Source of the DNA: Janibacter indicus
Lineage (GTDB): Bacteria; Actinomycetota; Actinomycetes; Actinomycetales; Dermatophilaceae
Direction of reading: 5' to 3'
DNA: 64,000 nt
NCBI RefSeq assembly: GCF_900176385.1
Contig: NZ_FWXN01000005.1
Span: forward strand, 186,001-250,000
Below the pieces are notes generated by a model. The model worked only from the letters and a program-made list of their open reading frames with translations, had not been told where the DNA came from and did no database searches. A program made the position numbers and the translations under genes. This document shows positions 1 through 64,000 of this stretch, piece by piece. Positions within the stretch are counted from its first letter, which is position 1, and each line of letters starts with the position of its first letter.

Positions 1-11
1 TGCGGGGGCAG

Positions 12-776
12 TCATCTCAGGTCCTCCTGGTGGTGGGGGCTGCGGGGCTGGACCGGCAGGCGCCTGGCCCACAGCCGGATCCCGTGGAGACGGATCAGGG
101 CGGTGACCCGCCAGGTCATGAGCAGGTGGCGGCCGGCGGTGCGCCAGATCGCGCCGGCGGTCGCTGGCGTCGGCACACCGGTCGTCGTCGCGGTGATCAC
201 CCGCGTGCTGGCGCGGTCCAGGCCGACGGTCACGGTGACCCGCGCAGGGTCCAGGCGCAGGCTCACCGCGTAGTCGCCCTCGGTGTCGTTGAAGGGCGAG
301 ACGTAGAACTCCTTGGCCGTCCCGGCTCGCCCGCTCGCGTCGACGTCGAGCAGGTAGGCGTGCCGCTCGCCGTAGGTGTTGTGAACCTCGAGCACGGTGG
401 CCCGTAGGTGGCCATCGGGAGCGAGGCACCAGTAGACGGTGAGCGGGTCGAAGACGTGCCCGAGGACGCGCGCGTGGGCGAGCATGACGACCCGGTCGGT
501 GGGATCGAGGTCGACGCCCCGACGAGCGAGGAAGCGCTCGAGGTCGCCACGGATCCCGCCTCCTGCCGCGCCACCCGAGAGGTGGTCGCGCGCCTCGATG
601 CGGGTGAGCAGCCGCAGCGGCCACCGGTGCCGCGGCAGGTCGGCGAGGTCGACGAGCCACTGGTAGTGGCGGTGGGTGAAGGCGTGCTCGACCGGGGTGC
701 GGCGTCGGTGGCTGACCGTCCCGACGACGAGGCTCGGCAGGGTCGGCAGCGTGGTGAGCGTGGGCGCGGTGGTCAC
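12..776 (-). CDS. DUF1365 domain-containing protein
   Basis: This is a 254-residue protein of the DUF1365 family. The visible family features are VSHRRRTPVEHAFTHRHY near the N-terminus, LGHVFDPLTVYWC in the middle and FYVSPFND further on. Its function is not established. Family members usually sit between an FAD-dependent oxidoreductase and a cyclopropane-fatty-acid-synthase-like methyltransferase, which suggests lipid modification. The GTG at 776 overlaps the stop of the oxidoreductase gene as GTGA, so I chose it over longer in-frame starts. Its own stop overlaps an ATG at 15 on the same strand, so another coupled gene, expected to be the methyltransferase, begins at the window edge. Confidence 0.85.
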   Translation of the reverse strand: MTTAPTLTTLPTLPSLVVGTVSHRRRTPVEHAFTHRHYQWLVDLADLPRHRWPLRLLTRIEARDHLSGGAAGGGIRGDLERFLARRGVDLDPTDRVVMLAHARVLGHVFDPLTVYWCLAPDGHLRATVLEVHNTYGERHAYLLDVDASGRAGTAKEFYVSPFNDTEGDYAVSLRLDPARVTVTVGLDRASTRVITATTTGVPTPATAGAIWRTAGRHLLMTWRVTALIRLHGIRLWARRLPVQPRSPHHQEDLR

Positions 777-2062
777 CACGACACCCCGAGACGCTGCGCG
801 GCCTCGACGCCCGAGCGGCACCCGTCCTCGTGGAATCCCCAGCCCAGGTGCGCCCCCGCGAAGGCGAGCCGGTCACCGCCCGCCGTGCGCAGGCGCGCGG
901 CGGCAGCGACCGCCTCGCGGGTGAAGACCGGGTGCGCGTAGTCCATCCGGGCGACGACACTCCCTTCGGCGAAGTCATCGGCAGAGTTGAGCGAGACGAG
1001 CAACTGGTCACCGGTCTCGTCGAAGCCCTGCAAGCGGTTCATCCAGTAGGTGACGCGGGGCCGGTCGGCGCCACCGCACGTGGCGCTGCGGTAGTTCCAC
1101 GAGGCACGGGCCCGCGGCGCCGTCGGGAGCAGGCTGGCATCGCGGTGCAGCACCGTCGCGTTGCGGGAGTAGCGGATCGCGGCGAGGTCCTCCCTCTCCT
1201 GCAGAGTCGCGTCGGCGAGCAGGGCGAGCGCCTGGTCGGCGTGGGTCGCGACGACCGCCCGGTCGAAGGACGTAACCCCGGCGGCGGTGCGCACGTCGAC
1301 GCCGTCGGGGTGTCGCGTCACGGAGGTGACCGGAGCACTGGTGCGCACCTCGCCCAGCCGCGCGGCGAGCGCGTCGACGTAGGTGGCCGATCCGCCGACC
1401 ACGGTCCGCCACGTGGGCGAGCCGGAGACGCTGAGCATGCCGTGGTGCTCGAGGAAGGCGAAGAGGTGCCGGGCGGGGTAGTCGAGCGAGTCATCGTCCC
1501 CGGACGACCAGACGCAGGAGACGAGCGGCAGCGCGAAGTGCGCCACGAAGTACGACGAGAATCCGCCCGAGGCGAGGAACTCGCCCCACGTCGGGTCGTC
1601 CGGGGACCTCCCTTCCCCCGGTCCGTGCAGGAGCGCCCGTGCGGCCCGGTGGAAGCGCGGGATCTCCCAGAGCATCCGCACGAAGCGGGGGTCGGCCACC
1701 CGCCGGGGCTGCGCGAGCACCGCTGCGGCGCCACGCCCCCCGGCCCACGACAGGCCGCACCCGTCGCAGGTGATGGACATGCTCATCTCGGTCGGCCGAG
1801 TCGCGATGTCGAGCTCGCGGAAGAGCCGCAGAAGGTGGGGGTAGGTGCGCTCGTTGTGGACGATGAAGCCAGAGTCGACCCGGACCTCACCGGCGGCGGT
1901 GTCCACAGTGTGCGTGTGGGCGTGTCCTCCGAGGCGCTCGTCCGCCTCGAAGAGGGTGACGTCGTAGGACCGGGCGAGGATGTGGGCGGCGGTCAGGCCG
2001 GAGACCCCGCCGCCGATGATGGCTGCGGTGGGTCGAGAGGCTCGATCTCGGGGCTCGGTCAC
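773..2062 (-). CDS. FAD/NAD(P)-dependent amine-oxidase-like oxidoreductase
   Basis: This 429-residue flavoprotein resembles the amine oxidase/desaturase superfamily. A Rossmann dinucleotide motif AAIIGGGVSGLTAA lies at about residues 13-26, followed by the FEADERLGGHAHT segment that binds the adenine end of FAD. The substrate is unknown. In relatives of this cluster (oxidoreductase, DUF1365, CFA-synthase-like methyltransferase) a role in modifying membrane fatty acids is usually proposed. The GTG start has a GGAG about 10 nt upstream. It is divergent from the SRPBCC gene, and the shared 139-bp gap carries repeated operator-like elements, so I infer control by the CarH-like regulator at 2659. 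Confidence 0.88.
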   Translation of the reverse strand: MTEPRDRASRPTAAIIGGGVSGLTAAHILARSYDVTLFEADERLGGHAHTHTVDTAAGEVRVDSGFIVHNERTYPHLLRLFRELDIATRPTEMSMSITCDGCGLSWAGGRGAAAVLAQPRRVADPRFVRMLWEIPRFHRAARALLHGPGEGRSPDDPTWGEFLASGGFSSYFVAHFALPLVSCVWSSGDDDSLDYPARHLFAFLEHHGMLSVSGSPTWRTVVGGSATYVDALAARLGEVRTSAPVTSVTRHPDGVDVRTAAGVTSFDRAVVATHADQALALLADATLQEREDLAAIRYSRNATVLHRDASLLPTAPRARASWNYRSATCGGADRPRVTYWMNRLQGFDETGDQLLVSLNSADDFAEGSVVARMDYAHPVFTREAVAAAARLRTAGGDRLAFAGAHLGWGFHEDGCRSGVEAAQRLGVSW

Positions 2063-2127
2063 GTCGTGCGCTCCAACGGGGGACGAAGGGGGGACCTCAC
2101 GGGTTCGTCGCCGAAGGGCCGCAAGGA

Positions 2128-2188
2128 TTGTTCAACCTTTGTCCAAAAGGTAGGGTGAGATCTGTCCACATGTCAAACCTTTGTCCAA
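2128..2188. promoter_or_regulatory. Divergent promoters with repeated CarH/LitR-type operator
   Basis: The 13-mer AACCTTTGTCCAA occurs twice, at 2134-2146 and 2176-2188, exactly 42 bp apart (four helical turns). Each copy sits in an imperfect palindrome, CCTTTGTCCAAAAGG for the first and CCTTTGTCCAAGG for the second. A third TGTCCA lies between them at 2163. A plus-strand promoter fits TTGTTC (2128-2133), 17 bp, TAGGGT (2151-2156). A minus-strand promoter fits TTGACA (2176 to 2171), 18 bp, TACCTT (2152 to 2147). The repeats cover both promoters. Assignment to the adjacent B12-binding MerR protein is inference. Confidence 0.7.
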
Positions 2189-2201
2189 GGATGGTTTCGT
2201 C

Positions 2202-2639
2202 GTGAAGATCACCCGCACGATCCCCGCCCCCGACACTCCCCCGAGCGCCGTCTTCGCCTACCTCAGCGACTTCACCACGAGCGAGGAGTGGGACCCCGGC
2301 ACGCTCGAGACGACCCTCGTCGAGGGTGACGGTGGCGTCGGCAGCCGCTACCGCAACCGGTCGGTCTTCAACGGACGCAAGACAGAGCTGACCTACGTCA
2401 CCGTCGACCTGCAGCCGGACCGGCTCGTCGTCATGCGCGGGGAGAACTCGAGCGTCGTCGTGCACGACCGGATGTCGATCCGCCCGGGTGCCGGCGGGAG
2501 GGGTAGCGCGCTCGTCTACGAGGCCGACTTCCGCTTCAAGGGACTCGCCCGGCTGGCCACGCCGCTGCTCCGGCGTCCGCTGACGCGCCTGGGTGACGAC
2601 GCCGAGCAGGCGCTCGCGCGGGTGCTGCCACGACTGTGA
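2202..2639 (+). CDS. SRPBCC family protein (START/polyketide-cyclase-like)
   Basis: This 145-residue protein has the SRPBCC ligand-pocket pattern: an N-terminal strand MKITRTIPAPDTPPSAVFAYLSDF, then a WDPGTLETTLVEGDGGVGSRYR stretch and a long amphipathic C-terminal helix. Proteins of this fold bind hydrophobic ligands; the ligand here is unknown. I chose GTG 2202, which has AAGGATGG upstream; a longer TTG start at 2181 would lie inside the second operator repeat. It is the first gene of a two-gene unit with the CarH-like regulator, 19 nt before that regulator's ATG. Related proteins are often found in light-induced clusters with LitR/CarH regulators. Confidence 0.8.
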   Translation: MKITRTIPAPDTPPSAVFAYLSDFTTSEEWDPGTLETTLVEGDGGVGSRYRNRSVFNGRKTELTYVTVDLQPDRLVVMRGENSSVVVHDRMSIRPGAGGRGSALVYEADFRFKGLARLATPLLRRPLTRLGDDAEQALARVLPRL

Positions 2640-2658
2640 CGGAGCCGGAGGCCCCCTG

Positions 2659-3627
2659 ATGTACACGATCAAGCGCGCCGCCGAGCTGACCGGCGTCCCC
2701 GCCGCCACGCTGCGGGCCTGGGAGCGCCGCTACGACGTGGTCGAGCCGCAGCGCACCGACGCCGGATACCGCCTCTACGACGACGAGACGCTGGCGCGGC
2801 TGCGCACGATGGCCGAGCTCGTCGCCGACGGCTGGACAGCGAGCAATGCTGCGGCAGAGGCGGGCCGACGCCACAGCGGCACGGGGTCACCCTCCCCCGC
2901 ACCATCGGCGCCCCCCGGCCCGCCCGCCCCCTCGCGGGCGGACGGCCCCCACGTCGAGGCTCCTCCGTCGCACCTCAGCACACCGCCTTCGTCCGGCGAC
3001 GAGGCGACCCGGCGTCTGCTCGACGCCGCCGCTGCGATGGACCCGGCCGGGGTCGCCGCAGTTCTCGACGAGCGATTCGCCACCGGCTCCTTCGAGGCGG
3101 TCGTCGACGACTGGCTGATGCCCGCCCTCGTCGAGCTCGGCGAGGCGTGGGCCGACGGCCGGGTCACGGTCGCCGGCGAGCACCTCGTCGCGCACACCGT
3201 GCTGCGGCGGCTGGCTGCCGCCTACGACGCAGCTGCCAGCCGGACCGGTGGACCACGCGTGATCGTCGGCCTGCCCGCCGGGGCGCACCACGAGCTGGGC
3301 GTCTTCGCCTTCGCCGTGGCCCTGCGTCGGCTGGGCGTCGACGTCGTCTACCTGGGCGCCGACCTGCCGACCGACGCCTGGACCGCGGCTCTGACGGCCC
3401 ACACCGCGCGGTGCGTGGTCATCGGCGTGCCGCGGCGCCCGGACGCTCGCACGGCCAGCACGCTCGCCACGACCCTGGCCGACCACCACGGGGTGACCGT
3501 CTGCGTCGGCGGCAGCCACCAGGACGACGTCGAGGCGGCCACCCGGCTCGGGCACGCCGTCGGGCCCGCCGCCGCGGAAGTGAGCCGGCTCCTGCGGGGC
3601 GGCCGCCGGCGCCCGGCCCCTGCGTAG
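2659..3627 (+). CDS. MerR-family regulator with B12-binding domain (CarH/LitR-like)
   Basis: This 322-residue regulator has an N-terminal MerR winged helix (residues 1-70, MYTIKRAAELTGVPAATLRA, AWERRY, GYRLY). A Pro/Ser-rich linker (about 71-115) is followed by a B12-binding domain. The helical part carries W164-x9-E174-H175, the hallmark Wx9EH of adenosylcobalamin photoreceptors of the CarH type. The Rossmann part has A209-H-H211-E-L-G, which fits the (D/E)xHxxG cobalt-ligand motif with H211 as axial ligand. In CarH, dark-state tetramers repress DNA and light releases them. The residue after W164 is Ala, where Thermus CarH, as I recall, has the upper His ligand. GGAGG (2647-2651) supports the ATG. 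Confidence 0.88.
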   Translation: MYTIKRAAELTGVPAATLRAWERRYDVVEPQRTDAGYRLYDDETLARLRTMAELVADGWTASNAAAEAGRRHSGTGSPSPAPSAPPGPPAPSRADGPHVEAPPSHLSTPPSSGDEATRRLLDAAAAMDPAGVAAVLDERFATGSFEAVVDDWLMPALVELGEAWADGRVTVAGEHLVAHTVLRRLAAAYDAAASRTGGPRVIVGLPAGAHHELGVFAFAVALRRLGVDVVYLGADLPTDAWTAALTAHTARCVVIGVPRRPDARTASTLATTLADHHGVTVCVGGSHQDDVEAATRLGHAVGPAAAEVSRLLRGGRRRPAPA

Positions 3628-3639
3628 ACTCCGCAGGCC

Positions 3640-4311
3640 ATGAGCACCCTGCAGACCCTCGACCGCGGCCTCGAGGCGATGGACGTCGTCGCCCGCCGCA
3701 CGGACGGCATCTCACCCGCCGCGCTCGCCGACGAGCTCGGGGTGCACCGCGCCGGCTCCTACCGCATCCTCGCGACCCTCGAGCAGCGTCACCTCGTGAC
3801 GAAGGGGGCCGACGGCCGCTACCGCCTCGGCAGCGGCGCCCTTGCCTACGCCGGCCGGTTCATGAGCCAGTACCGCCTCGCTGCCCAGCCGATCGTGCAG
3901 GAGCTCGCCGACCAGAGCGGGTGCACCGCCTTCGTCTCCATCGCCGACGGCGACGAGTCCGTCGCCATCGCCGTGGCCGAGCCGAGCGTCCGCGGGGCCA
4001 TCGGCATCAGCTACCAGATCGGGACCCGCCATCCCTTGAGCTCGGGTGCCGACGGCATCGCGATCCTGGCCCAGCGACCGCCGCGACCCGACGACCCCGA
4101 GGCCGTGCAGACCGCTCGCGCCGACGGACACGCCCTCTCCGACGGACAGATCCAGCCCGGCGCACTCGGCCTGGCCATTGGCACCGGCAGCATCGCCGAC
4201 GACGTCGAAGGCGCCGTCGGCGTCATCCGCCTGGGCCGTCCCGGCGACCTCGACGTGGCAACCCTGCTCCCCTTCGTCCAGCACGCTCGCGAGGCCGTCA
4301 CCCACCTCTGA
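3640..4311 (+). CDS. IclR-family transcriptional regulator
   Basis: This 223-residue regulator has an N-terminal helix-turn-helix (ISPAALADELGVHRAGSYRILATLEQRHLV, residues about 24-53) and a C-terminal IclR effector domain beginning near LAQPIVQELADQSGCTAFVSIADG. The family's usual size is about 250, so this is a compact member. IclR proteins commonly control aromatic degradation, including homogentisate genes, and this one lies directly upstream of hmgA in the same direction. The next gap holds a perfect 17-bp palindrome at 4356-4372, a good candidate operator. A TAGACT hexamer at 3625-3630 overlaps the previous stop codon and lies 9 nt before the ATG, so it may also be transcribed alone as a leaderless message. 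Confidence 0.9.
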   Translation: MSTLQTLDRGLEAMDVVARRTDGISPAALADELGVHRAGSYRILATLEQRHLVTKGADGRYRLGSGALAYAGRFMSQYRLAAQPIVQELADQSGCTAFVSIADGDESVAIAVAEPSVRGAIGISYQIGTRHPLSSGADGIAILAQRPPRPDDPEAVQTARADGHALSDGQIQPGALGLAIGTGSIADDVEGAVGVIRLGRPGDLDVATLLPFVQHAREAVTHL

Positions 4312-4355
4312 GACCCCGATCGGCGGTGGTCACGCGGCACCCACACCCGCTAGCC

Positions 4356-4372
4356 TGTGCGCTGAGCGCACA
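4356..4372. promoter_or_regulatory. 17-bp perfect palindrome, candidate IclR operator
   Basis: TGTGCGCT-G-AGCGCACA is a perfect 8+1+8 inverted repeat in the 101-bp gap between the IclR gene and hmgA. It overlaps a TAGCCT hexamer (4351-4356) that could be a -10 box. The position and symmetry fit a dimeric regulator such as the adjacent IclR protein; this is inference. Confidence 0.65.
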
Positions 4373-4412
4373 CTCTGATCCGCTCTCCGCACAACGACGT
4401 GAAGGACAGCCC

Positions 4413-5624
4413 ATGGCCCACTACCGCCAGGTCGGACCCGTGCCGGGCAAGCGGCACACCCTCTTCAAGGACGCCGACGGCCGGATCCTCTCCGAGGAGC
4501 TCATGGGCGAGGAGGGCTTCAGCTCCGACAGCTCGCTGCTCTACCACCGGCACATCCCGTCGAGCATCGTCGGGGCGCGGCCGTGGGAGCTGCCCGACCA
4601 GACGCTCACGCCCAACGAGCCGCTGCTCCCCCGGCACCTCAAGCTGCACGACCTCTTCACCGACGAGCAGGCCGCGACCACCGATGCGGTGACCGGGCGC
4701 CGGCTCGTCCTCGGCAACGGCGACGTGCGCATCTCCTACGCCCACGTCGGCCTCACCTCGCCGCTCTACAAGAACGCCATCGGGGACGAGTGCGTCTACG
4801 TCGAGCGCGGGTCGGCGCTGCTCGAGACGCAGTTCGGCGCGCTCGAGGTGGCCGAGGGCGACTACGCGATCATCCCCCGCGCGACGATTCACCGGTGGGT
4901 GCTGCGCGAGGGCGAGACCGCGCGCCTCTACGCCATCGAGGCGAGCAGCCACATCGCCCCGCCGAAGCGCTATCTCTCGCGCTACGGCCAGCTGCTCGAG
5001 CACGCGCCCTACTGCGAGCGCGACCTGCGCGGCCCGACGCAGCCGCTGCTCGTCGACGAGCAGGACGTCGACGTGCACATCAAGCACCGCGGGCGCGGCC
5101 CGAGCGGCATCACCGGCACGATCCACACGGTGCCCGAGCACCCCTTCGACGTCGTGGGCTGGGACGGGTGCCTCTACCCCTATGTCTTCAACATCCGCGA
5201 CTACATGCCGATCACGGGCAAGGTGCACCAGCCGCCGCCGGTCCACCAGGTCTTCGAGGGCCACAACTTCGTCATCTGCAACTTCGTGCCGCGCAAGGTC
5301 GACTACCACGAGCTCGCCGTGCCCGTGCCGTACTACCACTCCAACGTCGACAGCGACGAGGTCATGTTCTACGTCGACGGCGACTACGAGGCGCGCAAGG
5401 GCTCGGGCATCGGCAAGGGCTCGATCTCGGTGCACCCCGGCGGGCACGCGCACGGCCCGCAGCCGGGCGCCGTCGAGGCGTCGCTCGGCGCGGAGTACTT
5501 CGACGAGACGGCCGTCATGGTCGACACCTTCCGCCCGCTCGACCTCGGCGAGGGCGGCGTGGCCGTCGACGACGGCATCTACGCGCGATCGTGGACCGGA
5601 GGGCGATGGGTGGGCGACGCATGA
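4413..5624 (+). CDS. hmgA: Homogentisate 1,2-dioxygenase
   Basis: This 403-residue enzyme opens the ring of homogentisate to maleylacetoacetate with non-heme Fe(II) in tyrosine/phenylalanine degradation. Visible features are the cupin-like core with the ligand segments YYHSNVDSDEVMFY (His and Glu) and HPGGHAHGPQPG (His), plus YPYVFNIRDYMPITGKVHQPPP. The ATG at 4413 follows GAAGGAC by about 6 nt. The open frame extends far upstream, but that part lacks homology and overlaps the IclR gene. The stop overlaps the next start as ATGA, so translation of the next gene is probably coupled. Confidence 0.95.
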   Translation: MAHYRQVGPVPGKRHTLFKDADGRILSEELMGEEGFSSDSSLLYHRHIPSSIVGARPWELPDQTLTPNEPLLPRHLKLHDLFTDEQAATTDAVTGRRLVLGNGDVRISYAHVGLTSPLYKNAIGDECVYVERGSALLETQFGALEVAEGDYAIIPRATIHRWVLREGETARLYAIEASSHIAPPKRYLSRYGQLLEHAPYCERDLRGPTQPLLVDEQDVDVHIKHRGRGPSGITGTIHTVPEHPFDVVGWDGCLYPYVFNIRDYMPITGKVHQPPPVHQVFEGHNFVICNFVPRKVDYHELAVPVPYYHSNVDSDEVMFYVDGDYEARKGSGIGKGSISVHPGGHAHGPQPGAVEASLGAEYFDETAVMVDTFRPLDLGEGGVAVDDGIYARSWTGGRWVGDA

Positions 5625-6457
5625 GCGCCGTGCCCGAGCAGTTCGTCGAGTTCTTCGACGACGCGGCGACCTTCCCGCCCGGGCTGGCGCCCGTCGCGCA
5701 GGCCGTGACCGATCACGTCGCGCGCCGCTCGACGCTCCTCGAGGGTGCTGTGGGTCCGGCCGTGCTGTCGCTGGCGGACCTGCCGGAGGCACGCCGGGTC
5801 GCGGCCGGCCTCGACCTCTCCGGTGGTCCGGTCGAGGTCTCCGTGGTCACCCCGGCGGGCCGGCTCCACGAGGCGCTCGACGTGGCGAAGGGGGTGACCC
5901 CCGAGCTGCAGGTCGTGGCCGTGGAGCTCAAGACGGCCCCCGACGACCGGTCGGTGTGGGAGGCCCAGATCGCCGAGGCCGCAGCGGTGACCGACCTGCC
6001 GGTCTACGTGGAGCTGACGGCAGCCCAGGTCTCGCAGGGCGCCCTCGACCTGCTGGCGGGGACCCCCCTTCGGCTGAAGTACCGGACGGGCGGGATCGAG
6101 GCGCACCTCTTCCCCACCCCGCAGGAGCTCGGCGACGTGCTCGTCGCCGCGGTGACCGCCGGGCTGCCCTTCAAGCTCACGGCGGGGCTGCACGAGGCGG
6201 TGCGCTACACCAACGCCGACACGGGCTTCACCCACCACGGCTTCCTCAACATCGCGCTGGCCACGCAGGCCGCGCGCGCCGGCGAAGACCGCGGGGTCGT
6301 CGCCGGCTGGCTCGCCGAGACCCACCCGGTGCGACTCGGCGAGGCCGTGGCCGCCTCCGACGGCGCCTGGCGCGCCTCCTTCACCAGCTTCGGCACGTGC
6401 AGCGTCGGCGAGCCCGCCGAGAGCCTGCACCGACTCGACCTCTTCCCCGCCCTCTGA
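5621..6457 (+). CDS. Conserved protein of unknown function in the homogentisate operon
   Basis: This 278-residue protein is not one I can assign to a named enzyme. It looks like a soluble alternating alpha/beta protein, possibly a barrel. Conserved-looking stretches are FFDDAATFPPGLAP at the N-terminus, LRLKYRTGGIEAHLFPTPQEL near residue 160 and PFKLTAGLHEAVRYTN near residue 185. It has no glutathione-transferase or DinB-type mycothiol-isomerase signature. It overlaps hmgA by 4 nt and is followed by fahA 14 nt later, the slot where maleylacetoacetate isomerase is often found. I therefore suggest, as inference only, a role in maleylacetoacetate/fumarylacetoacetate metabolism. Confidence 0.75.
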   Translation: MSAVPEQFVEFFDDAATFPPGLAPVAQAVTDHVARRSTLLEGAVGPAVLSLADLPEARRVAAGLDLSGGPVEVSVVTPAGRLHEALDVAKGVTPELQVVAVELKTAPDDRSVWEAQIAEAAAVTDLPVYVELTAAQVSQGALDLLAGTPLRLKYRTGGIEAHLFPTPQELGDVLVAAVTAGLPFKLTAGLHEAVRYTNADTGFTHHGFLNIALATQAARAGEDRGVVAGWLAETHPVRLGEAVAASDGAWRASFTSFGTCSVGEPAESLHRLDLFPAL

Positions 6458-6471
6458 CGACAGGACGCTCC

Positions 6472-7704
6472 ATGACGACTGCGGCACAACGACTTGCGAC
6501 CGAGGGCTTCGGCCCCGACAACCTGCCCTACGGCTCCTTCTCCCCCGCCGGCGGTGAGCCGCGGCTGGGCGTGCGCCTCGGTGACGTGGCGATCTCGCTG
6601 CGTGACCTCGTGCCGGCCGTGGCCGGCGCGGGTGGCCCCGCGCTGGCGCTCGAGGTGGGCGACGCGGCGTCGGCGGACGACCTCGACACGCTGCTCGCCG
6701 CCGGCCACACGGTGTGGCAGCCGCTGCGCGCCTGGCTGCAGGAGGTCGTCACGACCGACGGGCTCGACGGCATCGTCGCGGCGGTGTCGACGCCGGTGTC
6801 CGAGGTGACGATGCACATGCCCTTCACCGTCGCCGACTACGTCGACTACTACGCGTCGGAGCAGCACGCGAGCAACATCGGGCGCATGTTTCGCCCCGAC
6901 CAGGCGCCGCTCCTGCCCAACTGGAAGCACCTGCCCGTCGGCTACCACGGCCGCGCCGGCACCGTCGTGCCGTCGGGGACCGACGTGCCGCGGCCCAAGG
7001 GGCTGCGGCCCGAGGAGGGCGGGACCCCGAGCTTCGGTCCGTCGCGCCGACTCGACATCGAGGCCGAGATGGGCTTCGTGGTCGGCGGGTCCGCACCCGA
7101 CGGCGAGGTGTCCGTCGCGCGGGCCGCGGCCGAGCACCTCTTCGGTGTCGTGCTCTTCAACGACTGGTCGGCGCGCGACATCCAGGGCTTCGAGTACGTG
7201 CCGCTCGGCCCCTACCTCGGCAAGTCCTTCGCCTCGTCGATCTCGCTGTGGGTCGTGCCGTGGGACGCGCTGGCCGCCGCCCGAGTCGCCCCGCCGGCGC
7301 GTGAGCACGCCCTCGCGGAGTACCTCGACGACACGGGCCGGGACTGGGCCCTCGACATCACGATGGAGGTCGAGCTCGACGGCGAGGTCGTCTCGCACCC
7401 GCCCTACCGCACGATGTACTGGACCGCGCCGCAGATGGTCGCGCACATGAGCGTCAACGGCGCCTCGCTCCGGCCCGGTGACTTCTTCGGGTCCGGCACC
7501 GTCTCGGGTGACGAGCGCGACCAGCGCGGCTCCTTCATGGAGCTGTCGTGGGGCGGCAAGGAGCCGCTCGTGCTCGCCGACGGACGCGAGCAGCGCTTCC
7601 TCGAGGACGGTCAGACCGTCGTGCTGCGCGGCCACGCGCCCGGCGCCGACGGGTCGGTCATCGACCTCGGCGAGTGCGTGGGGACAATCCTGCCGGCGAG
7701 GTGA
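6472..7704 (+). CDS. fahA: Fumarylacetoacetase
   Basis: This 410-residue hydrolase cleaves fumarylacetoacetate to fumarate and acetoacetate, the last step of homogentisate degradation. The N-terminal FAH SH3-like domain begins with DNLPYGSFSPAGGEPRLGVRLGD. The catalytic domain shows LDIEAEMGFVVG (metal-binding acidic residues), LFNDWSARDIQGFEYVPLGP and the C-terminal GSGTVSGDERDQRGSFMELSW. Length matches bacterial FahA. The ATG follows ACAGGACG. It is the third gene of the hmgA operon, and no terminator-like stem is evident before the next gene. Confidence 0.95.
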   Translation: MTTAAQRLATEGFGPDNLPYGSFSPAGGEPRLGVRLGDVAISLRDLVPAVAGAGGPALALEVGDAASADDLDTLLAAGHTVWQPLRAWLQEVVTTDGLDGIVAAVSTPVSEVTMHMPFTVADYVDYYASEQHASNIGRMFRPDQAPLLPNWKHLPVGYHGRAGTVVPSGTDVPRPKGLRPEEGGTPSFGPSRRLDIEAEMGFVVGGSAPDGEVSVARAAAEHLFGVVLFNDWSARDIQGFEYVPLGPYLGKSFASSISLWVVPWDALAAARVAPPAREHALAEYLDDTGRDWALDITMEVELDGEVVSHPPYRTMYWTAPQMVAHMSVNGASLRPGDFFGSGTVSGDERDQRGSFMELSWGGKEPLVLADGREQRFLEDGQTVVLRGHAPGADGSVIDLGECVGTILPAR

Positions 7705-7717
7705 CGGCGGGGGCGTC

Positions 7718-7723
7718 TAGATT
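7718..7723 (+). promoter_or_regulatory. -10 box of a probable leaderless promoter
   Basis: TAGATT ends 6 nt before the GTG at 7730, so transcription would start at or next to the start codon. No convincing -35 is visible, and there is no Shine-Dalgarno for this gene. Confidence 0.5.
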
Positions 7724-7729
7724 GACGCG

Positions 7730-9082
7730 GTGACCACCACCGAGCGCCTGCACGTGCGTCTGATCAAGCGCGACCTCGAGGCCGAGGCCGAGCTGCCCGA
7801 CGACGTGCAGCGCAACGTGCCGGGCAACACCCTTCGCCTGGTCGGGGCCAACGCCCTGCAGTCCTCCGGCGACCAGATGGTCAACGCCTCGACGGTCCTG
7901 CCATGGCTCTTCCACGCCATCGGTGTGCCGGCGGCGCTCACCGGCGCCCTCGTGCCGATCCGCGAGTCCGGATCGATGCTCCCCCAGGCCTTCCTCACCC
8001 CCCTCGTCATCAAGGTCCGCCAGCGCAAGCTCGTCACGCTCGTCGGCGCCCTCGTCCAGGCCCTGTCCGTCGCCGTCATGGCCGTCACCGCCGCGATCGG
8101 CAGCGGGCTCGCCGCGGGCCTGACGATCATCGTCGCGCTCGCGGTGTTCTCCCTCGGCCGCTGCCTCACGTCGATCGCCTCCAAGGACGTGCAGGCCAGG
8201 ACGGTGCCGAAGGGAGAGCGCGGCCAGATCAACGGCCTCGCCACGACCGCCTCCGGTCTCGTCGCCATCACCCTCGGCCTCGCCGTTCGCGCCCTCGGCG
8301 AAGGCCTCGACGCGCAGACGCTCGCCGCGATCCTCGGCATCGGGTCGGTGCTGTGGGTGCTCGTGGCGCTCGTGTGGTGGAGCGTGCACGAGCCGGTGGA
8401 TGCCCCTTCGGGACGGTCGCAGAGCGACCTCCTCAGGGACCGGGGCGAGGGTGAAGAGGAGCAGGACAACTGGTTCGCGCAGACGCTCACCCTGCTGCGC
8501 GAGGACGCGACCTTCCGCTCCTTCGTCACGGTCCGCAGCTTCCTGCTCGTCTCCTCGCTCAGCCCGCCCTTCATCGTCACCCTCGCGGTGCAGGCGGGGG
8601 CGCCGGCGCTCACCGGCCTTGGTGGCTTCATCATCGCCTCGGGTCTGGCCGCGCTCCTCGGCGGACGAATCTTCGGACGCATGGCCGACCGCTCGAGCAA
8701 GCGCCTGATGACGACCGGCGCTGCTCTGGCCTCCCTCGTGCTGCTCGTCCTCGTGCTGCTCGACACGTTCCTCGACCTCGACGGCGACAGCCTGGCGACC
8801 TATGCGATCTTCGTCGCCGCCTACTTCCTCGTGACGATGCTGCACACCGGCGTGCGCGTCGGGCGCAAGACCTATGTCGTCGACATGGCCGAAGGTGACC
8901 AGCGCACGACCTATGTCGCCGTCTCCAATTCCGCGATGGGCGTCGTCCTGCTACTCGTCGGCGCGATCAGCTCGGCCATCGCCGGCTTCGGCGTCATCTG
9001 GGCACTGCTCTTCCTCGCGGGTCTCGGCGTCCTGGGTGTCGTCACCTCCCGCCGCCTGCCCGAGGTCGAAGGCCTGGCGTGA
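7730..9082 (+). CDS. MFS transporter
   Basis: This 450-residue integral membrane protein has about 12 hydrophobic segments in two six-helix halves joined by a polar loop at about residues 225-250 (PSGRSQSDLLRDRGEGEEEQ). A conserved-looking loop NTLRLVGANALQSSGDQ precedes the first helix, and GRMADRSSKRLMTTG resembles the MFS loop 2-3 or 8-9 motif. The substrate cannot be read from sequence. The GTG start is 25 nt after fahA with its own TAGATT box. The stop overlaps the next MFS gene as GTGA, so the two transporters are translationally coupled. Confidence 0.8.
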   Translation: MTTTERLHVRLIKRDLEAEAELPDDVQRNVPGNTLRLVGANALQSSGDQMVNASTVLPWLFHAIGVPAALTGALVPIRESGSMLPQAFLTPLVIKVRQRKLVTLVGALVQALSVAVMAVTAAIGSGLAAGLTIIVALAVFSLGRCLTSIASKDVQARTVPKGERGQINGLATTASGLVAITLGLAVRALGEGLDAQTLAAILGIGSVLWVLVALVWWSVHEPVDAPSGRSQSDLLRDRGEGEEEQDNWFAQTLTLLREDATFRSFVTVRSFLLVSSLSPPFIVTLAVQAGAPALTGLGGFIIASGLAALLGGRIFGRMADRSSKRLMTTGAALASLVLLVLVLLDTFLDLDGDSLATYAIFVAAYFLVTMLHTGVRVGRKTYVVDMAEGDQRTTYVAVSNSAMGVVLLLVGAISSAIAGFGVIWALLFLAGLGVLGVVTSRRLPEVEGLA

Positions 9083-10485
9083 CGTCCCCCGGCGGCGTGC
9101 GCATGGCCTCCCCGCAGGGCCGCCTGCTGCTGGTGATGACGATCCTCGGGTCCGGCATGGCGGGTATCGACGCGACGATCGTGGGCGTCGCCCTGCCGCA
9201 GATCGGGCGCTCCTTCGACTCCCCCTTCGCCACCCTGCAGTGGGTCGTGACCGGCTATGCGCTCACCCTGGCGGCCTTCATCCTCCTCGGCGGCTTGCTC
9301 GGTGACCGGCTCGGCCGCCAGCGGGTCTTCGTGCTGGGCGTCGCATGGTTCACCGCTGCCTCGCTCGCATGCGGGCTCGCGCCCACCGCCTGGACTCTCG
9401 TCGCCTCTCGGGTCGTGCAGGGCGTCGGCGGCGCCCTGCTCACGCCCGCGAGCCTCGCGCTCCTCCAGTCGATGATCGTCCGCGAGGACCGGGCACGAGC
9501 CATCGGTGCGTGGGCTGGTCTGGGCGGCGTCGCGATGGCGGTCGGGCCCTTCGTCGGTGGCTGGCTCGTCGACGTCGCGTCGTGGCGCTGGGTCTTCCTC
9601 ATCAATCTGCCGATCGCTGCGGTCACGCTGGCCATCGCGGCACGCCTGCCGAGGCCCGCACCGACGGACCGGTCGCAGCAGGCCCCCCTCGACATCATCG
9701 GCGCGGGGCTGGGTGTCGTCGCGCTCGCCGGCACGACCTATGCCCTCACCGCTGCAGGCGAAGGGGGACTTCCCCCCTTCGCCGTCGTGGCCGCGGTGGT
9801 CGGGGTCGTCGCCGCGGTCGCCTTCGTCGCCCACGAGCACCGCACGGCGGCGCCGATGCTGCCGCTCGGGATCTTCCGGTCACGCACCTTCTCCACCGTC
9901 ACCGTCGTGACCTTCCTCGTCTACGGCGGGATGGGCGTGGTCTTCCTGCTGCTCGTCGTGCAGCTGCAGGTCGTCGCCGGCTGGTCACCGCTCGCGTCCG
10001 GCGTCGCCGCGCTGCCCACAACCCTGCTCATGATGGTCGGCTCGAGCCGCGCGGGCGCCCTCGGCGAGCGCATCGGGCCGCGCCTGCCGATGTCCGTCGG
10101 GCCGATCGTCATGGCCCTCGGGATCGTCCTGCTGCTGCGCACCGGGCCGACCACCGACTACGTGCTCGACGTGCTGCCGGGGGTCGTCGTCTTCGGTCTC
10201 GGCCTGACCCTGATGGTCGCGCCGCTCACCGCCACGGCCCTGTCGAGCGCGCCCGACGAGCACGCCGGTCTCGCGTCCGGCATCAACAACGCCGTCGCCC
10301 GCGCCGGGGGTCTGCTCGGCGTCGCGGCAGTGCCACCGCTGGCCGGGCTCACCGGACGTGTCGTCGAGGACCCGGCCGCCTTCGACGCCGGATTTCGCAC
10401 CGCGATGCTCGCCTGCGCCGTCGTCATCGCCGGCGGCGGGTTGCTCGCCGGAGCCGCCCTGCGGGACCGTACCGTGGAGCGGTGA
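9079..10485 (+). CDS. DHA2-family MFS efflux transporter (EmrB/QacA-like)
   Basis: This 468-residue protein has about 14 predicted membrane helices. It shows the DHA2 features DATIVGVALPQIG in the first helix, GGLLGDRLGRQRVF (motif A) and LVASRVVQGVGGALLTPASLAL (motif C-like). Such proteins export drugs or metabolites by proton antiport. It is coupled by GTGA overlaps to the upstream MFS gene and to tryptophan 2,3-dioxygenase downstream, so export of a kynurenine-pathway compound such as anthranilate is possible (inference). Inside the gene at 9757-9783 lies an 11-bp perfect inverted repeat built from two copies of the dispersed CGAAGGGGG oligomer. Confidence 0.85.
   Translation: MTSPGGVRMASPQGRLLLVMTILGSGMAGIDATIVGVALPQIGRSFDSPFATLQWVVTGYALTLAAFILLGGLLGDRLGRQRVFVLGVAWFTAASLACGLAPTAWTLVASRVVQGVGGALLTPASLALLQSMIVREDRARAIGAWAGLGGVAMAVGPFVGGWLVDVASWRWVFLINLPIAAVTLAIAARLPRPAPTDRSQQAPLDIIGAGLGVVALAGTTYALTAAGEGGLPPFAVVAAVVGVVAAVAFVAHEHRTAAPMLPLGIFRSRTFSTVTVVTFLVYGGMGVVFLLLVVQLQVVAGWSPLASGVAALPTTLLMMVGSSRAGALGERIGPRLPMSVGPIVMALGIVLLLRTGPTTDYVLDVLPGVVVFGLGLTLMVAPLTATALSSAPDEHAGLASGINNAVARAGGLLGVAAVPPLAGLTGRVVEDPAAFDAGFRTAMLACAVVIAGGGLLAGAALRDRTVER
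9757..9783. repeat. Inverted pair of the dispersed CGAAGGGGG oligomer
   Basis: GGCGAAGGGGG (9757-9767) and CCCCCTTCGCC (9773-9783) form a perfect 11-bp stem with a 5-nt loop, inside the coding sequence of the DHA2 transporter. A stem of this quality within a gene is not explained by coding alone. Confidence 0.8.
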
Positions 10486-11324
10486 CTGGTAACACGCGCG
10501 ACATCGAGGCCGGCGTCCACCGCGACTTCCGGGAGGAGATGTCCTACGGTTCCTACCTGGCACTCGACACCCTGCTCGACGCCCAGCGGCCGATGAGCGA
10601 GCACCACGACGAGATGCTCTTCATCGTCCAGCACCAGACGTCGGAGCTGTGGCTCAAGCTCGTGCTGCACGAGACGCGTTCTGCCATGGCGCTGCTCGCC
10701 GCCGACGAGATGCGCATGGCGCTCAAGCGGATCGCGCGGGTCAAGCACATCCAGCGCACGCTCACCGACCAGTGGTCGGTGCTCGCGACCCTCACGCCGA
10801 CGGAGTACCAGGAGTTCCGGCCCTTCCTCGGGCACGCGTCGGGCTTCCAGTCCTGGCAGTACCGCGCGGTCGAGTTCGCCCTCGGCAACAAGCACGCCGG
10901 CATGCTTCCGGTCCATGCCAGCGACCCCGAGGCGCACGCCGTGCTCAGCGAGCTGCTCGAGGCGCCGAGCCTCTACGACGAGTTCCTCCGCCACCTCTCC
11001 CGCCGCGGCTACCCGATCCCCCAGCGGGTCCTCGAGCGGGACGTCACCACGGCCCACGAGCTGGACCCCGAGCTCACCGCGGTGCTCACCGACATCTACC
11101 GCGACGCCGAGCAGCACTGGGACGTCTACGAAGCCTGCGAGGAGCTCGTCGACCTCGAGGACAACTTCCAGCTGTGGCGCTTCCGCCACCTCAAGACGGT
11201 GCAGCGCACCATCGGCATGAAGACGGGCACCGGCGGCTCCTCCGGCGTCGGGTTCCTCCAGCGAGCGCTCGACCTGACCTTCTTCCCCGAGCTCTTCGCC
11301 GTGCGGACGGAGATCGGGGCATGA
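10482..11324 (+). CDS. kynA: Tryptophan 2,3-dioxygenase
   Basis: This 280-residue heme enzyme converts L-tryptophan to N-formylkynurenine. Diagnostic segments are SYGSYLALDTLLDAQ, the heme-region motif DEMLFIVQHQTSELWLKL, ASGFQSWQYRAVEF and the C-terminal LWRFRHLKTVQRTIGMKTGTGGSSG. Length equals typical bacterial TDO. The GTG start overlaps the transporter stop (GTGA), and the stop overlaps the kynureninase ATG (ATGA). The three genes therefore form a tightly coupled unit for tryptophan breakdown. Confidence 0.96.
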   Translation: MTGNTRDIEAGVHRDFREEMSYGSYLALDTLLDAQRPMSEHHDEMLFIVQHQTSELWLKLVLHETRSAMALLAADEMRMALKRIARVKHIQRTLTDQWSVLATLTPTEYQEFRPFLGHASGFQSWQYRAVEFALGNKHAGMLPVHASDPEAHAVLSELLEAPSLYDEFLRHLSRRGYPIPQRVLERDVTTAHELDPELTAVLTDIYRDAEQHWDVYEACEELVDLEDNFQLWRFRHLKTVQRTIGMKTGTGGSSGVGFLQRALDLTFFPELFAVRTEIGA

Positions 11325-12553
11325 GCGGCGCGGCAGCGGCGCTGCGGGACACGGCGACTCGGCTCGACGCGGCGGACCCCCTTCGCCACACGCGGGACCT
11401 CTACCTCCCTTCGCCAGGGCTCGTCGCCTATCTCGACGGCAACTCGCTGGGGCGCCCCCTTCGCGCCACCGCGGAACGGATCGCCGACCTCGTCGCCGGT
11501 GCCTGGGGCACCCGGCTCATCCGGTCGTGGGACGAGCAGTGGATGGACCTGCCGCTGCGGCTCGGCGACCGCATCGGCGAGGTCTGCCTCGGCGCGGCGC
11601 CCGGCCAGACCGCCGTCGGCGACTCCACGACGGTGATGCTCTACAAGCTGTTGCGCGCGGCCGTGGCCGCGGCCGGGCCGCAGCGTCCCGAGGTCGTCCT
11701 CGACACCGAGAACTTCCCGACCGATCGCTATGTGGCAGAAGGCATCGCGGCCGAGACCGGCGCCGAGCTCGTGTGGCTCGAGCCGGACCCGGCGAAGGGG
11801 GTCACCCCCGACCTCGTCGCCGGCGCCCTGACCGGTCGCACCGGTGTCGTCCTGCTCTCCCACGTCGCCTACAAGTCCGCGTGGATCGCCGACCTGCCGG
11901 AGATCACCCGGCTCGCCCACGAGGCCGGTGCCCTCGTGCTCTGGGACCTGTGCCACTCCGTCGGCGTCGTCCCCAGCGACCTCGATGCGCACGCGGTCGA
12001 CCTCGCCGTGGGGTGCACCTACAAGTTCCTCGGTGGTGGGCCGGGGGCACCCGCCTTCGGATACGTCGCGGCACACCACCAGGAGCGGCTGCGGCAGCCG
12101 ATCCAGGGGTGGATGGGCCACGCCGAGCCCTTTGCCATGGGACCGGGCTACGCGCCGGGCGCCGGCATGCGCGGCTTCATCTCCGGCACTCCCCCGGTGC
12201 TCGGCATGGTCGGCATCGAGGACACCGTCGACCTCATCGAGTCGGTGGGGCTGGATGCGGTGCGGGACAAAGCCGCTCGGCTAGGGCGCTTCGTCATCGA
12301 GTCGGTCGACGGGCTGCTCGGCGACCACGGCGTGCGGGTGGCCTCCCCACTCGACGACGAGCTGCGGGGCGGGCACGTGACATTGGCCCACCCGCGCTTC
12401 CGCGAGGTCTACCGCGTGCTGTGGGACCGCGATGTGGTGCCGGACTTCCGCGAACCCGACGGGATCCGGCTCGGCCTGTCGCCGCTCAGCACGAGCTACG
12501 GCGAGACGGCCGAGGCGCTCGTCATGGTCGACGAGGTGCTGCGCGCCGGGTGA
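11321..12553 (+). CDS. kynU: Kynureninase
   Basis: This 410-residue PLP enzyme (fold type I) splits L-kynurenine into anthranilate and L-alanine. The N-terminal YLDGNSLGRPL segment is typical. Aromatic-binding and PLP motifs follow: FPTDRYV, LWDLCHSVGVVPSDLD and CTYKFLGGGPGAPAFGYV, in which the Lys forms the Schiff base. It begins in a 4-nt overlap with kynA. Its 3' end overlaps the convergent alpha/beta hydrolase gene by 32 bp, so the two transcripts are antisense at their ends. Three copies of the CGAAGGG-type oligomer fall in its first 150 bp. Confidence 0.95.
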   Translation: MSGAAAALRDTATRLDAADPLRHTRDLYLPSPGLVAYLDGNSLGRPLRATAERIADLVAGAWGTRLIRSWDEQWMDLPLRLGDRIGEVCLGAAPGQTAVGDSTTVMLYKLLRAAVAAAGPQRPEVVLDTENFPTDRYVAEGIAAETGAELVWLEPDPAKGVTPDLVAGALTGRTGVVLLSHVAYKSAWIADLPEITRLAHEAGALVLWDLCHSVGVVPSDLDAHAVDLAVGCTYKFLGGGPGAPAFGYVAAHHQERLRQPIQGWMGHAEPFAMGPGYAPGAGMRGFISGTPPVLGMVGIEDTVDLIESVGLDAVRDKAARLGRFVIESVDGLLGDHGVRVASPLDDELRGGHVTLAHPRFREVYRVLWDRDVVPDFREPDGIRLGLSPLSTSYGETAEALVMVDEVLRAG

Positions 12554-13421
12554 TCGCGGCGAGCACCGACGGCCAGTGCGGCGAGCGCGGGTCGACGACG
12601 TCGAAGTGGTCCGCTCCGGGGAGCACGCTGCGCTCCCACCCCGCCGACTGGCGGAGGGGGACGGTCGCGTCGGCGTCCCCGTGCAGGATCGTGATGCCCT
12701 GTGCCGCAGCGTCATTGTTGCTTTGTGGAGGCATTGCCTCCCGCAGGCGAAGGGGGTCGAGGCGGGCGTAGAGCTCGGGAGCCTGCGCAGGCGTGGCGCC
12801 GATCCAGTCGCGCACGGCGTCGGTGCCGAGGCGGTCGTCGACGGCCGCGTCGAGGTCGGCGACGGGGGCCAGGGCGACGACGGGGACCGGGGGCAGCGTG
12901 GGCGTGAGCGCGCGCCACAGCACCAGGGTGCCGCCGGCGCTGTGGCCGATCCAGGCGGCGACGTCGTGGCCGTCGCCTCGCAGGAGCGCGTCGAGGGCGG
13001 CCAGGTCGGCGGTCGTCGCCTCGGGATCGCCCGGCACGCGGCGGTACTCGGCCAGGGCCACGCGCCAGCCGGCTGCCACGAGCGCGCGCGCCATGGGTCG
13101 GGCGTGGGTGCGGTCGACGCCGGGGCGGAAGTAGCCGCCGTGGACGACGACGAGGGTGCGGGAGGCGGCGTGTGAAGCGCCGTCTGGGGCGGTGCCGTCG
13201 GGGGCGGTGCCCGTCGGCGGCTCGTGGATCTCGACCACCTGGTCCGGCAGGTCGCCGTAGGCGAGCAGGGGCACCGGTTCGACGGGGTGAGGCGGGCCCC
13301 CTTCGCCTTGGAGGCGGGTGAGGGTCGCGTCCTCGGTCTCGTCGTCGACAGCCACGGCCTCACCCTCCCACGCGGCGCTCGGGTCGTGGAGGGGATTGTC
13401 GGTGGTGGCACGTACGGTCAT
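12522..13421 (-). CDS. Alpha/beta hydrolase, probable kynurenine formamidase
   Basis: This 299-residue alpha/beta hydrolase has the oxyanion motif VVVHGGYFRPG and the nucleophile elbow IGHSAGG (catalytic Ser). A C-terminal LHGDADATVPL Asp loop and ADHFDVVD His complete the triad. HGGY(W/F) plus GHSAGG is the pattern of animal/yeast-type N-formylkynurenine formamidases. Its position, convergent with kynA-kynU, supplies the missing middle step of tryptophan to anthranilate. It could be another small esterase; the assignment rests on motif plus context. No strong Shine-Dalgarno is visible. It is divergent from the SOS-controlled DUF222 gene. Confidence 0.75.
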   Translation of the reverse strand: MTVRATTDNPLHDPSAAWEGEAVAVDDETEDATLTRLQGEGGPPHPVEPVPLLAYGDLPDQVVEIHEPPTGTAPDGTAPDGASHAASRTLVVVHGGYFRPGVDRTHARPMARALVAAGWRVALAEYRRVPGDPEATTADLAALDALLRGDGHDVAAWIGHSAGGTLVLWRALTPTLPPVPVVALAPVADLDAAVDDRLGTDAVRDWIGATPAQAPELYARLDPLRLREAMPPQSNNDAAAQGITILHGDADATVPLRQSAGWERSVLPGADHFDVVDPRSPHWPSVLAAITRRAAPRRP

Positions 13422-13475
13422 GGATCAGGGGAACGGCAGGTGTGGGATGGCCGCCGGACGAGATGCCGAAGGGGG

Positions 13476-13505
13476 TTGAACTCTCGAACACATGTTCGAT
13501 AGAGT
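13476..13505 (+). promoter_or_regulatory. Promoter with a LexA SOS box filling the spacer
   Basis: TTGAAC (13476-13481), 18 bp and TAGAGT (13500-13505) form a good promoter. The spacer holds TCGAAC-ACAT-GTTCGA (13484-13499), a perfect match to the actinobacterial SOS box TCGAAC(N4)GTTCGA. The ATG at 13512 lies 6 nt after the -10 box, so the message should be leaderless. LexA bound here would cover the whole promoter. Confidence 0.85.
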
Positions 13506-13511
13506 GGGGTC

Positions 13512-15107
13512 ATGGGACAAGCATCGACGCTTGAGACGCGACTGGCGGACCACGTGTCCGCGATCGACCTCATGCGTCTTCGTCGCCCCATCGAGATGCC
13601 CCCTCCGTCGCTGGACACCCTGATGCGACAGGCCCAGCACCAGGTGGGCCAGATGATGCAGGCGCTCGTCGAGCGACCCGATGACCTGACCGACCTGCGC
13701 GGGCACATCGGTGAGGTCGAGCGGCTCTCCCGCCGGGTCGATGCGCTCAAGCTGAGGCTGACCGCGCGGGCCGCGAGCACCGGTGCGACCGGTGTGGCCG
13801 GGCACACCGACACGGGGTCGTGGTTGGCCGGCGCGACCGGCAGCGACCGCACCACGTCGGCCAGCGACGCGATGCTGGCCGAGGCGATGGGTGATGCCGA
13901 GCGCGCTGCTGCCGACGACGCAGGAGACGCAGCGGGTGGCTCGGGAGACGCCGGGGGCGGTCCGGGCGCAGCCGGCGACCCGGGAGACCCGGGAGACGCG
14001 GGAGACGCGGGAGACGCAGCGAAGGATCGCAGCCGCGCCGGACGTGGGCCGCGCCTGACCCTCACGGCTGCCGCTCTCGACGCGGGCACGATCAGCGCCG
14101 CCCACGCCAAGGTCATCCTGCGCGGCCTCGACGACCTGCCCGAGGGGGTCACGACCGACCAGCGCCGGTCCTGCGAGGCCGAGCTGCTGCGGCTGGCGGC
14201 CAACCGCTCCCCGAGTCAGTTGCGACGTGCGGCGCGTCGGGTGCTCGAGACCTACGAGCCTGACGAGGCCGTCGTCGACCAGCACGAGGACGACCTCGTG
14301 GCCCGCGAGGAGGAGGCGGCCCGCGAGCGCGCCGCCTTCTGGGTCAAGGACAACCGCGACGGCACGATGACCGGGCAGTTCACCGTGCCCTGGGTCTCCG
14401 GGATGATGCTCAAGAAGGTCATCGATGCCATGACCGCACCGCGCCGCCGAGCGACCGACGGGCCGGGCGATGCCGACGAGTCGGGCGGTGCCGATGGGTC
14501 GGGCGGCGTTGGCGGGTCTAACAGAGCTGCGGAGCAGCTCTCCCCCACCGACCGCAGCCTCGACTGGCAGCACCGACGAGGCCTGGCCTTCGCCGACCTG
14601 CTGATGCGCATCCCCACCGACCACCTCCACTCCAAGGTGTCGGCGACCATGCTCATCACGACCCGGGTCGACGACCTGCTCGCCGGCCTGCTCGACGAGG
14701 GGCTCGTCCCCGCGGGCACCCGAGTCGGCTCGACCGATGTCCACGACGTCATCAGCGCCGGCACGGCGCGACGACTCGCCTGCGGCGCGGGCCTGCTGCC
14801 GACGGTTCTCGACGGCGACTCGATCCCGATCGACCTGGGGCGGCAGCGCCGCCTCTTCACCGACAACCAGCGGATGGCCCTGGCCACTCGCTACGACGAG
14901 TGCGCCGCCGAGGGCTGCGACCGGCCCTTCGCGTGGACCGAGATCCACCACCTCCGGCCGTGGGAGGCCGGCGGGCTCACCGACCTCGACAATGCCGCAC
15001 CCCTGTGCGGCACCCATCACCACATGATCGACAGCGCGCTGTGGCGCCATGTCGTCACACGACTGGGCAACGGCACCGTCTCGCTCGCCTTCCACCGGAG
15101 GACGTAG
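13512..15107 (+). CDS. DUF222 / 13E12-repeat family HNH endonuclease-like protein
   Basis: This 531-residue protein has the N-terminal DUF222 region and a C-terminal HNH nuclease module at about residues 464-505 (CAAEGCDRPFAWTEIHHLRPW, then CGTHHH). The paired Cys and the HH...N...H residues could bind a metal ion. Residues about 137-172 are a Gly/Asp/Ala-rich low-complexity stretch with GDAGD repeats. The family is abundant in actinobacteria; several mycobacterial 13E12 genes are reported as LexA-regulated, and a perfect SOS box lies in this promoter. DNA-damage-induced nuclease activity is likely but unproven. A second low-complexity GGADG stretch lies near residue 325. Confidence 0.88.
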   Translation: MGQASTLETRLADHVSAIDLMRLRRPIEMPPPSLDTLMRQAQHQVGQMMQALVERPDDLTDLRGHIGEVERLSRRVDALKLRLTARAASTGATGVAGHTDTGSWLAGATGSDRTTSASDAMLAEAMGDAERAAADDAGDAAGGSGDAGGGPGAAGDPGDPGDAGDAGDAAKDRSRAGRGPRLTLTAAALDAGTISAAHAKVILRGLDDLPEGVTTDQRRSCEAELLRLAANRSPSQLRRAARRVLETYEPDEAVVDQHEDDLVAREEEAARERAAFWVKDNRDGTMTGQFTVPWVSGMMLKKVIDAMTAPRRRATDGPGDADESGGADGSGGVGGSNRAAEQLSPTDRSLDWQHRRGLAFADLLMRIPTDHLHSKVSATMLITTRVDDLLAGLLDEGLVPAGTRVGSTDVHDVISAGTARRLACGAGLLPTVLDGDSIPIDLGRQRRLFTDNQRMALATRYDECAAEGCDRPFAWTEIHHLRPWEAGGLTDLDNAAPLCGTHHHMIDSALWRHVVTRLGNGTVSLAFHRRT

Positions 15108-15175
15108 ACGCTCCTGCACCGCCCGGCCGATCCGAGGTCGTCCCGACCGTGACTGCGCACTCGACCCGACCGCCG

Positions 15176-15181
15176 TACTGT
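15176..15181 (+). promoter_or_regulatory. -10 box of a probable leaderless promoter
   Basis: TACTGT ends 6 nt before the ATG at 15188, the same layout as at 7730 and 13512. No Shine-Dalgarno precedes this start. Confidence 0.45.
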
Positions 15182-15187
15182 GGTCCC

Positions 15188-15649
15188 ATGCCGCACGTGG
15201 TGCCGGTCGTGGTCCGGCTCGGGTACTTCCTCGCCCACGCTTCGGTCCTGTTCGTGCTCGGGTACACCGTGATCGACCGGGCCGGGGTCCCGGCGCTCGT
15301 GGGAGTGCTCGGCCTCGTGCTCGGGTCCGGGGCAGCCTTCGTCTGGGCTGCGCTCGATGCCTGGTGGGGCCAGTCGCTCCGTGTCGCCCTGGCCCGCTGG
15401 GCGGTGGTCTCGTGCACCTACGGCCTGGTGCTCTTCGCCCTCCCCGTGACGATCGGGTACGCCCTGGGCGGCGTGGAAGCCAAGATCTGGAGCTCGCCGA
15501 CCTCGGGCATCACCCTCTTCGGCGTCATGGCGTTCGGGCTCACGCTCATGCTCCTCGCCGTCCCTGCCGGCTTGGGCATCGCTGCCGGAGGGATCGTCCG
15601 GGCGCTCGGCGCGGACTCGACCGCACAGCCGCGCACGACCGCGGGCTGA
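15188..15649 (+). CDS. Small four-helix membrane protein, unknown function
   Basis: This 153-residue protein has four hydrophobic segments at about residues 8-25, 32-55, 65-88 and 108-140. A short polar loop (GGVEAKIWSSPTSG) precedes the last pair, and a polar tail ends the protein. I do not recognise a family. The ATG at 15188 was chosen because the hydrophobic pattern starts there and a TACTGT box lies just upstream; the longer open frame runs through the end of the DUF222 gene. It stands alone between the DUF222 gene and the convergent MOSC gene. Confidence 0.65.
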   Translation: MPHVVPVVVRLGYFLAHASVLFVLGYTVIDRAGVPALVGVLGLVLGSGAAFVWAALDAWWGQSLRVALARWAVVSCTYGLVLFALPVTIGYALGGVEAKIWSSPTSGITLFGVMAFGLTLMLLAVPAGLGIAAGGIVRALGADSTAQPRTTAG

Positions 15650-15684
15650 TCCCCTCGCCCCCGCACTCACGCTCACGGCGCGGC

Positions 15685-16491
15685 TCAGCCGGGGGCGACC
15701 TCGTCACCCACGCGGATCTCCCCTTCGCCCATCGGGACCAGTCGGGTACCGAACCACGTCTTGCCGTCCCACCGGCGGTGCTGCGACAGCGTCCGGATGG
15801 GTTCCTTGCCCGTCGCGAGCGTCACGGGGTCGATGGTCGTCATGACACAGCGATCGCACACCTCAGCGGTCCGGAAGCCGAGGTCACCGATGCGCACCGT
15901 GGGCCAGCCGTCCTCCGCGAAGGGCTCGTCACCGTCGATGACGACATTGGGTCGGAAGCGCACCATGCTCAGCGGCTCCGGTGGCGCGTCGTCCTGCTCG
16001 GCCATCCACTCCTGGAGCCGGGCCAGCGACACCTCGGTGGTCATGAGGAGCGGCCCGGCATCGGCCAGCGACAGCGTGTCGCCCTCGAGCCCGCCGTGGG
16101 CGCCCGAGACGCGGCGCACCGACGGGTCCTCCTGCCACACCAGACGCAGCGGTCGACCGATGTGGTCGCTGATCCACTCGCTGACATCTTGGTCGGCGGG
16201 CACCGCGAAGCCCTGACGCGAATGGCTCACCGGCACGGGCGGCAGCCCCAGGGGGATATCGACGAGGATCGACTCCTCGCCGTCGTGGATGCGGATCGTC
16301 TCCTCGTCGACCTGCTCGGCGCGCAGTCGCAGCAGCGAGTGCTCGTCCCGGGCGGTGACCTTCTCGCCGCTCGGGTCGACCAGACCCCACCGACGGTCGC
16401 CCTCGATCCCCCAGGGCTCGACCCGTGCTGACTCGACGTCCGAGCCGCCGAGGGACTTGACCGGGTAGAGCCGCAGCTGGGTGACGCGCAT
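15685..16491 (-). CDS. MOSC domain protein (YcbX/mARC-like)
   Basis: This 268-residue protein has an N-terminal MOSC beta-barrel domain (RVTQLRLYPVKSLGG, GDRRWGLVD) and a C-terminal MOSC domain. The latter contains RFRPNVVIDG and the AEVCDRCVMTTIDP segment. In YcbX and mARC the conserved Cys of this segment coordinates the molybdenum cofactor for reduction of N-hydroxylated compounds; YcbX carries an extra ferredoxin domain that is absent here. The ATG follows the end of the upstream membrane protein gene by 25 nt on the same strand, so they are probably co-transcribed. Confidence 0.88.
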   Translation of the reverse strand: MRVTQLRLYPVKSLGGSDVESARVEPWGIEGDRRWGLVDPSGEKVTARDEHSLLRLRAEQVDEETIRIHDGEESILVDIPLGLPPVPVSHSRQGFAVPADQDVSEWISDHIGRPLRLVWQEDPSVRRVSGAHGGLEGDTLSLADAGPLLMTTEVSLARLQEWMAEQDDAPPEPLSMVRFRPNVVIDGDEPFAEDGWPTVRIGDLGFRTAEVCDRCVMTTIDPVTLATGKEPIRTLSQHRRWDGKTWFGTRLVPMGEGEIRVGDEVAPG

Positions 16492-16516
16492 GCCCCCGAT
16501 CGTACGAGCCCCGAGC

Positions 16517-16981
16517 TCACGCCCGGCGGGCGTGCTCCGCGGCCAGCAGGTCGAAGAGCTCCGTCGGCGAGGCGGCGATCGTCGGCGAGAGGGTGCGGGT
16601 CTCCCCGGAGGTCAGGCGCAGCGTCACCGCGGGACGCGAGGCGACCTCGTCGCGCTCGACGGCGGCGATCTCCTGCCACCCGATCCAGGCCGACCCCGCG
16701 TCACGCAGCCACACGCCGCGCGTGCCGCTCACCCGCAGCTCGAGCGCGGGCCGGATCAGCCGCCACACGGCCACCGGGATCCCCACTGCGCCGAAGAAGA
16801 CGAGCAGGGCCACACCGAGCATGCGCAGCAGTCCCTGACCGCCACCCACGAGGCACTGGCCGATGACTGCGAAGCCCACGCAGAACATCAGCACGAAGAC
16901 CATGCCCGTGCGCACGGTCCGGAACTCCAGCTCGTCGCCGCGGGACAATCGTGAGGCGTGGTCGGTGCTCATGGGGGACAT
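16517..16981 (-). CDS. Membrane protein with a PH-like C-terminal domain, unknown function
   Basis: This 154-residue protein has two adjacent hydrophobic segments at about residues 26-45 and 50-73. A polar domain follows (ELRVSGTRGVWLRDAGSAWIGWQEIAAVE, then VTLRLTSGETRTL) that looks like the small bacterial PH-type domain of STM3941-like proteins. Function is unknown. ATG 16981 or 16972 are both possible. A perfect 7-bp stem with a 3-nt loop (16973-16989, GGGGGAC/GTCCCCC) contains the 16981 ATG, which could slow initiation. It is the second gene of a likely three-gene minus-strand unit. Confidence 0.65.
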   Translation of the reverse strand: MSPMSTDHASRLSRGDELEFRTVRTGMVFVLMFCVGFAVIGQCLVGGGQGLLRMLGVALLVFFGAVGIPVAVWRLIRPALELRVSGTRGVWLRDAGSAWIGWQEIAAVERDEVASRPAVTLRLTSGETRTLSPTIAASPTELFDLLAAEHARRA

Positions 16982-16996
16982 CGTCCCCCACGTGTG

Positions 16997-17362
16997 TCAG
17001 GCCCCGATCGGCACGTCGTCTGTGCTGATCTCCTCGGCCCCGGGCACGCCGTCCGGCAGGTGGGTGTCGCCGGCGCGCCGAAGCGCGAACCAGCCGCCGA
17101 AGAAGGCCGCGAACATCCCCCCGTCGGCATCCTTGACCTCGATCTGGACGCAGTGACCCGACTGGACGCGGAAGGCGACGGCCCCCGACGTCGTCAGCCC
17201 GTCCTTGAGGTAGAGCACGTGCTTGCCGGACGGGATGTCGAACTGCACCGACGAAGCGCTCCCGTCGAGGACTCCCAGCTCGACGCCGCCGAGCATGACC
17301 CGCTTGCCCGCCAGGTGCTCCGGACTGATCGTGCCGGTCCTGATCTCGACTGCTGCGCCCAT
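16997..17362 (-). CDS. Conserved hypothetical 121-residue protein
   Basis: This protein is of unrecognised family. It reads as a small beta-rich domain: VEIRTGTISPEHLAGKRVML, then LGVLDGSASSVQFDIPSGKHVLYLKDG and VAFRVQSGHCVQIEVKDADGG, with a hydrophobic Phe-rich segment MFAAFFGGWFAL near residue 85. The pattern is reminiscent of small domains in which a value carrier is displayed to a surface. The ATG at 17362 has AGGAGG 6 nt upstream, an excellent site that rules out the longer frame. It is divergent from the ABC transporter operon and is the first gene of a unit with the PH-like and MOSC genes. Confidence 0.75.
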   Translation of the reverse strand: MGAAVEIRTGTISPEHLAGKRVMLGGVELGVLDGSASSVQFDIPSGKHVLYLKDGLTTSGAVAFRVQSGHCVQIEVKDADGGMFAAFFGGWFALRRAGDTHLPDGVPGAEEISTDDVPIGA

Positions 17363-17451
17363 GGGGGACCTCCTGGTGTCGGTGGGACCCGGTCGGGCAA
17401 CCAGGCCCTCTGCCCCCATGATGCTCCGGCCGCCTGTGAGATGTCTGCACC

Positions 17452-17481
17452 ATGACACCTGTCATTACGTACTCGTGACAT
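17452..17481. promoter_or_regulatory. Inverted repeats upstream of the ABC/two-component operon
   Basis: ATGACA-CC-TGTCAT (17452-17465) is a perfect inverted repeat. A third TGACAT follows at 17476-17481, so TGTCA (17460) and TGACA (17476) form a second inverted pair around the palindrome TACGTA. The elements lie about 45-70 nt before the ABC ATPase start and suit binding of the response regulator encoded at 20411. That link is inference. Confidence 0.5.
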
Positions 17482-17524
17482 CAGGGGATGGTGGCCGGTA
17501 CCCGCTGCCCGGGAATGTTGAGCC

Positions 17525-18513
<989 letters not shown>

Positions 18514-18517
<4 letters not shown>

Positions 18518-19272
18518 ACCCCACGATCATCAGCCTGGAGCTCAAGCGCCTGGCGCGCGACTATGTCGGACTGTTCTTCATCGCGGTCCTTCCGGCCTTC
18601 ATGTACGTCGTCTTCGGCGCGGCCCAGACCTTCGCCCAGGAGGACATCGGGCGCGGCAACGTGGCGCTGTACATCATGATCTCGATGGCGGTCTACGGCG
18701 CCGTCACCGCGACGGTCTCCGTCGGCGGGTCCTCGGCGGTCGAGCGCATGCAGGGCTGGGGGCGACAGCTGGGGCTGACCCCCCTTCGCGATGCGTCGTA
18801 CGTCGGGGCCAAGGCACTCGTCGCCATGGTCGTCGCGTGCATCCCGATCGGCCTGATCTACGCCATCGGCTCCGCCACCGGCGCGAAGGGAGATGCCTGG
18901 GTCTGGTTGGCGACCGCCGGCATCACTCTCTTCGGCGCGTGCCTCTTCGCGCTCTACGGGCTGGTCTTCGGGCTCGCCTTCAAGTCGGAGTCGGCCGTCG
19001 GTGCGGCGAGCGGGTCGCTGGTGATCTTCGCCTTCCTCGGCAACATCTTCATCCCGCTGTCGGGGGTCATGCTGACCATCGCGAAGTTCACCCCGCTCTA
19101 CGGCATCGTCTCGCTGGCCCGGTACCCGCTGACCGAGGGTTACTCGGTCGACATGGACGGCAACCTCTCCCACGAGGCCCTCTGGGTGCCGCTCGTTAAC
19201 GTGGGCGTGTGGACGCTGATCCTCGCTCTCCTGACGGTCTACCTCGTGCGCCGAGGTCGGGACCGGCAGTGA
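18514..19272 (+). CDS. ABC-2 type transporter permease
   Basis: This 252-residue membrane protein has six hydrophobic segments in the ABC-2 arrangement. It begins MNPTIISLELKRLARDY, and the first helix contains VGLFFIAVLPAFMYVVFG. The conserved region before the final helices reads GNIFIPLSGVMLTIAKFTPLYGIVSLARYPL. It is the partner of the preceding ATPase (4-nt overlap) and overlaps the histidine kinase start as GTGA. The exported substrate cannot be told from sequence. Confidence 0.9.
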
Positions 19273-20414
19273 CCGACACCTCCGGCGCCGGCCACCTCGC
19301 GGACGACCTGTCCGCCGAGGTGGTCGACCCGTGGGCCCGCCACGGGTGGCTGCTGGCGGCCGTGTGGCTGGTCTTCCTGCTCTTCCCGGCCAACGAGGTC
19401 GCGCAGGTGACCGCCGACCGCCCGCTCCTGCGGGTGGCCGGCTGGGGCCTGCTCGTCCTCTTCGCCGCGGTCTACATCACGGCCTTCATCCACGCCCAGA
19501 TGGGCGTGCACGGCTGCTGGACCCGGGTCCGGCGCTGGTGGGCCTTCGGGGGCTTCGCCGCGATGGTGGCCTGCATGGGCTTGCTGTCCCTGATCATCGG
19601 GCTCGAGGTCTTCGGGATGAGCGCCTTCCTCGCGAGCCTGGCCGCCTTCGGCTGGCCGCGGCGATGGGCGGCGCCCGGGGTGCTCGCCGTCGGGCTGGGG
19701 ACGATCCTCGTCCTGCTCTTCACCAACGACCTGCGCGAGCTGTGGCCCCTCCTCTTCATCCCGATGCTCATCGGCGGGTTCGGGCTGCTCCTGCGGCGGA
19801 TGATGGAGGGGGACGAGCGCAGGGAGGAGATGCAGCGGACCCTGGCGGTCGCTGCCGAGCGCGACCGGGTGGCCCGCGACGTCCACGACGTCCTCGGCCA
19901 CTCGCTCACCGTCGTCTCGCTCAAGGCGGACCTGGCCGAGCGACTCGTCGACCGCGACCCCGAGCGCGCCAAGGCCGAGATCGCAGCGATCCGCTCCCTG
20001 ACCCGGCAGTCCCTCGCCGAGATCCGCGCGACCGTCGCCGGTCTGCGGGTGACCCGTCTGGCGGACGAGCGCGACACCGCCGTCGAGGCCCTGCGCGACG
20101 CGGGGATCGAGGCCTCCGTCCCGGCCGACGTCGACGTCGTCGACCCGGCCCACCGCATCACGGTGGCGTGGGCCCTGCGGGAGACCACGACCAATGTCAT
20201 CCGCCACAGCGGGGCCCGGCGCGCCGACATCGCCTGGGGGCCGACCTGGCTCGAGGTCGTCGACGACGGACGCGGTCTGCGAGGGCGCCGCGAGGGCAAC
20301 GGACTGACCGGGCTGCGCGAGCGGCTCGCCCGCGTCGGGGGGACCCTCGACGTCACCGAAGGCATCCCGGGCCCGCACGGCCCGGGCACGAGAGTGAGAG
20401 TGGAACTGCCGTGA
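19269..20414 (+). CDS. Sensor histidine kinase (DesK/NarL-type, HisKA_3)
   Basis: This 381-residue membrane kinase has five or six helices in residues 25-175, then the dimerisation/phosphoacceptor helix ERDRVARDVHDVLGHSLTVV with H206. An HATPase domain follows with ETTTNVIRHSGA (N box) and VVDDGRGL (G1 box), ending in NGLTGLRERLARVGG. The compact membrane domain without a large extracellular loop resembles DesK-like sensors of membrane state or antimicrobial stress. It is coupled by overlapping frames to the ABC permease before it and the response regulator after it. Confidence 0.92.
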   Translation: MTDTSGAGHLADDLSAEVVDPWARHGWLLAAVWLVFLLFPANEVAQVTADRPLLRVAGWGLLVLFAAVYITAFIHAQMGVHGCWTRVRRWWAFGGFAAMVACMGLLSLIIGLEVFGMSAFLASLAAFGWPRRWAAPGVLAVGLGTILVLLFTNDLRELWPLLFIPMLIGGFGLLLRRMMEGDERREEMQRTLAVAAERDRVARDVHDVLGHSLTVVSLKADLAERLVDRDPERAKAEIAAIRSLTRQSLAEIRATVAGLRVTRLADERDTAVEALRDAGIEASVPADVDVVDPAHRITVAWALRETTTNVIRHSGARRADIAWGPTWLEVVDDGRGLRGRREGNGLTGLRERLARVGGTLDVTEGIPGPHGPGTRVRVELP

Positions 20415-21016
20415 TCACCCTGCTGCTGGCCGACGACCAGGCCCTCGTGCGTGGCGCCATGGCCGCACTGCTCGGGCTCGAGGAGGACCTCGAGGTGGTC
20501 GCGGAGGTCGGCTCGGGCGACGAGGTGCTCGCGGCTGCCCGCCGGACCCGCCCCGACGTCGCCGTCCTCGACGTGGAGATGCCCGGTCTCGACGGCATCT
20601 CCGCCGCGGCGCAGCTGACGAGCGAGCTCCCCGGCACGCGGGTGCTCATCGTCACGACCTTCGGGCGGCCGGGCTACCTGCGGCGGGCCCTGGAGGCCGG
20701 CGCCAGCGGCTTCGTCGTCAAGGACACCCCGTCTGACGAGCTGGCCGAAGCGGTGCGCACCGTGGCGAAGGGAGGTCGCGTCGTCGACCCCTCCCTCGCC
20801 ACCGAGGTCGTCGTCGGCGGGCCCAACCCGCTCACCGACCGCGAGCGCGAGGTGCTCGCCGTCGCCCTCGACGGGCGCTCGGCCGCTGACATCGCGGCCC
20901 GGGTCCACCTCTCCCCCGGCACCGTGCGCAACCACCTGTCCTCCGCCATCGGCAAGACGGGCACGAGCAACCGGGTCGAAGCCGCCCGCCGCGCCCAGGA
21001 CCTCGGCTGGCTCTGA
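20411..21016 (+). CDS. Response regulator (NarL/LuxR type)
   Basis: This 201-residue regulator has an N-terminal receiver domain with acidic pocket ADD at residues 7-9, phosphorylated D54 (AVLDVEMPG) and conserved Thr/Lys (IVTTFG; VVKDTPSDEL). The LuxR-type helix-turn-helix is LTDREREVLAVALDGRSAADIAARVHLSPGTVRNHLSSAIGK. The GTG start overlaps the kinase stop. It is the likely partner of the adjacent kinase, with the inverted repeats upstream of the ABC genes a plausible binding site. Confidence 0.94.
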   Translation: MITLLLADDQALVRGAMAALLGLEEDLEVVAEVGSGDEVLAAARRTRPDVAVLDVEMPGLDGISAAAQLTSELPGTRVLIVTTFGRPGYLRRALEAGASGFVVKDTPSDELAEAVRTVAKGGRVVDPSLATEVVVGGPNPLTDREREVLAVALDGRSAADIAARVHLSPGTVRNHLSSAIGKTGTSNRVEAARRAQDLGWL

Positions 21017-21102
21017 GCCGGCCCGCCCGCACGGTCTACCCGTGGGTCACAATGGCCGGGGCGTCCCCCTTCGCCGGGAGCACCGCCCGCCGTCCGCACC
21101 AG

Positions 21103-21145
21103 CCGTCCAACCGTCCAACCGTCCGCACCGTCCGCACCGTCCGCC
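21103..21145 (+). repeat. Short tandem repeat CCGTCC(AA/GCA) before the DUF4185 gene
   Basis: Five successive units beginning CCGTCC (two CCGTCCAA, then two CCGTCCGCA and CCGTCCGCC) lie just upstream of the CAGGAG ribosome site of the lipoprotein gene. An isolated related CCGTCCGCA occurs at about 21090. Confidence 0.75.
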
Positions 21146-21156
21146 AGGAGCACCGC

Positions 21157-22242
21157 ATGCGACGCACCCGCGTGGCCGCGGCCCTCGCCGCGCTCGTCGT
21201 GGGCACCGGCCTGCTCGCGGCGTGCGGCGACGACTCGACGACGCAGGCCTGCGATGCCCTCGGTGCCGAGCTCGACTGGGCGACTCCGAGCCGTGACGAC
21301 GACGAGCGCTTCGAGCTCACCGGCCCCGGGTGGATCGCCGGTGACTCGACCTACTCCGTCCGCCTGCCCGACGAGCGGACCCTGTGGCTCTTCAGCGACT
21401 CCTTCATCGGCGAGGTGACCGCCGGTGGTCGCCCGCAGCCCGGGATGGCGATGGTGCACAACGCCCTCGTCGCCGAGGACGAGAGCGGCCGGCTGAGCAC
21501 CCGCACGGCCGAGGGCCCGGAGTCCTTCTTCCCCGACCCCGACGACGAGACCTACTACTGGGTCCAGGACGCGGCGGTCGAGGGTGACGAGCTGGTCGTC
21601 TTCCTGTCGCGGACGCGGCAGGTGGGCGAGCAGGGCTTCGAGTGGAGCCACAACGCCGTCGCCCGGGTCTCGCTGCCCGATCTCAAGGTCACGGAGATCA
21701 TCGATCCCGGGCCCAGCACCGACCACGTCGCGTGGGGCGCAGGCGTGCTGACGACGAGCACGACGAGCTACGTCTACGGCATCGAGGACCTCGGCGACAC
21801 CAAGCACCTGCACCTCGCGCGCGTGCCCGCGGGCAACCTCACCGACCGCAGTCGCTGGGAGTACCGCGCCGATGACGGTTGGACGAGCGACCCCACGCGC
21901 AGTGCGCGCCTCACCGACGGGGTGGCCAACGAGCTGAGCGTCAGCCGCTTCCGCGACGGCTACCTGATGATCTCGTCGGACACGTCGCAGCCCTTCAGCC
22001 CGCGGATCAACGCCTGGACCGCGTGCACGCCCGAGGGTCCGTGGCGGGACCCGCAGACGATCTACGAGACGCCGGAGTCCGGGGTCGGCCGGCACTTCAC
22101 GTACAACGCGCACGGCCACCCGGAGATCTCCGACGAGGGCGAGCTGCTGATCTCCTACAACGTCAACACCTTCGACTTCGCCGAACTGACCCGCGACCCG
22201 ACGCTCTACCGGCCGAAGTTCGTCACGCTGGACCTCGAATGA
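21157..22242 (+). CDS. DUF4185-type beta-propeller lipoprotein
   Basis: This 361-residue exported protein has a lipoprotein signal (RR at residues 2-3, hydrophobic AAALAALVVGTGLLAAC with lipobox LLAAC) and so is probably anchored outside the membrane. The mature part has a glycosidase-like propeller pattern: TLWLFSDSFIGEV, MAMVHNALV, YYWVQDAAVEG, HFTYNAHGHPEIS and LLISYNVNT. DUF4185 proteins are related to the GH43/68 fold, but the substrate is not known. CAGGAG lies 8 nt before the ATG. It converges with the oligopeptidase gene, leaving only one base between stops. Confidence 0.75.
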   Translation: MRRTRVAAALAALVVGTGLLAACGDDSTTQACDALGAELDWATPSRDDDERFELTGPGWIAGDSTYSVRLPDERTLWLFSDSFIGEVTAGGRPQPGMAMVHNALVAEDESGRLSTRTAEGPESFFPDPDDETYYWVQDAAVEGDELVVFLSRTRQVGEQGFEWSHNAVARVSLPDLKVTEIIDPGPSTDHVAWGAGVLTTSTTSYVYGIEDLGDTKHLHLARVPAGNLTDRSRWEYRADDGWTSDPTRSARLTDGVANELSVSRFRDGYLMISSDTSQPFSPRINAWTACTPEGPWRDPQTIYETPESGVGRHFTYNAHGHPEISDEGELLISYNVNTFDFAELTRDPTLYRPKFVTLDLE

Positions 22243-22243
22243 G

Positions 22244-24369
22244 TCACCGGCGCTCGGTGGCGCCGATCCGATCGAGCACCCACGCCCACTCCCACGCGGT
22301 CTGCTCCCAGGCGTCGTAACGACCGGAGCGGCCGCCGTGACCGGCGCTCATCTCGGTGCGCAGCAGGATCGGTCGCTCGCTGTCGTGGCGGGTGACCTCG
22401 CGCAGCCGGGCCACCCACTTGGCCGGCTCGGTGAAGTAGACCCGTGTGTCGTGCAGCGACGTCGTGGCGAGGATCGCCGGGTACTCGACCGGCGCGACGT
22501 TTTCGTAGGGCGTGTAGCCGCGCATGTAGGCATAGACCTCGGGGTCCTCGAGCGGGTTGCCCCACTCCTCCCACTCACCGACGGTCAGCGGGAGGTCCGG
22601 CCGCAGGATCGTCGTCAGGGCATCGACGAAGGGCACCGCCGCGAGCACCGCCGCGAAGCGCTCGGGGGCGAGGTTGGTCGCCGCACCGACGAGCAGGCCG
22701 CCGGCCGAGCCGCCTTCGATCGCCAGGCGGTCGCGCGCCACCCAGCCGGTCTCGTGGAGGTGCTCGGCCGCCGCGACGAAGTCGGTGAAGGTGTTGCGCT
22801 TGGCGAGCATCTTGCCGTCGTCGTACCAGTGCCGACCGAGCTCGCCGCCGCCGCGGACGTGGGCGACGGCCCAGACGACACCACGATCAAGGAGCGAGAG
22901 CCGGGCGATGGAGAAGTACGGGTCGAAGCTCATCTCGTAGCTGCCGTAGCCGTAGAGCAGCCCGGGGTTGGTCCCATCCGGACTCGTGCCGCGGCGCATG
23001 ACGAGGGAGACCGGGACCCGGGTGCCATCGGGGGCGGTGGCCCAGGTGCGCTGCTGCTCGTAGTCGGCGAGGTCGACGCCGACGACCGGCTGACGCTTGA
23101 GGACGGTCTCCTCACCCGTCGTGACGACGACGTCGAGGACGGTGCGCGGGCTGACCCACGACTCGTGGACGACGCGAATGCGATCGGTGTCGGGGTCGGC
23201 GACCGGGCCGAGCGCCACACTGGCCAGGTCGGCGTCGATGCCGAGCGGCCTCGGCTCGCCATAGTCCCCACCGACGAAGGGGGCGGACCTCGCCACCCGC
23301 GGAAGCAGCCGCAGGGTCGGCAGGCCGTCGGCCCGCAGGCTGAGCACGGCGAAGTCGTCGAAGGCGTCCACCCCGACGAAGCGCTCCCCCTCGGCGCGGT
23401 CGAGGAGCGGCTGCCACTGCTCGTGGCTCGTCGCGTCGAGCGGTGCCCAGGCGAGGTCGCCCTCGGGCTGGCGCTCGTTGTGGACGATGAGCAGGTGGTC
23501 GGCCGCGGGCTCGACGTCGTACTCGACGCCCTCGCGGCGTGGGGCGACGCAGCGCATCGGAGCGGTCGGGTCGTCGGCGTCGAGGAGATGCACCTCGGAG
23601 GTGGTTTTGCTGCCGAGGCCGAGCACGATCCAGCGCTCGTCGCGGCTCGTGCCCAGCCCCATCCAGAAGCGCTCGTCGTCCTCGCGGTGCACGAGGACGT
23701 CGGCCTCGCGGGCGGTACCGACCTCGTGGCGCCACACCTCGTGCGGGCGCCACGCGTCGTCGACCGCGACGTGGAAGAGGTGGCGGGCATCGCGGGAGAA
23801 GGCCAGCCCGTAGCCGGCACCGGTGATCGCCTCGTCGAGGACCTCCCGGGTAGCGATGTCCATGACCACGACGTCGAAGCGCTCGTCGCCGGTCACGTCG
23901 ACGGCGTAGGCCATCCGGGAGTGGTCGGCGCTGACCTCGAAGCCCCCGAGCGAGAAGAACTCGTGACCCTCGGCGAGCTCGTTGCCATCGAGGAGGACGA
24001 CTTCGCCGGGTAGCGGCCGCGAGGGGTCGAGCTCGGGGACCGCGGTGTGATCGGTGAGCGGCGCCCGGCACTGGATCGCGTACTGGCTGCCCTCGACGGT
24101 GCGCGAGTAGTACCACCAGTCGCCGGAGGCGACGGGCACGCTGAGATCGGTCTCGAGGGTCCGGCCCTTGATCTCGTCGAAGATCGCCTGCCGAAGCGGG
24201 GCCAGGTGCGCCGTGGTCTGCTCGGCGTAGGTGTTTTCGGCCTCGAGGTGGGCGATCACCGCGGGGTCCTCACCGTCACGCAGCCATTCGTAGGGGTCGG
24301 CGACGTCGTCGCCGTGGTGGCTGCGCGTCCACGGCCGCTGCGCCGCGACAGGTGGCCTCATGCCCTCAC

Positions 24370-24373
<4 letters not shown>
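22244..24373 (-). CDS. ptrB: S9 family peptidase (oligopeptidase B-like)
   Basis: This 709-residue prolyl-oligopeptidase-family serine peptidase has an N-terminal seven-bladed propeller and a C-terminal alpha/beta hydrolase domain. The nucleophile motif EGGSAGGLLVGA (Ser near residue 555), an Asp in TTSLHDTRV (about 641) and a His in MSAGHGGRSG (about 678) form the triad. Related enzymes cut after basic residues in short peptides in the cytoplasm. The ATG at 24373 overlaps the dnaE stop as ATGA; the open frame upstream is the shadow of dnaE. A peptidase coupled to the replicative polymerase is probably an accident of compact gene order. Confidence 0.9.
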
Positions 24374-27972
<3,599 letters not shown>

Positions 27973-27979
27973 CGACCCG

Positions 27980-27985
27980 AGTCTA
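27980..27985 (-). promoter_or_regulatory. -10 box of a probable leaderless dnaE promoter
   Basis: TAGACT on the minus strand ends 7 nt before the dnaE ATG. No ribosome site precedes that ATG. Confidence 0.5.
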
Positions 27986-28130
27986 GATCGCTCCACCGAC
28001 ACCCCGGCACGCCGCCTGTCGCCCCCAGCACGCCGCTCGGCGCGCCGACTCCGGGGACCCACCGTCACCCCGGACGAAGGGGGATAACGTCGCCTCGACA
28101 GCGTCGTCCACACCATGGAGGAACTTCCGG

Positions 28131-29678
28131 ATGTTCGTGCCCATGTCCGTCAACGACTTCATCGACCGCGCTGCGGCCGTCTACGGCGAGCGCATCGCGG
28201 TCGTCGACGAGCCGGACCAGCCGGCGCCCCCGCTGCAGGACGTCACCTATGCCCGCATGCGGCAGCTCGCCAACGCCCAGGCGGCCCACCTCGACTCCCT
28301 CGGCATCGAGGTCGGCGACCGCGTCGCCGTCGTCTCGCACAACTCCGCGCGGCTGCTCACGAGCTTCTTCGGCGTCGCCGGCTCCGGCCGGGTCCTTGTG
28401 CCGATCAACTTCCGCCTCGCTCCCGAGGAGGTGAAGTTCATCGTCGAGCACTCCGGCGCCCGCGTGCTCTACATCGACCCGGAGCTCACCTCGCTCATCG
28501 ACGAGGTCTCCGCCGAGCACACCTTCGTCCTCGGCGAGGACGAGCACCTCTTCGGCGCGGGTACCGACGGCACCCCGGCCGAGCCCCGTGCTTGGGAGCC
28601 GGACGAAGGCGCCGTCGCGACGATCAACTACACCTCCGGCACGACCGCGCGCCCCAAGGGGGTGCGGATCACCCACCGCAACATCTGGACCAATGCGGTG
28701 ACCTTCGGGCTGCACGCCGGCCTCACCGACCGTGACGTCTATCTGCACACGCTGCCGATGTTCCACGCCAACGGGTGGGGCATGCCCTTCGCCATGACCG
28801 GTGTCGGCGCCCAGCACGTCGTCATCCGCAAGATCGACGGCGCCGAGATCCTGCGCCGGGTCGATCGTCACGGGGTCACGGTCATGTGCGCCGCGCCGGC
28901 GGTGGTCAACTCCGTCCTCGCCGCGGCGCAGGAGTGGGAGGGCGAGATCCCCGGCCGCGACCGCGTGCGGATCATCGTCGCCGGCGCTCCCCCGCCGACG
29001 CAGACGATCGCCCGCGTCGAGACGGAGCTGGGCTGGGAGTTCATCCAGATCTACGGCCTCACCGAGACCTCTCCCCTGCTGACGATCAACCGGTCGCGCG
29101 CCGAGTGGGACGAGCTGAGCCCCGAGGAGCGTGCCGGCAAGCTCGTGCGGGCGGGCTCCCCCGCCATCGGCTGCCGGATGAAGCTCGACGAGGAGACCGG
29201 CGAGGTGCTCGCCCGGTCCAACGTCATCATGGAGGGCTACCACGACCTGCCCGACGAGACCGAGCGCACCTTCGAGGGCGGGTGGTTCCACACCGGTGAC
29301 GGCGGAACGATCGGCGACGACGGCTACGTGACGATCAGAGACCGCAAGAAGGACGTCATCATCACCGGTGGTGAAAATGTCTCGTCGATCGAGGTCGAGG
29401 ACGTCCTCTTCTCCCACCCCGACGTCACCGAGGTCGCGGTCATCGGGGTGCCCGACGACACGTGGGGCGAGACGATCAAGGCCCTCGTCGTCGTCAGCGA
29501 GGGCTCGAGCGCGACCGAGGCCGACCTCATCGCGTGGTGCAAGTCCAAGGCCGCCGGCTACAAGGCACCGACGTCGATCGAGTTCCGCGACGAGCTGGCG
29601 CGCACCGCGACCGGCAAGCTGCAGAAGTTCAAGCTGCGGGCTCCCTACTGGGAGGGCCGCGACCGCCAGGTCAACTGA
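28131..29678 (+). CDS. Acyl-CoA synthetase (AMP-forming), fatty acid-CoA ligase type
   Basis: This 515-residue adenylate-forming enzyme should activate a fatty or other carboxylic acid to its CoA thioester. Motifs in order are the P-loop INYTSGTTARPKGV (about 163-176), LPMFHANGWG, IQIYGLTETSP, GWFHTGDGG and DRKKDVIITGGENVSSIEVE. A final TGKLQKFKLR carries the catalytic Lys. GGAGGAA about 8 nt upstream favours ATG 28131, though ATG 28143 is possible. It is divergent from dnaE. An inverted repeat after its stop (29688-29719) may terminate it. The natural substrate is not evident. Confidence 0.92.
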   Translation: MFVPMSVNDFIDRAAAVYGERIAVVDEPDQPAPPLQDVTYARMRQLANAQAAHLDSLGIEVGDRVAVVSHNSARLLTSFFGVAGSGRVLVPINFRLAPEEVKFIVEHSGARVLYIDPELTSLIDEVSAEHTFVLGEDEHLFGAGTDGTPAEPRAWEPDEGAVATINYTSGTTARPKGVRITHRNIWTNAVTFGLHAGLTDRDVYLHTLPMFHANGWGMPFAMTGVGAQHVVIRKIDGAEILRRVDRHGVTVMCAAPAVVNSVLAAAQEWEGEIPGRDRVRIIVAGAPPPTQTIARVETELGWEFIQIYGLTETSPLLTINRSRAEWDELSPEERAGKLVRAGSPAIGCRMKLDEETGEVLARSNVIMEGYHDLPDETERTFEGGWFHTGDGGTIGDDGYVTIRDRKKDVIITGGENVSSIEVEDVLFSHPDVTEVAVIGVPDDTWGETIKALVVVSEGSSATEADLIAWCKSKAAGYKAPTSIEFRDELARTATGKLQKFKLRAPYWEGRDRQVN

Positions 29679-29687
29679 CCCTCTGGG

Positions 29688-29719
29688 CCGGCTCGCCTCA
29701 GGACATGTCGGCGAGCCGG
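29688..29719. terminator. Stem-loop between convergent acyl-CoA ligase and rluD
   Basis: CCGGCTCGCC (29688-29697) and GGCGAGCCGG (29710-29719) form a perfect 10-bp stem with a 12-nt loop. It starts 9 nt after the ligase stop and overlaps the 3' end of rluD. There is no U-tract, as is common in G+C-rich actinobacteria. Confidence 0.6.
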
Positions 29720-30633
29720 TCCAGTGCCGTCTGCAGGTCCTGCGGGTAGGTGCTCTCGAAGTGCACGTAGTCGCCGGTGCCGGGGTGGATGAAGCCCAGA
29801 CCCATGGCGTGCAGCCACTGCCGCTCCAGACCGACCTTGCGGGCCAGTGTCGGGTCGGCGCCGTAGGTCGGGTCGCCGACGCACGGATGGCGAAGGGCGG
29901 CCATGTGCACCCGGATCTGGTGCGTGCGTCCGGTCTCGAGCTTGATCTCGAGCAGCGACGCGTGGCGGAAGGCCTCGAGGAGCTCGTAGTGGGTCACGGC
30001 ATGCTTGCCGGAGTCCATGACGGCGAACTTGTAGTCACCGCCGGGGTGGCGACCGATCGGCGCGTCGATCGTACCGACGTGCGGGTCCGGCAGACCCTGG
30101 ACGAGCGCGTGGTAGGTCTTGTCGACCGTGCGCTGCTTGAAGGCACGCTTGAGCACCGAGTAGGCGTACTCGCTCTTGCACACGACCATCAGGCCCGAGG
30201 TGCCGACGTCGAGCCGCGAGACGATGCCCTGCCGCTCGCTCGCGCCGCTCGTGCTGATCCGGTAGCCCGCGGCGGCGAGCCCGCCGAGCACGTCGGGGCC
30301 GGACCAGCCGACGCTCGGGTGGGCGGCGACGCCGATCGGCTTGTCGACCACGACGATGTCGTCGTCGTCGTGGACGATCCGCATTCCGGGGACCGGCTCG
30401 GCGACGACGGCCAGCGTCGGGCTCTCGTCGACGGCGGGCAGGGTGACCTCGATGCGGTCGCCGGCGCTCACCCGTGCGGACTTGGCCACCGTGGCGCCCT
30501 CGAGGAGGACCTTGCCCTCGGCGGCGAGGTCGGCCACCCGCGTGCGCGAGAGGCCGAAGAGTCGCGAGACGGCGGCGTCGACCCGCTCGCCCTCGAGGCC
30601 GTCGGGCACGAGCACGTTGCGGACATCACTCAT
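29698..30633 (-). CDS. rluD: RluA-family pseudouridine synthase (RluD-like)
   Basis: This 311-residue RNA-modifying enzyme has an N-terminal S4 domain ([31 protein letters not shown]) and the catalytic pseudouridine synthase domain. The active Asp lies in [15 protein letters not shown], with KTYHALVQG and [14 protein letters not shown] further on. RluD in E. coli modifies helix 69 of 23S rRNA; that specificity here is by family only. Its start overlaps the end of lspA by 8 nt, the standard lspA-rluD pair. Confidence 0.92.
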
Positions 30634-31225
30634 CGGCCTGCTCCTCGTCGTCGTGGCGGCCGGCGGCGTGCTGCGGGCGGGACCCGTCGAGGCCGATGTT
30701 GGCGAAGGTCAACCACACGAGCACCGCTGCCCCGCCGACGATCGCGATGTCGGCGATGTTGCCGACGAAGAGGCCGCCGTAGTCGATGAAGTCGACGACG
30801 TGGCCGTGCAGCGGCGCCGGGTCACGGAAGAAGCGGTCGTAGAGGTTGCCGAGGGACCCGCCGAGGAGCAGGCCGAGGGACAGCGCCCAGCGACCCGACC
30901 CCACGCGCAGCGCGGCCCACAGGATCGCGAGCGTGACGCCGACGGCGACGAGGGTCATCACCCAGGTCATGTCGTCACCGATCGAGAAGGCCGCGCCGGA
31001 GTTGCGGATCAGGCGAAGGGAGAGCAGGTCACCGACGAGCGGCACGACCCGACCGTCGGTCAGGGCGCCGAGCGCCCACACCTTGGTGGCCTGGTCGAGC
31101 ACGAGCGTGACGACGGCGGCGATGACATACCAACGAAGCACCCCGGGGCGCGATCGGCTCGCCGGGGTGTCGTGGTCGGGTGGGGTGTCCGGGGCGCTCA
31201 GCGCCGCTCCTGTCGACTCTTGCAT
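30626..31225 (-). CDS. lspA: Lipoprotein signal peptidase (signal peptidase II)
   Basis: This 199-residue membrane aspartic peptidase removes signal peptides from prolipoproteins at the lipobox Cys. Four helices are visible. Family motifs are [29 protein letters not shown] and VVDFIDYGG...[11 protein letters not shown], in which the Asp residues of NxxDR and NxADxxI are catalytic. An N-terminal polar extension of about 30 residues precedes the first helix. ATG 31225 overlaps the upstream zinc-finger gene by 28 nt; GTG 31234 is an alternative. The unit is dksA-like, lspA, rluD. Confidence 0.93.
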
Positions 31226-31881
31226 GACATGCACAGGGTCGCACGAGGATAGGCCTGGAGTCGAAGCTTGCCGATCGGGTTGCCGCAGGACTCGCAGATG
31301 CCGTAGGTCCCCTCGTCGATCCGCTCGAGCGCGTGGCGGTTCTGCTCGAGGCCGGTGCGGGCCCCAGCGACGAGGCTCAGCTCGTGCTCCCGCTCGAAGG
31401 ACTTCGCCCCGGCGTCGGCCTGGTCGTCGCCGGCACCGTCGATCGGCTCCTTGAGGAACTCGTTGAGGTCGGTCTCGGCGGACGCGATCTCGGCGGTGAG
31501 TCGCTCGATCTCGGTCTCGAGCTCGGAGCGGACCTCCTTGAGCTCCTTGGCGGTCCAGGGGCTCTCGTCCTCACGGACGACGAGCCGCTCGGGCGCCGCC
31601 TTCTTCGTCGCGCCCTTCTTGGTGGCCGTCTTCTTCGAGGCCGTCTTCTTCGAGGCAGCCGCCTTCGTGGTCGCGGCCTTCTTCGCCGGCGCCTTCTTCG
31701 CTGCGGTCTTCGTCGCTGCGGTCTTCTTCGCAGCGGTCGTGGTCGTGGTGCTCGTCTTCTTCGCCGCGGACGTCTTCTTCGTCCCGCTCGTGGCCGCGGG
31801 CGTGGTGCCCGCCGTCTTCTTGGCCTTCGAGGCGTCCGACCTCTTGGTCGTCGCCTTCGTGGCCGTCTTCTTCGCCGCCAT
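31198..31881 (-). CDS. DksA/TraR-type zinc-finger protein with a Lys/Ala-rich tail
   Basis: This 227-residue protein has two parts. Residues 1-100 are a histone-H1-like tail of AKKT/AKKA repeats, probably disordered and strongly basic. The rest is a coiled-coil helix pair (TAKELKEVRSELETEIERLTAEI) followed by the C4 zinc finger ICESCGNPIG...[10 protein letters not shown] of the DksA/TraR family. Members of that family bind the RNA polymerase secondary channel; the DxxDxA tip of E. coli DksA is not obvious here. The tail could bind DNA or rRNA. ATG 31881 starts the repeat region; the leader carries a 9-bp stem-loop. It lies between divIVA and lspA. Confidence 0.85.
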   Translation of the reverse strand: MAAKKTATKATTKRSDASKAKKTAGTTPAATSGTKKTSAAKKTSTTTTTAAKKTAATKTAAKKAPAKKAATTKAAASKKTASKKTATKKGATKKAAPERLVVREDESPWTAKELKEVRSELETEIERLTAEIASAETDLNEFLKEPIDGAGDDQADAGAKSFEREHELSLVAGARTGLEQNRHALERIDEGTYGICESCGNPIGKLRLQAYPRATLCMSCKSRQERR

Positions 31882-31901
31882 GACCGTCCTCACTCGGAGA
31901 T

Positions 31902-31940
31902 GGTCCGTGCCCCTGCACGGACCAGAGTCAACGAAGGGTA
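31902..31940 (-). promoter_or_regulatory. Promoter and 5'-leader hairpin of the zinc-finger gene
   Basis: TACCCT on the minus strand (31940 to 31935) is a plausible -10 box. The leader then contains GGTCCGTGC-AGGG-GCACGGACC (31902-31923), a perfect 9-bp stem with a 4-nt loop, ending about 20 nt before the ATG. Confidence 0.45.
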
Positions 31941-32016
31941 CGACGTTTCGGCGTCGTGAGCGCGCTCACCGCGCCGTGTTCTTCGTTTGCTCACCCGACG
32001 GGTGCGCCGGGAGACG

Positions 32017-32055
32017 ACGACGCGGCGTCACCCGCGTGGGGTGACGCCGCGTCGT
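32017..32055 (-). terminator. Terminator stem-loop after divIVA
   Basis: Perfect 17-bp arms (32017-32033 and 32039-32055) enclose a 5-nt loop, starting 11 nt after the divIVA stop. It is a strong G+C-rich hairpin without a long U-run and separates divIVA from the zinc-finger/lspA/rluD unit. Confidence 0.75.
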
Positions 32056-32066
32056 GGTCGCGCAGG

Positions 32067-33173
32067 TCAGTGCTTGGCGCTGGCCTCGGGGGCGACGCTC
32101 GCCTGGGTGTCCAGGTCCTTGAGCTGGCCGGAGATGAAGTCCTTGAGCTTGCGGCGGTAGTCGCGCTCGTAGGTCGTCAGCTCGGCGATCTGGCCCTCGA
32201 TCTTCGACTTCTGGGCGTTGAGGTCGTCGAGAATCTTCTTGCGCTGGGCCTCGGCCTCGCTGACCATCGTGGTGGCCTTGGTCTGGGCCTCGGAGACCAG
32301 CTTGTCGCGCTGGGTCGTGCCCTCGCCGATGAACTGGTCGCGCTTGCTCTGACCCGTCGAGAGCAGCTCGTCGTGCTTGCTCTGACCCGTCGAGAGCAGC
32401 TCGTCGTGCTTGCTCTGGCCGGTCGAGACGAGCTCGTCGTGGCGGCGCTGCGCCTCGGCGATGAGCTTGTCGCGCTGGGTCTGCCCCTCGGCGACGTGCT
32501 CGTCGTGCAGGCGCTGGGCGAGGGCGATGAGGCCGGAGGCCCCGGCACCGCCACCGGCGGCGGCAGCCATCTGGCCGGCCCCCGCGTCGTCGCTCGCGGG
32601 CGCAGCCGCGGCCACGGGGGCCTTGGCGGCCTCGTCCTGACGCGCCTTGGCCTCGGCCTCGGCCTTCTCGGCTGCGGCGTTGGCGGCCTTGATGCGCTCC
32701 TGCGCGGCGGCCTCGGCCTCCTCGGCGCGGGCGTTGACGGTCGCGATGCGCTCGTCGGCACTCTGCTGGGCCTTGGAGAGGTTGGCGGCGTCGCCCTTGG
32801 TGCGCTCGTCGTCGGCGCGCGCGCTCTGCTCGAGGTCGCTCGCGCGCTTCTCGGCGGCGGCGCGGGCAGCGGTCTCCTTGTCGAAGCGCGAGCGCAGGTC
32901 CTCCAGACGCGCGCGCAGGTCGCGGTTCTCCCGGGTCAGCGCCTCGTCGGCCTTGCCGGAGTCGGTCGCGGCAGCAGCCACGGGCGTGGCCGCCGTGCGG
33001 GAGCCGGATCCGTCCTGGGCGCGAGCCCGCAGGTCCTCTGAGTCCTTGACCATGCGACGCATCTCGGCGACGACCTCGTCGAGGAAGTCGTCGACCTCGC
33101 GCTCGTCGTAACCACGACGGAACTGGGTCTGGGTGAAGGTCTTGTTGAGGACGTCCTCGGGCGTGAGCGCCAT
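32067..33173 (-). CDS. DivIVA/Wag31-like polar growth and division protein
   Basis: This 368-residue cytoplasmic coiled-coil protein has an N-terminal DivIVA domain (ALTPEDVLNKTFTQTQFRRGYDEREVDDFLDEVVAEM), which in this family binds curved membrane. A long Ala/Glu/Lys coiled coil and a C-terminal coiled coil follow. Residues about 245-275 contain three tandem 11-residue units STGQSK(H/R)DELL-like, coded by 33-nt DNA repeats at 32343-32441. DivIVA/Wag31 recruits peptidoglycan synthesis to poles and septa and is placed here, as usual, after ftsZ, sepF and yggT. The ATG at 33173 has AGGAAC upstream; the larger frame upstream is noncoding. Confidence 0.9.
   Translation of the reverse strand: MALTPEDVLNKTFTQTQFRRGYDEREVDDFLDEVVAEMRRMVKDSEDLRARAQDGSGSRTAATPVAAAATDSGKADEALTRENRDLRARLEDLRSRFDKETAARAAAEKRASDLEQSARADDERTKGDAANLSKAQQSADERIATVNARAEEAEAAAQERIKAANAAAEKAEAEAKARQDEAAKAPVAAAAPASDDAGAGQMAAAAGGGAGASGLIALAQRLHDEHVAEGQTQRDKLIAEAQRRHDELVSTGQSKHDELLSTGQSKHDELLSTGQSKRDQFIGEGTTQRDKLVSEAQTKATTMVSEAEAQRKKILDDLNAQKSKIEGQIAELTTYERDYRRKLKDFISGQLKDLDTQASVAPEASAKH
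32343..32441 (-). repeat. Three tandem 33-nt repeats within divIVA
   Basis: Units at 32343-32375 and 32376-32408 are identical over 33 nt; the third at 32409-32441 differs at a few positions. Each codes for 11 residues of the coiled coil, a multiple of three heptad-like turns, so unit gain or loss would stay in frame. Confidence 0.9.
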
Positions 33174-33244
33174 TGTTCCTCCGTATGCGTTCGGGCAGGG
33201 TGCTTGCTCGTGGCGCCATTGCGCGCACGGGCATCGAGGCCAGC

Positions 33245-33520
33245 CTAGACGATGCGCAGGAGCAGTGAGACCACGATGATCAGCACGAGGAAGGCGAGGT
33301 CGAGGGCGACCCCACCGATGCGCACGGGCTTGATGACCTTGCGGATCGCGCGCAGGGGTGGATCGGTGAGGGTGTAGATCGCCTCGGCGACGACGAGGAT
33401 GACGCCCCTGGGCCGCCACTGGCGGGCGAAGACCTGGATCCAGTCGAGGACGAGACGCCCGATGAGGATGAGGAAGTAGACGTACAGCACGAGGTGGAGC
33501 ACGTCACGGACGATCGACAT
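33245..33520 (-). CDS. YggT family membrane protein
   Basis: This 91-residue protein has two hydrophobic segments (about 8-25 and 70-90) around the typical central motif, here YTLTDPPLRAIRKVIKPVRIGGVALD. YggT proteins lie next to sepF and divIVA in most actinobacteria and are thought to help membrane or division processes, but the mechanism is not settled. A TAGGCT box (33532 to 33527) ends 6 nt before the ATG, so a leaderless transcript is likely in addition to read-through from sepF. Confidence 0.9.
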   Translation of the reverse strand: MSIVRDVLHLVLYVYFLILIGRLVLDWIQVFARQWRPRGVILVVAEAIYTLTDPPLRAIRKVIKPVRIGGVALDLAFLVLIIVVSLLLRIV

Positions 33521-33526
33521 GGAACC

Positions 33527-33532
33527 AGCCTA
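33527..33532 (-). promoter_or_regulatory. -10 box of a probable leaderless yggT promoter
   Basis: TAGGCT on the minus strand ends 6 nt before the yggT ATG, and no Shine-Dalgarno is present. Confidence 0.5.
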
Positions 33533-33573
33533 GGTCGGGGGTCTGGACCCCACCTGTGAGGTCGTGCGGAAGC

Positions 33574-34047
33574 TCAGCTCTGGTTGAACAGGGCGCGCGG
33601 CTGCGGCGCCTCGCCACCCTCGGCGTCGACCTCGATGTGCTCAGGCGAGAGCAGGAAGACCTTGTTGGTCACCCGCTCGATCGACCCGTGCAGACCGAAG
33701 ACCAGACCCGCGGCGAAGTCGACGAGCCGCTTGGCGTCGGAGTCGTCCATGTCGCTGAGGTTCATGATGACGGGAGTGTTGTTGCGGAAGCTCTCGCCGA
33801 TGGCCCGGGCGTCGTTGTAGGTGCTCGGGTGGATCGTCGTGATGCGGTTCATCGGGGTGACCTCCACCTCGCGGACGGCCGGCGTCGTCGGGACGCGACG
33901 CAGGGGGGTGACCTCCGCGGCGGCGTGCTCCTCCTCGAGGACCTCGTGGCCCGCGTCGTACTCGTCGACGTAGTCGTCGTACTCGTCGTAGCGCTTGTCG
34001 TCCTCGGCGAGCCCGAGGTAGACCATCGCGTTGCGCAGTGCCGTCAT
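33574..34047 (-). CDS. sepF: Cell division protein SepF
   Basis: This 157-residue protein anchors FtsZ to the membrane in bacteria that lack FtsA. The N-terminal amphipathic helix MTALRNAMVYLGL is followed by an acidic Tyr-rich linker (YDEYDDYVDEYDAG). The SepF core starts near residue 68 with TTIHPSTYNDARAIGESFRNNTPVIMNLSDMDDSDAKRLVDFAAGLVFGLHG and ends VFLLSPEHIEV. No ftsA is present in the cluster, which fits SepF as the essential FtsZ anchor. It lies 49 nt downstream of yggS, with AAAGGA before the ATG. Confidence 0.95.
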   Translation of the reverse strand: MTALRNAMVYLGLAEDDKRYDEYDDYVDEYDAGHEVLEEEHAAAEVTPLRRVPTTPAVREVEVTPMNRITTIHPSTYNDARAIGESFRNNTPVIMNLSDMDDSDAKRLVDFAAGLVFGLHGSIERVTNKVFLLSPEHIEVDAEGGEAPQPRALFNQS

Positions 34048-34095
34048 GTCCTCAAATCCTTTGTCGTACCGGTTGCCTCGTCGGTGTCACCGAAG

Positions 34096-34794
34096 TTACC
34101 GGTGTGACGGACGATCTCCGAGGATTGCCGTCCCGACACGCAGGTGTGTCGCGCCGTGGCGCACCGCGGCCTCGAGGTCACCGCTCATCCCGGCCGAGAT
34201 CCAGCTCGCCTCGGGATGGTCGGCCCGCAGTGCCTCGGCCAGCGCGGCCAGCCGGGCAAAGGCGGGCTCCGGGTCGACCCCGAGTGGCGCCACGGTCATG
34301 AGCCCACCCAGGCGAAGGGGGCTGCTCGCGATGGCGTCGGCCAGGGCGGGCACGTCGGCGGGCGCAGCTCCCCCACGCCCGGTGCCCCCGGCGGGATCGA
34401 GGTCGACCTGCACGAGGGCGGTGACCTCGCGGCCGGCGTCCTCGGCGCCGCGCGCGAGCGCACCGACCAGCTTGGGCCGGTCGACCGACTGCACGACGTC
34501 CGCCCACCGGGTCACGGCGCCGGCCTTGTTGGACTGCAGCTGCCCGATGAAGTGGGTGCGCACGCCCGACGGCGGCCCCCCGTCGGCCAGCTTGGCGGCG
34601 GCCTCCTGCTCCCGGTTCTCCCCGAGGTCACGCATGCCGAGCTCGGCCAGCAGGTCGACGTCGCTGCGGGGGAAGAACTTCGTCACGACGATCAGCTGGA
34701 CCTCGTCACGGCTGCGGCCGGCGGCCTCGCAGGCCGCGGCGACCCTCCCTTCGACGGCGGCGAGGCGCTCGGCCAGCTCCTCCCGGCGGCTCAT
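34096..34794 (-). CDS. YggS family PLP-binding protein
   Basis: This 232-residue protein of the PLPBP/YggS family controls free pyridoxal phosphate rather than catalysing a known reaction. It is a TIM-barrel of alanine-racemase fold type III. The PLP Lys is in LIVVTKFF (about residue 38), followed by LGENREQE, HFIGQLQSNKA and the phosphate-binding end SAGMSGDLEAAVRHGATHLRVGTAILG. The ATG overlaps the pgeF stop (ATGA). The pgeF-yggS-sepF order is standard in actinobacterial dcw clusters. Confidence 0.93.
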   Translation of the reverse strand: MSRREELAERLAAVEGRVAAACEAAGRSRDEVQLIVVTKFFPRSDVDLLAELGMRDLGENREQEAAAKLADGGPPSGVRTHFIGQLQSNKAGAVTRWADVVQSVDRPKLVGALARGAEDAGREVTALVQVDLDPAGGTGRGGAAPADVPALADAIASSPLRLGGLMTVAPLGVDPEPAFARLAALAEALRADHPEASWISAGMSGDLEAAVRHGATHLRVGTAILGDRPSHR

Positions 34795-35522
34795 GCGGGA
34801 CGCCCGACGATGCCGACGTAGCGGCCGGTGCGGCCGTCGCGGCGGTAGGAGTAGAGCGCGGCGTCCTCGCGGGCGCATCCGGGGATCCATTCGACGGACG
34901 CGCCCTCCGCCTGCAGCTGGTCGACGACTCCGGTGGCGACGTCGATGGCCGGCGTCCCGGTCCAGGTGAGTGCGGCCGAGGCGGGCGAGACCGCCATGGC
35001 CGCCGCGCGCATGTCGGCCGGCACCTGGTAGCAGCGCCCGCACACCGACGGCCCGACGGTGGCCCGCAGGTCGCTCGCGCCGAGGTCCCGCATCGCCTCG
35101 ACAAGCCGGAGCACGACCCCCCCGACCATGCCCGGACGGCCGGCGTGGGCGGCGCCGACGAGCGGCCCGGCCATGTCGTGGAGCAGGACGGGGGTGCAGT
35201 CGGCGACGAGGACGCCCAGGGCGGTGCCGGGCAGGTCGGTGACGAGGGCATCGCCCTCGGCGACGGCGCCGGTGGCCGAGCGCGGCCCGTCGAGCAGCTC
35301 ACGGGTCACGTGGACGACGTCGGTGCCGTGCACCTGGTCGGCGAGCACGAGCGGCATGCCGACGGCCTGCTCGACGGCCGCCCGGTTGGTGCGGACCGCG
35401 TCGAGGTCGTCGCCGACGTGGGCGCCGAGGTTGAGCCCGGCGAAGGGAGCGACGCTCACCCCGTCGTGGCGGTCGGTGAAGGCTCGCACGAGCCCCGGCG
35501 CGTCATCTCTCCAGGCGAACAC
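34791..35522 (-). CDS. pgeF: Peptidoglycan editing factor PgeF (laccase domain)
   Basis: This 243-residue protein of the YfiH/laccase-domain family is reported to remove mis-incorporated L-Ser-containing peptidoglycan precursors. Visible metal/catalytic residues lie in LADQVHGTDVV (His), VADCTPVLL (Cys) and GAAHAGRPG (His), with VGPSVCGRCYQV. The AHAG(W/R)xG motif has Arg where E. coli has Trp. The GTG start has a TAGGTT box 6 nt upstream, so it is probably transcribed from its own leaderless promoter just past the ftsZ terminator. It is coupled to yggS. Confidence 0.9.
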   Translation of the reverse strand: MFAWRDDAPGLVRAFTDRHDGVSVAPFAGLNLGAHVGDDLDAVRTNRAAVEQAVGMPLVLADQVHGTDVVHVTRELLDGPRSATGAVAEGDALVTDLPGTALGVLVADCTPVLLHDMAGPLVGAAHAGRPGMVGGVVLRLVEAMRDLGASDLRATVGPSVCGRCYQVPADMRAAAMAVSPASAALTWTGTPAIDVATGVVDQLQAEGASVEWIPGCAREDAALYSYRRDGRTGRYVGIVGRPA

Positions 35523-35528
35523 GCCTGC

Positions 35529-35534
35529 AACCTA
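35529..35534 (-). promoter_or_regulatory. -10 box of a probable leaderless pgeF promoter
   Basis: TAGGTT on the minus strand ends 6 nt before the pgeF GTG, downstream of the ftsZ terminator hairpin. Confidence 0.5.
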
Positions 35535-35556
35535 TCGCCCGGGCACCCCCGGACGA

Positions 35557-35591
35557 CGCAGGGCCCCGACCGGATCGGTCGGGGCCCTGCG
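35557..35591 (-). terminator. Terminator stem-loop after ftsZ
   Basis: CGCAGGGCCCCGACC (35557-35571) and its exact complement (35577-35591) form a 15-bp stem with a 5-nt loop 16 nt after the ftsZ stop. It closes the mraZ-to-ftsZ unit and separates it from pgeF. Confidence 0.8.
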
Positions 35592-35607
35592 GGGGCGTCT
35601 GCTCAGC

Positions 35608-36900
35608 TCACTTGAGGAAGTCGGGGACGTCGAGGTCGTCGCCGTCGTCGAAGGTCACCTGCCGCGGCGGCGTGGCCTGACGCGGCTGCTGGGCGGGCGC
35701 AGGCTGCTGCTGCGGCTGACCCTGGGCGGGCTGCTGGGCGGGCGCCGACTGCTGGGCCGGGGCCTGCTGCGGCGCGGCCGGAGCCTGCTGCTGCGTGGGC
35801 GCCGGCTGCTGGGCCGGGACCTGCTGCGGCGCCGACTGCGCGGGACGCTGCTGCTGGGCCGGCGCCTGCTGCTGCGGCTGACCCTGCGCCGGGCGGCCCT
35901 GACCGCCGGACTGGACCTGGCCGAGGGCCCGGTCGTCGGGCCGCTGCTGCGGGGCACCACCGTCGAAGCCGGCGGCGATGACGGTGACCCGCACCTCGTC
36001 GCCGAGGGCGTCGTCGATGACCGCACCGAAGATGATGTTGGCCTCGGGGTGGGCGGCCTCCTGCACCAGGCGGGCGGCCTCGTTGATCTCGAAGAGACCG
36101 AGGTCGCTGCCACCCTGGATCGACAGCAGGACACCGTGCGCACCGTCGATGCTCGCCTCGAGCAGCGGCGACGAGATCGCCAGCTCGGCGGCCTGGACGG
36201 CGCGGTCCTCGCCCCGGGCCGAGCCGATGCCCATGAGGGCGGAGCCGGCCCCCTGCATGACGGACTTGACGTCGGCGAAGTCGAGGTTGATCAGACCGGG
36301 CGTGGTGATCAGGTCGGTGATGCCCTGGACACCGGAGAGAAGGACCTGGTCGGCGCTGCGGAAGGCGTCGAGCATGCTCACGGCACGGTCGCTGATCGAC
36401 AGCAGCCGGTCGTTGGGGATGACGATGAGCGTATCGACCTCGTCGCGCAGGGCACCGATGCCGGACTCGGCCTGGTTGGCCCGACGACGACCCTCGAAGG
36501 TGAAGGGGCGGGTCACGACACCGATGGTGAGCGCACCGAGGCTCTTGGCGATCTTGGCCACGACCGGGGCGCCACCCGTGCCGGTGCCACCGCCCTCACC
36601 AGCGGTCACGAAGACCATGTCGGCCCCCTTGAGGACCTCCTCGATCTCCTCGGCGTGGTCCTCGGCGGCCTTCTTGCCGACCTCGGGGTCCGCTCCGGCG
36701 CCCAGACCGCGGGTCAGCTCACGGCCGACGTCGAGCTTGACGTCGGCGTCGGACATCAGGAGCGCCTGGGCATCGGTGTTGATCGCGATGAACTCGACGC
36801 CCTTGAGGCCGACCTCGATCATCCGGTTGATGGCGTTGACGCCACCGCCGCCGATGCCGACGACCTTGATAACGGCCAGATAGTTCTGGGCTGATGCCAC
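35608..36900 (-). CDS. ftsZ: Cell division GTPase FtsZ
   Basis: This 430-residue tubulin homologue forms the Z-ring. The GTPase domain begins [22 protein letters not shown] and has the tubulin signature [11 protein letters not shown] near residue 106, plus [11 protein letters not shown] and the T7 region. A long Gln/Pro/Ala-rich linker (about 320-415) precedes the C-terminal tail [10 protein letters not shown] that binds SepF. The GTG at 36900 has AGGAG 5 nt upstream. The promoter in the 147-bp gap to ftsQ carries a palindrome in its spacer. The terminator follows the stop. Confidence 0.97.
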
Positions 36901-36994
36901 GGGGACTCCTGTTGCTGCTGCTCGGTGGTGCCTCAACCCCAAAACTCAAGGTGAACTTCAGGGTTACATTTTGGTCACGCTCGGTGTGCGGGTG

Positions 36995-37023
36995 ACGTTA
37001 TGCGGCCCGGGCCGCAGGGGCAA
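36995..37023 (-). promoter_or_regulatory. ftsZ promoter with a 16-bp palindrome in the spacer
   Basis: TTGCCC (37023 to 37018), 17 bp and TAACGT (37000 to 36995) form a promoter on the minus strand. The spacer is almost filled by TGCGGCCCGGGCCGCA (37001-37016), a perfect 16-bp palindrome. The 90-nt leader is relatively A+T-rich with AACCC...GGGTT complementary stretches (about 36935-36966). Confidence 0.65.
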
Positions 37024-37047
37024 ACGCCACGCCCGCGTGTCGTCAGC

Positions 37048-37791
37048 CTATCCCGTGGTGACCGGCGTGTCCGGTGCGGAGACGTCGATGGTCTTCGGCT
37101 TCTTGTCGAGGAGGATCTTGATGACCCTCACCTTGAGATCGGGACTGCTGCCGTCGCCCCACACGACCTCGGTCCGCCCGAGGGTGAAGGTGATCTGGTC
37201 GGCCGAGTCGACCGCGACGTCATCGACCTGCTCGCGCAGGTCGTCGGGGAGGGCCGCGAGCATCCCCTGGGCAGCTCGCACGCCGTGCCCCGAGACCTCG
37301 GCGCCGCCGTCGGCGGTCACCGTCGGCACGTCCTGGGGCGCCGAGCCGACGGTGCGGATCGCCACGCCGTCGAGGTCGAGCAGGCGGAAGCGGTCACCCT
37401 CGAGCCGCACGGCCAGGGCCGGAACCCTCGAGGTCACCTTGACCTTCAGGGTGTGCGGCCAGCCCCGCTCGACGCTGGCGTGGGCGGCGCCCGGCACCTG
37501 CGCGGTGATCGTGCGCGAGACGCCGTCGCCGTCGACCCGGGCCAGCGGGGTGCCGACCTGCTCCTCGGCGATCTGCTCGATCTCGTCCCGGTCGGCCGGG
37601 TCGGCCCCGGTGACCTCGACGTCACGGGTGGCCAGCACGGAGGAGAACCCGACGAGCCAGCCGAGCCCGATGACGAGCGCGACGACGAGGAGGAGCACCA
37701 GCCACCGACGAGCCCGCTGCCCGCGCACCCGGGCGGCACGCTGGGCGAAGCGCTCCTCGGTCGCCTCGCGGGTCCCGCTCCCCCGGCTCAT
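37048..37791 (-). CDS. ftsQ: Cell division protein FtsQ
   Basis: This 247-residue bitopic protein has a basic cytoplasmic N-terminus, one transmembrane helix (about 30-50, WLVLLLVVALVIGLGWLVGF) and an extracellular POTRA domain (RDVEVTGADPADRDEIEQIAEEQVGTPLARVD). The FtsQ beta domain follows. It links early and late divisome proteins, FtsL among them. The ATG overlaps the murC stop. Its length and order (murC, ftsQ, ftsZ) match other actinobacteria. Confidence 0.93.
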   Translation of the reverse strand: MSRGSGTREATEERFAQRAARVRGQRARRWLVLLLVVALVIGLGWLVGFSSVLATRDVEVTGADPADRDEIEQIAEEQVGTPLARVDGDGVSRTITAQVPGAAHASVERGWPHTLKVKVTSRVPALAVRLEGDRFRLLDLDGVAIRTVGSAPQDVPTVTADGGAEVSGHGVRAAQGMLAALPDDLREQVDDVAVDSADQITFTLGRTEVVWGDGSSPDLKVRVIKILLDKKPKTIDVSAPDTPVTTG

Positions 37792-39227
37792 CGGTCCAGT
37801 GCCTCGAGCAGTCTCGGCCCGAGGTGGGTGACGTCGCCGGCACCGACGGTGAGCACGAGGTCGCCGTCAGCGGCGCCCTGCGCCACCGCCGCGATCGCCT
37901 CGTCGAGGGAGACGACCCGTGCCGAACGCCCCTGTGCCACGAGCGGCTCGCTGATGAGGTGCGAACCGACGCCGGTCACCGGGTCCTCGCGGGCGCCGTA
38001 GACGTCGAGCAGCAGTACCTCGTCGGCCGGTACCAGCCCGGCGGCGAAGCCGGTCGCGAAGTCACGGGTGCGGGAGTACAGGTGCGGCTGGAAGATCACC
38101 CACAGGCGGTGCTCGCCGGCGATCTCCTTGGCGGTGCGCACGACCGCCTCCACCTTGCCGGGGTTGTGCGCGTAGTCGTCGACGACGGTGACGCCGCGCG
38201 CCACCCCCTTCGTCTCGAAGCGCCGTCGGGTCCCGCCGTAGGCCGCGAGCCCGTCGAGGACCGCCTGGGCATCCGTGCCGACGCCGTGGGCAGCGGCCGC
38301 GTAGGCCGCAGCGGCGTTGAGGAGGTTGTGCCGCCCCGGGACGCTGATCGACAGCTCCCGGCGGGCGTCGGCCTCGACGAGGGTGGCGCTCGCACTGGTG
38401 CCGTCGAGGACGGAGTCGACGAGCCGCACGTCCGCAGCCTCGCCGAAGCCGTAGCGCAGCACCCTCACGCCGGCAGCCTCGGCCCGGACGGCCAGCCGCT
38501 CGGACCCGGGGTCGTCGGCGCAGGCGACGAGCAGCCCACCCTCGGTGACCGTCTCGGCGAACTCGAGGTAGGCCGCCTCGACCGTCGCGAAGTCGCCGTA
38601 GAAGTCGAGGTGGTCGGGCTGGACGTTGGTGACGATCGCGACCTGCGGCGCGTAGGCGAGGAAGGACCCGTCGGACTCGTCGGCCTCGGCGACGAAGGGG
38701 GTGCCCTCACCGAGCGCGGCGTTGACCCCCTGCGTGGCCAGCTCGCCACCGAGGGCGAAGGAGGGCTGCGTCCCCGCCTCGAGCAGGGCGACGGTGAGCA
38801 TCGAGCTCGTCGTCGTCTTGCCGTTGGCTCCGGCGACCGCAATGCGGGTCTGCTCCCCCATCGCCGAGGCGAGCGCCTGGCTGCGGTGCAGGACGCGCAG
38901 ACCGGCGGCCCGCGCGGCCGCCAGCTCGGGGTTGTCCTCGCGGATCGCCGACGAGACGACGACGGTGTCGGCGCCCTCGAGGTGGGCCGGGTCGTGCCCC
39001 ACCCAGATCGTCGCGCCGCGCTCGCGCAGCCGCTCGAGCAGCGGCGAGTCGTGGGCATCGCTGCCGCGCACCTCGACGCCCGCGTCGAGCAGCAGGCGCA
39101 CGATGGCCGACATGCCGGCACCACCGGCAGCGAGCACGTGGACGACTCCGAGCTCGGCCAGTGGCACCCGTGGTGCCAGGACGTCGAAGCGGGGGTTGCG
39201 CGGGACCTCGGGCAGCGCGTCAGCCAC
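37788..39227 (-). CDS. murC: UDP-N-acetylmuramate--L-alanine ligase
   Basis: This 479-residue Mur ligase adds L-Ala to UDP-MurNAc using ATP in the cytoplasm. The N-terminal Rossmann domain has VLAAGGAGMSAIVRLLLDAG. The ATP P-loop is AGANGKTTTSSML near residue 135, followed by EADESDGSFLAYAP, QPDHLDFYG and the ligand domain GRHNLLNAAAAYAAA with VVDDYAHNP. GTG 39227 has AAGGTGG upstream and overlaps murG by 8 nt; GTG 39236 is an alternative. Translation is coupled to ftsQ. Confidence 0.95.
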   Translation of the reverse strand: MADALPEVPRNPRFDVLAPRVPLAELGVVHVLAAGGAGMSAIVRLLLDAGVEVRGSDAHDSPLLERLRERGATIWVGHDPAHLEGADTVVVSSAIREDNPELAAARAAGLRVLHRSQALASAMGEQTRIAVAGANGKTTTSSMLTVALLEAGTQPSFALGGELATQGVNAALGEGTPFVAEADESDGSFLAYAPQVAIVTNVQPDHLDFYGDFATVEAAYLEFAETVTEGGLLVACADDPGSERLAVRAEAAGVRVLRYGFGEAADVRLVDSVLDGTSASATLVEADARRELSISVPGRHNLLNAAAAYAAAAHGVGTDAQAVLDGLAAYGGTRRRFETKGVARGVTVVDDYAHNPGKVEAVVRTAKEIAGEHRLWVIFQPHLYSRTRDFATGFAAGLVPADEVLLLDVYGAREDPVTGVGSHLISEPLVAQGRSARVVSLDEAIAAVAQGAADGDLVLTVGAGDVTHLGPRLLEALDR

Positions 39228-40332
39228 GACGGCCACCTTGTGCCCAGGCGTCGGCGACCATGTCGGCGAGCGTCTCGTCGGCGTCGCGGTGCCCCACGGA
39301 CTCCGCGGCCTGCGACATCGAGCGCAGTCGCGCACCGTCGCCCAGCAACGGCACGATCTCGCGGGCCACCCAGGCCGGGTCGACGTCGGCGTCCTCGACG
39401 AGCAGGCCACCGCCCGCCTCCACGACGCCCGCAGCATTGAGCCGCTGCTCGCCGTTGCCGATGGGCAGTGGGACGTAGACACCCGGCAGCCCGACCGCGG
39501 TCAGCTCGCACACGGTGTTGGCCCCGGCGCGGCAGACGACGGCATCGGCGGCGGCATAGGCCAGGTCCATCCGGTCGACGTAGGGCAGGACGACGTAGGG
39601 AACCGACGGGTCACCACCCGTCGCGACGAAGTCCTTGCCCGCGCCGGTCGCGTGCAGCACCTGCACCCCGGCGTCGCGCAGCGTCGCGACGCTGGCCTCG
39701 AAGGCGTCGTTGAGCCGCTTGGCTCCGAGGGAGCCGCCCGTGACGAGCAGCACCGGCAGGTCCTCGCGCAGCCCCAGCCCGGAGCGCGCCTGCGCTCGGG
39801 TCGCCGCGCGGTCGAGGGCGACGATCTCGGGGCGCAGCGGCATGCCGATGACCCGGCCGCCGGCCAGCTTGGTGCCGGGGAAGGTCACCCCGATGTGGTC
39901 GCTGAAGCGGGCCCCCACCTTGTTGGCGACGCCGGCCCGCGCATTCTGCTCGTGGATGACGATCGGGACGCCGGCCTTGCGGGCGGCGAGGTAGGCCGGC
40001 GTCGAGACGTATCCGCCGAAGCCGACGACGACCTGGGCGTCGACCTGCTCGATCGCCCGCCCGGCGGCCGCGACGGCCCGCCGCAGGTTGACCGGCAGGC
40101 GCACGAGGTCGCCGGAGGGCTTGCGGGGCAGCGCGACCTTGGGGATGGTCGCGAAGTCGTAGCCACGCTCGGGGACGAGCCGGGACTCCAGGCCCTCGCT
40201 CGTGCCCAGGGCGAGGATCTCGACACCGGGGTCGCGGCGGCGCAGGCAGTCGGCGAGGGCGAGCAGCGGGGACACGTGCCCTGCGGTGCCACCCCCCGCC
40301 AGCAGGATGCGTGAGGGGCGGGTGGGCGTCAT
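39220..40332 (-). CDS. murG: Undecaprenyl-PP-MurNAc-pentapeptide GlcNAc transferase
   Basis: This 370-residue GT28 glycosyltransferase converts lipid I to lipid II on the inner face of the membrane. The N-terminal glycine-rich loop is ILLAGGGTAGHVSPLLALAD. HEQNARAGVANKVGA, VTGGSLGAKRLN and the UDP-GlcNAc pocket CRAGANTVCELTAVGLPGVYVPLPIGNGEQRLNA follow. It overlaps ftsW and murC in frame, part of the compact dcw chain. Confidence 0.96.
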   Translation of the reverse strand: MTPTRPSRILLAGGGTAGHVSPLLALADCLRRRDPGVEILALGTSEGLESRLVPERGYDFATIPKVALPRKPSGDLVRLPVNLRRAVAAAGRAIEQVDAQVVVGFGGYVSTPAYLAARKAGVPIVIHEQNARAGVANKVGARFSDHIGVTFPGTKLAGGRVIGMPLRPEIVALDRAATRAQARSGLGLREDLPVLLVTGGSLGAKRLNDAFEASVATLRDAGVQVLHATGAGKDFVATGGDPSVPYVVLPYVDRMDLAYAAADAVVCRAGANTVCELTAVGLPGVYVPLPIGNGEQRLNAAGVVEAGGGLLVEDADVDPAWVAREIVPLLGDGARLRSMSQAAESVGHRDADETLADMVADAWAQGGRRG

Positions 40333-41609
40333 CGCGACGATGTCCTCCTGCTCGGGATGCGGGCGAGCAGGGCGCGCGCCCGCGAGGGCTTGGCGGCGAT
40401 CATCTCAGAGCACCCCGGCTCGCTTCGAGCGAAGCTCAGCAGGATGCCGACGGCGAGCATCGCGGTCACGAGCGATGACCCGCCGGAGGAGACGAAAGGC
40501 AGCGGGACGCCGATGACCGGGAGCATCCCGATGACGGCGCCGATGTTGATCGTCGCCTGCACGAGCACCCAGGTGCAGATGCCGGCGGTGGCGACGCGGA
40601 CGAAGAAGTCGTCGGTGCGCGTGACCAGGCGCAGCCCGGCCACGGCGAAGGCGGCGAAGAGCGCGAGGATCGTCAGCGTGCCGATGAGGCCGAGCTCCTC
40701 GCCGATGATCGCGAAGATGAAGTCGTTGTAGGGCTCGGAGAGCCAGCCCCACTTCTCGCGGCTGGCACCGAGGCCGACACCGAACCACCCGCCGTCGGCG
40801 AGGGCATAGCGCCCGTGGATCGACTGGCGGCAGATGCCGTAGTAGAGGTCGGAGCCGGGCGCGCACTGCGTCGGGTCCAGCCAGATCTGGATGCGCTGCA
40901 TGCGGTTGTTGCCGATGTTGGCGGCGAGAAGCCCGAGCAGGGCCAGCACGCCACCGCCGAGCACGAACCACCGCAGCTGCACGCCGGCGGCGAAGAGCAT
41001 GCCGACGGCGATCGCGCAGATGACCATCGCGGTACCCATGTCTTGCCCGAGCATGACGAGCCCGACGATCAGCAGCATTCCCGGCACGACGAAGGGGACG
41101 AGCGCGTGCTTGATCGAGGCCAGCAGCGCCCGCTTGCGTTCGAGGACCAGCGCACCGGCGAGGACGAGGCCGATCTTGGCCACCTCGCTCGGCTGGATCG
41201 ACAGGGACCCGACACCGATCCAGTTGCGGTTGCCCTGGAAGCCGAAGCCGAGTGGCGTGAGCACGAGCAGGAGCAGCACGATCGACGCGGCCACCGCGGG
41301 CACGGCCATCCGCTTCCAGAAGGCGATGCTGCGCCGCGAGGCCCACCACAGCGCGAGCCCGCCGGCGAGGGCGAAGACGAACTGCTTGAGGAAGATGGTG
41401 AAGGAGCTGTCGTTCTCCTTCAGCGAGACGATCATCGACGCCGACAGCACCATGACCAAGCCGATGCCGACGAGCAGGCCGACGATGCCCAGGAGCAGGT
41501 AGTAGGTCGTCATCGGCGACTCGAAGCGCGCGGTCCACTCGTCGACCCGGGTGGAGCGGGTGCGGCGCGCGCCGCTGCGACCGGACCCGGTCGCTGCGCT
41601 GCTGCTCAC
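40329..41609 (-). CDS. ftsW: Lipid II polymerase / division protein FtsW
   Basis: This 426-residue SEDS-family protein polymerises lipid II at the septum together with PBP3/FtsI. About ten membrane helices are present. Characteristic stretches are NRNWIGVGSLSIQPSEVAKIGLVL (with the catalytic-region Gln-Pro-Ser-Glu), LGQDMGTAMVI, NDFIFAIIGEELGLIG and the end motif GVPLPFVSSGGSSLV. A polar N-terminal tail of about 40 residues precedes the first helix. GTG 41609 is preferred over GTG 41615 because AGGAGG lies 7 nt before it rather than 1. Confidence 0.95.
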   Translation of the reverse strand: MSSSAATGSGRSGARRTRSTRVDEWTARFESPMTTYYLLLGIVGLLVGIGLVMVLSASMIVSLKENDSSFTIFLKQFVFALAGGLALWWASRRSIAFWKRMAVPAVAASIVLLLLVLTPLGFGFQGNRNWIGVGSLSIQPSEVAKIGLVLAGALVLERKRALLASIKHALVPFVVPGMLLIVGLVMLGQDMGTAMVICAIAVGMLFAAGVQLRWFVLGGGVLALLGLLAANIGNNRMQRIQIWLDPTQCAPGSDLYYGICRQSIHGRYALADGGWFGVGLGASREKWGWLSEPYNDFIFAIIGEELGLIGTLTILALFAAFAVAGLRLVTRTDDFFVRVATAGICTWVLVQATINIGAVIGMLPVIGVPLPFVSSGGSSLVTAMLAVGILLSFARSEPGCSEMIAAKPSRARALLARIPSRRTSSR

Positions 41610-41611
41610 GC

Positions 41612-43111
41612 TCACCCCTCCTGCAGGTACCTGTGCACCGCGGCGGCGAAGGCGTCGCCGCGGGCCCCGTAGTTGTCGAACATGTCCATGGATGCGGCTG
41701 CCGGGGCCAGCAGCACCGCGTCTCCCGGCATCGCGAGCGTGGCCGCGTGCCGGACGACGAGGTCCATCGCCCCAGTGTCCGTCGCGGCGACGTCGATCAC
41801 GGGGACATCGGGCGCGTGTCGGGCGATGGCCGCGGCGATCTGCTCGCGGTCGCGACCGATGAGCACGGCGGCGCGCAGTCGACCGGCGGCCGCCGCGACG
41901 AGCTCGTCGACGTCGGCACCCTTGAGCAGGCCGCCGGCCACCCACACGACGTGCTCGTGGGAGGTGAGGCTCGCGAGGGCGGCGTGGGGGTTGGTCGCCT
42001 TGGAGTCGTCGATCCAGTGGACCTCGCCGGCGCTCGCCACGTGGGCGATGCGGTGCGGCTCGGGCTGCCAGGCCCGCAGCCCCTCGCGCACGGCGACCGG
42101 CGGCACCCCGTGGGCCCGGGCGAGCGCGGCGGCGGCCAGGGCATTGGCGACGAGGTGCGGGGCGACGCTCGGGGCCTCGCCCTGCAGGTCGGCCAGCGTG
42201 CCGAGCTCGGCGGCGGAGGTCTCGCGCTCGGCGACGAAGGCCCGGTCGGCGAGGACGTCCTCGACGAGCCCGAGCATCGACAGCCCGGGCGTGCCGAGGG
42301 TGAAGCCGACGGCGCGGCAGCCCTCGACGACATCGGCCTCCTCGACGAGGCGGCGCGTGGCCGGGTCCTGCTCGTTGTAGACGCAGGCGACCTCGGCGTT
42401 GGCGTAGACCTTGCCCTTGGCCGCGGTGTACTCCTCGAGGGAGCCGTGCCAGTCGATGTGGTCGGGCGCGATGTTGAGGCAGGCCGCGGCCTGCGGGCGA
42501 AGGGAGTGGCTCCAGTGCAGCTGGAAGCTCGACAGCTCGACGGCGATGACGTCGTAGGGCTCGGGGTCCTGGACGAGGTCGAGCACGGGCGTGCCGACGT
42601 TGCCGGCGCTCGCGGCCCGCAGGCCGGCGGCGCGCAGCATCGAGGTGAGCATCTGCACCGTCGTCGTCTTGCCGTTGGTGCCGGTGACGAGCAGCCAGGG
42701 CGCTCCCCCGGCCCGCGGGCGCATCCGCCACGCGAGCTCGACGTCACCCCAGATCGGGATGCCCGCCTCGGCGGCCGCGGCGAGCAGCGGCTGGTGCGGC
42801 GGCCAGCCCGGCGAGGTGACGACGAGGTCGATCTCGTCCGCGGGCACCGGCAGCGCGGTCTCGGCGCCGTCACCGAGGTGCAGCTGCGCGTCGAGCACCT
42901 CGAGGATCTGGGCGCGCTGGGCCATCTGGGTGTTGGGCTCGGGTGCCTTGGCGTCGACGACGCGGACGTGGGCGCCGTACTGGAGCAGTGCGTCGGCGGC
43001 GGCGAACCCGGAGACGCCCAGGCCGGTGACGACGACCCCCAGGCCGGCCCAGTCGGCCTCGCGGCAGGTCAGCGCGGCCAGCCGCTCCGCGCGGGAGGCG
43101 GCGTCGGTCAC
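41612..43111 (-). CDS. murD: UDP-MurNAc-L-Ala--D-Glu ligase
   Basis: This 499-residue Mur ligase adds D-glutamate. Features are the N-terminal [20 protein letters not shown]-loop [14 protein letters not shown] near residue 146, [22 protein letters not shown] and the C-terminal [17 protein letters not shown] and [22 protein letters not shown] motifs specific to MurD. The GTG start overlaps the mraY stop as GTGA, and the stop overlaps an unused GTG of ftsW. It is slightly longer than E. coli MurD because of an N-terminal extension of about 25 residues. Confidence 0.95.
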
Positions 43112-44190
43112 GGTGCCCCCACGACCCACTCGGCGTAGAAGATCGCCAGCCCGAGCGCGACGAAGAGGCCGGCCACGATCCAGAAGCGGATGACGATCGT
43201 CACCTCCTGCCACCCGAGCAGCTCGAAGTGGTGCTGCAGGGGCGCCATGCGGAAGACCCGCTTGCCGGTGGACTTGAAGGAGGCGACCTGGATGATCACC
43301 GAGAGGGTGATCGTCACGAAGAGGCCGCCGAGAATGACGACGAGCAGCTCGGTGCGCGAGAGGATCGCCAGACCGGCGATCGCGCCGCCGAGGGCGAGCG
43401 ATCCGGTGTCCCCCATGAAGATCTTGGCCGGCGAGGCGTTCCACCACAGGAAGCCGAAGCAGGCACCGGTGCCGGCCGCGGCGACGACGGCGAGGTCGAG
43501 CGGGTCCCGCACGTCGTAGCAGTTGGCACCGGGGCTGGTCTGGCAGTTCTGGTTGAACTGCCAGATGGAGATGACGACGTAGGCCCCGAAGACCATGACC
43601 GAGGCGCCTGTCGCCAGACCATCGAGACCGTCGGTGAGGTTCACGCCGTTGGACGTGCCCGCGATCATGAGGTTGGCCCAGAGCACGAAGAGGATCACGC
43701 CGACGAAGGGGGCGAAGAAGGCCAGGTCGAGCGCGGTGTCGCGCACGAAGGAGATGCTCGTCGAGGCCGGGCGGCGCAGCGCGTCGTTGGGGAACTGCAG
43801 GGCGAGGACCGCGAAGGTCACGCCGACGAGGGTCTGCCCGATGAGTTTCTCCCCCGACTTCAGGCCGAGGCTGCGCTGCTTGCTGATCTTGATGTAGTCG
43901 TCGGCGAAGCCGACGGCACCCAGACCCACCATGAGGAAGAGCACGAGGACGCCGCTGGCGGTCGGCGACTGCCAGGTGACGAGGTGCGCGACGGCGTAGG
44001 CGATGACGGTCGCGAGGATGATGACCGCGCCGCCCATCGTCGGCGTGCCGCGCTTGGTGTGGTGCGAGGTCGGACCGTCGTCACGGATGAACTGGCCGTA
44101 CCCCTGCTTGACGAGGTACGTGATGAACATCGGCGTGCCGAGCAGGGCGACGACGAGTGACACGACAGAAGCGATGACCACGGCCATCAT
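43108..44190 (-). CDS. mraY: Phospho-MurNAc-pentapeptide translocase
   Basis: This 360-residue, ten-helix membrane enzyme makes lipid I from UDP-MurNAc-pentapeptide and undecaprenyl phosphate. Family motifs are [32 protein letters not shown] (with the catalytic DD), [15 protein letters not shown] and [18 protein letters not shown]. Further on comes [18 protein letters not shown] at 44190/44187 gives two possible starts; the first overlaps the murF stop, and GGGAGG precedes it by about 7 nt. Confidence 0.96.
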
Positions 44191-45593
44191 GCGTGGGCCT
44201 CCCTCTGGACGATGCGGTCTCCGAGCCACCGTAGCCCGGCGTCGCGGCTGGACTTGAAGAGGACGACGTCCGGCGCGGCGAGCTCGGCGACGAGCACCGC
44301 CTCGGCCGCGTCGGCATCGGGCACGACCCGCACCCGCGGGCCGTCCTCACGAGCAGTGTCCCGTGCGCCGTCCGCGATCGCCGCAGCCGTCTCGCCGACG
44401 ACGAGGACCTCGTCGACCCCGAGCTCCGCGGCCTCGCGGCCGACGGCGGCGTGCAGCTCGTCCGAGGCGTCACCGAGCTCGAGCATCGCGCCGAGCACGG
44501 CCCAGCGACGACCGCCGGCGCCCATCGTCGCCAGGCTGCGCAGGGCGGCGGACATCGAGTCGGGGTTGGCGTTGTAGGCGTCGTTGACGACGACGACGCC
44601 GTCCTCGCGCCGGGTGACCTCCATGCGCCACCGGCTGAGCGGGCGGGCGTCGGCCAGGGCCGGCACGATCTGCTCGAGGCCCATCCCCGCGGCGTGCGCC
44701 GCCGCGATGACCGCCAGGGCGTTGCCGACGTGGTGGCGCCCGACGAGGCCCAGCCGCACCTGCGCCGTGCCGAAGGGGGCGGTGACGGTGAAGGAGGGGG
44801 CACCCGCCTCGTCGAGGGTGATGTCGGTGGCCCGCACGTGGGCGGCCGCCGACTCGCCGACGAGGACGACCTGCGCGGACGTGCGCGCCGCCATGGCGGC
44901 GACGAGCGGGTCGTCGGCGTTGAGCACCGCGACCCCGTCCGCGGGCAGGGCGGCGGGCAGCTCTCCCTTCGCCTCGGCGATCGCCTCGACCGAGCCGAAC
45001 TCGCCGACGTGGGCGTGACCGACGTTGAGGACGATGCCGATGCGCGGGGGCGCGATCCGGGTGAGGTAGTCGACGTGACCGATGCCGCGGGCGCCCATCT
45101 CGACGACGAGGTGCCGTGTGGTCGGGGTGATCCGGCAGACGGTGAGCGGGACGCCGACCTCGGAGTTGTAGGAGCCGACCGGGGCGATCGTCTCGCCGTC
45201 GACGGCGAGCACGGAGCCGAGGAGGTCCTTGGTGCTCGTCTTGCCGGAGGAGCCGGTGATGCCGATGACCGTCAGGTCGGGCCGGGAGTCGACGAGGTGC
45301 CGGGCCAGCGCGACGAAGCCGGCCTGCTCGTCCTCGACGACGACGCACGGCAGCCCGTCGACCTCGCGGGTCGTGAGGGCAGCGACGGCACCGGCGCGCG
45401 CGGCGCCGGGGACGAAGTCGTGCCCGTCGGCGCTCTCGCCGACGCGGGCGACGTAGAGGCTGCCCGGGCCCGCTTCGCGGGAGTCGGTGACGACGGGGCC
45501 GTCGACGAGGACCTGCGCGGCCTCGTCGGGGCCGCAGCCGTGGAGGCGCCCGCCGGTGATGTCGGCGACGGCGCCCAGGGTCGTGGGGATCAT
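44187..45593 (-). CDS. murF: UDP-MurNAc-tripeptide--D-Ala-D-Ala ligase
   Basis: This 468-residue Mur ligase adds D-Ala-D-Ala to complete the pentapeptide precursor. The N-terminal substrate domain contains [16 protein letters not shown]. The P-loop [15 protein letters not shown] lies near residue 116, with [26 protein letters not shown] and [13 protein letters not shown] following. The C-terminal domain has [14 protein letters not shown]. Start and stop overlap murE and mraY as ATGA-type junctions. Confidence 0.95.
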
Positions 45594-47134
45594 CCGGTGA
45601 CGCTCCGGCGGTCGAGGGCGGCCCGCAGGACCGCCCGGTCGTCGTGCTCTCGGATCTCTCCGCGCACCTCTTGGCCCTGCTCGTGGCCCTTGCCCAGGAC
45701 GGCGACGGTGGCGCCGGGCCCGGACTCGTGGGCGATCTCGACGGCCCGCTCGATGGCCGCGACGCGGCCCTCGACGACCTCGAGACGCGCGCGCGAGCGG
45801 GGCCAGACGCCCTCCGCGACGGCGTCGCGGATCGTGGCGGGGTCCTCCTCGCGCGGGTTGTCGTCGGTGACGATGACGACGTCGGCGTGGGCGGCCGCGG
45901 CGGCCCCCATGCCGGGCCGCTTGCCGGGGTCGCGGCTGCCGCCGGCGCCGAGGACGACGACGAGCAGGCCGTAGGTCTGGGGTCGCAGTGCCGCCAGCGC
46001 GGCACCGACCGCGTCGGGGGTGTGCGCGAAGTCGACGAGCGCCGTCGGCAGGTCCTCGGGACCGGGCTCGCTCGGGGCGACGAGCTCCATGCGGCCCGGC
46101 ACGTAGGGCCGGGTGAGGATCGCGCCGGCGACCTCGCGGGGCGGGATCCCGGTCTCGATGAGGGCCACGGCGGCCATCGCGGTGTTGACGCGGTTGAAGT
46201 CGCCGGGCAGGGCCGACTCGAGGTGGAGCACCTCGTCGGCACCCGTGAGCGTCAGCGCGGGCTCGCGCGGGTCGCCGCCGACGACCCAGTCGGCCTCGAC
46301 GTGGAGGCGCGAGGTGACGGTCGTGACGGGGACGGTGGCCTCCTCCGCCAGCCGGGCGCCCCATTCGTCGTCGACGCACACGACGCCCCGGCGGGAGCGC
46401 TCGGGGGTGAAGAGGCTGGCCTTGGCGAGGAAGTAGTCCTCCATCGTCCCGTGGAAGTCGAGGTGGTCCTGGCTGAGGTTGGTGAAGAGGGCGACGTCGT
46501 ACATGACCTCGTCGACGCGGTGGAGGGTGAGCGCGTGGCTCGAGACCTCCATGACGCAGTCGTCGATGCCGCGCTCCCCCATCGTCGCGAGCAGCGCGTG
46601 CAGGTCGGTCGTCTCCGGGGTGGTGCGCACGGACTTGATCCGCTCGTCGCCGATGCGCGTCTCGATGGTCCCGATGAGCCCCGTCGTGTGGGCCAGCGCC
46701 TCGAGGGCGGAGACCATGAGGTAGGCGGTCGTCGTCTTGCCGTTGGTCCCGGTGATGCCGAACATCGTGCAGCGGCGGTCGCCGCTGTCGTAGACCGCCG
46801 CGGCGACGCGGCCGAGGACCTCGCGCGGGCGCTCCACCACGACGAAGGGGAGGTCGCTCCCCTTCGCCTGCAGCCGGGAGGCCCCGTCGGCGTCGGTGAG
46901 GACGGCGACGGCCCCCGCCGCGAGGGCCTTGTCGACGAAGTCGGCTCCGTGGGCCCGGGCACCGGGCAGGGCGGCCCACAGGTCGCCGGGGCGCACGGTC
47001 GAGGTGTCGAGGGAGACGCCGGTCACCGAGGTGGCCGGGTCACCGTGCACGGGCGTGGCCGCGGCGTCGCCGACGAGGTCGGCGACGTCCACGAGGGTCA
47101 GCGGGTGCACCCGCTCAGGACGAGGAAAAGACAC
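45590..47134 (-). CDS. murE: UDP-MurNAc-L-Ala-D-Glu--diamino acid ligase
   Basis: This 514-residue Mur ligase adds the third peptide residue. The P-loop is [15 protein letters not shown] near residue 131; VSSHALTLHRV, NLSQDHLDFHGTMEDY and a C-terminal VDFAHTPDAV are family motifs. The meso-DAP selectivity motif DNPR is present (VTDDNPREEDPATI), so the peptide probably contains meso-diaminopimelate; in a Micrococcales genome this matters because many relatives use lysine or ornithine. GTG 47134 follows a TAAGGT box by 8 nt. A perfect 10-bp inverted pair of the CGAAGGGG oligomer lies at 46843-46866. Confidence 0.94.
   Translation of the reverse strand: MSFPRPERVHPLTLVDVADLVGDAAATPVHGDPATSVTGVSLDTSTVRPGDLWAALPGARAHGADFVDKALAAGAVAVLTDADGASRLQAKGSDLPFVVVERPREVLGRVAAAVYDSGDRRCTMFGITGTNGKTTTAYLMVSALEALAHTTGLIGTIETRIGDERIKSVRTTPETTDLHALLATMGERGIDDCVMEVSSHALTLHRVDEVMYDVALFTNLSQDHLDFHGTMEDYFLAKASLFTPERSRRGVVCVDDEWGARLAEEATVPVTTVTSRLHVEADWVVGGDPREPALTLTGADEVLHLESALPGDFNRVNTAMAAVALIETGIPPREVAGAILTRPYVPGRMELVAPSEPGPEDLPTALVDFAHTPDAVGAALAALRPQTYGLLVVVLGAGGSRDPGKRPGMGAAAAAHADVVIVTDDNPREEDPATIRDAVAEGVWPRSRARLEVVEGRVAAIERAVEIAHESGPGATVAVLGKGHEQGQEVRGEIREHDDRAVLRAALDRRSVTG
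46843..46866. repeat. Inverted pair of the dispersed CGAAGGGG oligomer inside murE
   Basis: CGAAGGGGAG (46843-46852) and CTCCCCTTCG (46857-46866) form a perfect 10-bp stem with the tetraloop GTCG, inside coding sequence for AKGSDLPFV. Confidence 0.8.
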
Positions 47135-47142
47135 GATCCGCG

Positions 47143-47148
47143 ACCTTA
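47143..47148 (-). promoter_or_regulatory. Possible -10 box of an internal murE promoter
   Basis: TAAGGT on the minus strand overlaps the pbpB stop and ends 8 nt before the murE GTG, which lacks a clear Shine-Dalgarno. An internal leaderless start is possible. Confidence 0.35.
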
Positions 47149-49179
47149 CCCGCCATCCGGGGCGCCCCGGTCAAGCAGCAGACCCGGGGTGTCGGCCGCC
47201 GGCTTCTTGGACAGCTTGGTGCGCACCTTGGGGGCCTTCTCGTCCTGGGGCGTCGGCGGCACCTTCTCCTTCTGCAGGGCGTAGGTCATGACGTCCTTGA
47301 AGACCGGCGCGGCGACCGTGCCGCCGTAGTAGCCCTTGATCGGGCGCTGGAGGATCACCGAGACGACGAGCTTGGGGTCGTCGGCCGGGGCGAAGCCGAT
47401 GAAGCTCGCGGTCTTGCCGCTGTAGCCACCGGACTCGGAGTCGTAGCGGTCGGCGGTGCCGGTCTTGCCGGCGACGCGATAGCCCTTGATCTTCGCCTCG
47501 GGGGCCGTGCCCTCGTCGCTCACGACGCCCTCGAGCATCCGGGAGACGTCGTTGGCGGTCTTCTTCGAGACGGCGCGGTTGCGCTTGCCCGCCGGGGCCG
47601 CCTCCCAGCCGCCCTCGCCGTCGCTGACCTCCTTGACGAAGGTCGGGCTGATCCGTACCCCGTCGTTGGCGATCGCCTGGAAGACGTTGGTCACCTGCAC
47701 GGCGGTCGTCGAAACGCCCTGGCCGTAGGTGATCGTGTAGCGCTGCGAGCCGTTCCACGTCTCGGACTTCGGCAGCAGGCCGCCGGACTCACCGGGGAAG
47801 CCGGAGCCGCTCGTCGATCCCAGGCCGAAGCGCCGCAGGTACTCCTCGAGGGTCTTGGGCTTCATCGTCTCGCCGATGAGCATGGTGCCGGTGTTGCTCG
47901 ACTCGGCGAGGGCACCGGCGACGGTGCGGTACTCGTCGGGGTGCGGGTGGCTGTCGCTCAGGGTCTGGTCACCGCGCTTCATGGAGTACGGCAGGATCAT
48001 CGGCGTCTCGGGGGTGATCGTCCCCTCCTCGAGACCGGCCGCGACGGTCATGATCTTCGACGTCGACCCGGGCTCGAAGACGTCGCTGAAGGCGAGGTTG
48101 GAGAAGACGCCCTTGCCGTCGCCGATGTTGTTGGGGTCGAAGGTCGGGTAGGACGCCAGGGCGACGAGCTCGCCCGTGTCGACCCGCTGGACGACGACGG
48201 TGCCGGAGAGCGCCTTGGTCTCCTTGACCTTGTCGGCCAGGGCATTTTGCGCGTACCACTGCACGTCGTTGTCGATCGTCAGGCGCACGTCCTTGCCCGC
48301 GGTCGCCGAGCTGACGTCGTCGGAGGCATTGGGCAGGCGCGAGCCGTCCTGGGCGATCTCGTAGGTCGCCTGGCCGGGGGTGCCCTTGAGGACGTCGTCG
48401 AGCTGCAGCTCGAGGCCACCGCCGGCGGTCTGGTCCTGCGGCTGGACGAAGCCGACGAGAGAGGCGACCGTCGTCGACTGCGGGTAGGTGCGCTGGGTCG
48501 AGCGCTCGGAGTAGATGCCGGGGATGCCCAGGGCGTTGATCCGGCGCCAGGTGAGCGGCGAGATGTTCTTGGCGAGGACCCGGTAGCGCTGCGAGCCGGT
48601 GAGCTTGGGCTCGAGGTCCTCGGCGCTGGTGCCGAGCGGCTCGGCGAGGTCCTTGGCGGCGCCCGCCACCCCGACCTTGGTGGTCGTGCCGTCGACCTTC
48701 TTGTCGTACTCCGGCACGGCCGTCTGGTCGACGACGACGGTGCGCCGCTCCTGGCTCTGCGCCAGGACGGTGTCGTTGGCGTCGTAGATCGTGCCGCGGT
48801 GGGCGGGGATCGCCTCGGTCTGGGTGCGCTGGCGCAGTGCGTCGGCGGCGACGGCGTCGGAGTCGAAGCCCTGGATGCGCAGCAGCTGCGCGGCGAAGAG
48901 GCTGAGCACGATGAGCGAGACGACCATGAGCGCCCGCATGCGGGTGCGCGGGCTGGCCGAGACCGCGGCAGCCGCCGGTCGACGAGCGGGCGCCGCCTTC
49001 TTGGCTGGAGTCGCCTTGCGAGCAGGTGCCGCCTTCTTGGCAGACGCGGCCTTCTTCGCCGGCGCGGTCTTGCGCGACGGAGCCGCCTTCTTGGCAGGCG
49101 CGGCCTTGCGGGCAGGCCGAGCCTGGCCGGAGGAGGGTCGACCGGTGCCCTGAGGGCGGTCAGGTCGGCGCTGGCTCAC
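47146..49179 (-). CDS. pbpB: Septal class B penicillin-binding protein (FtsI/PBP3)
   Basis: This 677-residue D,D-transpeptidase cross-links septal peptidoglycan with FtsW. One transmembrane helix lies at residues 81-100 (MRALMVVSLIVLSLFAAQLL). The PBP dimer domain starts AIPAHRGTIYDAND, and the transpeptidase domain has GSTSK (Ser near 372), SSN (about 429) and KTGTAD (about 573). Unusually, the cytoplasmic tail (residues 20-72) is a run of [12 protein letters not shown] repeats like histone H1. GTG 49179 begins this tail. It lies 16 nt after the ftsL-like gene. Confidence 0.95.
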   Translation of the reverse strand: MSQRRPDRPQGTGRPSSGQARPARKAAPAKKAAPSRKTAPAKKAASAKKAAPARKATPAKKAAPARRPAAAAVSASPRTRMRALMVVSLIVLSLFAAQLLRIQGFDSDAVAADALRQRTQTEAIPAHRGTIYDANDTVLAQSQERRTVVVDQTAVPEYDKKVDGTTTKVGVAGAAKDLAEPLGTSAEDLEPKLTGSQRYRVLAKNISPLTWRRINALGIPGIYSERSTQRTYPQSTTVASLVGFVQPQDQTAGGGLELQLDDVLKGTPGQATYEIAQDGSRLPNASDDVSSATAGKDVRLTIDNDVQWYAQNALADKVKETKALSGTVVVQRVDTGELVALASYPTFDPNNIGDGKGVFSNLAFSDVFEPGSTSKIMTVAAGLEEGTITPETPMILPYSMKRGDQTLSDSHPHPDEYRTVAGALAESSNTGTMLIGETMKPKTLEEYLRRFGLGSTSGSGFPGESGGLLPKSETWNGSQRYTITYGQGVSTTAVQVTNVFQAIANDGVRISPTFVKEVSDGEGGWEAAPAGKRNRAVSKKTANDVSRMLEGVVSDEGTAPEAKIKGYRVAGKTGTADRYDSESGGYSGKTASFIGFAPADDPKLVVSVILQRPIKGYYGGTVAAPVFKDVMTYALQKEKVPPTPQDEKAPKVRTKLSKKPAADTPGLLLDRGAPDGG

Positions 49180-49195
49180 GGTGCGGCCTCTCCTG

Positions 49196-49729
49196 TCAGT
49201 TGCTCGGGCGGGCGGTGGGGGTCTTCTTCTTGGCGGCCTTCGAGGAGGGCTCCGACGTGGACTTCGAGGACGGTGAGGAGCTGGTCGAGGACTGGTCCGC
49301 CGTCGCCGTGGCGGCCGCTCCCACGGTAAATCCGTCGGGCTTCTTGGCGACCGACGCCACGCCGAGGATGCTGCCCTTGTCGACGTCGATGAAGGCGGCG
49401 CTGCCGGCCGGGACCATGCCGAGCGCGTCGGCCTCGGTCGCCAGGCGCTGCGGCGCGGCCCGGTCGTTGATCGTCTGGGACAGCGAGTCCTCCTTGTCGG
49501 CGAGCGACGCGGAGCGGGCCTCGAGGGCCGTCACCTCGAAGGAGTCCTGGGCCATCGAGGTGTTGAGCCCCAGGACGGCGCCGAGCCCGGCGACGAGCAG
49601 GGCGAAGCACAGTACCGGGAACCACGCGGACCCGGCCCGATCGGTGGGGGTGACGACCTCGAGCGAGGCCCGGGTGCCTCGGGCGGGGGCGCGACGGGCG
49701 ACGGTCGTGGCGACGGACGACTGGCTCAT
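49196..49729 (-). CDS. FtsL-like septum formation protein
   Basis: This 177-residue bitopic protein lies between rsmH and pbpB, the position of ftsL. It has a polar cytoplasmic part, one membrane helix (about 34-55, [21 protein letters not shown]) and a short extracellular coiled coil ([44 protein letters not shown]). The Ser/Thr/Lys-rich tail is probably disordered. FtsL sequences are poorly conserved, so the call rests mainly on topology and gene order. The ATG overlaps the rsmH stop. Confidence 0.8.
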
Positions 49730-50739
49730 CGGTGGGGGCCTTCCTGGTGACGGGGCGGTCGGATGCGCTCGGCGCCGCGCAGGCGCACCGAGGCGGATCG
49801 GGAGTTGGTCTCGAGCTCGCGGGCGCTCGGGGTGAGCGCCCCGCGGGTGAGCAGGCGCAGCTCGGGTGCGTGCTCCGGCAGCTCGACGGGCAGGTCGGGC
49901 GGGGTGGTCGAGGCGGCGCCGGCGGCCAGGGCCCGCTTGGTGATGCGGTCCTCGAGGGAGTGGAAGGACAGCACCGCGATCCGGCCGCCCACCGACAGCC
50001 GGTCGAGGGCGACGGGCAGCGCGCGGGCCCAGCCGGCGAGCTCCTCGTTGACCTCGATCCGCAGCGCCTGGAAGGTGCGCTTGGCCGGGTGGCCACCGCC
50101 GCGCTGGGAGGCCATCGGGATCGTGGCGCGCAGCAGCTCGACGAGTCGGCCGGAGCGCTCGAAGGGGGTGACCTCCCGCTCGCGGACGATCGCGCCGGCG
50201 ATCTTGCGGGCGAAGCGCTCCTCGCCGTACTCCGAGAGCACCCGGGTCAGGTCGCGGGCGTCGTAGGTGTTGAGCACCTCGGCGGCGGTGACCCCGGTCG
50301 TGGGGTCCATCCGCATGTCGAGCGGCGCGTCGTGGGCGTAGGCGAAGCCGCGCTCGGTCTCGTCGAGCTGGAGCGAGGAGACCCCGAGGTCGAAGAAGGC
50401 CGAGGTGACGCTCGCGAGGCCGAGGTCGTCGAGGACCTCGCCGATCTCGTCGTTGACGGCGTGCACGAGGGTGACGCGCTCGCCGAAGCGGGCCAGCCGC
50501 TCCCCCGCCAGGGCCAGCGCCTGCGGGTCGCGGTCGATGCCGACGAGACGCACCTGCGGGTCGGCCTCGAGGACCGCCTCGGCGTGGCCGCCCATGCCGA
50601 GCGTGCCGTCCACGTGGACGGCGCCCTCCGTGGAGAGCGCCGGGGCGAGCAGGTCGAGGACCTCGTCGAGCATGACGGGCACGTGGCGGGAGGCCGCGTC
50701 GCGGCCGTCGGTGGTCAGGTCACGGTCGTCGTGCTCCAC
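49726..50739 (-). CDS. rsmH: 16S rRNA (cytosine-1402-N4)-methyltransferase
   Basis: This 337-residue SAM-dependent methyltransferase modifies C1402 of 16S rRNA. Motifs are [13 protein letters not shown], the SAM loop [43 protein letters not shown] and [17 protein letters not shown] 50739 has AAGGGAG 4 nt upstream, and the protein then starts close to the conserved domain; longer frames run into an upstream poly-G tract. It is the second gene of the dcw cluster, 155 nt after mraZ. Confidence 0.95.
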
Positions 50740-50766
50740 GGTGCTCCCTTCGTGCTCGTCGGTGGT

Positions 50767-50776
50767 GGGGGGGGGG
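50767..50776. repeat. Ten-base G homopolymer in the mraZ-rsmH gap
   Basis: Ten consecutive G on the plus strand (poly-C in the transcript) lie 28 nt before the rsmH start. Such tracts are prone to slippage or sequencing error; here it is outside coding sequence. Confidence 0.9.
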
Positions 50777-50894
50777 TTGTGGTGGTGATCTCCGGGTCGT
50801 GCTCGCTGCTGCCGCCTGGTCCCCATCCGGGACGTTCCGGCCCGGGGGAAGTCGGGTCGGCGCCGTCACGGCTGGAGGCCGGGCGGCAGCTGCA

Positions 50895-51326
50895 TCACAT
50901 GAGTCCGGGGATCACCTCCTCGGACTGGTCGGCGAAGGCCTGCTCGGTGCTGGCCAGGTACTCCTCCCACGCGGCGGTGTCCCAGACCTCGACCCGCGAG
51001 CCGGTGCCGATGACGGTGCACTCGCGGTCGAGGCCGGCGTACTGGCGCAGCGCGGCGGGCACGGTGACCCGGCCCTGCTTGTCGGGGATCTCGTCGCTCG
51101 CGCCGGAGAGGAAGACGCGCATGTAGTCGCGAGCGGCCTTGCTCGAGGTGGGGGCCTCCTGGAAGCGCTGGGTGATCTTGACGAACTCGTCCATGGGGAA
51201 GACGTAGAGGCAGCGCTCCTGACCACGGGTCATGACCAGGCCGCCGGCGAGCTTGTCGCGGAACTTCGCGGGGAGGAAGAGGCGGCCCTTGTCGTCGAGG
51301 CGTGGGGTGTGGGTACCGAGGAACAC
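50895..51326 (-). CDS. mraZ: Transcriptional regulator MraZ
   Basis: This 143-residue protein has two SpoVT/AbrB-like MraZ domains: [23 protein letters not shown] at the N-terminus and [37 protein letters not shown] in the second half. MraZ rings bind repeats upstream of their own operon and repress dcw transcription. I prefer GTG 51326 because AGG of GGGGAGG lies 8 nt upstream and the family begins at FLG; GTG 51335 abuts the ribosome site. Its box GGTGGAGTAAAGTGGGG lies at 51396 to 51380. Confidence 0.95.
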
Positions 51327-51379
51327 GGCGACCACCTCCCCTTCGTCTCGACCCGAGGGCTCCCTGCGCTTCCTTGATC

Positions 51380-51396
51380 CCCCACTTTACTCCACC
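51380..51396 (-). promoter_or_regulatory. MraZ box upstream of mraZ
   Basis: On the minus strand 51396 to 51380 reads GGTGGAGTAAAGTGGGG, two GTGG(A/G) units exactly 10 nt apart. That matches the spacing of known MraZ-binding repeats (GTGGG-like units every 10 nt) and lies about 54 nt before the mraZ start. Confidence 0.75.
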
Positions 51397-51467
51397 TCTG
51401 CTCCAGATCACACCCCGATTCGCACTTTTCGGCGACTTCTTTCCTGACTTTTCCCTGATAAATCAAG

Positions 51468-51484
51468 GGTGGTGCAAAGTGGGG
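51468..51484 (+). promoter_or_regulatory. Second, oppositely oriented MraZ-type box
   Basis: GGTGGTGCAAAGTGGGG on the plus strand differs from the mraZ-side box at only two of 17 positions and keeps the 10-nt spacing of the GTGG units. It points toward the moxR operon. Confidence 0.7.
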
Positions 51485-51654
51485 CGGATTCACCGCACCG
51501 GCGGCACGAAGGGGGGTCCCCCAGGGCCGGGACCGAGGGTGCCTGTGTCTCGTGGGCCCGATTCCTAGGGCCGGAGGCCGAGCGCGACGTAGGGTCGGGA
51601 GCACATCGGAGCGAAGTGGGGACGCCACCGGCGCGGCCCCGGGACGGAGACGTG

Positions 51655-52644
51655 GTGACCCTCAGCAGGGAAGGCGCCCCCGAGGTGGCGGCACAGGCGG
51701 ACCTCGAGTACGTCGTGTCCGTCGGCCGGGCGCTCGCCGACACGATGAATGCCGTCATCGAGGGCAAGCCCGATGTCGTGCGCACCGCCGTCACGGTCCT
51801 GCTCGCGGAGGGGCACATCCTCGTCGAGGACGTGCCCGGCGTCGGCAAGACGATGCTCGCCAAGGCGCTCGCCCGCAGCATCGACTCCTCGGTGCGTCGG
51901 GTGCAGTTCACCCCCGACCTGCTGCCGAGCGACATCACCGGTGTGAGCATCTACAACCAGGACCAGCACGAGTTCGAGTTCCGCCCCGGGGCCGTCTTCG
52001 CCAACGTCGTCATCGGTGACGAGATCAACCGCGCCTCGCCCAAGGCCCAGTCGGCCCTGCTGGAGTGCATGGAGGAGGCCCAGGTCACCGTAGACGGGCG
52101 GACCTACGAGCTGCCCCGGCCCTTCATCATCATGGCGACCCAGAACCCCGTGGAGATGGAGGGCACCTACCCCCTCCCCGAGGCCCAGCGCGACCGCTTC
52201 ATGGCGCGGCTGTCCATGGGCTACCCGACCGCCGCCGCCGAGGTGGCCATGCTCGACCACCACGGCGCGAGCTCGCCGCTGGAGAGCCTGCGGCCGGTCG
52301 CCGACGCGGCAGGCATCGCCCGGCTCATCGCCGCGGTGCGCACGGTCCACGCCTCCACGGCGGTGCGCCAGTACGCCGTCGACATCGCCACCGCGACCCG
52401 CACGAGTTCGCTCGTGCGCCTGGGCGCCTCGCCCCGGGCGACGCTGCACCTGCTGCGCGCCGGCCGGGCGCACGCGGCGCTGCACGGACGCGACCACGTG
52501 CTCCCCGACGACATCCAGACCATCGCCCCGGTCGTCCTCGCCCACCGACTGCTGCTGAGCAGCGAGGCGCAGCTGGCCCGGCGCGACCCGGTCGACATCG
52601 TCAGCGAGATCGTGCGGCACACGCGCGTCCCCGCCGCCCGGTGA
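51655..52644 (+). CDS. MoxR family AAA+ ATPase
   Basis: This 329-residue AAA+ chaperone-like ATPase has Walker A EDVPGVGKTMLAKALA, VQFTPDLLPSDITG, Walker B VVIGDEINRASPKAQSALLECMEE and sensor MATQNPVEMEGTYPLPEAQRDRF. MoxR proteins usually act with a DUF58/vWA-like partner to assemble or activate other proteins, and both a DUF58 protein and a transglutaminase-like protein follow here. GTG 51655 has GGAG 5 nt upstream; the longer frame back to 51469 covers the control region. Confidence 0.92.
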   Translation: MTLSREGAPEVAAQADLEYVVSVGRALADTMNAVIEGKPDVVRTAVTVLLAEGHILVEDVPGVGKTMLAKALARSIDSSVRRVQFTPDLLPSDITGVSIYNQDQHEFEFRPGAVFANVVIGDEINRASPKAQSALLECMEEAQVTVDGRTYELPRPFIIMATQNPVEMEGTYPLPEAQRDRFMARLSMGYPTAAAEVAMLDHHGASSPLESLRPVADAAGIARLIAAVRTVHASTAVRQYAVDIATATRTSSLVRLGASPRATLHLLRAGRAHAALHGRDHVLPDDIQTIAPVVLAHRLLLSSEAQLARRDPVDIVSEIVRHTRVPAAR

Positions 52645-52654
52645 GTGCTCGACC

Positions 52655-53869
52655 ATGACCGGTCGCGGGCGGCTCTTCGTCGCGGCCGGGGTGCTCGTGG
52701 CCCTCACCGGCCTGACCCTCGGCCTGCACGACCTGACCAAGGTCGGCGCGCTGCTCGTCGTGCTGCCGGCCCTGGCGCTGCTGCTCTCCCGCCGCGAGCT
52801 CGACCTCGCCGTCACCCGTGAGGTCGCCCCCTCCCGCGTGCCCACCGACGGCCACGCCGACGTCACCGTCCGGGTGCACAACTCCGGCCGGCTGCCCACC
52901 CCCCTCCTGCGGGGCGAGGAGGCGCTGGCCTATGCCCTCGGCGACCGACCGCACCTGCTCGTGCCGCGCCTCGACGGCGGCGAGACCCGCCAGCTGACCT
53001 ACCGGGTGCGCTCCCACGTGCGGGGCCACCACACGATCGGCCCGCTCTCGGTGCGGGTCACCGACCCCTTCGGCCTGGCGACCCGTGCGGTCCCGGTGCC
53101 CGGCGAGACCTCGCTCGTCGTCCTGCCGCGGGTGCTGCCACTCACGCCCGTGCGCGGCGTGCCGGCCGGCGGAGGCGGCGAGACCTCGGTCGCCTCGCGG
53201 GTCGCCCTGCAGGGTGAGGACGACGTCGGCGTGCGCGAGTACCGCATCGGCGACGACCTGCGCCGCATCCACTGGCGCTCGACGGCCCGCACCGGCGAGA
53301 CGATGGTGCGGCAGGACGAGCAGCCTTCCCGACGGCGTGCCCTGGTCCTGCTCGACGACCGCGCCGGCGTCCACGCCGGCACCGGGGGCGGCGGGTCCTT
53401 CGAGTGGTCGGTGACGGCGGCGGCGTCGATCACCACGCTGCTCCTCGGCGAGCGCTTCGAGGTGCACCTGTGCCGGTCCGCCGACGAGGGCGGCGCGGTC
53501 GAGCCGCTCGTCGACGTCGACCACGCGCTCGACGAGCTCGCCGCGGTCCAGCCAGCCGAGACCACCTCGGCGCGCGGGCTCCTCGAGGCCCTCGACGACT
53601 TCATGCAGCACGGCGGGGGCCTCGTCGTCGGCGTCCTCGGCGAGCTCGACGACGACATCGTCGATCTCTGCGCCACACGCGCCCGCCACGGGCTGGGTCT
53701 GGTCGTCGACCGCGGCGGCTTCTCCTCCGGCACCCGGGGCACCGGGCCCGCCGACGAGACCGCCCACCGGCTGGCCCTCGGCGGCTGGCGCACCGAGGTC
53801 GTCCGCCCCGGCGCCCAGCTCCCCGAGCTGTGGGCCCGACTCACCGTGGGTCTGGGGGTGCGCGCATGA
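52655..53869 (+). CDS. DUF58 domain-containing membrane protein
   Basis: This 404-residue protein has two hydrophobic segments at the N-terminus (about 7-45), a beta-sandwich-like region (LTYRVRSHVRGHHTIGPLSVRVTDPFGLA) and the DUF58 core GVREYRIGDDLRRIHWRSTARTGETMVRQDEQP. A vWA-like C-terminal domain follows (LLDDRAG, LVVGVLGELDDD). It is the standard partner of MoxR ATPases. The function is not settled. The stop overlaps the next ATG. Confidence 0.9.
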   Translation: MTGRGRLFVAAGVLVALTGLTLGLHDLTKVGALLVVLPALALLLSRRELDLAVTREVAPSRVPTDGHADVTVRVHNSGRLPTPLLRGEEALAYALGDRPHLLVPRLDGGETRQLTYRVRSHVRGHHTIGPLSVRVTDPFGLATRAVPVPGETSLVVLPRVLPLTPVRGVPAGGGGETSVASRVALQGEDDVGVREYRIGDDLRRIHWRSTARTGETMVRQDEQPSRRRALVLLDDRAGVHAGTGGGGSFEWSVTAAASITTLLLGERFEVHLCRSADEGGAVEPLVDVDHALDELAAVQPAETTSARGLLEALDDFMQHGGGLVVGVLGELDDDIVDLCATRARHGLGLVVDRGGFSSGTRGTGPADETAHRLALGGWRTEVVRPGAQLPELWARLTVGLGVRA

Positions 53870-56151
53870 TGCGACACGAGCCCCGGGTGGTCGCCGGCCT
53901 CCTCGCCGGCCTGGCGACGATCGTCGTCGCCCTCCCCCTCGGCCGGCTCTTCGACGAGGCCCCCTGGGCCCTCCCTTCGGTCATCGGCGTCGCCGTCGTC
54001 GCCGGCACCGGCATGGTCCTGCGCTCGCTCACCACCCACGCAGGGTTGGTCGTCCTCGGGCAGGCCGCCGCGGCCAGCCTCTACCTGCTCGTCACCCAGC
54101 TCGGCGAGACGACGGTCTTCGGCGTCGTCCCCACACCCGAGACGCTCACCGCGCTGCTCGACCACTTCGAGCAGGCCCAGGACACGATCACCCGCTACGC
54201 GGCCCCCGCGCCGGCGACGCCCGGCATCACCGTCATGCTCGTCGCGATCATCGTCGTCGTCGCCCTGGCCGTCGACATGGCCAGCGCCACTGCAGCATCG
54301 CCGTCGGTCGCCGGCCTGCCGCTGCTCTCGCTCTTCCTCGTCTCGGCGGCCAACTCCGGTGGCTCGATGCACTGGGCGTGGTTCCTCGCCGGCGCCGGGC
54401 TGTGGCTCGCGATGGTCGTGCACCAGTCCGACGTCGACCTGCACGGCTGGGCGACCTCGGTCCCCCGCATGGCGCGTGGCGACGGCGAGGACATCGCCGG
54501 GCGCTCGCACCGCTGGCAGGCCGCGCGACTCGGGGCCTTCGCCCTGGTCGCCGCCGTCGCCGCGGCCACCTTCGTCCCCCACCTGCCGACCCGCTACGTC
54601 CTCGACGGGCTGGGGCGCAGCCAGGGCGGAGCGACGACCGGGTCCGGCGTGCGCCTGGCCACGGCCCTCGACCTGCGCCGCAGCCTCGAGTCGCCCAGCG
54701 AGGCCCCGGTGCTCACCTACACGTCGAGCTCCCCCACTCCGGGGCCCCTGCGGGTGGCGGTCGTCGAGGACTTCTCCGACGGCCTGGGCCGCATGCGCTC
54801 CGACGCCCCCGAGCCCGTCGAGGGCTTCTCCGCCCCGGACCCGACCCTTCGAATCCCCGGCAACGTCGTCGGTGAGCGACGCACGATGGTCGTCGAGTCC
54901 AACGGCGTCGCAGCCCCGCAGCTGCCGCTCCCTTCGCTCGTCAGCTCGGTCGACACGGGCGGCATCGCCTGGGCTCTCGGCGACGACGGCACGGCTGCCG
55001 TCCAGCGCACTCCCGGCACCTACTCGGCGACCTACACCGAACTCGCCCCCGAGGAAGAGGACTTCGACCAGCCGACGGGCGAACCCATCGACCCGCTCGC
55101 CCAGAGCGACTCCTACCTCACCCTGGACCCCGGGTCGGCGCAGGAGATCGGAGACCTCGTCGACGAGGTCGTCCCACACGACGCCACTCCCCTGCGCAGC
55201 GCCCAGGCCATCCAGGAGTACCTGCGCGGCAGCGAGTTCACCTACAGCCTCGACCTGCCCTCGTCGCAGGGGCGTGACCCGATCGTCGCCTTCCTCGACC
55301 ACAAGACCGGCTACTGCCAGCAGTTCGCCGTGACCATGACACTCATGGCCCGGGCGCGCGGGATCCCCGCCCGCGTCGCCGTCGGCTTCCTCCCCGGCTC
55401 CCTGAGCAGTGGCGACGAGCGCGTCGTGCGGGTCAGCGACGCCCACGCCTGGCCCGAGCTGTACTTCGAGGGGGTGGGCTGGACGCGGTTCGAGCCGACG
55501 CCCGGCTCACGTGCTGCGTCGACGCCCGGCTACACGATCGACACCTCCGACGCGAGCGCCGGCACCGACACCTCGACCTCGTCCGACGAGACGACGAGCT
55601 CCTCGACCCGCCCCGACGACCAGCAGGAGGACGTCGCGGTCCCAGAGGCCGCGACCGCGCCCGACGAGGGTCGCCCCGCCTGGGTCACCGCGCTGCTCTG
55701 GCTGCTCGGCATCGCCGCCGTGCTGGCGATCATGCCGCTGTCGGCGCTCGTGGCCCGTCGCCGCTCCCGCCGCTCGGCCGTCGACGACGCCGAGCGGGTC
55801 GAGCGCGAGTGGCACGAGCTGATCACCCAGCTCGACGACCTCGGGCTGCGCCCACCGGTCGGCGCGACCCCGCGGCAGACCGGCGCCTGGCTCAGTCGGC
55901 GCCTGCATCTCGAGGGCGAGCCGCAGGAGCAGCTCGACCACGTCGTCGCCACCCTCGAGCGCGCCCGCTACGCCCCGCCCGGAGCCGACCTGCCCGACAT
56001 CTCCCACGAGGTCGGCGGGGTCGTCGACGAGGTCCGCTCCGGCCGGCAGCGCTCGCGACAGGTCCGCTCGGTGCTGTGGCCCCAGGACGGCGTCGACGCG
56101 TGGCGCGCGTTCGGCCGCTCGCTCCTGCGCCGCCTGCCTCGTCGCCGCTGA
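53866..56151 (+). CDS. Transglutaminase-like membrane protein (DUF3488/TgpA type)
   Basis: This 761-residue protein has about seven N-terminal helices (DUF3488 region, residues 8-235), then an extracellular part with the transglutaminase core. The catalytic Cys is in GYCQQFAVTMTLMARARGIPARVAVGFLPG (near residue 484), with His and Asp in SDAHAWPELYFEGVGWTRFEPTPG. A Thr/Ser-rich linker, one more helix (about 605-630) and a DUF4129-like cytoplasmic tail follow. With MoxR and DUF58 it forms a conserved three-gene unit of unknown envelope role. Confidence 0.92.
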   Translation: MMRHEPRVVAGLLAGLATIVVALPLGRLFDEAPWALPSVIGVAVVAGTGMVLRSLTTHAGLVVLGQAAAASLYLLVTQLGETTVFGVVPTPETLTALLDHFEQAQDTITRYAAPAPATPGITVMLVAIIVVVALAVDMASATAASPSVAGLPLLSLFLVSAANSGGSMHWAWFLAGAGLWLAMVVHQSDVDLHGWATSVPRMARGDGEDIAGRSHRWQAARLGAFALVAAVAAATFVPHLPTRYVLDGLGRSQGGATTGSGVRLATALDLRRSLESPSEAPVLTYTSSSPTPGPLRVAVVEDFSDGLGRMRSDAPEPVEGFSAPDPTLRIPGNVVGERRTMVVESNGVAAPQLPLPSLVSSVDTGGIAWALGDDGTAAVQRTPGTYSATYTELAPEEEDFDQPTGEPIDPLAQSDSYLTLDPGSAQEIGDLVDEVVPHDATPLRSAQAIQEYLRGSEFTYSLDLPSSQGRDPIVAFLDHKTGYCQQFAVTMTLMARARGIPARVAVGFLPGSLSSGDERVVRVSDAHAWPELYFEGVGWTRFEPTPGSRAASTPGYTIDTSDASAGTDTSTSSDETTSSSTRPDDQQEDVAVPEAATAPDEGRPAWVTALLWLLGIAAVLAIMPLSALVARRRSRRSAVDDAERVEREWHELITQLDDLGLRPPVGATPRQTGAWLSRRLHLEGEPQEQLDHVVATLERARYAPPGADLPDISHEVGGVVDEVRSGRQRSRQVRSVLWPQDGVDAWRAFGRSLLRRLPRRR

Positions 56152-56183
56152 CTCCCCCTTCGCCCCAGAGGTCGCGGAGTGCG

Positions 56184-57731
56184 TCAGTCGAGGTAGTCGC
56201 GCAGAACCTGCGAGCGGCTCGGGTGACGCAGCTTGCTCATCGTCTTGGACTCGATCTGACGGATGCGCTCACGCGTCACGCCGTAGACCTTGCCGATCTC
56301 GTCGAGCGTCTTGGGCTGACCGTCGGTCAGGCCGAAGCGCATCGAGACCACGCCGGCCTCGCGCTCGCTGAGCGTGTCGAGGACCGAGTGCAGCTGCTCC
56401 TGCAGGAGCGTGAAGCTCACCGCGTCGGCCGGCACGACCGCCTCGGAGTCCTCGATGAGGTCACCGAACTCGGAGTCGCCGTCCTCGCCGAGCGGGGTGT
56501 GCAGGGAGATCGGCTCGCGGCCGTACTTCTGGACCTCGACGACCTTTTCGGGGGTCATGTCGAGCTCCTTGGCCAGCTCCTCCGGGGTGGGCTCACGACC
56601 CATGTCCTGGAGCATCTGACGCTGCACACGGGCGAGCTTGTTGATGACCTCGACCATGTGCACCGGGATGCGGATGGTGCGGGCTTGGTCGGCCATGGCG
56701 CGGGTGATGGCCTGACGGATCCACCACGTCGCGTAGGTCGAGAACTTGTAGCCCTTGGTGTAGTCGAACTTCTCGACCGCACGGATCAGACCGAGGTTGC
56801 CCTCCTGGATCAGGTCGAGGAAGAGCATGCCGCGGCCGGTGTAGCGCTTGGCGAGCGAGACGACGAGACGCAGGTTGGCCTCGAGGAGGTGGTTCTTGGC
56901 GTTCTTGCCGTCCTGCGCGATCCACCACAGCTCGCGCTTGAACTTCATCTCGATCTTCTCGCCGGAGGCGAGCTTCTCCTCGGCGAAGAGGCCGGCCTCG
57001 ATGCGCTTGGCCAGCTCGACCTCCTGCTCGGCGTTGAGGAGGGCGACCTTGCCGATCTGCTTGAGGTAGTCCTTGACCGGGTCGGCGGTGGCGCCGGCCG
57101 TCACGACCTGCTGCGCGGGAGCGTCGTCCTCGTCGTCGTTGCTGATCGTGAAGCCGGACTTCTCGTCCTGCTCCGTCTCGGGCTTGGCCTTGGCCTCCGG
57201 CTCCTCGCCGAGGACCTCGTCCTCACCGGGTGCCGGCTCCTCGGCCGTGGTGGTCGTCGGGTTGGCCGCGGCCTTCTTCGCGGCAGCCTTCTTCGCGGCG
57301 GCCTGCTTGGCGGGTGCGGCCTGCTTCACCGGGGCGGCGGCCGCGGCTGCCGTGGCGGTGGAGGCGGCCTTCTTCGCCGCGGTCTTCTTCGCCGGGGCAG
57401 CCTTCTTCGCGGGGGCGGCGGCCTTCTTCGTGGCCGTCTTCTTCGCCGCGGTCTTGCTCGCCGCCTTCTTGGCGGGGGTCTTCTTGGCCGTCTTCTTCGC
57501 CGGAGTGGACTCTGGCACCTGAACCTCGATTCCCTGTTCGCCCAGCGCGCGCAGGACGACCCGCCCCCGACTGGGGCTGATCTTGGCCTCGCCGAACGCG
57601 GCCTGCAGCTGATCGCTGGTGATGGATCCGGTCGTGCGGCCCTTCAGGACGAGCTCCTGCAGCGAGGGATGCGAGAACTCCTTGGGGAGGGAGCCCTGCG
57701 TCTCGACGGACCGTGGGGACACAGCAGTCAC
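56184..57731 (-). CDS. Principal RNA polymerase sigma factor (SigA/HrdB type)
   Basis: This 515-residue group 1 sigma factor has region 1.2 ([29 protein letters not shown]), region 2 ([59 protein letters not shown]), region 3 and region 4 ([41 protein letters not shown]). Residues about 70-165 are an Ala/Lys-rich AKKAA repeat tail, common in actinobacterial HrdB. GTG 57731 has AAAGG 7 nt upstream. A TATAAT box lies 100 nt upstream. Confidence 0.96.
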
Positions 57732-57830
57732 CAACAACCTTTCGTCACGGAGGATTCCGCCGGGACGAAGGGAGTGGCGTGACCCCGTCTGACCCGACTC
57801 GCCCGGTCGCTGTGCGCTGGGCTCGTGACC

Positions 57831-57836
57831 ATTATA
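57831..57836 (-). promoter_or_regulatory. -10 box of the sigma factor gene
   Basis: TATAAT within TTTTATAATGGTC on the minus strand is the best consensus -10 in the window. The upstream sequence is G+C-rich without a clear -35, so an alternative sigma or extended contacts may be involved. The leader is about 95 nt. Confidence 0.6.
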
Positions 57837-57882
57837 AAACGCGTGGCCGTCGGGTGCCGCCACCAGGGGCGGTCGGAGGGTC

Positions 57883-58281
57883 TCAGCGGGCCTTGACCGC
57901 CAGCACGTCGCAGGGCGCGTCGAGCAGCACACGCTGAGCATTGGACCCGAGGATCAGCTTGCCGACGGGGGTGCGACGACGCAGGCCGATGATGATCAGG
58001 CTGGCGTCGGTCTCCTCGGCGACGACGATGAGGTCCTCGGCCGGCTCCTTGCCTCGGACGAGGCCACGGACCTCGCCGTCGACACCCGCCTCCTCCATGC
58101 GGGAACGCACCTGCTTGAGATCGTCCTCGTTCTTGCGGGCGGTGTCACCGCTCAGGCCCACGCCACCACGGTCGGAGTGGATGACGACGAGCTTGTCGTT
58201 GCGCAGGCGGCACTCCTCGAAGGCGCGCTCGAGAGCGGCCTCGCCCTCCTTGGTCGACACGTACCCCACGACGATGGTCAT
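57883..58281 (-). CDS. Universal stress protein (UspA family)
   Basis: This 132-residue single-domain Usp starts [25 protein letters not shown]. It has the ATP-binding pattern [21 protein letters not shown], close to the G-2x-G-9x-G(S/T) motif of nucleotide-binding UspA proteins. It probably binds ATP and acts in stress or energy control. The ATG has GAGGAG upstream. A TAGCGT hexamer near 58335 is a plausible -10 box. Confidence 0.92.
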
Positions 58282-58388
58282 CGCTCGCTCCTCGTCACAA
58301 CTCGGCTGATGGACTACCTGGGCCAGACGCTACACCGCGGCCCCGTGACCTGTCTCACTCCGGCACCGGTGTCGTCGGCGTGTCCCGA

Positions 58389-59519
58389 TCAGTCGCCGCG
58401 CAGCACGTCCCGGAGCAGCTCGGCCACCTGGTCGACCTCGGTGAGGAAACCGTCGTGACCGACCGCCGAGGAGATCGTGCGCAGCTGCGTCCCGGGACGT
58501 GCCGCGACGACCTCGTGCGACAGCCGCGGCGGGTAGAGCCGGTCGGAGTCGACCGGCGCGACGACGAGTCGACCGGTGAAGTCCTGCAGCGCCGCGGACA
58601 TCCCCCCACGGTCCCGGCCGAGGTCGTGGGAGTTCATCGCCTCGGAGAGCACCGCGTAGGAGTTGGCGTCGAAGCGGCGCGCGAGCTTGCCGCCGTGGTG
58701 GTCGAGGTAGCTCTCGACCGTGTAGCGCGGGCGGCCCTCGGGCCCGGCGGGCTCGTCCTGGACCCGTCGGTCGAAGCGCTCGTGCAGCTCGAGCTCGCTG
58801 CGGTAGGTGATGTGGGCGATGCGGCGGGCGATGGCCAGCCCGGCCTCGGGGCCCTGCGGGTGGTCGTAGTAGTCACCCCCGGCGAACCACGGGTCGTTGC
58901 GGATCGCGAGGATCTGCGCCTGGCTCCACCCGATCTGCTCCGCGGTGGCGTAGCCGCCGGTCGCCAGGGCGATCGCCGTGCCGACGCGCTCGGGGTGGCT
59001 CGCGACCCACTCGAGCGTGCGCATGCCCCCCATCGACCCGCCGATGACGGTGTGCCAGCGCTCGATGCCCAGGACGTCGGCGAGCCGCGCCTCGGCCGCG
59101 ACCTGGTCACGGATGGTGAGGCGCGGGAAGCGACTGCCCCACGGCCGGCCGTCGGGCGCGGCACTGCCCGGCCCGGTGCTGCCCTGGCAACCACCGAGGA
59201 CGTTGATCGCGATGACGAAGTAGTCGTCGTCGAGCGGCGCGCCCTGCCCGATGAGACCCGGCCACCAGCCGGCCGTCGGGTGACCGGGACCGGCCTCGCC
59301 GACGACGTGGCTGTCACCGGTGAGCGCGTGCTCGACGAGCACGGCGTTGTCGCGCTCGGGACGCAGGCGCCCCCAGGTCTCGTAGGCCAGCACGACGTCG
59401 GGCAGGGACTCGCCCGATTCCAGCTCCAGCCGCCCGATCGAGACGAAGCGTCGCTCGCCCGGGTGGTCGCCGTCGCGCCACAGCGCGGTGCTCGCGGGGG
59501 GTGTGGTCGTCACGCTCAC
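58389..59519 (-). CDS. metX: Homoserine O-acetyltransferase
   Basis: This 376-residue alpha/beta hydrolase-fold enzyme makes O-acetyl-L-homoserine from homoserine and acetyl-CoA for methionine synthesis. The family N-terminal AYETWGRL and VEHALTGDSHV, the GCQGSTGPGS region, nucleophile elbow VIGGSMGGMRTLEW, an Asp in VVAPVDSDRLYP and His in SAVGHDGFL are visible. GTG 59519 has GGGAG 6 nt upstream. Expression is very likely controlled by the SAM-IV riboswitch directly upstream: high S-adenosylmethionine should switch it off. metY is not downstream here. Confidence 0.93.
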   Translation of the reverse strand: MSVTTTPPASTALWRDGDHPGERRFVSIGRLELESGESLPDVVLAYETWGRLRPERDNAVLVEHALTGDSHVVGEAGPGHPTAGWWPGLIGQGAPLDDDYFVIAINVLGGCQGSTGPGSAAPDGRPWGSRFPRLTIRDQVAAEARLADVLGIERWHTVIGGSMGGMRTLEWVASHPERVGTAIALATGGYATAEQIGWSQAQILAIRNDPWFAGGDYYDHPQGPEAGLAIARRIAHITYRSELELHERFDRRVQDEPAGPEGRPRYTVESYLDHHGGKLARRFDANSYAVLSEAMNSHDLGRDRGGMSAALQDFTGRLVVAPVDSDRLYPPRLSHEVVAARPGTQLRTISSAVGHDGFLTEVDQVAELLRDVLRGD

Positions 59520-59529
59520 GGAGTGCTCC

Positions 59530-59646
59530 CGAAGTGTCTCGCCTTGCCACGTCGCCTCGACGCGGCCCGGTCATCACCCGGGGCACCCCGTCGCGAGGAG
59601 GGTTGCCGGCCAGCAAGCCGGGGCTTGACGCTGGCACTCATGACCT
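59530..59646 (-). ncRNA. SAM-IV riboswitch
   Basis: On the minus strand the leader begins GGTCATGAGTGCCAGCGTCA at 59645 and has AAGCCCCGGCTTGCTGG, CCGGCAACCCTCC, then GGGGTGCCCCGGGTGATGACC. P1 pairs GGTCAT (59645-59640) with ATGACC (59574-59569). A further hairpin and GGCAAGGC lie 3' of P1, as in SAM-IV rather than SAM-I. A TAGAGT -10 box (59659 to 59654) puts the transcript start at the riboswitch 5' end. SAM-IV elements are known from actinobacterial methionine genes. Confidence 0.88.
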
Positions 59647-59653
59647 GCCGACA

Positions 59654-59659
59654 ACTCTA
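59654..59659 (-). promoter_or_regulatory. -10 box of the metX riboswitch transcript
   Basis: TAGAGT on the minus strand ends about 8 nt before the riboswitch 5' end and lies just after the DUF4192 stop. Confidence 0.55.
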
Positions 59660-59662
59660 ACG

Positions 59663-60778
59663 TCACGAGGCGCGCCCGATCGAGTCGCGTCCGGGCTGCG
59701 GACCCTCGGCCGGGGGCAGGGCCCACGGACGCACCCCCGTGGCCAGCAGACGGAGCATGAGGTCGGCCAGCCGGTGCTCGGGGTCGATCTCGAGGGCCCG
59801 CTCGAGGCAGATGCCGGTGATCGTGCCGTCACCGGCCCACCAGGCGAGGTGCGCCACGGTGACGAGCACCGTGGGCGTGAGCGGCTGCGGCAGGAGCCGG
59901 GCGAGCTCGACGAGCCGACCACGGACGACGAGCAGCTCGTCCGACCAATCCCCTGCCTGCGGCAGCTCGTCGTCGCCCTCCCAGCAGTCGACCCAGGGGC
60001 ACTCCGCCGCCGCGTCGAGGGCGAGCCAGCCGACCTCGAGCGGCACGTCGTCGAGCGAGAAGAACCCCGGCGCGAGCACGGCCATCAACGCGTCGCGCCA
60101 CTGGACGTCGAGCAGCGAGCCGCCCAGCACGGCCAGCTCGGCATCGGGCAGGTCACCGACCGGTCGCGCGCTGCGCCGCGGGTCGAGCACGTGGGACCAC
60201 AGCGCGGCGAGCTCGTCGTCGTCGACCGGCACGGGCTCGCCCGACACGATGACCTGCGCCACCCCCTCGGCGCGCGTCTCGTCCGTCGGCGGCACGACGG
60301 TGGCGACCAGCTCCTCACGACTGGCGAGCGGCCGCACCCCGGCCATGACGAAGGGGGCGACCGCCGGCACCTCCTCGGGCCGCGGGAGCGCGCGCACCTG
60401 CGGCGGGCAGCACCCGTCGTCGCACCCCGGGACCCAGCACCGGCCGTCGCGCACGACGACGTGGTCAGGGACGGCGAGACCGGCCGCCAGGGCCGCCGAG
60501 GTGACGGCCGCGCGGAAGGGGCGGGAGCCCCCTTCGTCGTCCTCGAAGGCGAGCACCACGACCCCCTGCGCCCGCTCGCGGACCATGATCGCGATGCTGT
60601 GCTCGGCGAGAGCGGCGCAGGCCCGGGGGTCGTCGACGAGGTCGAGGCGCTGGACCATCCCGAGCCGCCGACCGTGCAGGGCGGCGAGGACGAGGGATGG
60701 ACCCGGGTGGTAACCGAGCTGGTAGGGCACGAGGACGGCGAGCTCGGAGGCGTCGCGGGGGCTGGCGGTCGGTGTCAT
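59663..60778 (-). CDS. DUF4192 domain-containing protein
   Basis: This 371-residue protein of unknown function is widespread in actinobacteria. The family start is visible as ASELAVLVPYQLGYHPGPSLVLAALHGRRLGMVQRLDL, followed by DHVVVRDGRCWVPGCDDGCCPP and a C-terminal repeat-like helical part (LVTVAHLAWWAGDGTITGICLERALEIDPEHRLADLM). The clustered Cys residues near residue 120 are noteworthy. ATG 60778 begins the conserved region; the frame upstream is unsupported and no good ribosome site is seen. Confidence 0.85.
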   Translation of the reverse strand: MTPTASPRDASELAVLVPYQLGYHPGPSLVLAALHGRRLGMVQRLDLVDDPRACAALAEHSIAIMVRERAQGVVVLAFEDDEGGSRPFRAAVTSAALAAGLAVPDHVVVRDGRCWVPGCDDGCCPPQVRALPRPEEVPAVAPFVMAGVRPLASREELVATVVPPTDETRAEGVAQVIVSGEPVPVDDDELAALWSHVLDPRRSARPVGDLPDAELAVLGGSLLDVQWRDALMAVLAPGFFSLDDVPLEVGWLALDAAAECPWVDCWEGDDELPQAGDWSDELLVVRGRLVELARLLPQPLTPTVLVTVAHLAWWAGDGTITGICLERALEIDPEHRLADLMLRLLATGVRPWALPPAEGPQPGRDSIGRAS

Positions 60779-60864
60779 GCCCCGACCATGCCGAGCGGCC
60801 CGCCCCCTCGACAGAGGGGACGGGCCGGCTGTGGACGAGCGGGTGGGCGCCCGCAGGTCTGGGG

Positions 60865-61287
60865 TCAGTCGGGGACGACGTGCGAGCGCACCGTCGAGCT
60901 CCAGGCCTGCTGCTGGCTCCGGTCCTGCTGCTGGGCCCACTGGGCCTGGTGCGCGGCGACACCCTGCTCCCACGCGATGAACTCCTCGGTCTCCTTGACC
61001 AGGGTCGCCGCGACCCAGCCGATCACCATGACGTCGTCGAGCAGGCCGAAGGCGAGCAGCAGCCCCTCAGGGACGACGTCGACCGGCGAGACGATGTAGC
61101 CGACGCCCGCGAGCATCATCAGCAGCCGCGTCGAGGTCAGGCCGGTGTAGGTGCCGGCCCGCACCGCACGCACCATGCGCGGCACGGCACGCAGCCGCTG
61201 GAGCAGGCTCGGGCCATCGGGGCGCGAGGCGCTGCGGACGGCGGACGCGAGATGGACCGCGCTGCGGGCTCGTCGACTCATGACCAT
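60865..61287 (-). CDS. DUF1232 (YkvA-like) membrane protein
   Basis: This 140-residue protein has the DUF1232 core LMMLAGVGYIVSPVDVVPEGLLLAFGLLDDVMVIGWVAATL, with a hydrophobic pair of segments around the PVDxxPE motif. Function is unknown. A Gln-rich tail (AQWAQQQDRSQQQAW) follows. ATG 61287 has AGGAG 6 nt upstream; ATG 61281 and 61314 are less likely. It is followed by DUF4192 on the same strand after a gap of 86 bp. Confidence 0.85.
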   Translation of the reverse strand: MVMSRRARSAVHLASAVRSASRPDGPSLLQRLRAVPRMVRAVRAGTYTGLTSTRLLMMLAGVGYIVSPVDVVPEGLLLAFGLLDDVMVIGWVAATLVKETEEFIAWEQGVAAHQAQWAQQQDRSQQQAWSSTVRSHVVPD

Positions 61288-61339
61288 CGGGGTCTCCTGA
61301 CGCTCGGGCACCATCGGATGAGGGCGCTCCCACTCGTCA

Positions 61340-62890
61340 TCAACGACGCGGGTCCGCAGAGGATTCCGCAGGGTCGCCGGGTGCGCCCTGGGTCACCAGG
61401 CCATCGGCCCGCTGCTCCCAGAACTGTGCCCCCTCGATCCCGAGCTCACGCGGGTCGAACTGCGGGTCGATGCCCTGCTTCTTCTGGGCGCGGTAGTCCT
61501 TGAGCGCCTTGAGCGCCGGGACCTGCAGCAGCAGGATCCCGAGGATGTTCAGCCAGGCCATCGTGCCGACGCCGATGTCACCCAACCCCCACGCGGAGCC
61601 GGCGGTCGTCATCGCGCCGTAGGCGACGGACGCGAGGATCAGGGCCTGGAGCGCGCGGATCATGCCCCGACGCACGACGCCGTTGCGGATCTTGCGGGTC
61701 AGGTAGGCGAGGTTGACCTCCGCCATGTAGTAGTAGGCGACCATCGTCGTGAAGGCGAAGAAGACGAGGGCCAGCGCGACGAAGCTCGAGCCCCAGCCCG
61801 GAGCCAGCGTGTCGAAGCCCGCCTGGACGAAGCCCGGCCCCGGCTCGGTGTCGGTGCCGACCCCACCGACGTAGAGCGTCTCGTCGCCGAAGGTCTCGCC
61901 CTTGAAGACGGTGTACATGTCGGTCGAGATGATGATGAAGGCCGTGGCCGTGCACACGAAGAGCGTGTCGATGTAGACCGCGAAGGCCTGCACGAAGCCC
62001 TGCTTGGCCGGGTGCGAGACCTCGGCGGCCGCCGCGTGGTGCGGGCCCGTGCCCTGGCCGGCCTCGTTGGAGTAGATACCGCGCTGGACACCCCACTTGA
62101 CCGCCTGGCCGATGATCGCGCCGTAGACGGCGTGGCCGCCGAAGGCTCCGGAGAAGATCTCGCCGAAGACGTGGCCGATCTGGTCGATGTTGACGAAGAA
62201 GACGACGAGCGCGAAGAGGATGTAGAGGATCGCCATCGGCGGCACGACGAACGCGGCGAAGGCAGCGATCCGCTTGACGCCACCGATGACGATGAAGGCC
62301 AGGGCGATGACCACGCCGATGGCAGTGGCCCACGTCGGCACGCCCCAGGCCGACTCGATGGCCGAGGACATGCCGTTGGCCTGGACTCCCGGCAGGAAGA
62401 AGCTCATCGCGAAGACGGTGACGACGGCGAAGACGATCGCGTACACGAGCGAGAGGGTCCTGGCCTTGTGGGCGTAGGCCTTCTCGAAGTAGTAGGCCGG
62501 GCCACCGCGGTACTCACCCGTGTCCGGGTCCTTCTCCTTGTAGATCTGGCCCAACGTGGACTCGATGAAGGAGGTCGCGGCCCCGAAGAAGGCCACGGCC
62601 CACATCCAGAAGACCGCACCCGGACCACCGAAGGCGATGGCGGTGGCGACGCCGCCGATGTTGCCCATGCCGACGCGGTTGGCCAGCGACATCATCAGCG
62701 ACTGGAAGGAGGAGGTGCCGTCCTGCGACTTCTCGCCCTTGGTCAGCTGCCGGATCATGTCCGGGATGCCGAGGACCTGCACCAGGCCGGTGCGGACGGT
62801 GAAGTAGACGCCTGCGACCAGGCACAGCCCGACCAGCGGTATCGACCAGATGAAACCGTTGGCGGAGTCGACGAGTTCGGCGAGTGACAT
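61340..62890 (-). CDS. Alanine/glycine:cation symporter (AGCS family)
   Basis: This 516-residue membrane protein has about eleven helices. AGCS signatures are VGMGNIGGVATAIAFGGPGAVFWMW near the N-terminal third, GGPAYYFEK and WGVQRGIYSNEAGQGTGPHHAAAAE. It should take up alanine or a related amino acid with sodium. ATG 62890 has GGGAG about 10 nt upstream, and a TAGCCT hexamer lies about 40 nt upstream as a possible -10 box. It stands as a single gene. Confidence 0.93.
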   Translation of the reverse strand: MSLAELVDSANGFIWSIPLVGLCLVAGVYFTVRTGLVQVLGIPDMIRQLTKGEKSQDGTSSFQSLMMSLANRVGMGNIGGVATAIAFGGPGAVFWMWAVAFFGAATSFIESTLGQIYKEKDPDTGEYRGGPAYYFEKAYAHKARTLSLVYAIVFAVVTVFAMSFFLPGVQANGMSSAIESAWGVPTWATAIGVVIALAFIVIGGVKRIAAFAAFVVPPMAILYILFALVVFFVNIDQIGHVFGEIFSGAFGGHAVYGAIIGQAVKWGVQRGIYSNEAGQGTGPHHAAAAEVSHPAKQGFVQAFAVYIDTLFVCTATAFIIISTDMYTVFKGETFGDETLYVGGVGTDTEPGPGFVQAGFDTLAPGWGSSFVALALVFFAFTTMVAYYYMAEVNLAYLTRKIRNGVVRRGMIRALQALILASVAYGAMTTAGSAWGLGDIGVGTMAWLNILGILLLQVPALKALKDYRAQKKQGIDPQFDPRELGIEGAQFWEQRADGLVTQGAPGDPAESSADPRR

Positions 62891-62934
62891 GAGACGAGAG
62901 CTCCCTGTGGCGAGTGTCACGGACCCGCGGGAGG

Positions 62935-63669
62935 CTACCCGACGTCGACGCTCGCGGCCGGGAACTCGGTGCGCACGTGCGCGCCGATCTGCCGCATCAG
63001 CCACACGTCCATGCCGGCGCCCACGGCACCGCCGACGACCGGCACGGCCTTGCCGAAGCGCGTGAAGACGCCCTTGCCGGCGGTCGAGAGGATGCGGAAG
63101 CCGACGGCCTTGTTGACCACCATCAGGGCCGGCCCGGGCAGTCGCTGGGCGGCCATGCCGGCGAGCCGGCCGGTGGGCGCGACGACCCCTGCCTTGGCGA
63201 GCAGGTCCTGGGCGTCGGCACCGACGAGGCTGAGCAGGACGGCGGAGCGGATCTCGGGCTGGGCGAGGTCGTAGCCGCGCAGTCGGGCCACGGCCGCCGA
63301 CATCCGGGTCGCCAGGACGTAGAAGCCCAGGACATTGGCCGGCAGGGCGACGACCATGGTCGCGAAGCCGCCGAGGTTGGTGAGGAAGCCGCTGGCACCG
63401 GCGAGCTTGAGCGTGTCGCCGACGACCTCGTCGACCGCCTTGTCGACGTCGCCGCCGTGCTTGGCCAGCGCCTTGTCGGCGACCTGCGCCGCGGAGTCGA
63501 AGGGGCCGCGACCGTCGATGCCGGTGTCGAGGAGGTTTTCGACGAGCTTGAGCGAGGAGCCGGACAGGCCTTGGCGGCTCTTGGGGTCACGCGCCTGATC
63601 GAGGGCGGTCCGCGTGTCCTGCACCTGCTTCTTCTTGCCGAAGCCGAGTCGGTCGGAGATGAATCCCAT
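62935..63669 (-). CDS. EcsC-like protein
   Basis: This 244-residue protein resembles the EcsC family. After a polar start (MGFISDRLGFGKKKQVQDTRTAL) come alternating amphipathic and hydrophobic segments: SGFLTNLGGFATMVVALPANVLGFYVLATRMSAAVARLRGYDL, then VGADAQDLLAKAGV and a Gly-rich KAVPVVGGAVGAGMDVWLMRQIGAHVRTEF. EcsC function is not established. The ATG at 63669 begins the family-like region. It is divergent from the partial gene at the window end. Confidence 0.75.
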   Translation of the reverse strand: MGFISDRLGFGKKKQVQDTRTALDQARDPKSRQGLSGSSLKLVENLLDTGIDGRGPFDSAAQVADKALAKHGGDVDKAVDEVVGDTLKLAGASGFLTNLGGFATMVVALPANVLGFYVLATRMSAAVARLRGYDLAQPEIRSAVLLSLVGADAQDLLAKAGVVAPTGRLAGMAAQRLPGPALMVVNKAVGFRILSTAGKGVFTRFGKAVPVVGGAVGAGMDVWLMRQIGAHVRTEFPAASVDVG

Positions 63670-63714
63670 GTCGGCATCCTGCCACGGCGAAGGGGGCCCG
63701 TCGGTGGACGCGGG

Positions 63715-63720
63715 TAGCCT
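63715..63720 (+). promoter_or_regulatory. -10 box of a probable leaderless promoter
   Basis: TAGCCT ends 8 nt before the GTG at 63729. Confidence 0.4.
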
Positions 63721-63728
63721 CACGCACC

Positions 63729-64000
63729 GTGGGTGGACAGCAGCCGGGAGCCGTCGTCGTCGGGGTCGACGGTGTGGGTGCGGCGCTCCCCCCGCACGGC
63801 GATCCCGTGCTCGCGCGGGACCTCCCTTCGCTCGTCGCCACCCTCTCCCCCGGCACCCGCTGGGTGACCTGGTCGGCCGCCTCGGTCGCCCCGCTCGTCA
63901 CCGCCGGCGCCCGCCTGGACCGCACGTGGGACGTCGCCGAGGCGCACCGTCTGGCCCACGGCGGCTGGGCCGCAGGGCCCGAGCTGGCCTGGGCCGCGGT
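63729..64000 (+). CDS. Partial: N-terminus of a probable 3'-5' exonuclease/DNA polymerase
   Basis: From GTG 63729 a plus-strand frame stays open to the window end (about 90 residues). Segments RWVTWSAASVAPLVTAGARL and RTWDVAEAHRLAHGGW resemble the start of the actinobacterial PolA-like bifunctional 3'-5' exonuclease/DNA polymerase proteins, where a 'W...(A)PLL..GVR..R..D' stretch is followed by helices. The gene is cut by the window end, so the call is tentative. A TAGCCT box 8 nt upstream suggests a leaderless message. Confidence 0.5.
   Translation, partial: MGGQQPGAVVVGVDGVGAALPPHGDPVLARDLPSLVATLSPGTRWVTWSAASVAPLVTAGARLDRTWDVAEAHRLAHGGWAAGPELAWAA

What the first reader, a model, noticed from the sequence alone, without database searches (positions are those of the whole stretch)
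1..64000. Dispersed, strongly over-represented oligomer CGAAGGGRG
Reading both strands I counted 26 copies of CGAAGGGGG (for example near 2082, 5889, 12748, 23273, 28073, 44774, 60349, 63688; reversed near 6067, 11385, 13298, 38201, 56158) and 15 of CGAAGGGAG (for example 17800, 35443, 57768; reversed 34747, 53969, 63826). Base composition at about 70% G+C predicts roughly 2 and fewer than 1 (my own arithmetic). About 24 are in plus and 17 in minus orientation, so there is no strong strand skew. They occur inside genes in several frames, often forcing the rare Leu codon CTT, and between genes. Candidates: a DNA-uptake-like sequence, a recombination (Chi-like) site, a modification target or a nucleoid-protein site.
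Basis: partly seen in the sequence, partly recalled or inferred. Interest (0 to 1): 0.75.

Follow-up and report, generated by a model that had tools for sequence, protein, structure and literature searches.

The report
Uptake-sequence-like word in Janibacter genomes
The genome this window comes from, a bacterium of the genus Janibacter, is peppered with thousands of copies of one short DNA word, and related genera carry thousands of other words, a pattern otherwise known from bacteria that use such words as a password to recognise and take up DNA of their own kind.

Summary
The window holds 44 CGAAGGGRG (shuffle mean 1.7). The genome (3.42 Mb; Janibacter by DnaE) holds 2409 against 26 for the reversed word. 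Codon usage does not explain it: 258 coding copies against 33 in synonymous shuffles. The core is sharp, strands are balanced, density is 3.6 times higher between genes, and copies often form convergent, terminator-like hairpin pairs (53 convergent, 12 divergent, 7 expected).

All 16 genomes of the genus and both sampled genomes of a sister genus carry it; a 297-genome order sample has no other carrier. In the family sample, 52 of 99 genomes are rich in CGGCATAC, and five in its one-base variant CGGCATCC; no CGAAGGGRG carrier is rich in either. On a DnaE tree the CGAAGGGRG clade nests among CGGCATAC carriers.

Best explanation: DNA-uptake-sequence dialects, as in Neisseriaceae and Pasteurellaceae, in actinomycetes with comEA, comEC and Flp/Tad-type genes. 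Uptake, competence and receptor are inferred, not shown. Chi is the main rival and fits poorly. A 2025 paper calls those two families the only ones known to do this.

The parts
960..968 (-). motif copy CGAAGGGAG, in gene
2084..2092 (+). motif copy GACGAAGGGGG, intergenic
3800..3808 (+). motif copy, in gene
5886..5894 (+). motif copy, in gene
6064..6072 (-). motif copy, in gene
8208..8216 (+). motif copy, in gene
9221..9229 (-). motif copy, in gene
9759..9767 (+). motif copy, first arm of a convergent hairpin pair (predicted MFE -24.9 with its partner), inside a predicted gene
9773..9781 (-). motif copy, second arm of the hairpin pair
11377..11385 (-). motif copy, in gene
11405..11413 (-). motif copy, in gene
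11455..11463 (-). motif copy, in gene
11793..11801 (+). motif copy, in gene
12748..12756 (+). motif copy, in gene
13297..13305 (-). motif copy, in gene
13467..13475 (+). motif copy, in gene
17797..17805 (+). motif copy, in gene
18780..18788 (-). motif copy, in gene
18884..18892 (+). motif copy, in gene
20766..20774 (+). motif copy, in gene
21065..21073 (-). motif copy, in gene
23275..23283 (+). motif copy, in gene
28075..28083 (+). motif copy, intergenic
31014..31022 (+). motif copy, in gene
34313..34321 (+). motif copy, in gene
34745..34753 (-). motif copy, in gene
35441..35449 (+). motif copy, in gene
38204..38212 (-). motif copy, in gene
38693..38701 (+). motif copy, in gene
42498..42506 (+). 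motif copy, in gene
43704..43712 (+). motif copy, in gene
44771..44779 (+). motif copy, in gene
44963..44971 (-). motif copy, in gene
50160..50168 (+). motif copy, in gene
50744..50752 (-). motif copy, intergenic
51507..51515 (+). motif copy, intergenic
53971..53979 (-). motif copy, in gene
54928..54936 (-). motif copy, in gene
56154..56162 (-). motif copy, intergenic
57766..57774 (+). motif copy, in gene
60349..60357 (+). motif copy, in gene
60528..60536 (-). motif copy, in gene
63688..63696 (+). motif copy, intergenic
63822..63830 (-). motif copy, in gene

Best explanation
CGAAGGGRG (consensus G-R-CGAAGGG-R-G) is the DNA uptake sequence of Janibacter and one sister genus. During natural transformation a surface receptor, probably a minor subunit of a Flp/Tad pilus or a partner of ComEA, binds DNA carrying the word, so own-kind DNA enters through ComEC and recombines. 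Alleles with a copy are taken up and re-spread more often, which builds thousands of copies in permissive places on both strands. Between genes, convergent pairs have also become stems of terminator-like hairpins. Related genera use other dialects, CGGCATAC and its one-base variant CGGCATCC, and the receptor specificity switched on the branch leading to Janibacter. Shown: the words, their numbers, sharpness, placement, taxonomic spread, phylogenetic nesting, and comEA, comEC and tad-type genes. Inferred: uptake, competence, receptor, drive and terminator activity.
For: Genome-wide excess: 2409 against 26 for the reversed word, and at most 68 per strand in the 94 non-carrier family genomes. Sharp core: GRCGAAGGGRG 192 against 8.2 expected, while single substitutions in the seven core positions mostly stay near expectation. 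Strand balance 1201/1208, and 109 of 197 copies on the G-rich strand in 19 spaced stretches of G074 (hand tally; one zero-skew stretch with 9 copies left out). Intergenic 2.19/kb against coding 0.61/kb. Convergent pairs within 45 bp: 53 against 12 divergent and about 7.3 expected per class, pooled over five genomes; the 9-bp arms pair by construction, but many stems run well beyond the word. In the own sample 11 convergent pairs lie between genes, none of them in the 56 divergent gaps. Two long stretches without the word, 37.8 and 13.8 kb. All 16 genus members carry it. Dialects: CGGCATAC at 300 or more per strand in 52 of 99 family genomes, 2 to 18 per strand in the five CGAAGGGRG carriers; CGGCATCC at 900 or more per strand in 5 of 99, 111 to 674 in the rest. 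CGAAGGGRG clade 100/100, nested among CGGCATAC carriers. comEA-comEC locus and four tad-type loci. In M. luteus, comEC and Flp pilus genes are needed for transformation (passages of PMC4322843). [quoted passage not shown]
Against: No competence, uptake or terminator activity was tested; a library search for Janibacter with natural transformation gave 0 papers. No receptor candidate was found: ComEC is also present in all sampled genomes that have neither CGAAGGGRG nor CGGCATAC, ComEA in the five such genomes whose locus I read, and the tad-type loci sampled do not track the word. Exact copies are conserved in 16 of 27 alignable cases in four relatives (9-mer baselines 0.19 to 0.38) but in only 5 of 30 in G074 (baseline 0.195). 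One-substitution core variants are not generally enriched, sharper than a simple balance of drive and mutation might give. All five CGAAGGGRG carriers have RecC. CGGCATAC pairs show no convergent preference (8 convergent, 14 divergent, about 2.1 expected per class). The foreign origin of the two copy-free stretches was not shown.
Confidence: 0.72

Rival explanations
1. Chi-like recombination hotspot: RecBCD (or AdnAB) recognises CGAAGGGRG and switches from degradation to repair, and selection for repair raised its number.
For: Short G-rich word, thousands of copies. RecC (PF04257) is present in 5 of 5 tested CGAAGGGRG carriers.
Against: Nearly balanced on both strands and 55% on the G-rich strand in G074, whereas E. 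coli Chi is strongly leading-strand biased (recalled). Convergent hairpin pairs and intergenic excess are not expected. 9 of 13 tested CGGCATAC carriers lack RecC, and 8 of 12 tested genomes with neither CGAAGGGRG nor CGGCATAC have it.
Confidence: 0.12
2. Binding site of a nucleoid or chromosome-organising protein spread over the chromosome.
For: High density over most of the sampled chromosome, with spacing roughly as expected for random placement apart from two long gaps.
Against: Does not predict inverted terminator-like pairs or replacement by unrelated or one-base-changed words in related genera. No clear regional pattern in 20 stretches of G074.
Confidence: 0.08
3. Target of a DNA methyltransferase or anti-phage modification system, kept at high number as a self mark.
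For: Short, asymmetric, sharp word; asymmetric sites occur in modification systems (recalled).
Against: Restriction targets tend to be avoided, not enriched (recalled). Does not predict hairpin pairs. Not tested with methylation data.
Confidence: 0.05
4. Composition or codon artefact, or part of a dispersed repeat element.
For: G+C is 72% and some reading frames fit common codons.
Against: Synonymous shuffles give 33 coding copies against 258 observed. Flanks beyond about two bases are near background. The word is not raised in the 292 other genomes of the order sample.
Confidence: 0.02

Closest known systems
DNA uptake sequences (DUS) of Neisseriaceae
   Same: Short word in hundreds or thousands of copies (passages of PMC12616744), dialects in related genera and inverted pairs associated with terminators (passages of PMC3630211), acquired islands detectable by unusual word density (passages of PMC7371117). 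The one-base pair CGGCATAC/CGGCATCC, with both in one genus, resembles the simDUS/kingDUS case of S. muelleri, which differ in one nucleotide.
   Different: Unrelated words; a high-GC actinomycete; no ComP-type receptor found; the four pilus-type ATPase matches over the cut-off in the own genome lie in Tad-type loci. CGAAGGGRG and CGGCATAC are unrelated words, not one-base variants.
Uptake signal sequences (USS) of Pasteurellaceae
   Same: A conserved short core; one genus here (G015) has a long form of about 18 bp around CGGCATAC, recalling the extended USS (recalled).
   Different: Different word and phylum, and probably a different filament.
Chi sites
   Same: Short G-rich word repeated through the chromosome.
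   Different: Strand balance, hairpin pairs, intergenic excess and the RecC distribution.
Micrococcus luteus Flp-pilus transformation
   Same: Actinomycete with comEA/comEC and tad loci as the uptake machinery (passages of PMC4322843).
   Different: The terms 'sequence-specific' and 'uptake sequence' do not occur in that paper's main text, so no uptake word is reported there.

Membership tests
DNA uptake sequence system (DUS/USS) | Hundreds to thousands of copies far above chance, genome-wide | tested here: met
   2409 against 26 for the reversed word; 16 of 16 genus members
DNA uptake sequence system (DUS/USS) | Both strands, no strong replication-strand bias | tested here: met
   1201/1208; 109 of 197 on the G-rich strand in G074 (hand tally)
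DNA uptake sequence system (DUS/USS) | Inverted pairs forming terminator-like stem-loops | tested here: met
   CGAAGGGRG: 53 convergent, 12 divergent, about 7.3 expected per class. CGGCATAC: pairs in excess in G015 and the 11 named loci, not in six other 20-kb samples, and no convergent preference
DNA uptake sequence system (DUS/USS) | Dialects in related genera | tested here: met
   CGGCATAC in 52 of 99 and CGGCATCC in 5 of 99 family genomes (two of them with both); no CGAAGGGRG carrier is rich in either; tree
DNA uptake sequence system (DUS/USS) | Depleted in recently acquired islands | tested here: inconclusive
   Two long copy-free stretches in 464 kb with surface-protein and polysaccharide-type genes; recent acquisition not shown, no systematic survey
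DNA uptake sequence system (DUS/USS) | Competence machinery present | tested here: met
   comEA-comEC; tad-type loci; genes only, competence untested
DNA uptake sequence system (DUS/USS) | Sequence-specific pilin receptor (ComP-like) | tested here: inconclusive
   No candidate singled out among Tad small proteins or ComEA
DNA uptake sequence system (DUS/USS) | The word raises DNA uptake or transformation | not testable with these tools
   needs an experiment
Chi site | Orientation bias along the replicating strand | tested here: not met
   (55% on the G-rich strand in one genome; replication origin not mapped)
Chi site | Recognised by a RecBCD-type enzyme | tested here: inconclusive
   RecC in 5 of 5 CGAAGGGRG carriers, 4 of 13 CGGCATAC carriers, 8 of 12 with neither; recognition untested

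The most novel reading that the evidence does not exclude
A third, independent origin of password-controlled natural transformation, the first in monoderm (Gram-positive) bacteria, working through Flp/Tad pili, with family-wide dialects (CGGCATAC, its one-base variant CGGCATCC, a long form in one genus, and the unrelated CGAAGGGRG in Janibacter and its sister) and at least one complete dialect replacement.
Probability: 0.55. Interest if true: 0.93.

Novelty: new variant of a known kind. Interest (0 to 1): 0.86.

Why it matters
[quoted passage not shown] An actinomycete family with the same genomic signature and several dialects would show that this evolved again on a different envelope and probably a different filament, give a replicate for the question of why uptake specificity evolves (mating barrier, receptor bias or molecular drive), and predict which laboratory strains can be transformed and with which tag on the DNA.

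Tried and rejected
Codon/composition artefact: rejected by synonymous and dinucleotide shuffles. Repeat element: rejected because flanks are near background; dispersed repeats exist in the same genome and look different. Strand-skew hint from capped place lists (all plus in G375 and G081, nearly all plus in G073): taken as a listing artefact because whole counts are balanced and a fetched G073 stretch holds 7 plus and 6 minus. Further words in genomes with neither CGAAGGGRG nor CGGCATAC: 24 to 60 kb each of G001, G009, G010, G013, G041 and G049; the strongest fold excess was CGAGACCGA in G009, 10 against 0.7, but it occurs at 59 to 258 per strand in all 10 family genomes searched, CGAAGGGRG carriers included, so it is not a genus word. 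CGGCATCC, first seen in a Humibacillus locus, did hold up as a third dialect. ComEA as the dialect-setting protein: aligned in 13 genomes; I saw no dialect-linked pattern by eye. Receptor among Tad small proteins: 18 loci read by eye, none singled out. Paper searches for an actinobacterial uptake word or related work showed none in their listings; preprints and most subscription papers are not held, one search listed 20 of 71 hits, 8 of 15 and 20 of 22. Five papers were opened for passages only. Gene positions come from a home-made gene finder, not a standard annotation, and some of its calls look wrong-strand. Tad names other than the ATPase match are my reading of gene order and protein starts. 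No structure prediction was run.
Full report
What was checked. The window holds 28 CGAAGGGGG and 16 CGAAGGGAG, 25 plus and 19 minus, against a mean of 1.7 in 200 dinucleotide shuffles. The genome in which it lies (3.42 Mb, 29 contigs; window = contig 9, 186001-250000) has 1201 plus and 1208 minus copies of CGAAGGGRG; the reversed word has 13 and 13.

The word. In 464 kb of the own genome (the window plus 20 stretches), 510 CGAAGGG sites give the consensus G-R-CGAAGGG-R-G; beyond that the flanks are close to background. GRCGAAGGGRG occurs 192 times against 8.2 expected. Substitutions in the seven core positions stay mostly near expectation, while the outer positions are softer (for example A at the last position, 31 against 4.4).

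Not codon usage. With a home-made gene finder, 258 copies fall in genes and 85 between genes; synonymous shuffling inside genes gives 32.9 +- 4.6. Density is 0.61 per kb in genes and 2.19 per kb between them. Copies run sense 110 and antisense 148, and the two frames that read CGA-AGG or CCT-TCG are the least used (13 and 24).

Hairpins. Within 45 bp, CGAAGGG followed by its reverse complement (convergent) is found 17 times in the own sample, 17 in G074, 7 in G037 and 12 in G038 plus G075: 53 in all, against 12 divergent pairs and about 7.3 expected per class (G074 and G037 were scanned with CGAAGGGG; triplets can count twice). Arms pair by construction, but many stems run far beyond the word. 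In the own sample 11 convergent pairs lie between genes, 8 in tandem and 3 in convergent gaps, none in 56 divergent gaps. Inverted DUS pairs, associated with terminators, are reported in high numbers for all DUS-dialect genomes (PMC3630211, passages). CGGCATAC pairs (8 convergent, 14 divergent, about 2.1 expected per class) show no convergent preference.

Stretches without it. Two gaps stand out in the sample: 37.8 kb on contig 7, from which eight proteins were scanned (one of them across its end): RTX, Ig-like, sortase and FUSC-type matches in four, none in four; and 13.8 kb on contig 22 with G+C 0.646, polysaccharide-type genes by reading their starts. That they are recent arrivals was not shown, and no systematic survey was made.

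No strong strand bias. Genome totals are equal. In 20 spaced stretches of G074, 109 of 197 copies lie on the strand richer in G (hand tally; one stretch of zero skew with 9 copies left out). In G015 the second word occurs on both strands in all 19 stretches.

Who has it. By DnaE the window belongs to Janibacter (93% to J. limosus), with Marihabitans asiaticum next (85%). All 16 genomes of the window's genus carry the word, from 444/450 to 1289/1312. Among 99 family genomes (53 genera) only five, in two genera, carry it; the rest have at most 68 per strand. Among 297 genomes of the order only the same five. That the second genus, g38, is Marihabitans is likely but was not verified.

Other dialects. 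A survey of 20 kb from each of 16 other genera showed CGGCATAC in 7 (8 to 19 copies each). In the family sample it reaches at least 300 copies per strand in 52 of 99 genomes (30 genera; hand count), up to 2376; eight further genomes have 94 to 180; the five CGAAGGGRG carriers have 2 to 18. Its reversed control is raised too in carriers, partly because that control overlaps extended copies (inference). In the order sample it reaches 300 per strand in 13 of 297 genomes, all of this family. In G015 it sits in a long motif, about AGCYCAGCGGCATACGGC, and G074 favours CGAAGGGG followed by G or T. A one-base variant, CGGCATCC, reaches 983 to 1977 per strand in 5 of 99 family genomes (three genera: g17, g27, g44) against 111 to 674 in the other 94; g44 is rich in both CGGCATAC and CGGCATCC. 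Named loci agree: CGGCATAC in 4 of 4 Knoellia, 3 of 4 Phycicoccus, Humibacillus xanthopallidus and several MAGs; CGAAGGGRG in Janibacter limosus and Marihabitans; CGGCATCC 18 against 2.0 in Humibacillus sp. DSM 29435; loci of other families (Cellulomonas, Geodermatophilus, Nocardioides, Kocuria and others) have 0 to 2 copies of either main word. On a DnaE tree of 24 rows the CGAAGGGRG clade (100/100) is nested among CGGCATAC carriers, its sister row carrying CGGCATAC; the CGGCATAC label itself needs six changes. The simplest reading for Janibacter is a replaced dialect.

Machinery. The own genome has comEA (SLBB plus helix-hairpin-helix) followed by comEC, and ComEC is in 24 of 24 family genomes scanned. 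Its four pilus-type ATPase matches over the cut-off lie in loci that read as Tad/Flp-type. Micrococcus luteus, another actinomycete, needs comEC and Flp pilus genes for transformation (PMC4322843, passages). No gene tracked the word, so the receptor is open.

Rivals. RecC occurs in 5 of 5 CGAAGGGRG carriers, 4 of 13 CGGCATAC carriers and 8 of 12 genomes with neither, so a RecBCD-Chi reading cannot cover both words, though it remains possible for CGAAGGGRG alone. Conservation of exact copies is above the 9-mer baseline in four relatives (16 of 27 pooled) but not in G074 (5 of 30; 3 of the 25 losses are to the T that G074 also accepts); G038 gave no alignment that passed the filter. These numbers are small.

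Verdict. The genomic anatomy meets most testable hallmarks of an uptake-sequence system; the functional step was not testable here. I file it as working like DUS/USS, probably an independent origin, not as a member of either known family.

Noticed in passing
G000 contigs C7, C8, C9, C22 (e.g. L008 near 5780-5830; L014 near 7183 and 17073): A palindromic element, CTGCATTGCC-STAS-GGCAATGCAG, at about ten places in the 464 kb sample, often as neighbouring pairs; REP/BIME-like by eye.
   Followed up: partly
L020 near 2627-2770 and 5699-6115; L013 near 2348-2460: Tandem repeats of the form GTTGGTCGAGGTGCGAGG...CGAGCCTCGAGACC, and related TCGCACCTCAACCAGCG arrays.
   Followed up: no
   Followed up: no
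   Followed up: partly
   Followed up: no
G000, G037, G032 and others: CGAGACCGA is about 3- to 16-fold above its reversed form in all 10 family genomes searched (59 to 258 per strand); a family-wide word of unknown cause.
   Followed up: partly
L073-L076: The own genome has four tad-type loci that look like at least three kinds; one (L073) lies at a contig end beside a transposase-like fragment (by eye).
   Followed up: partly
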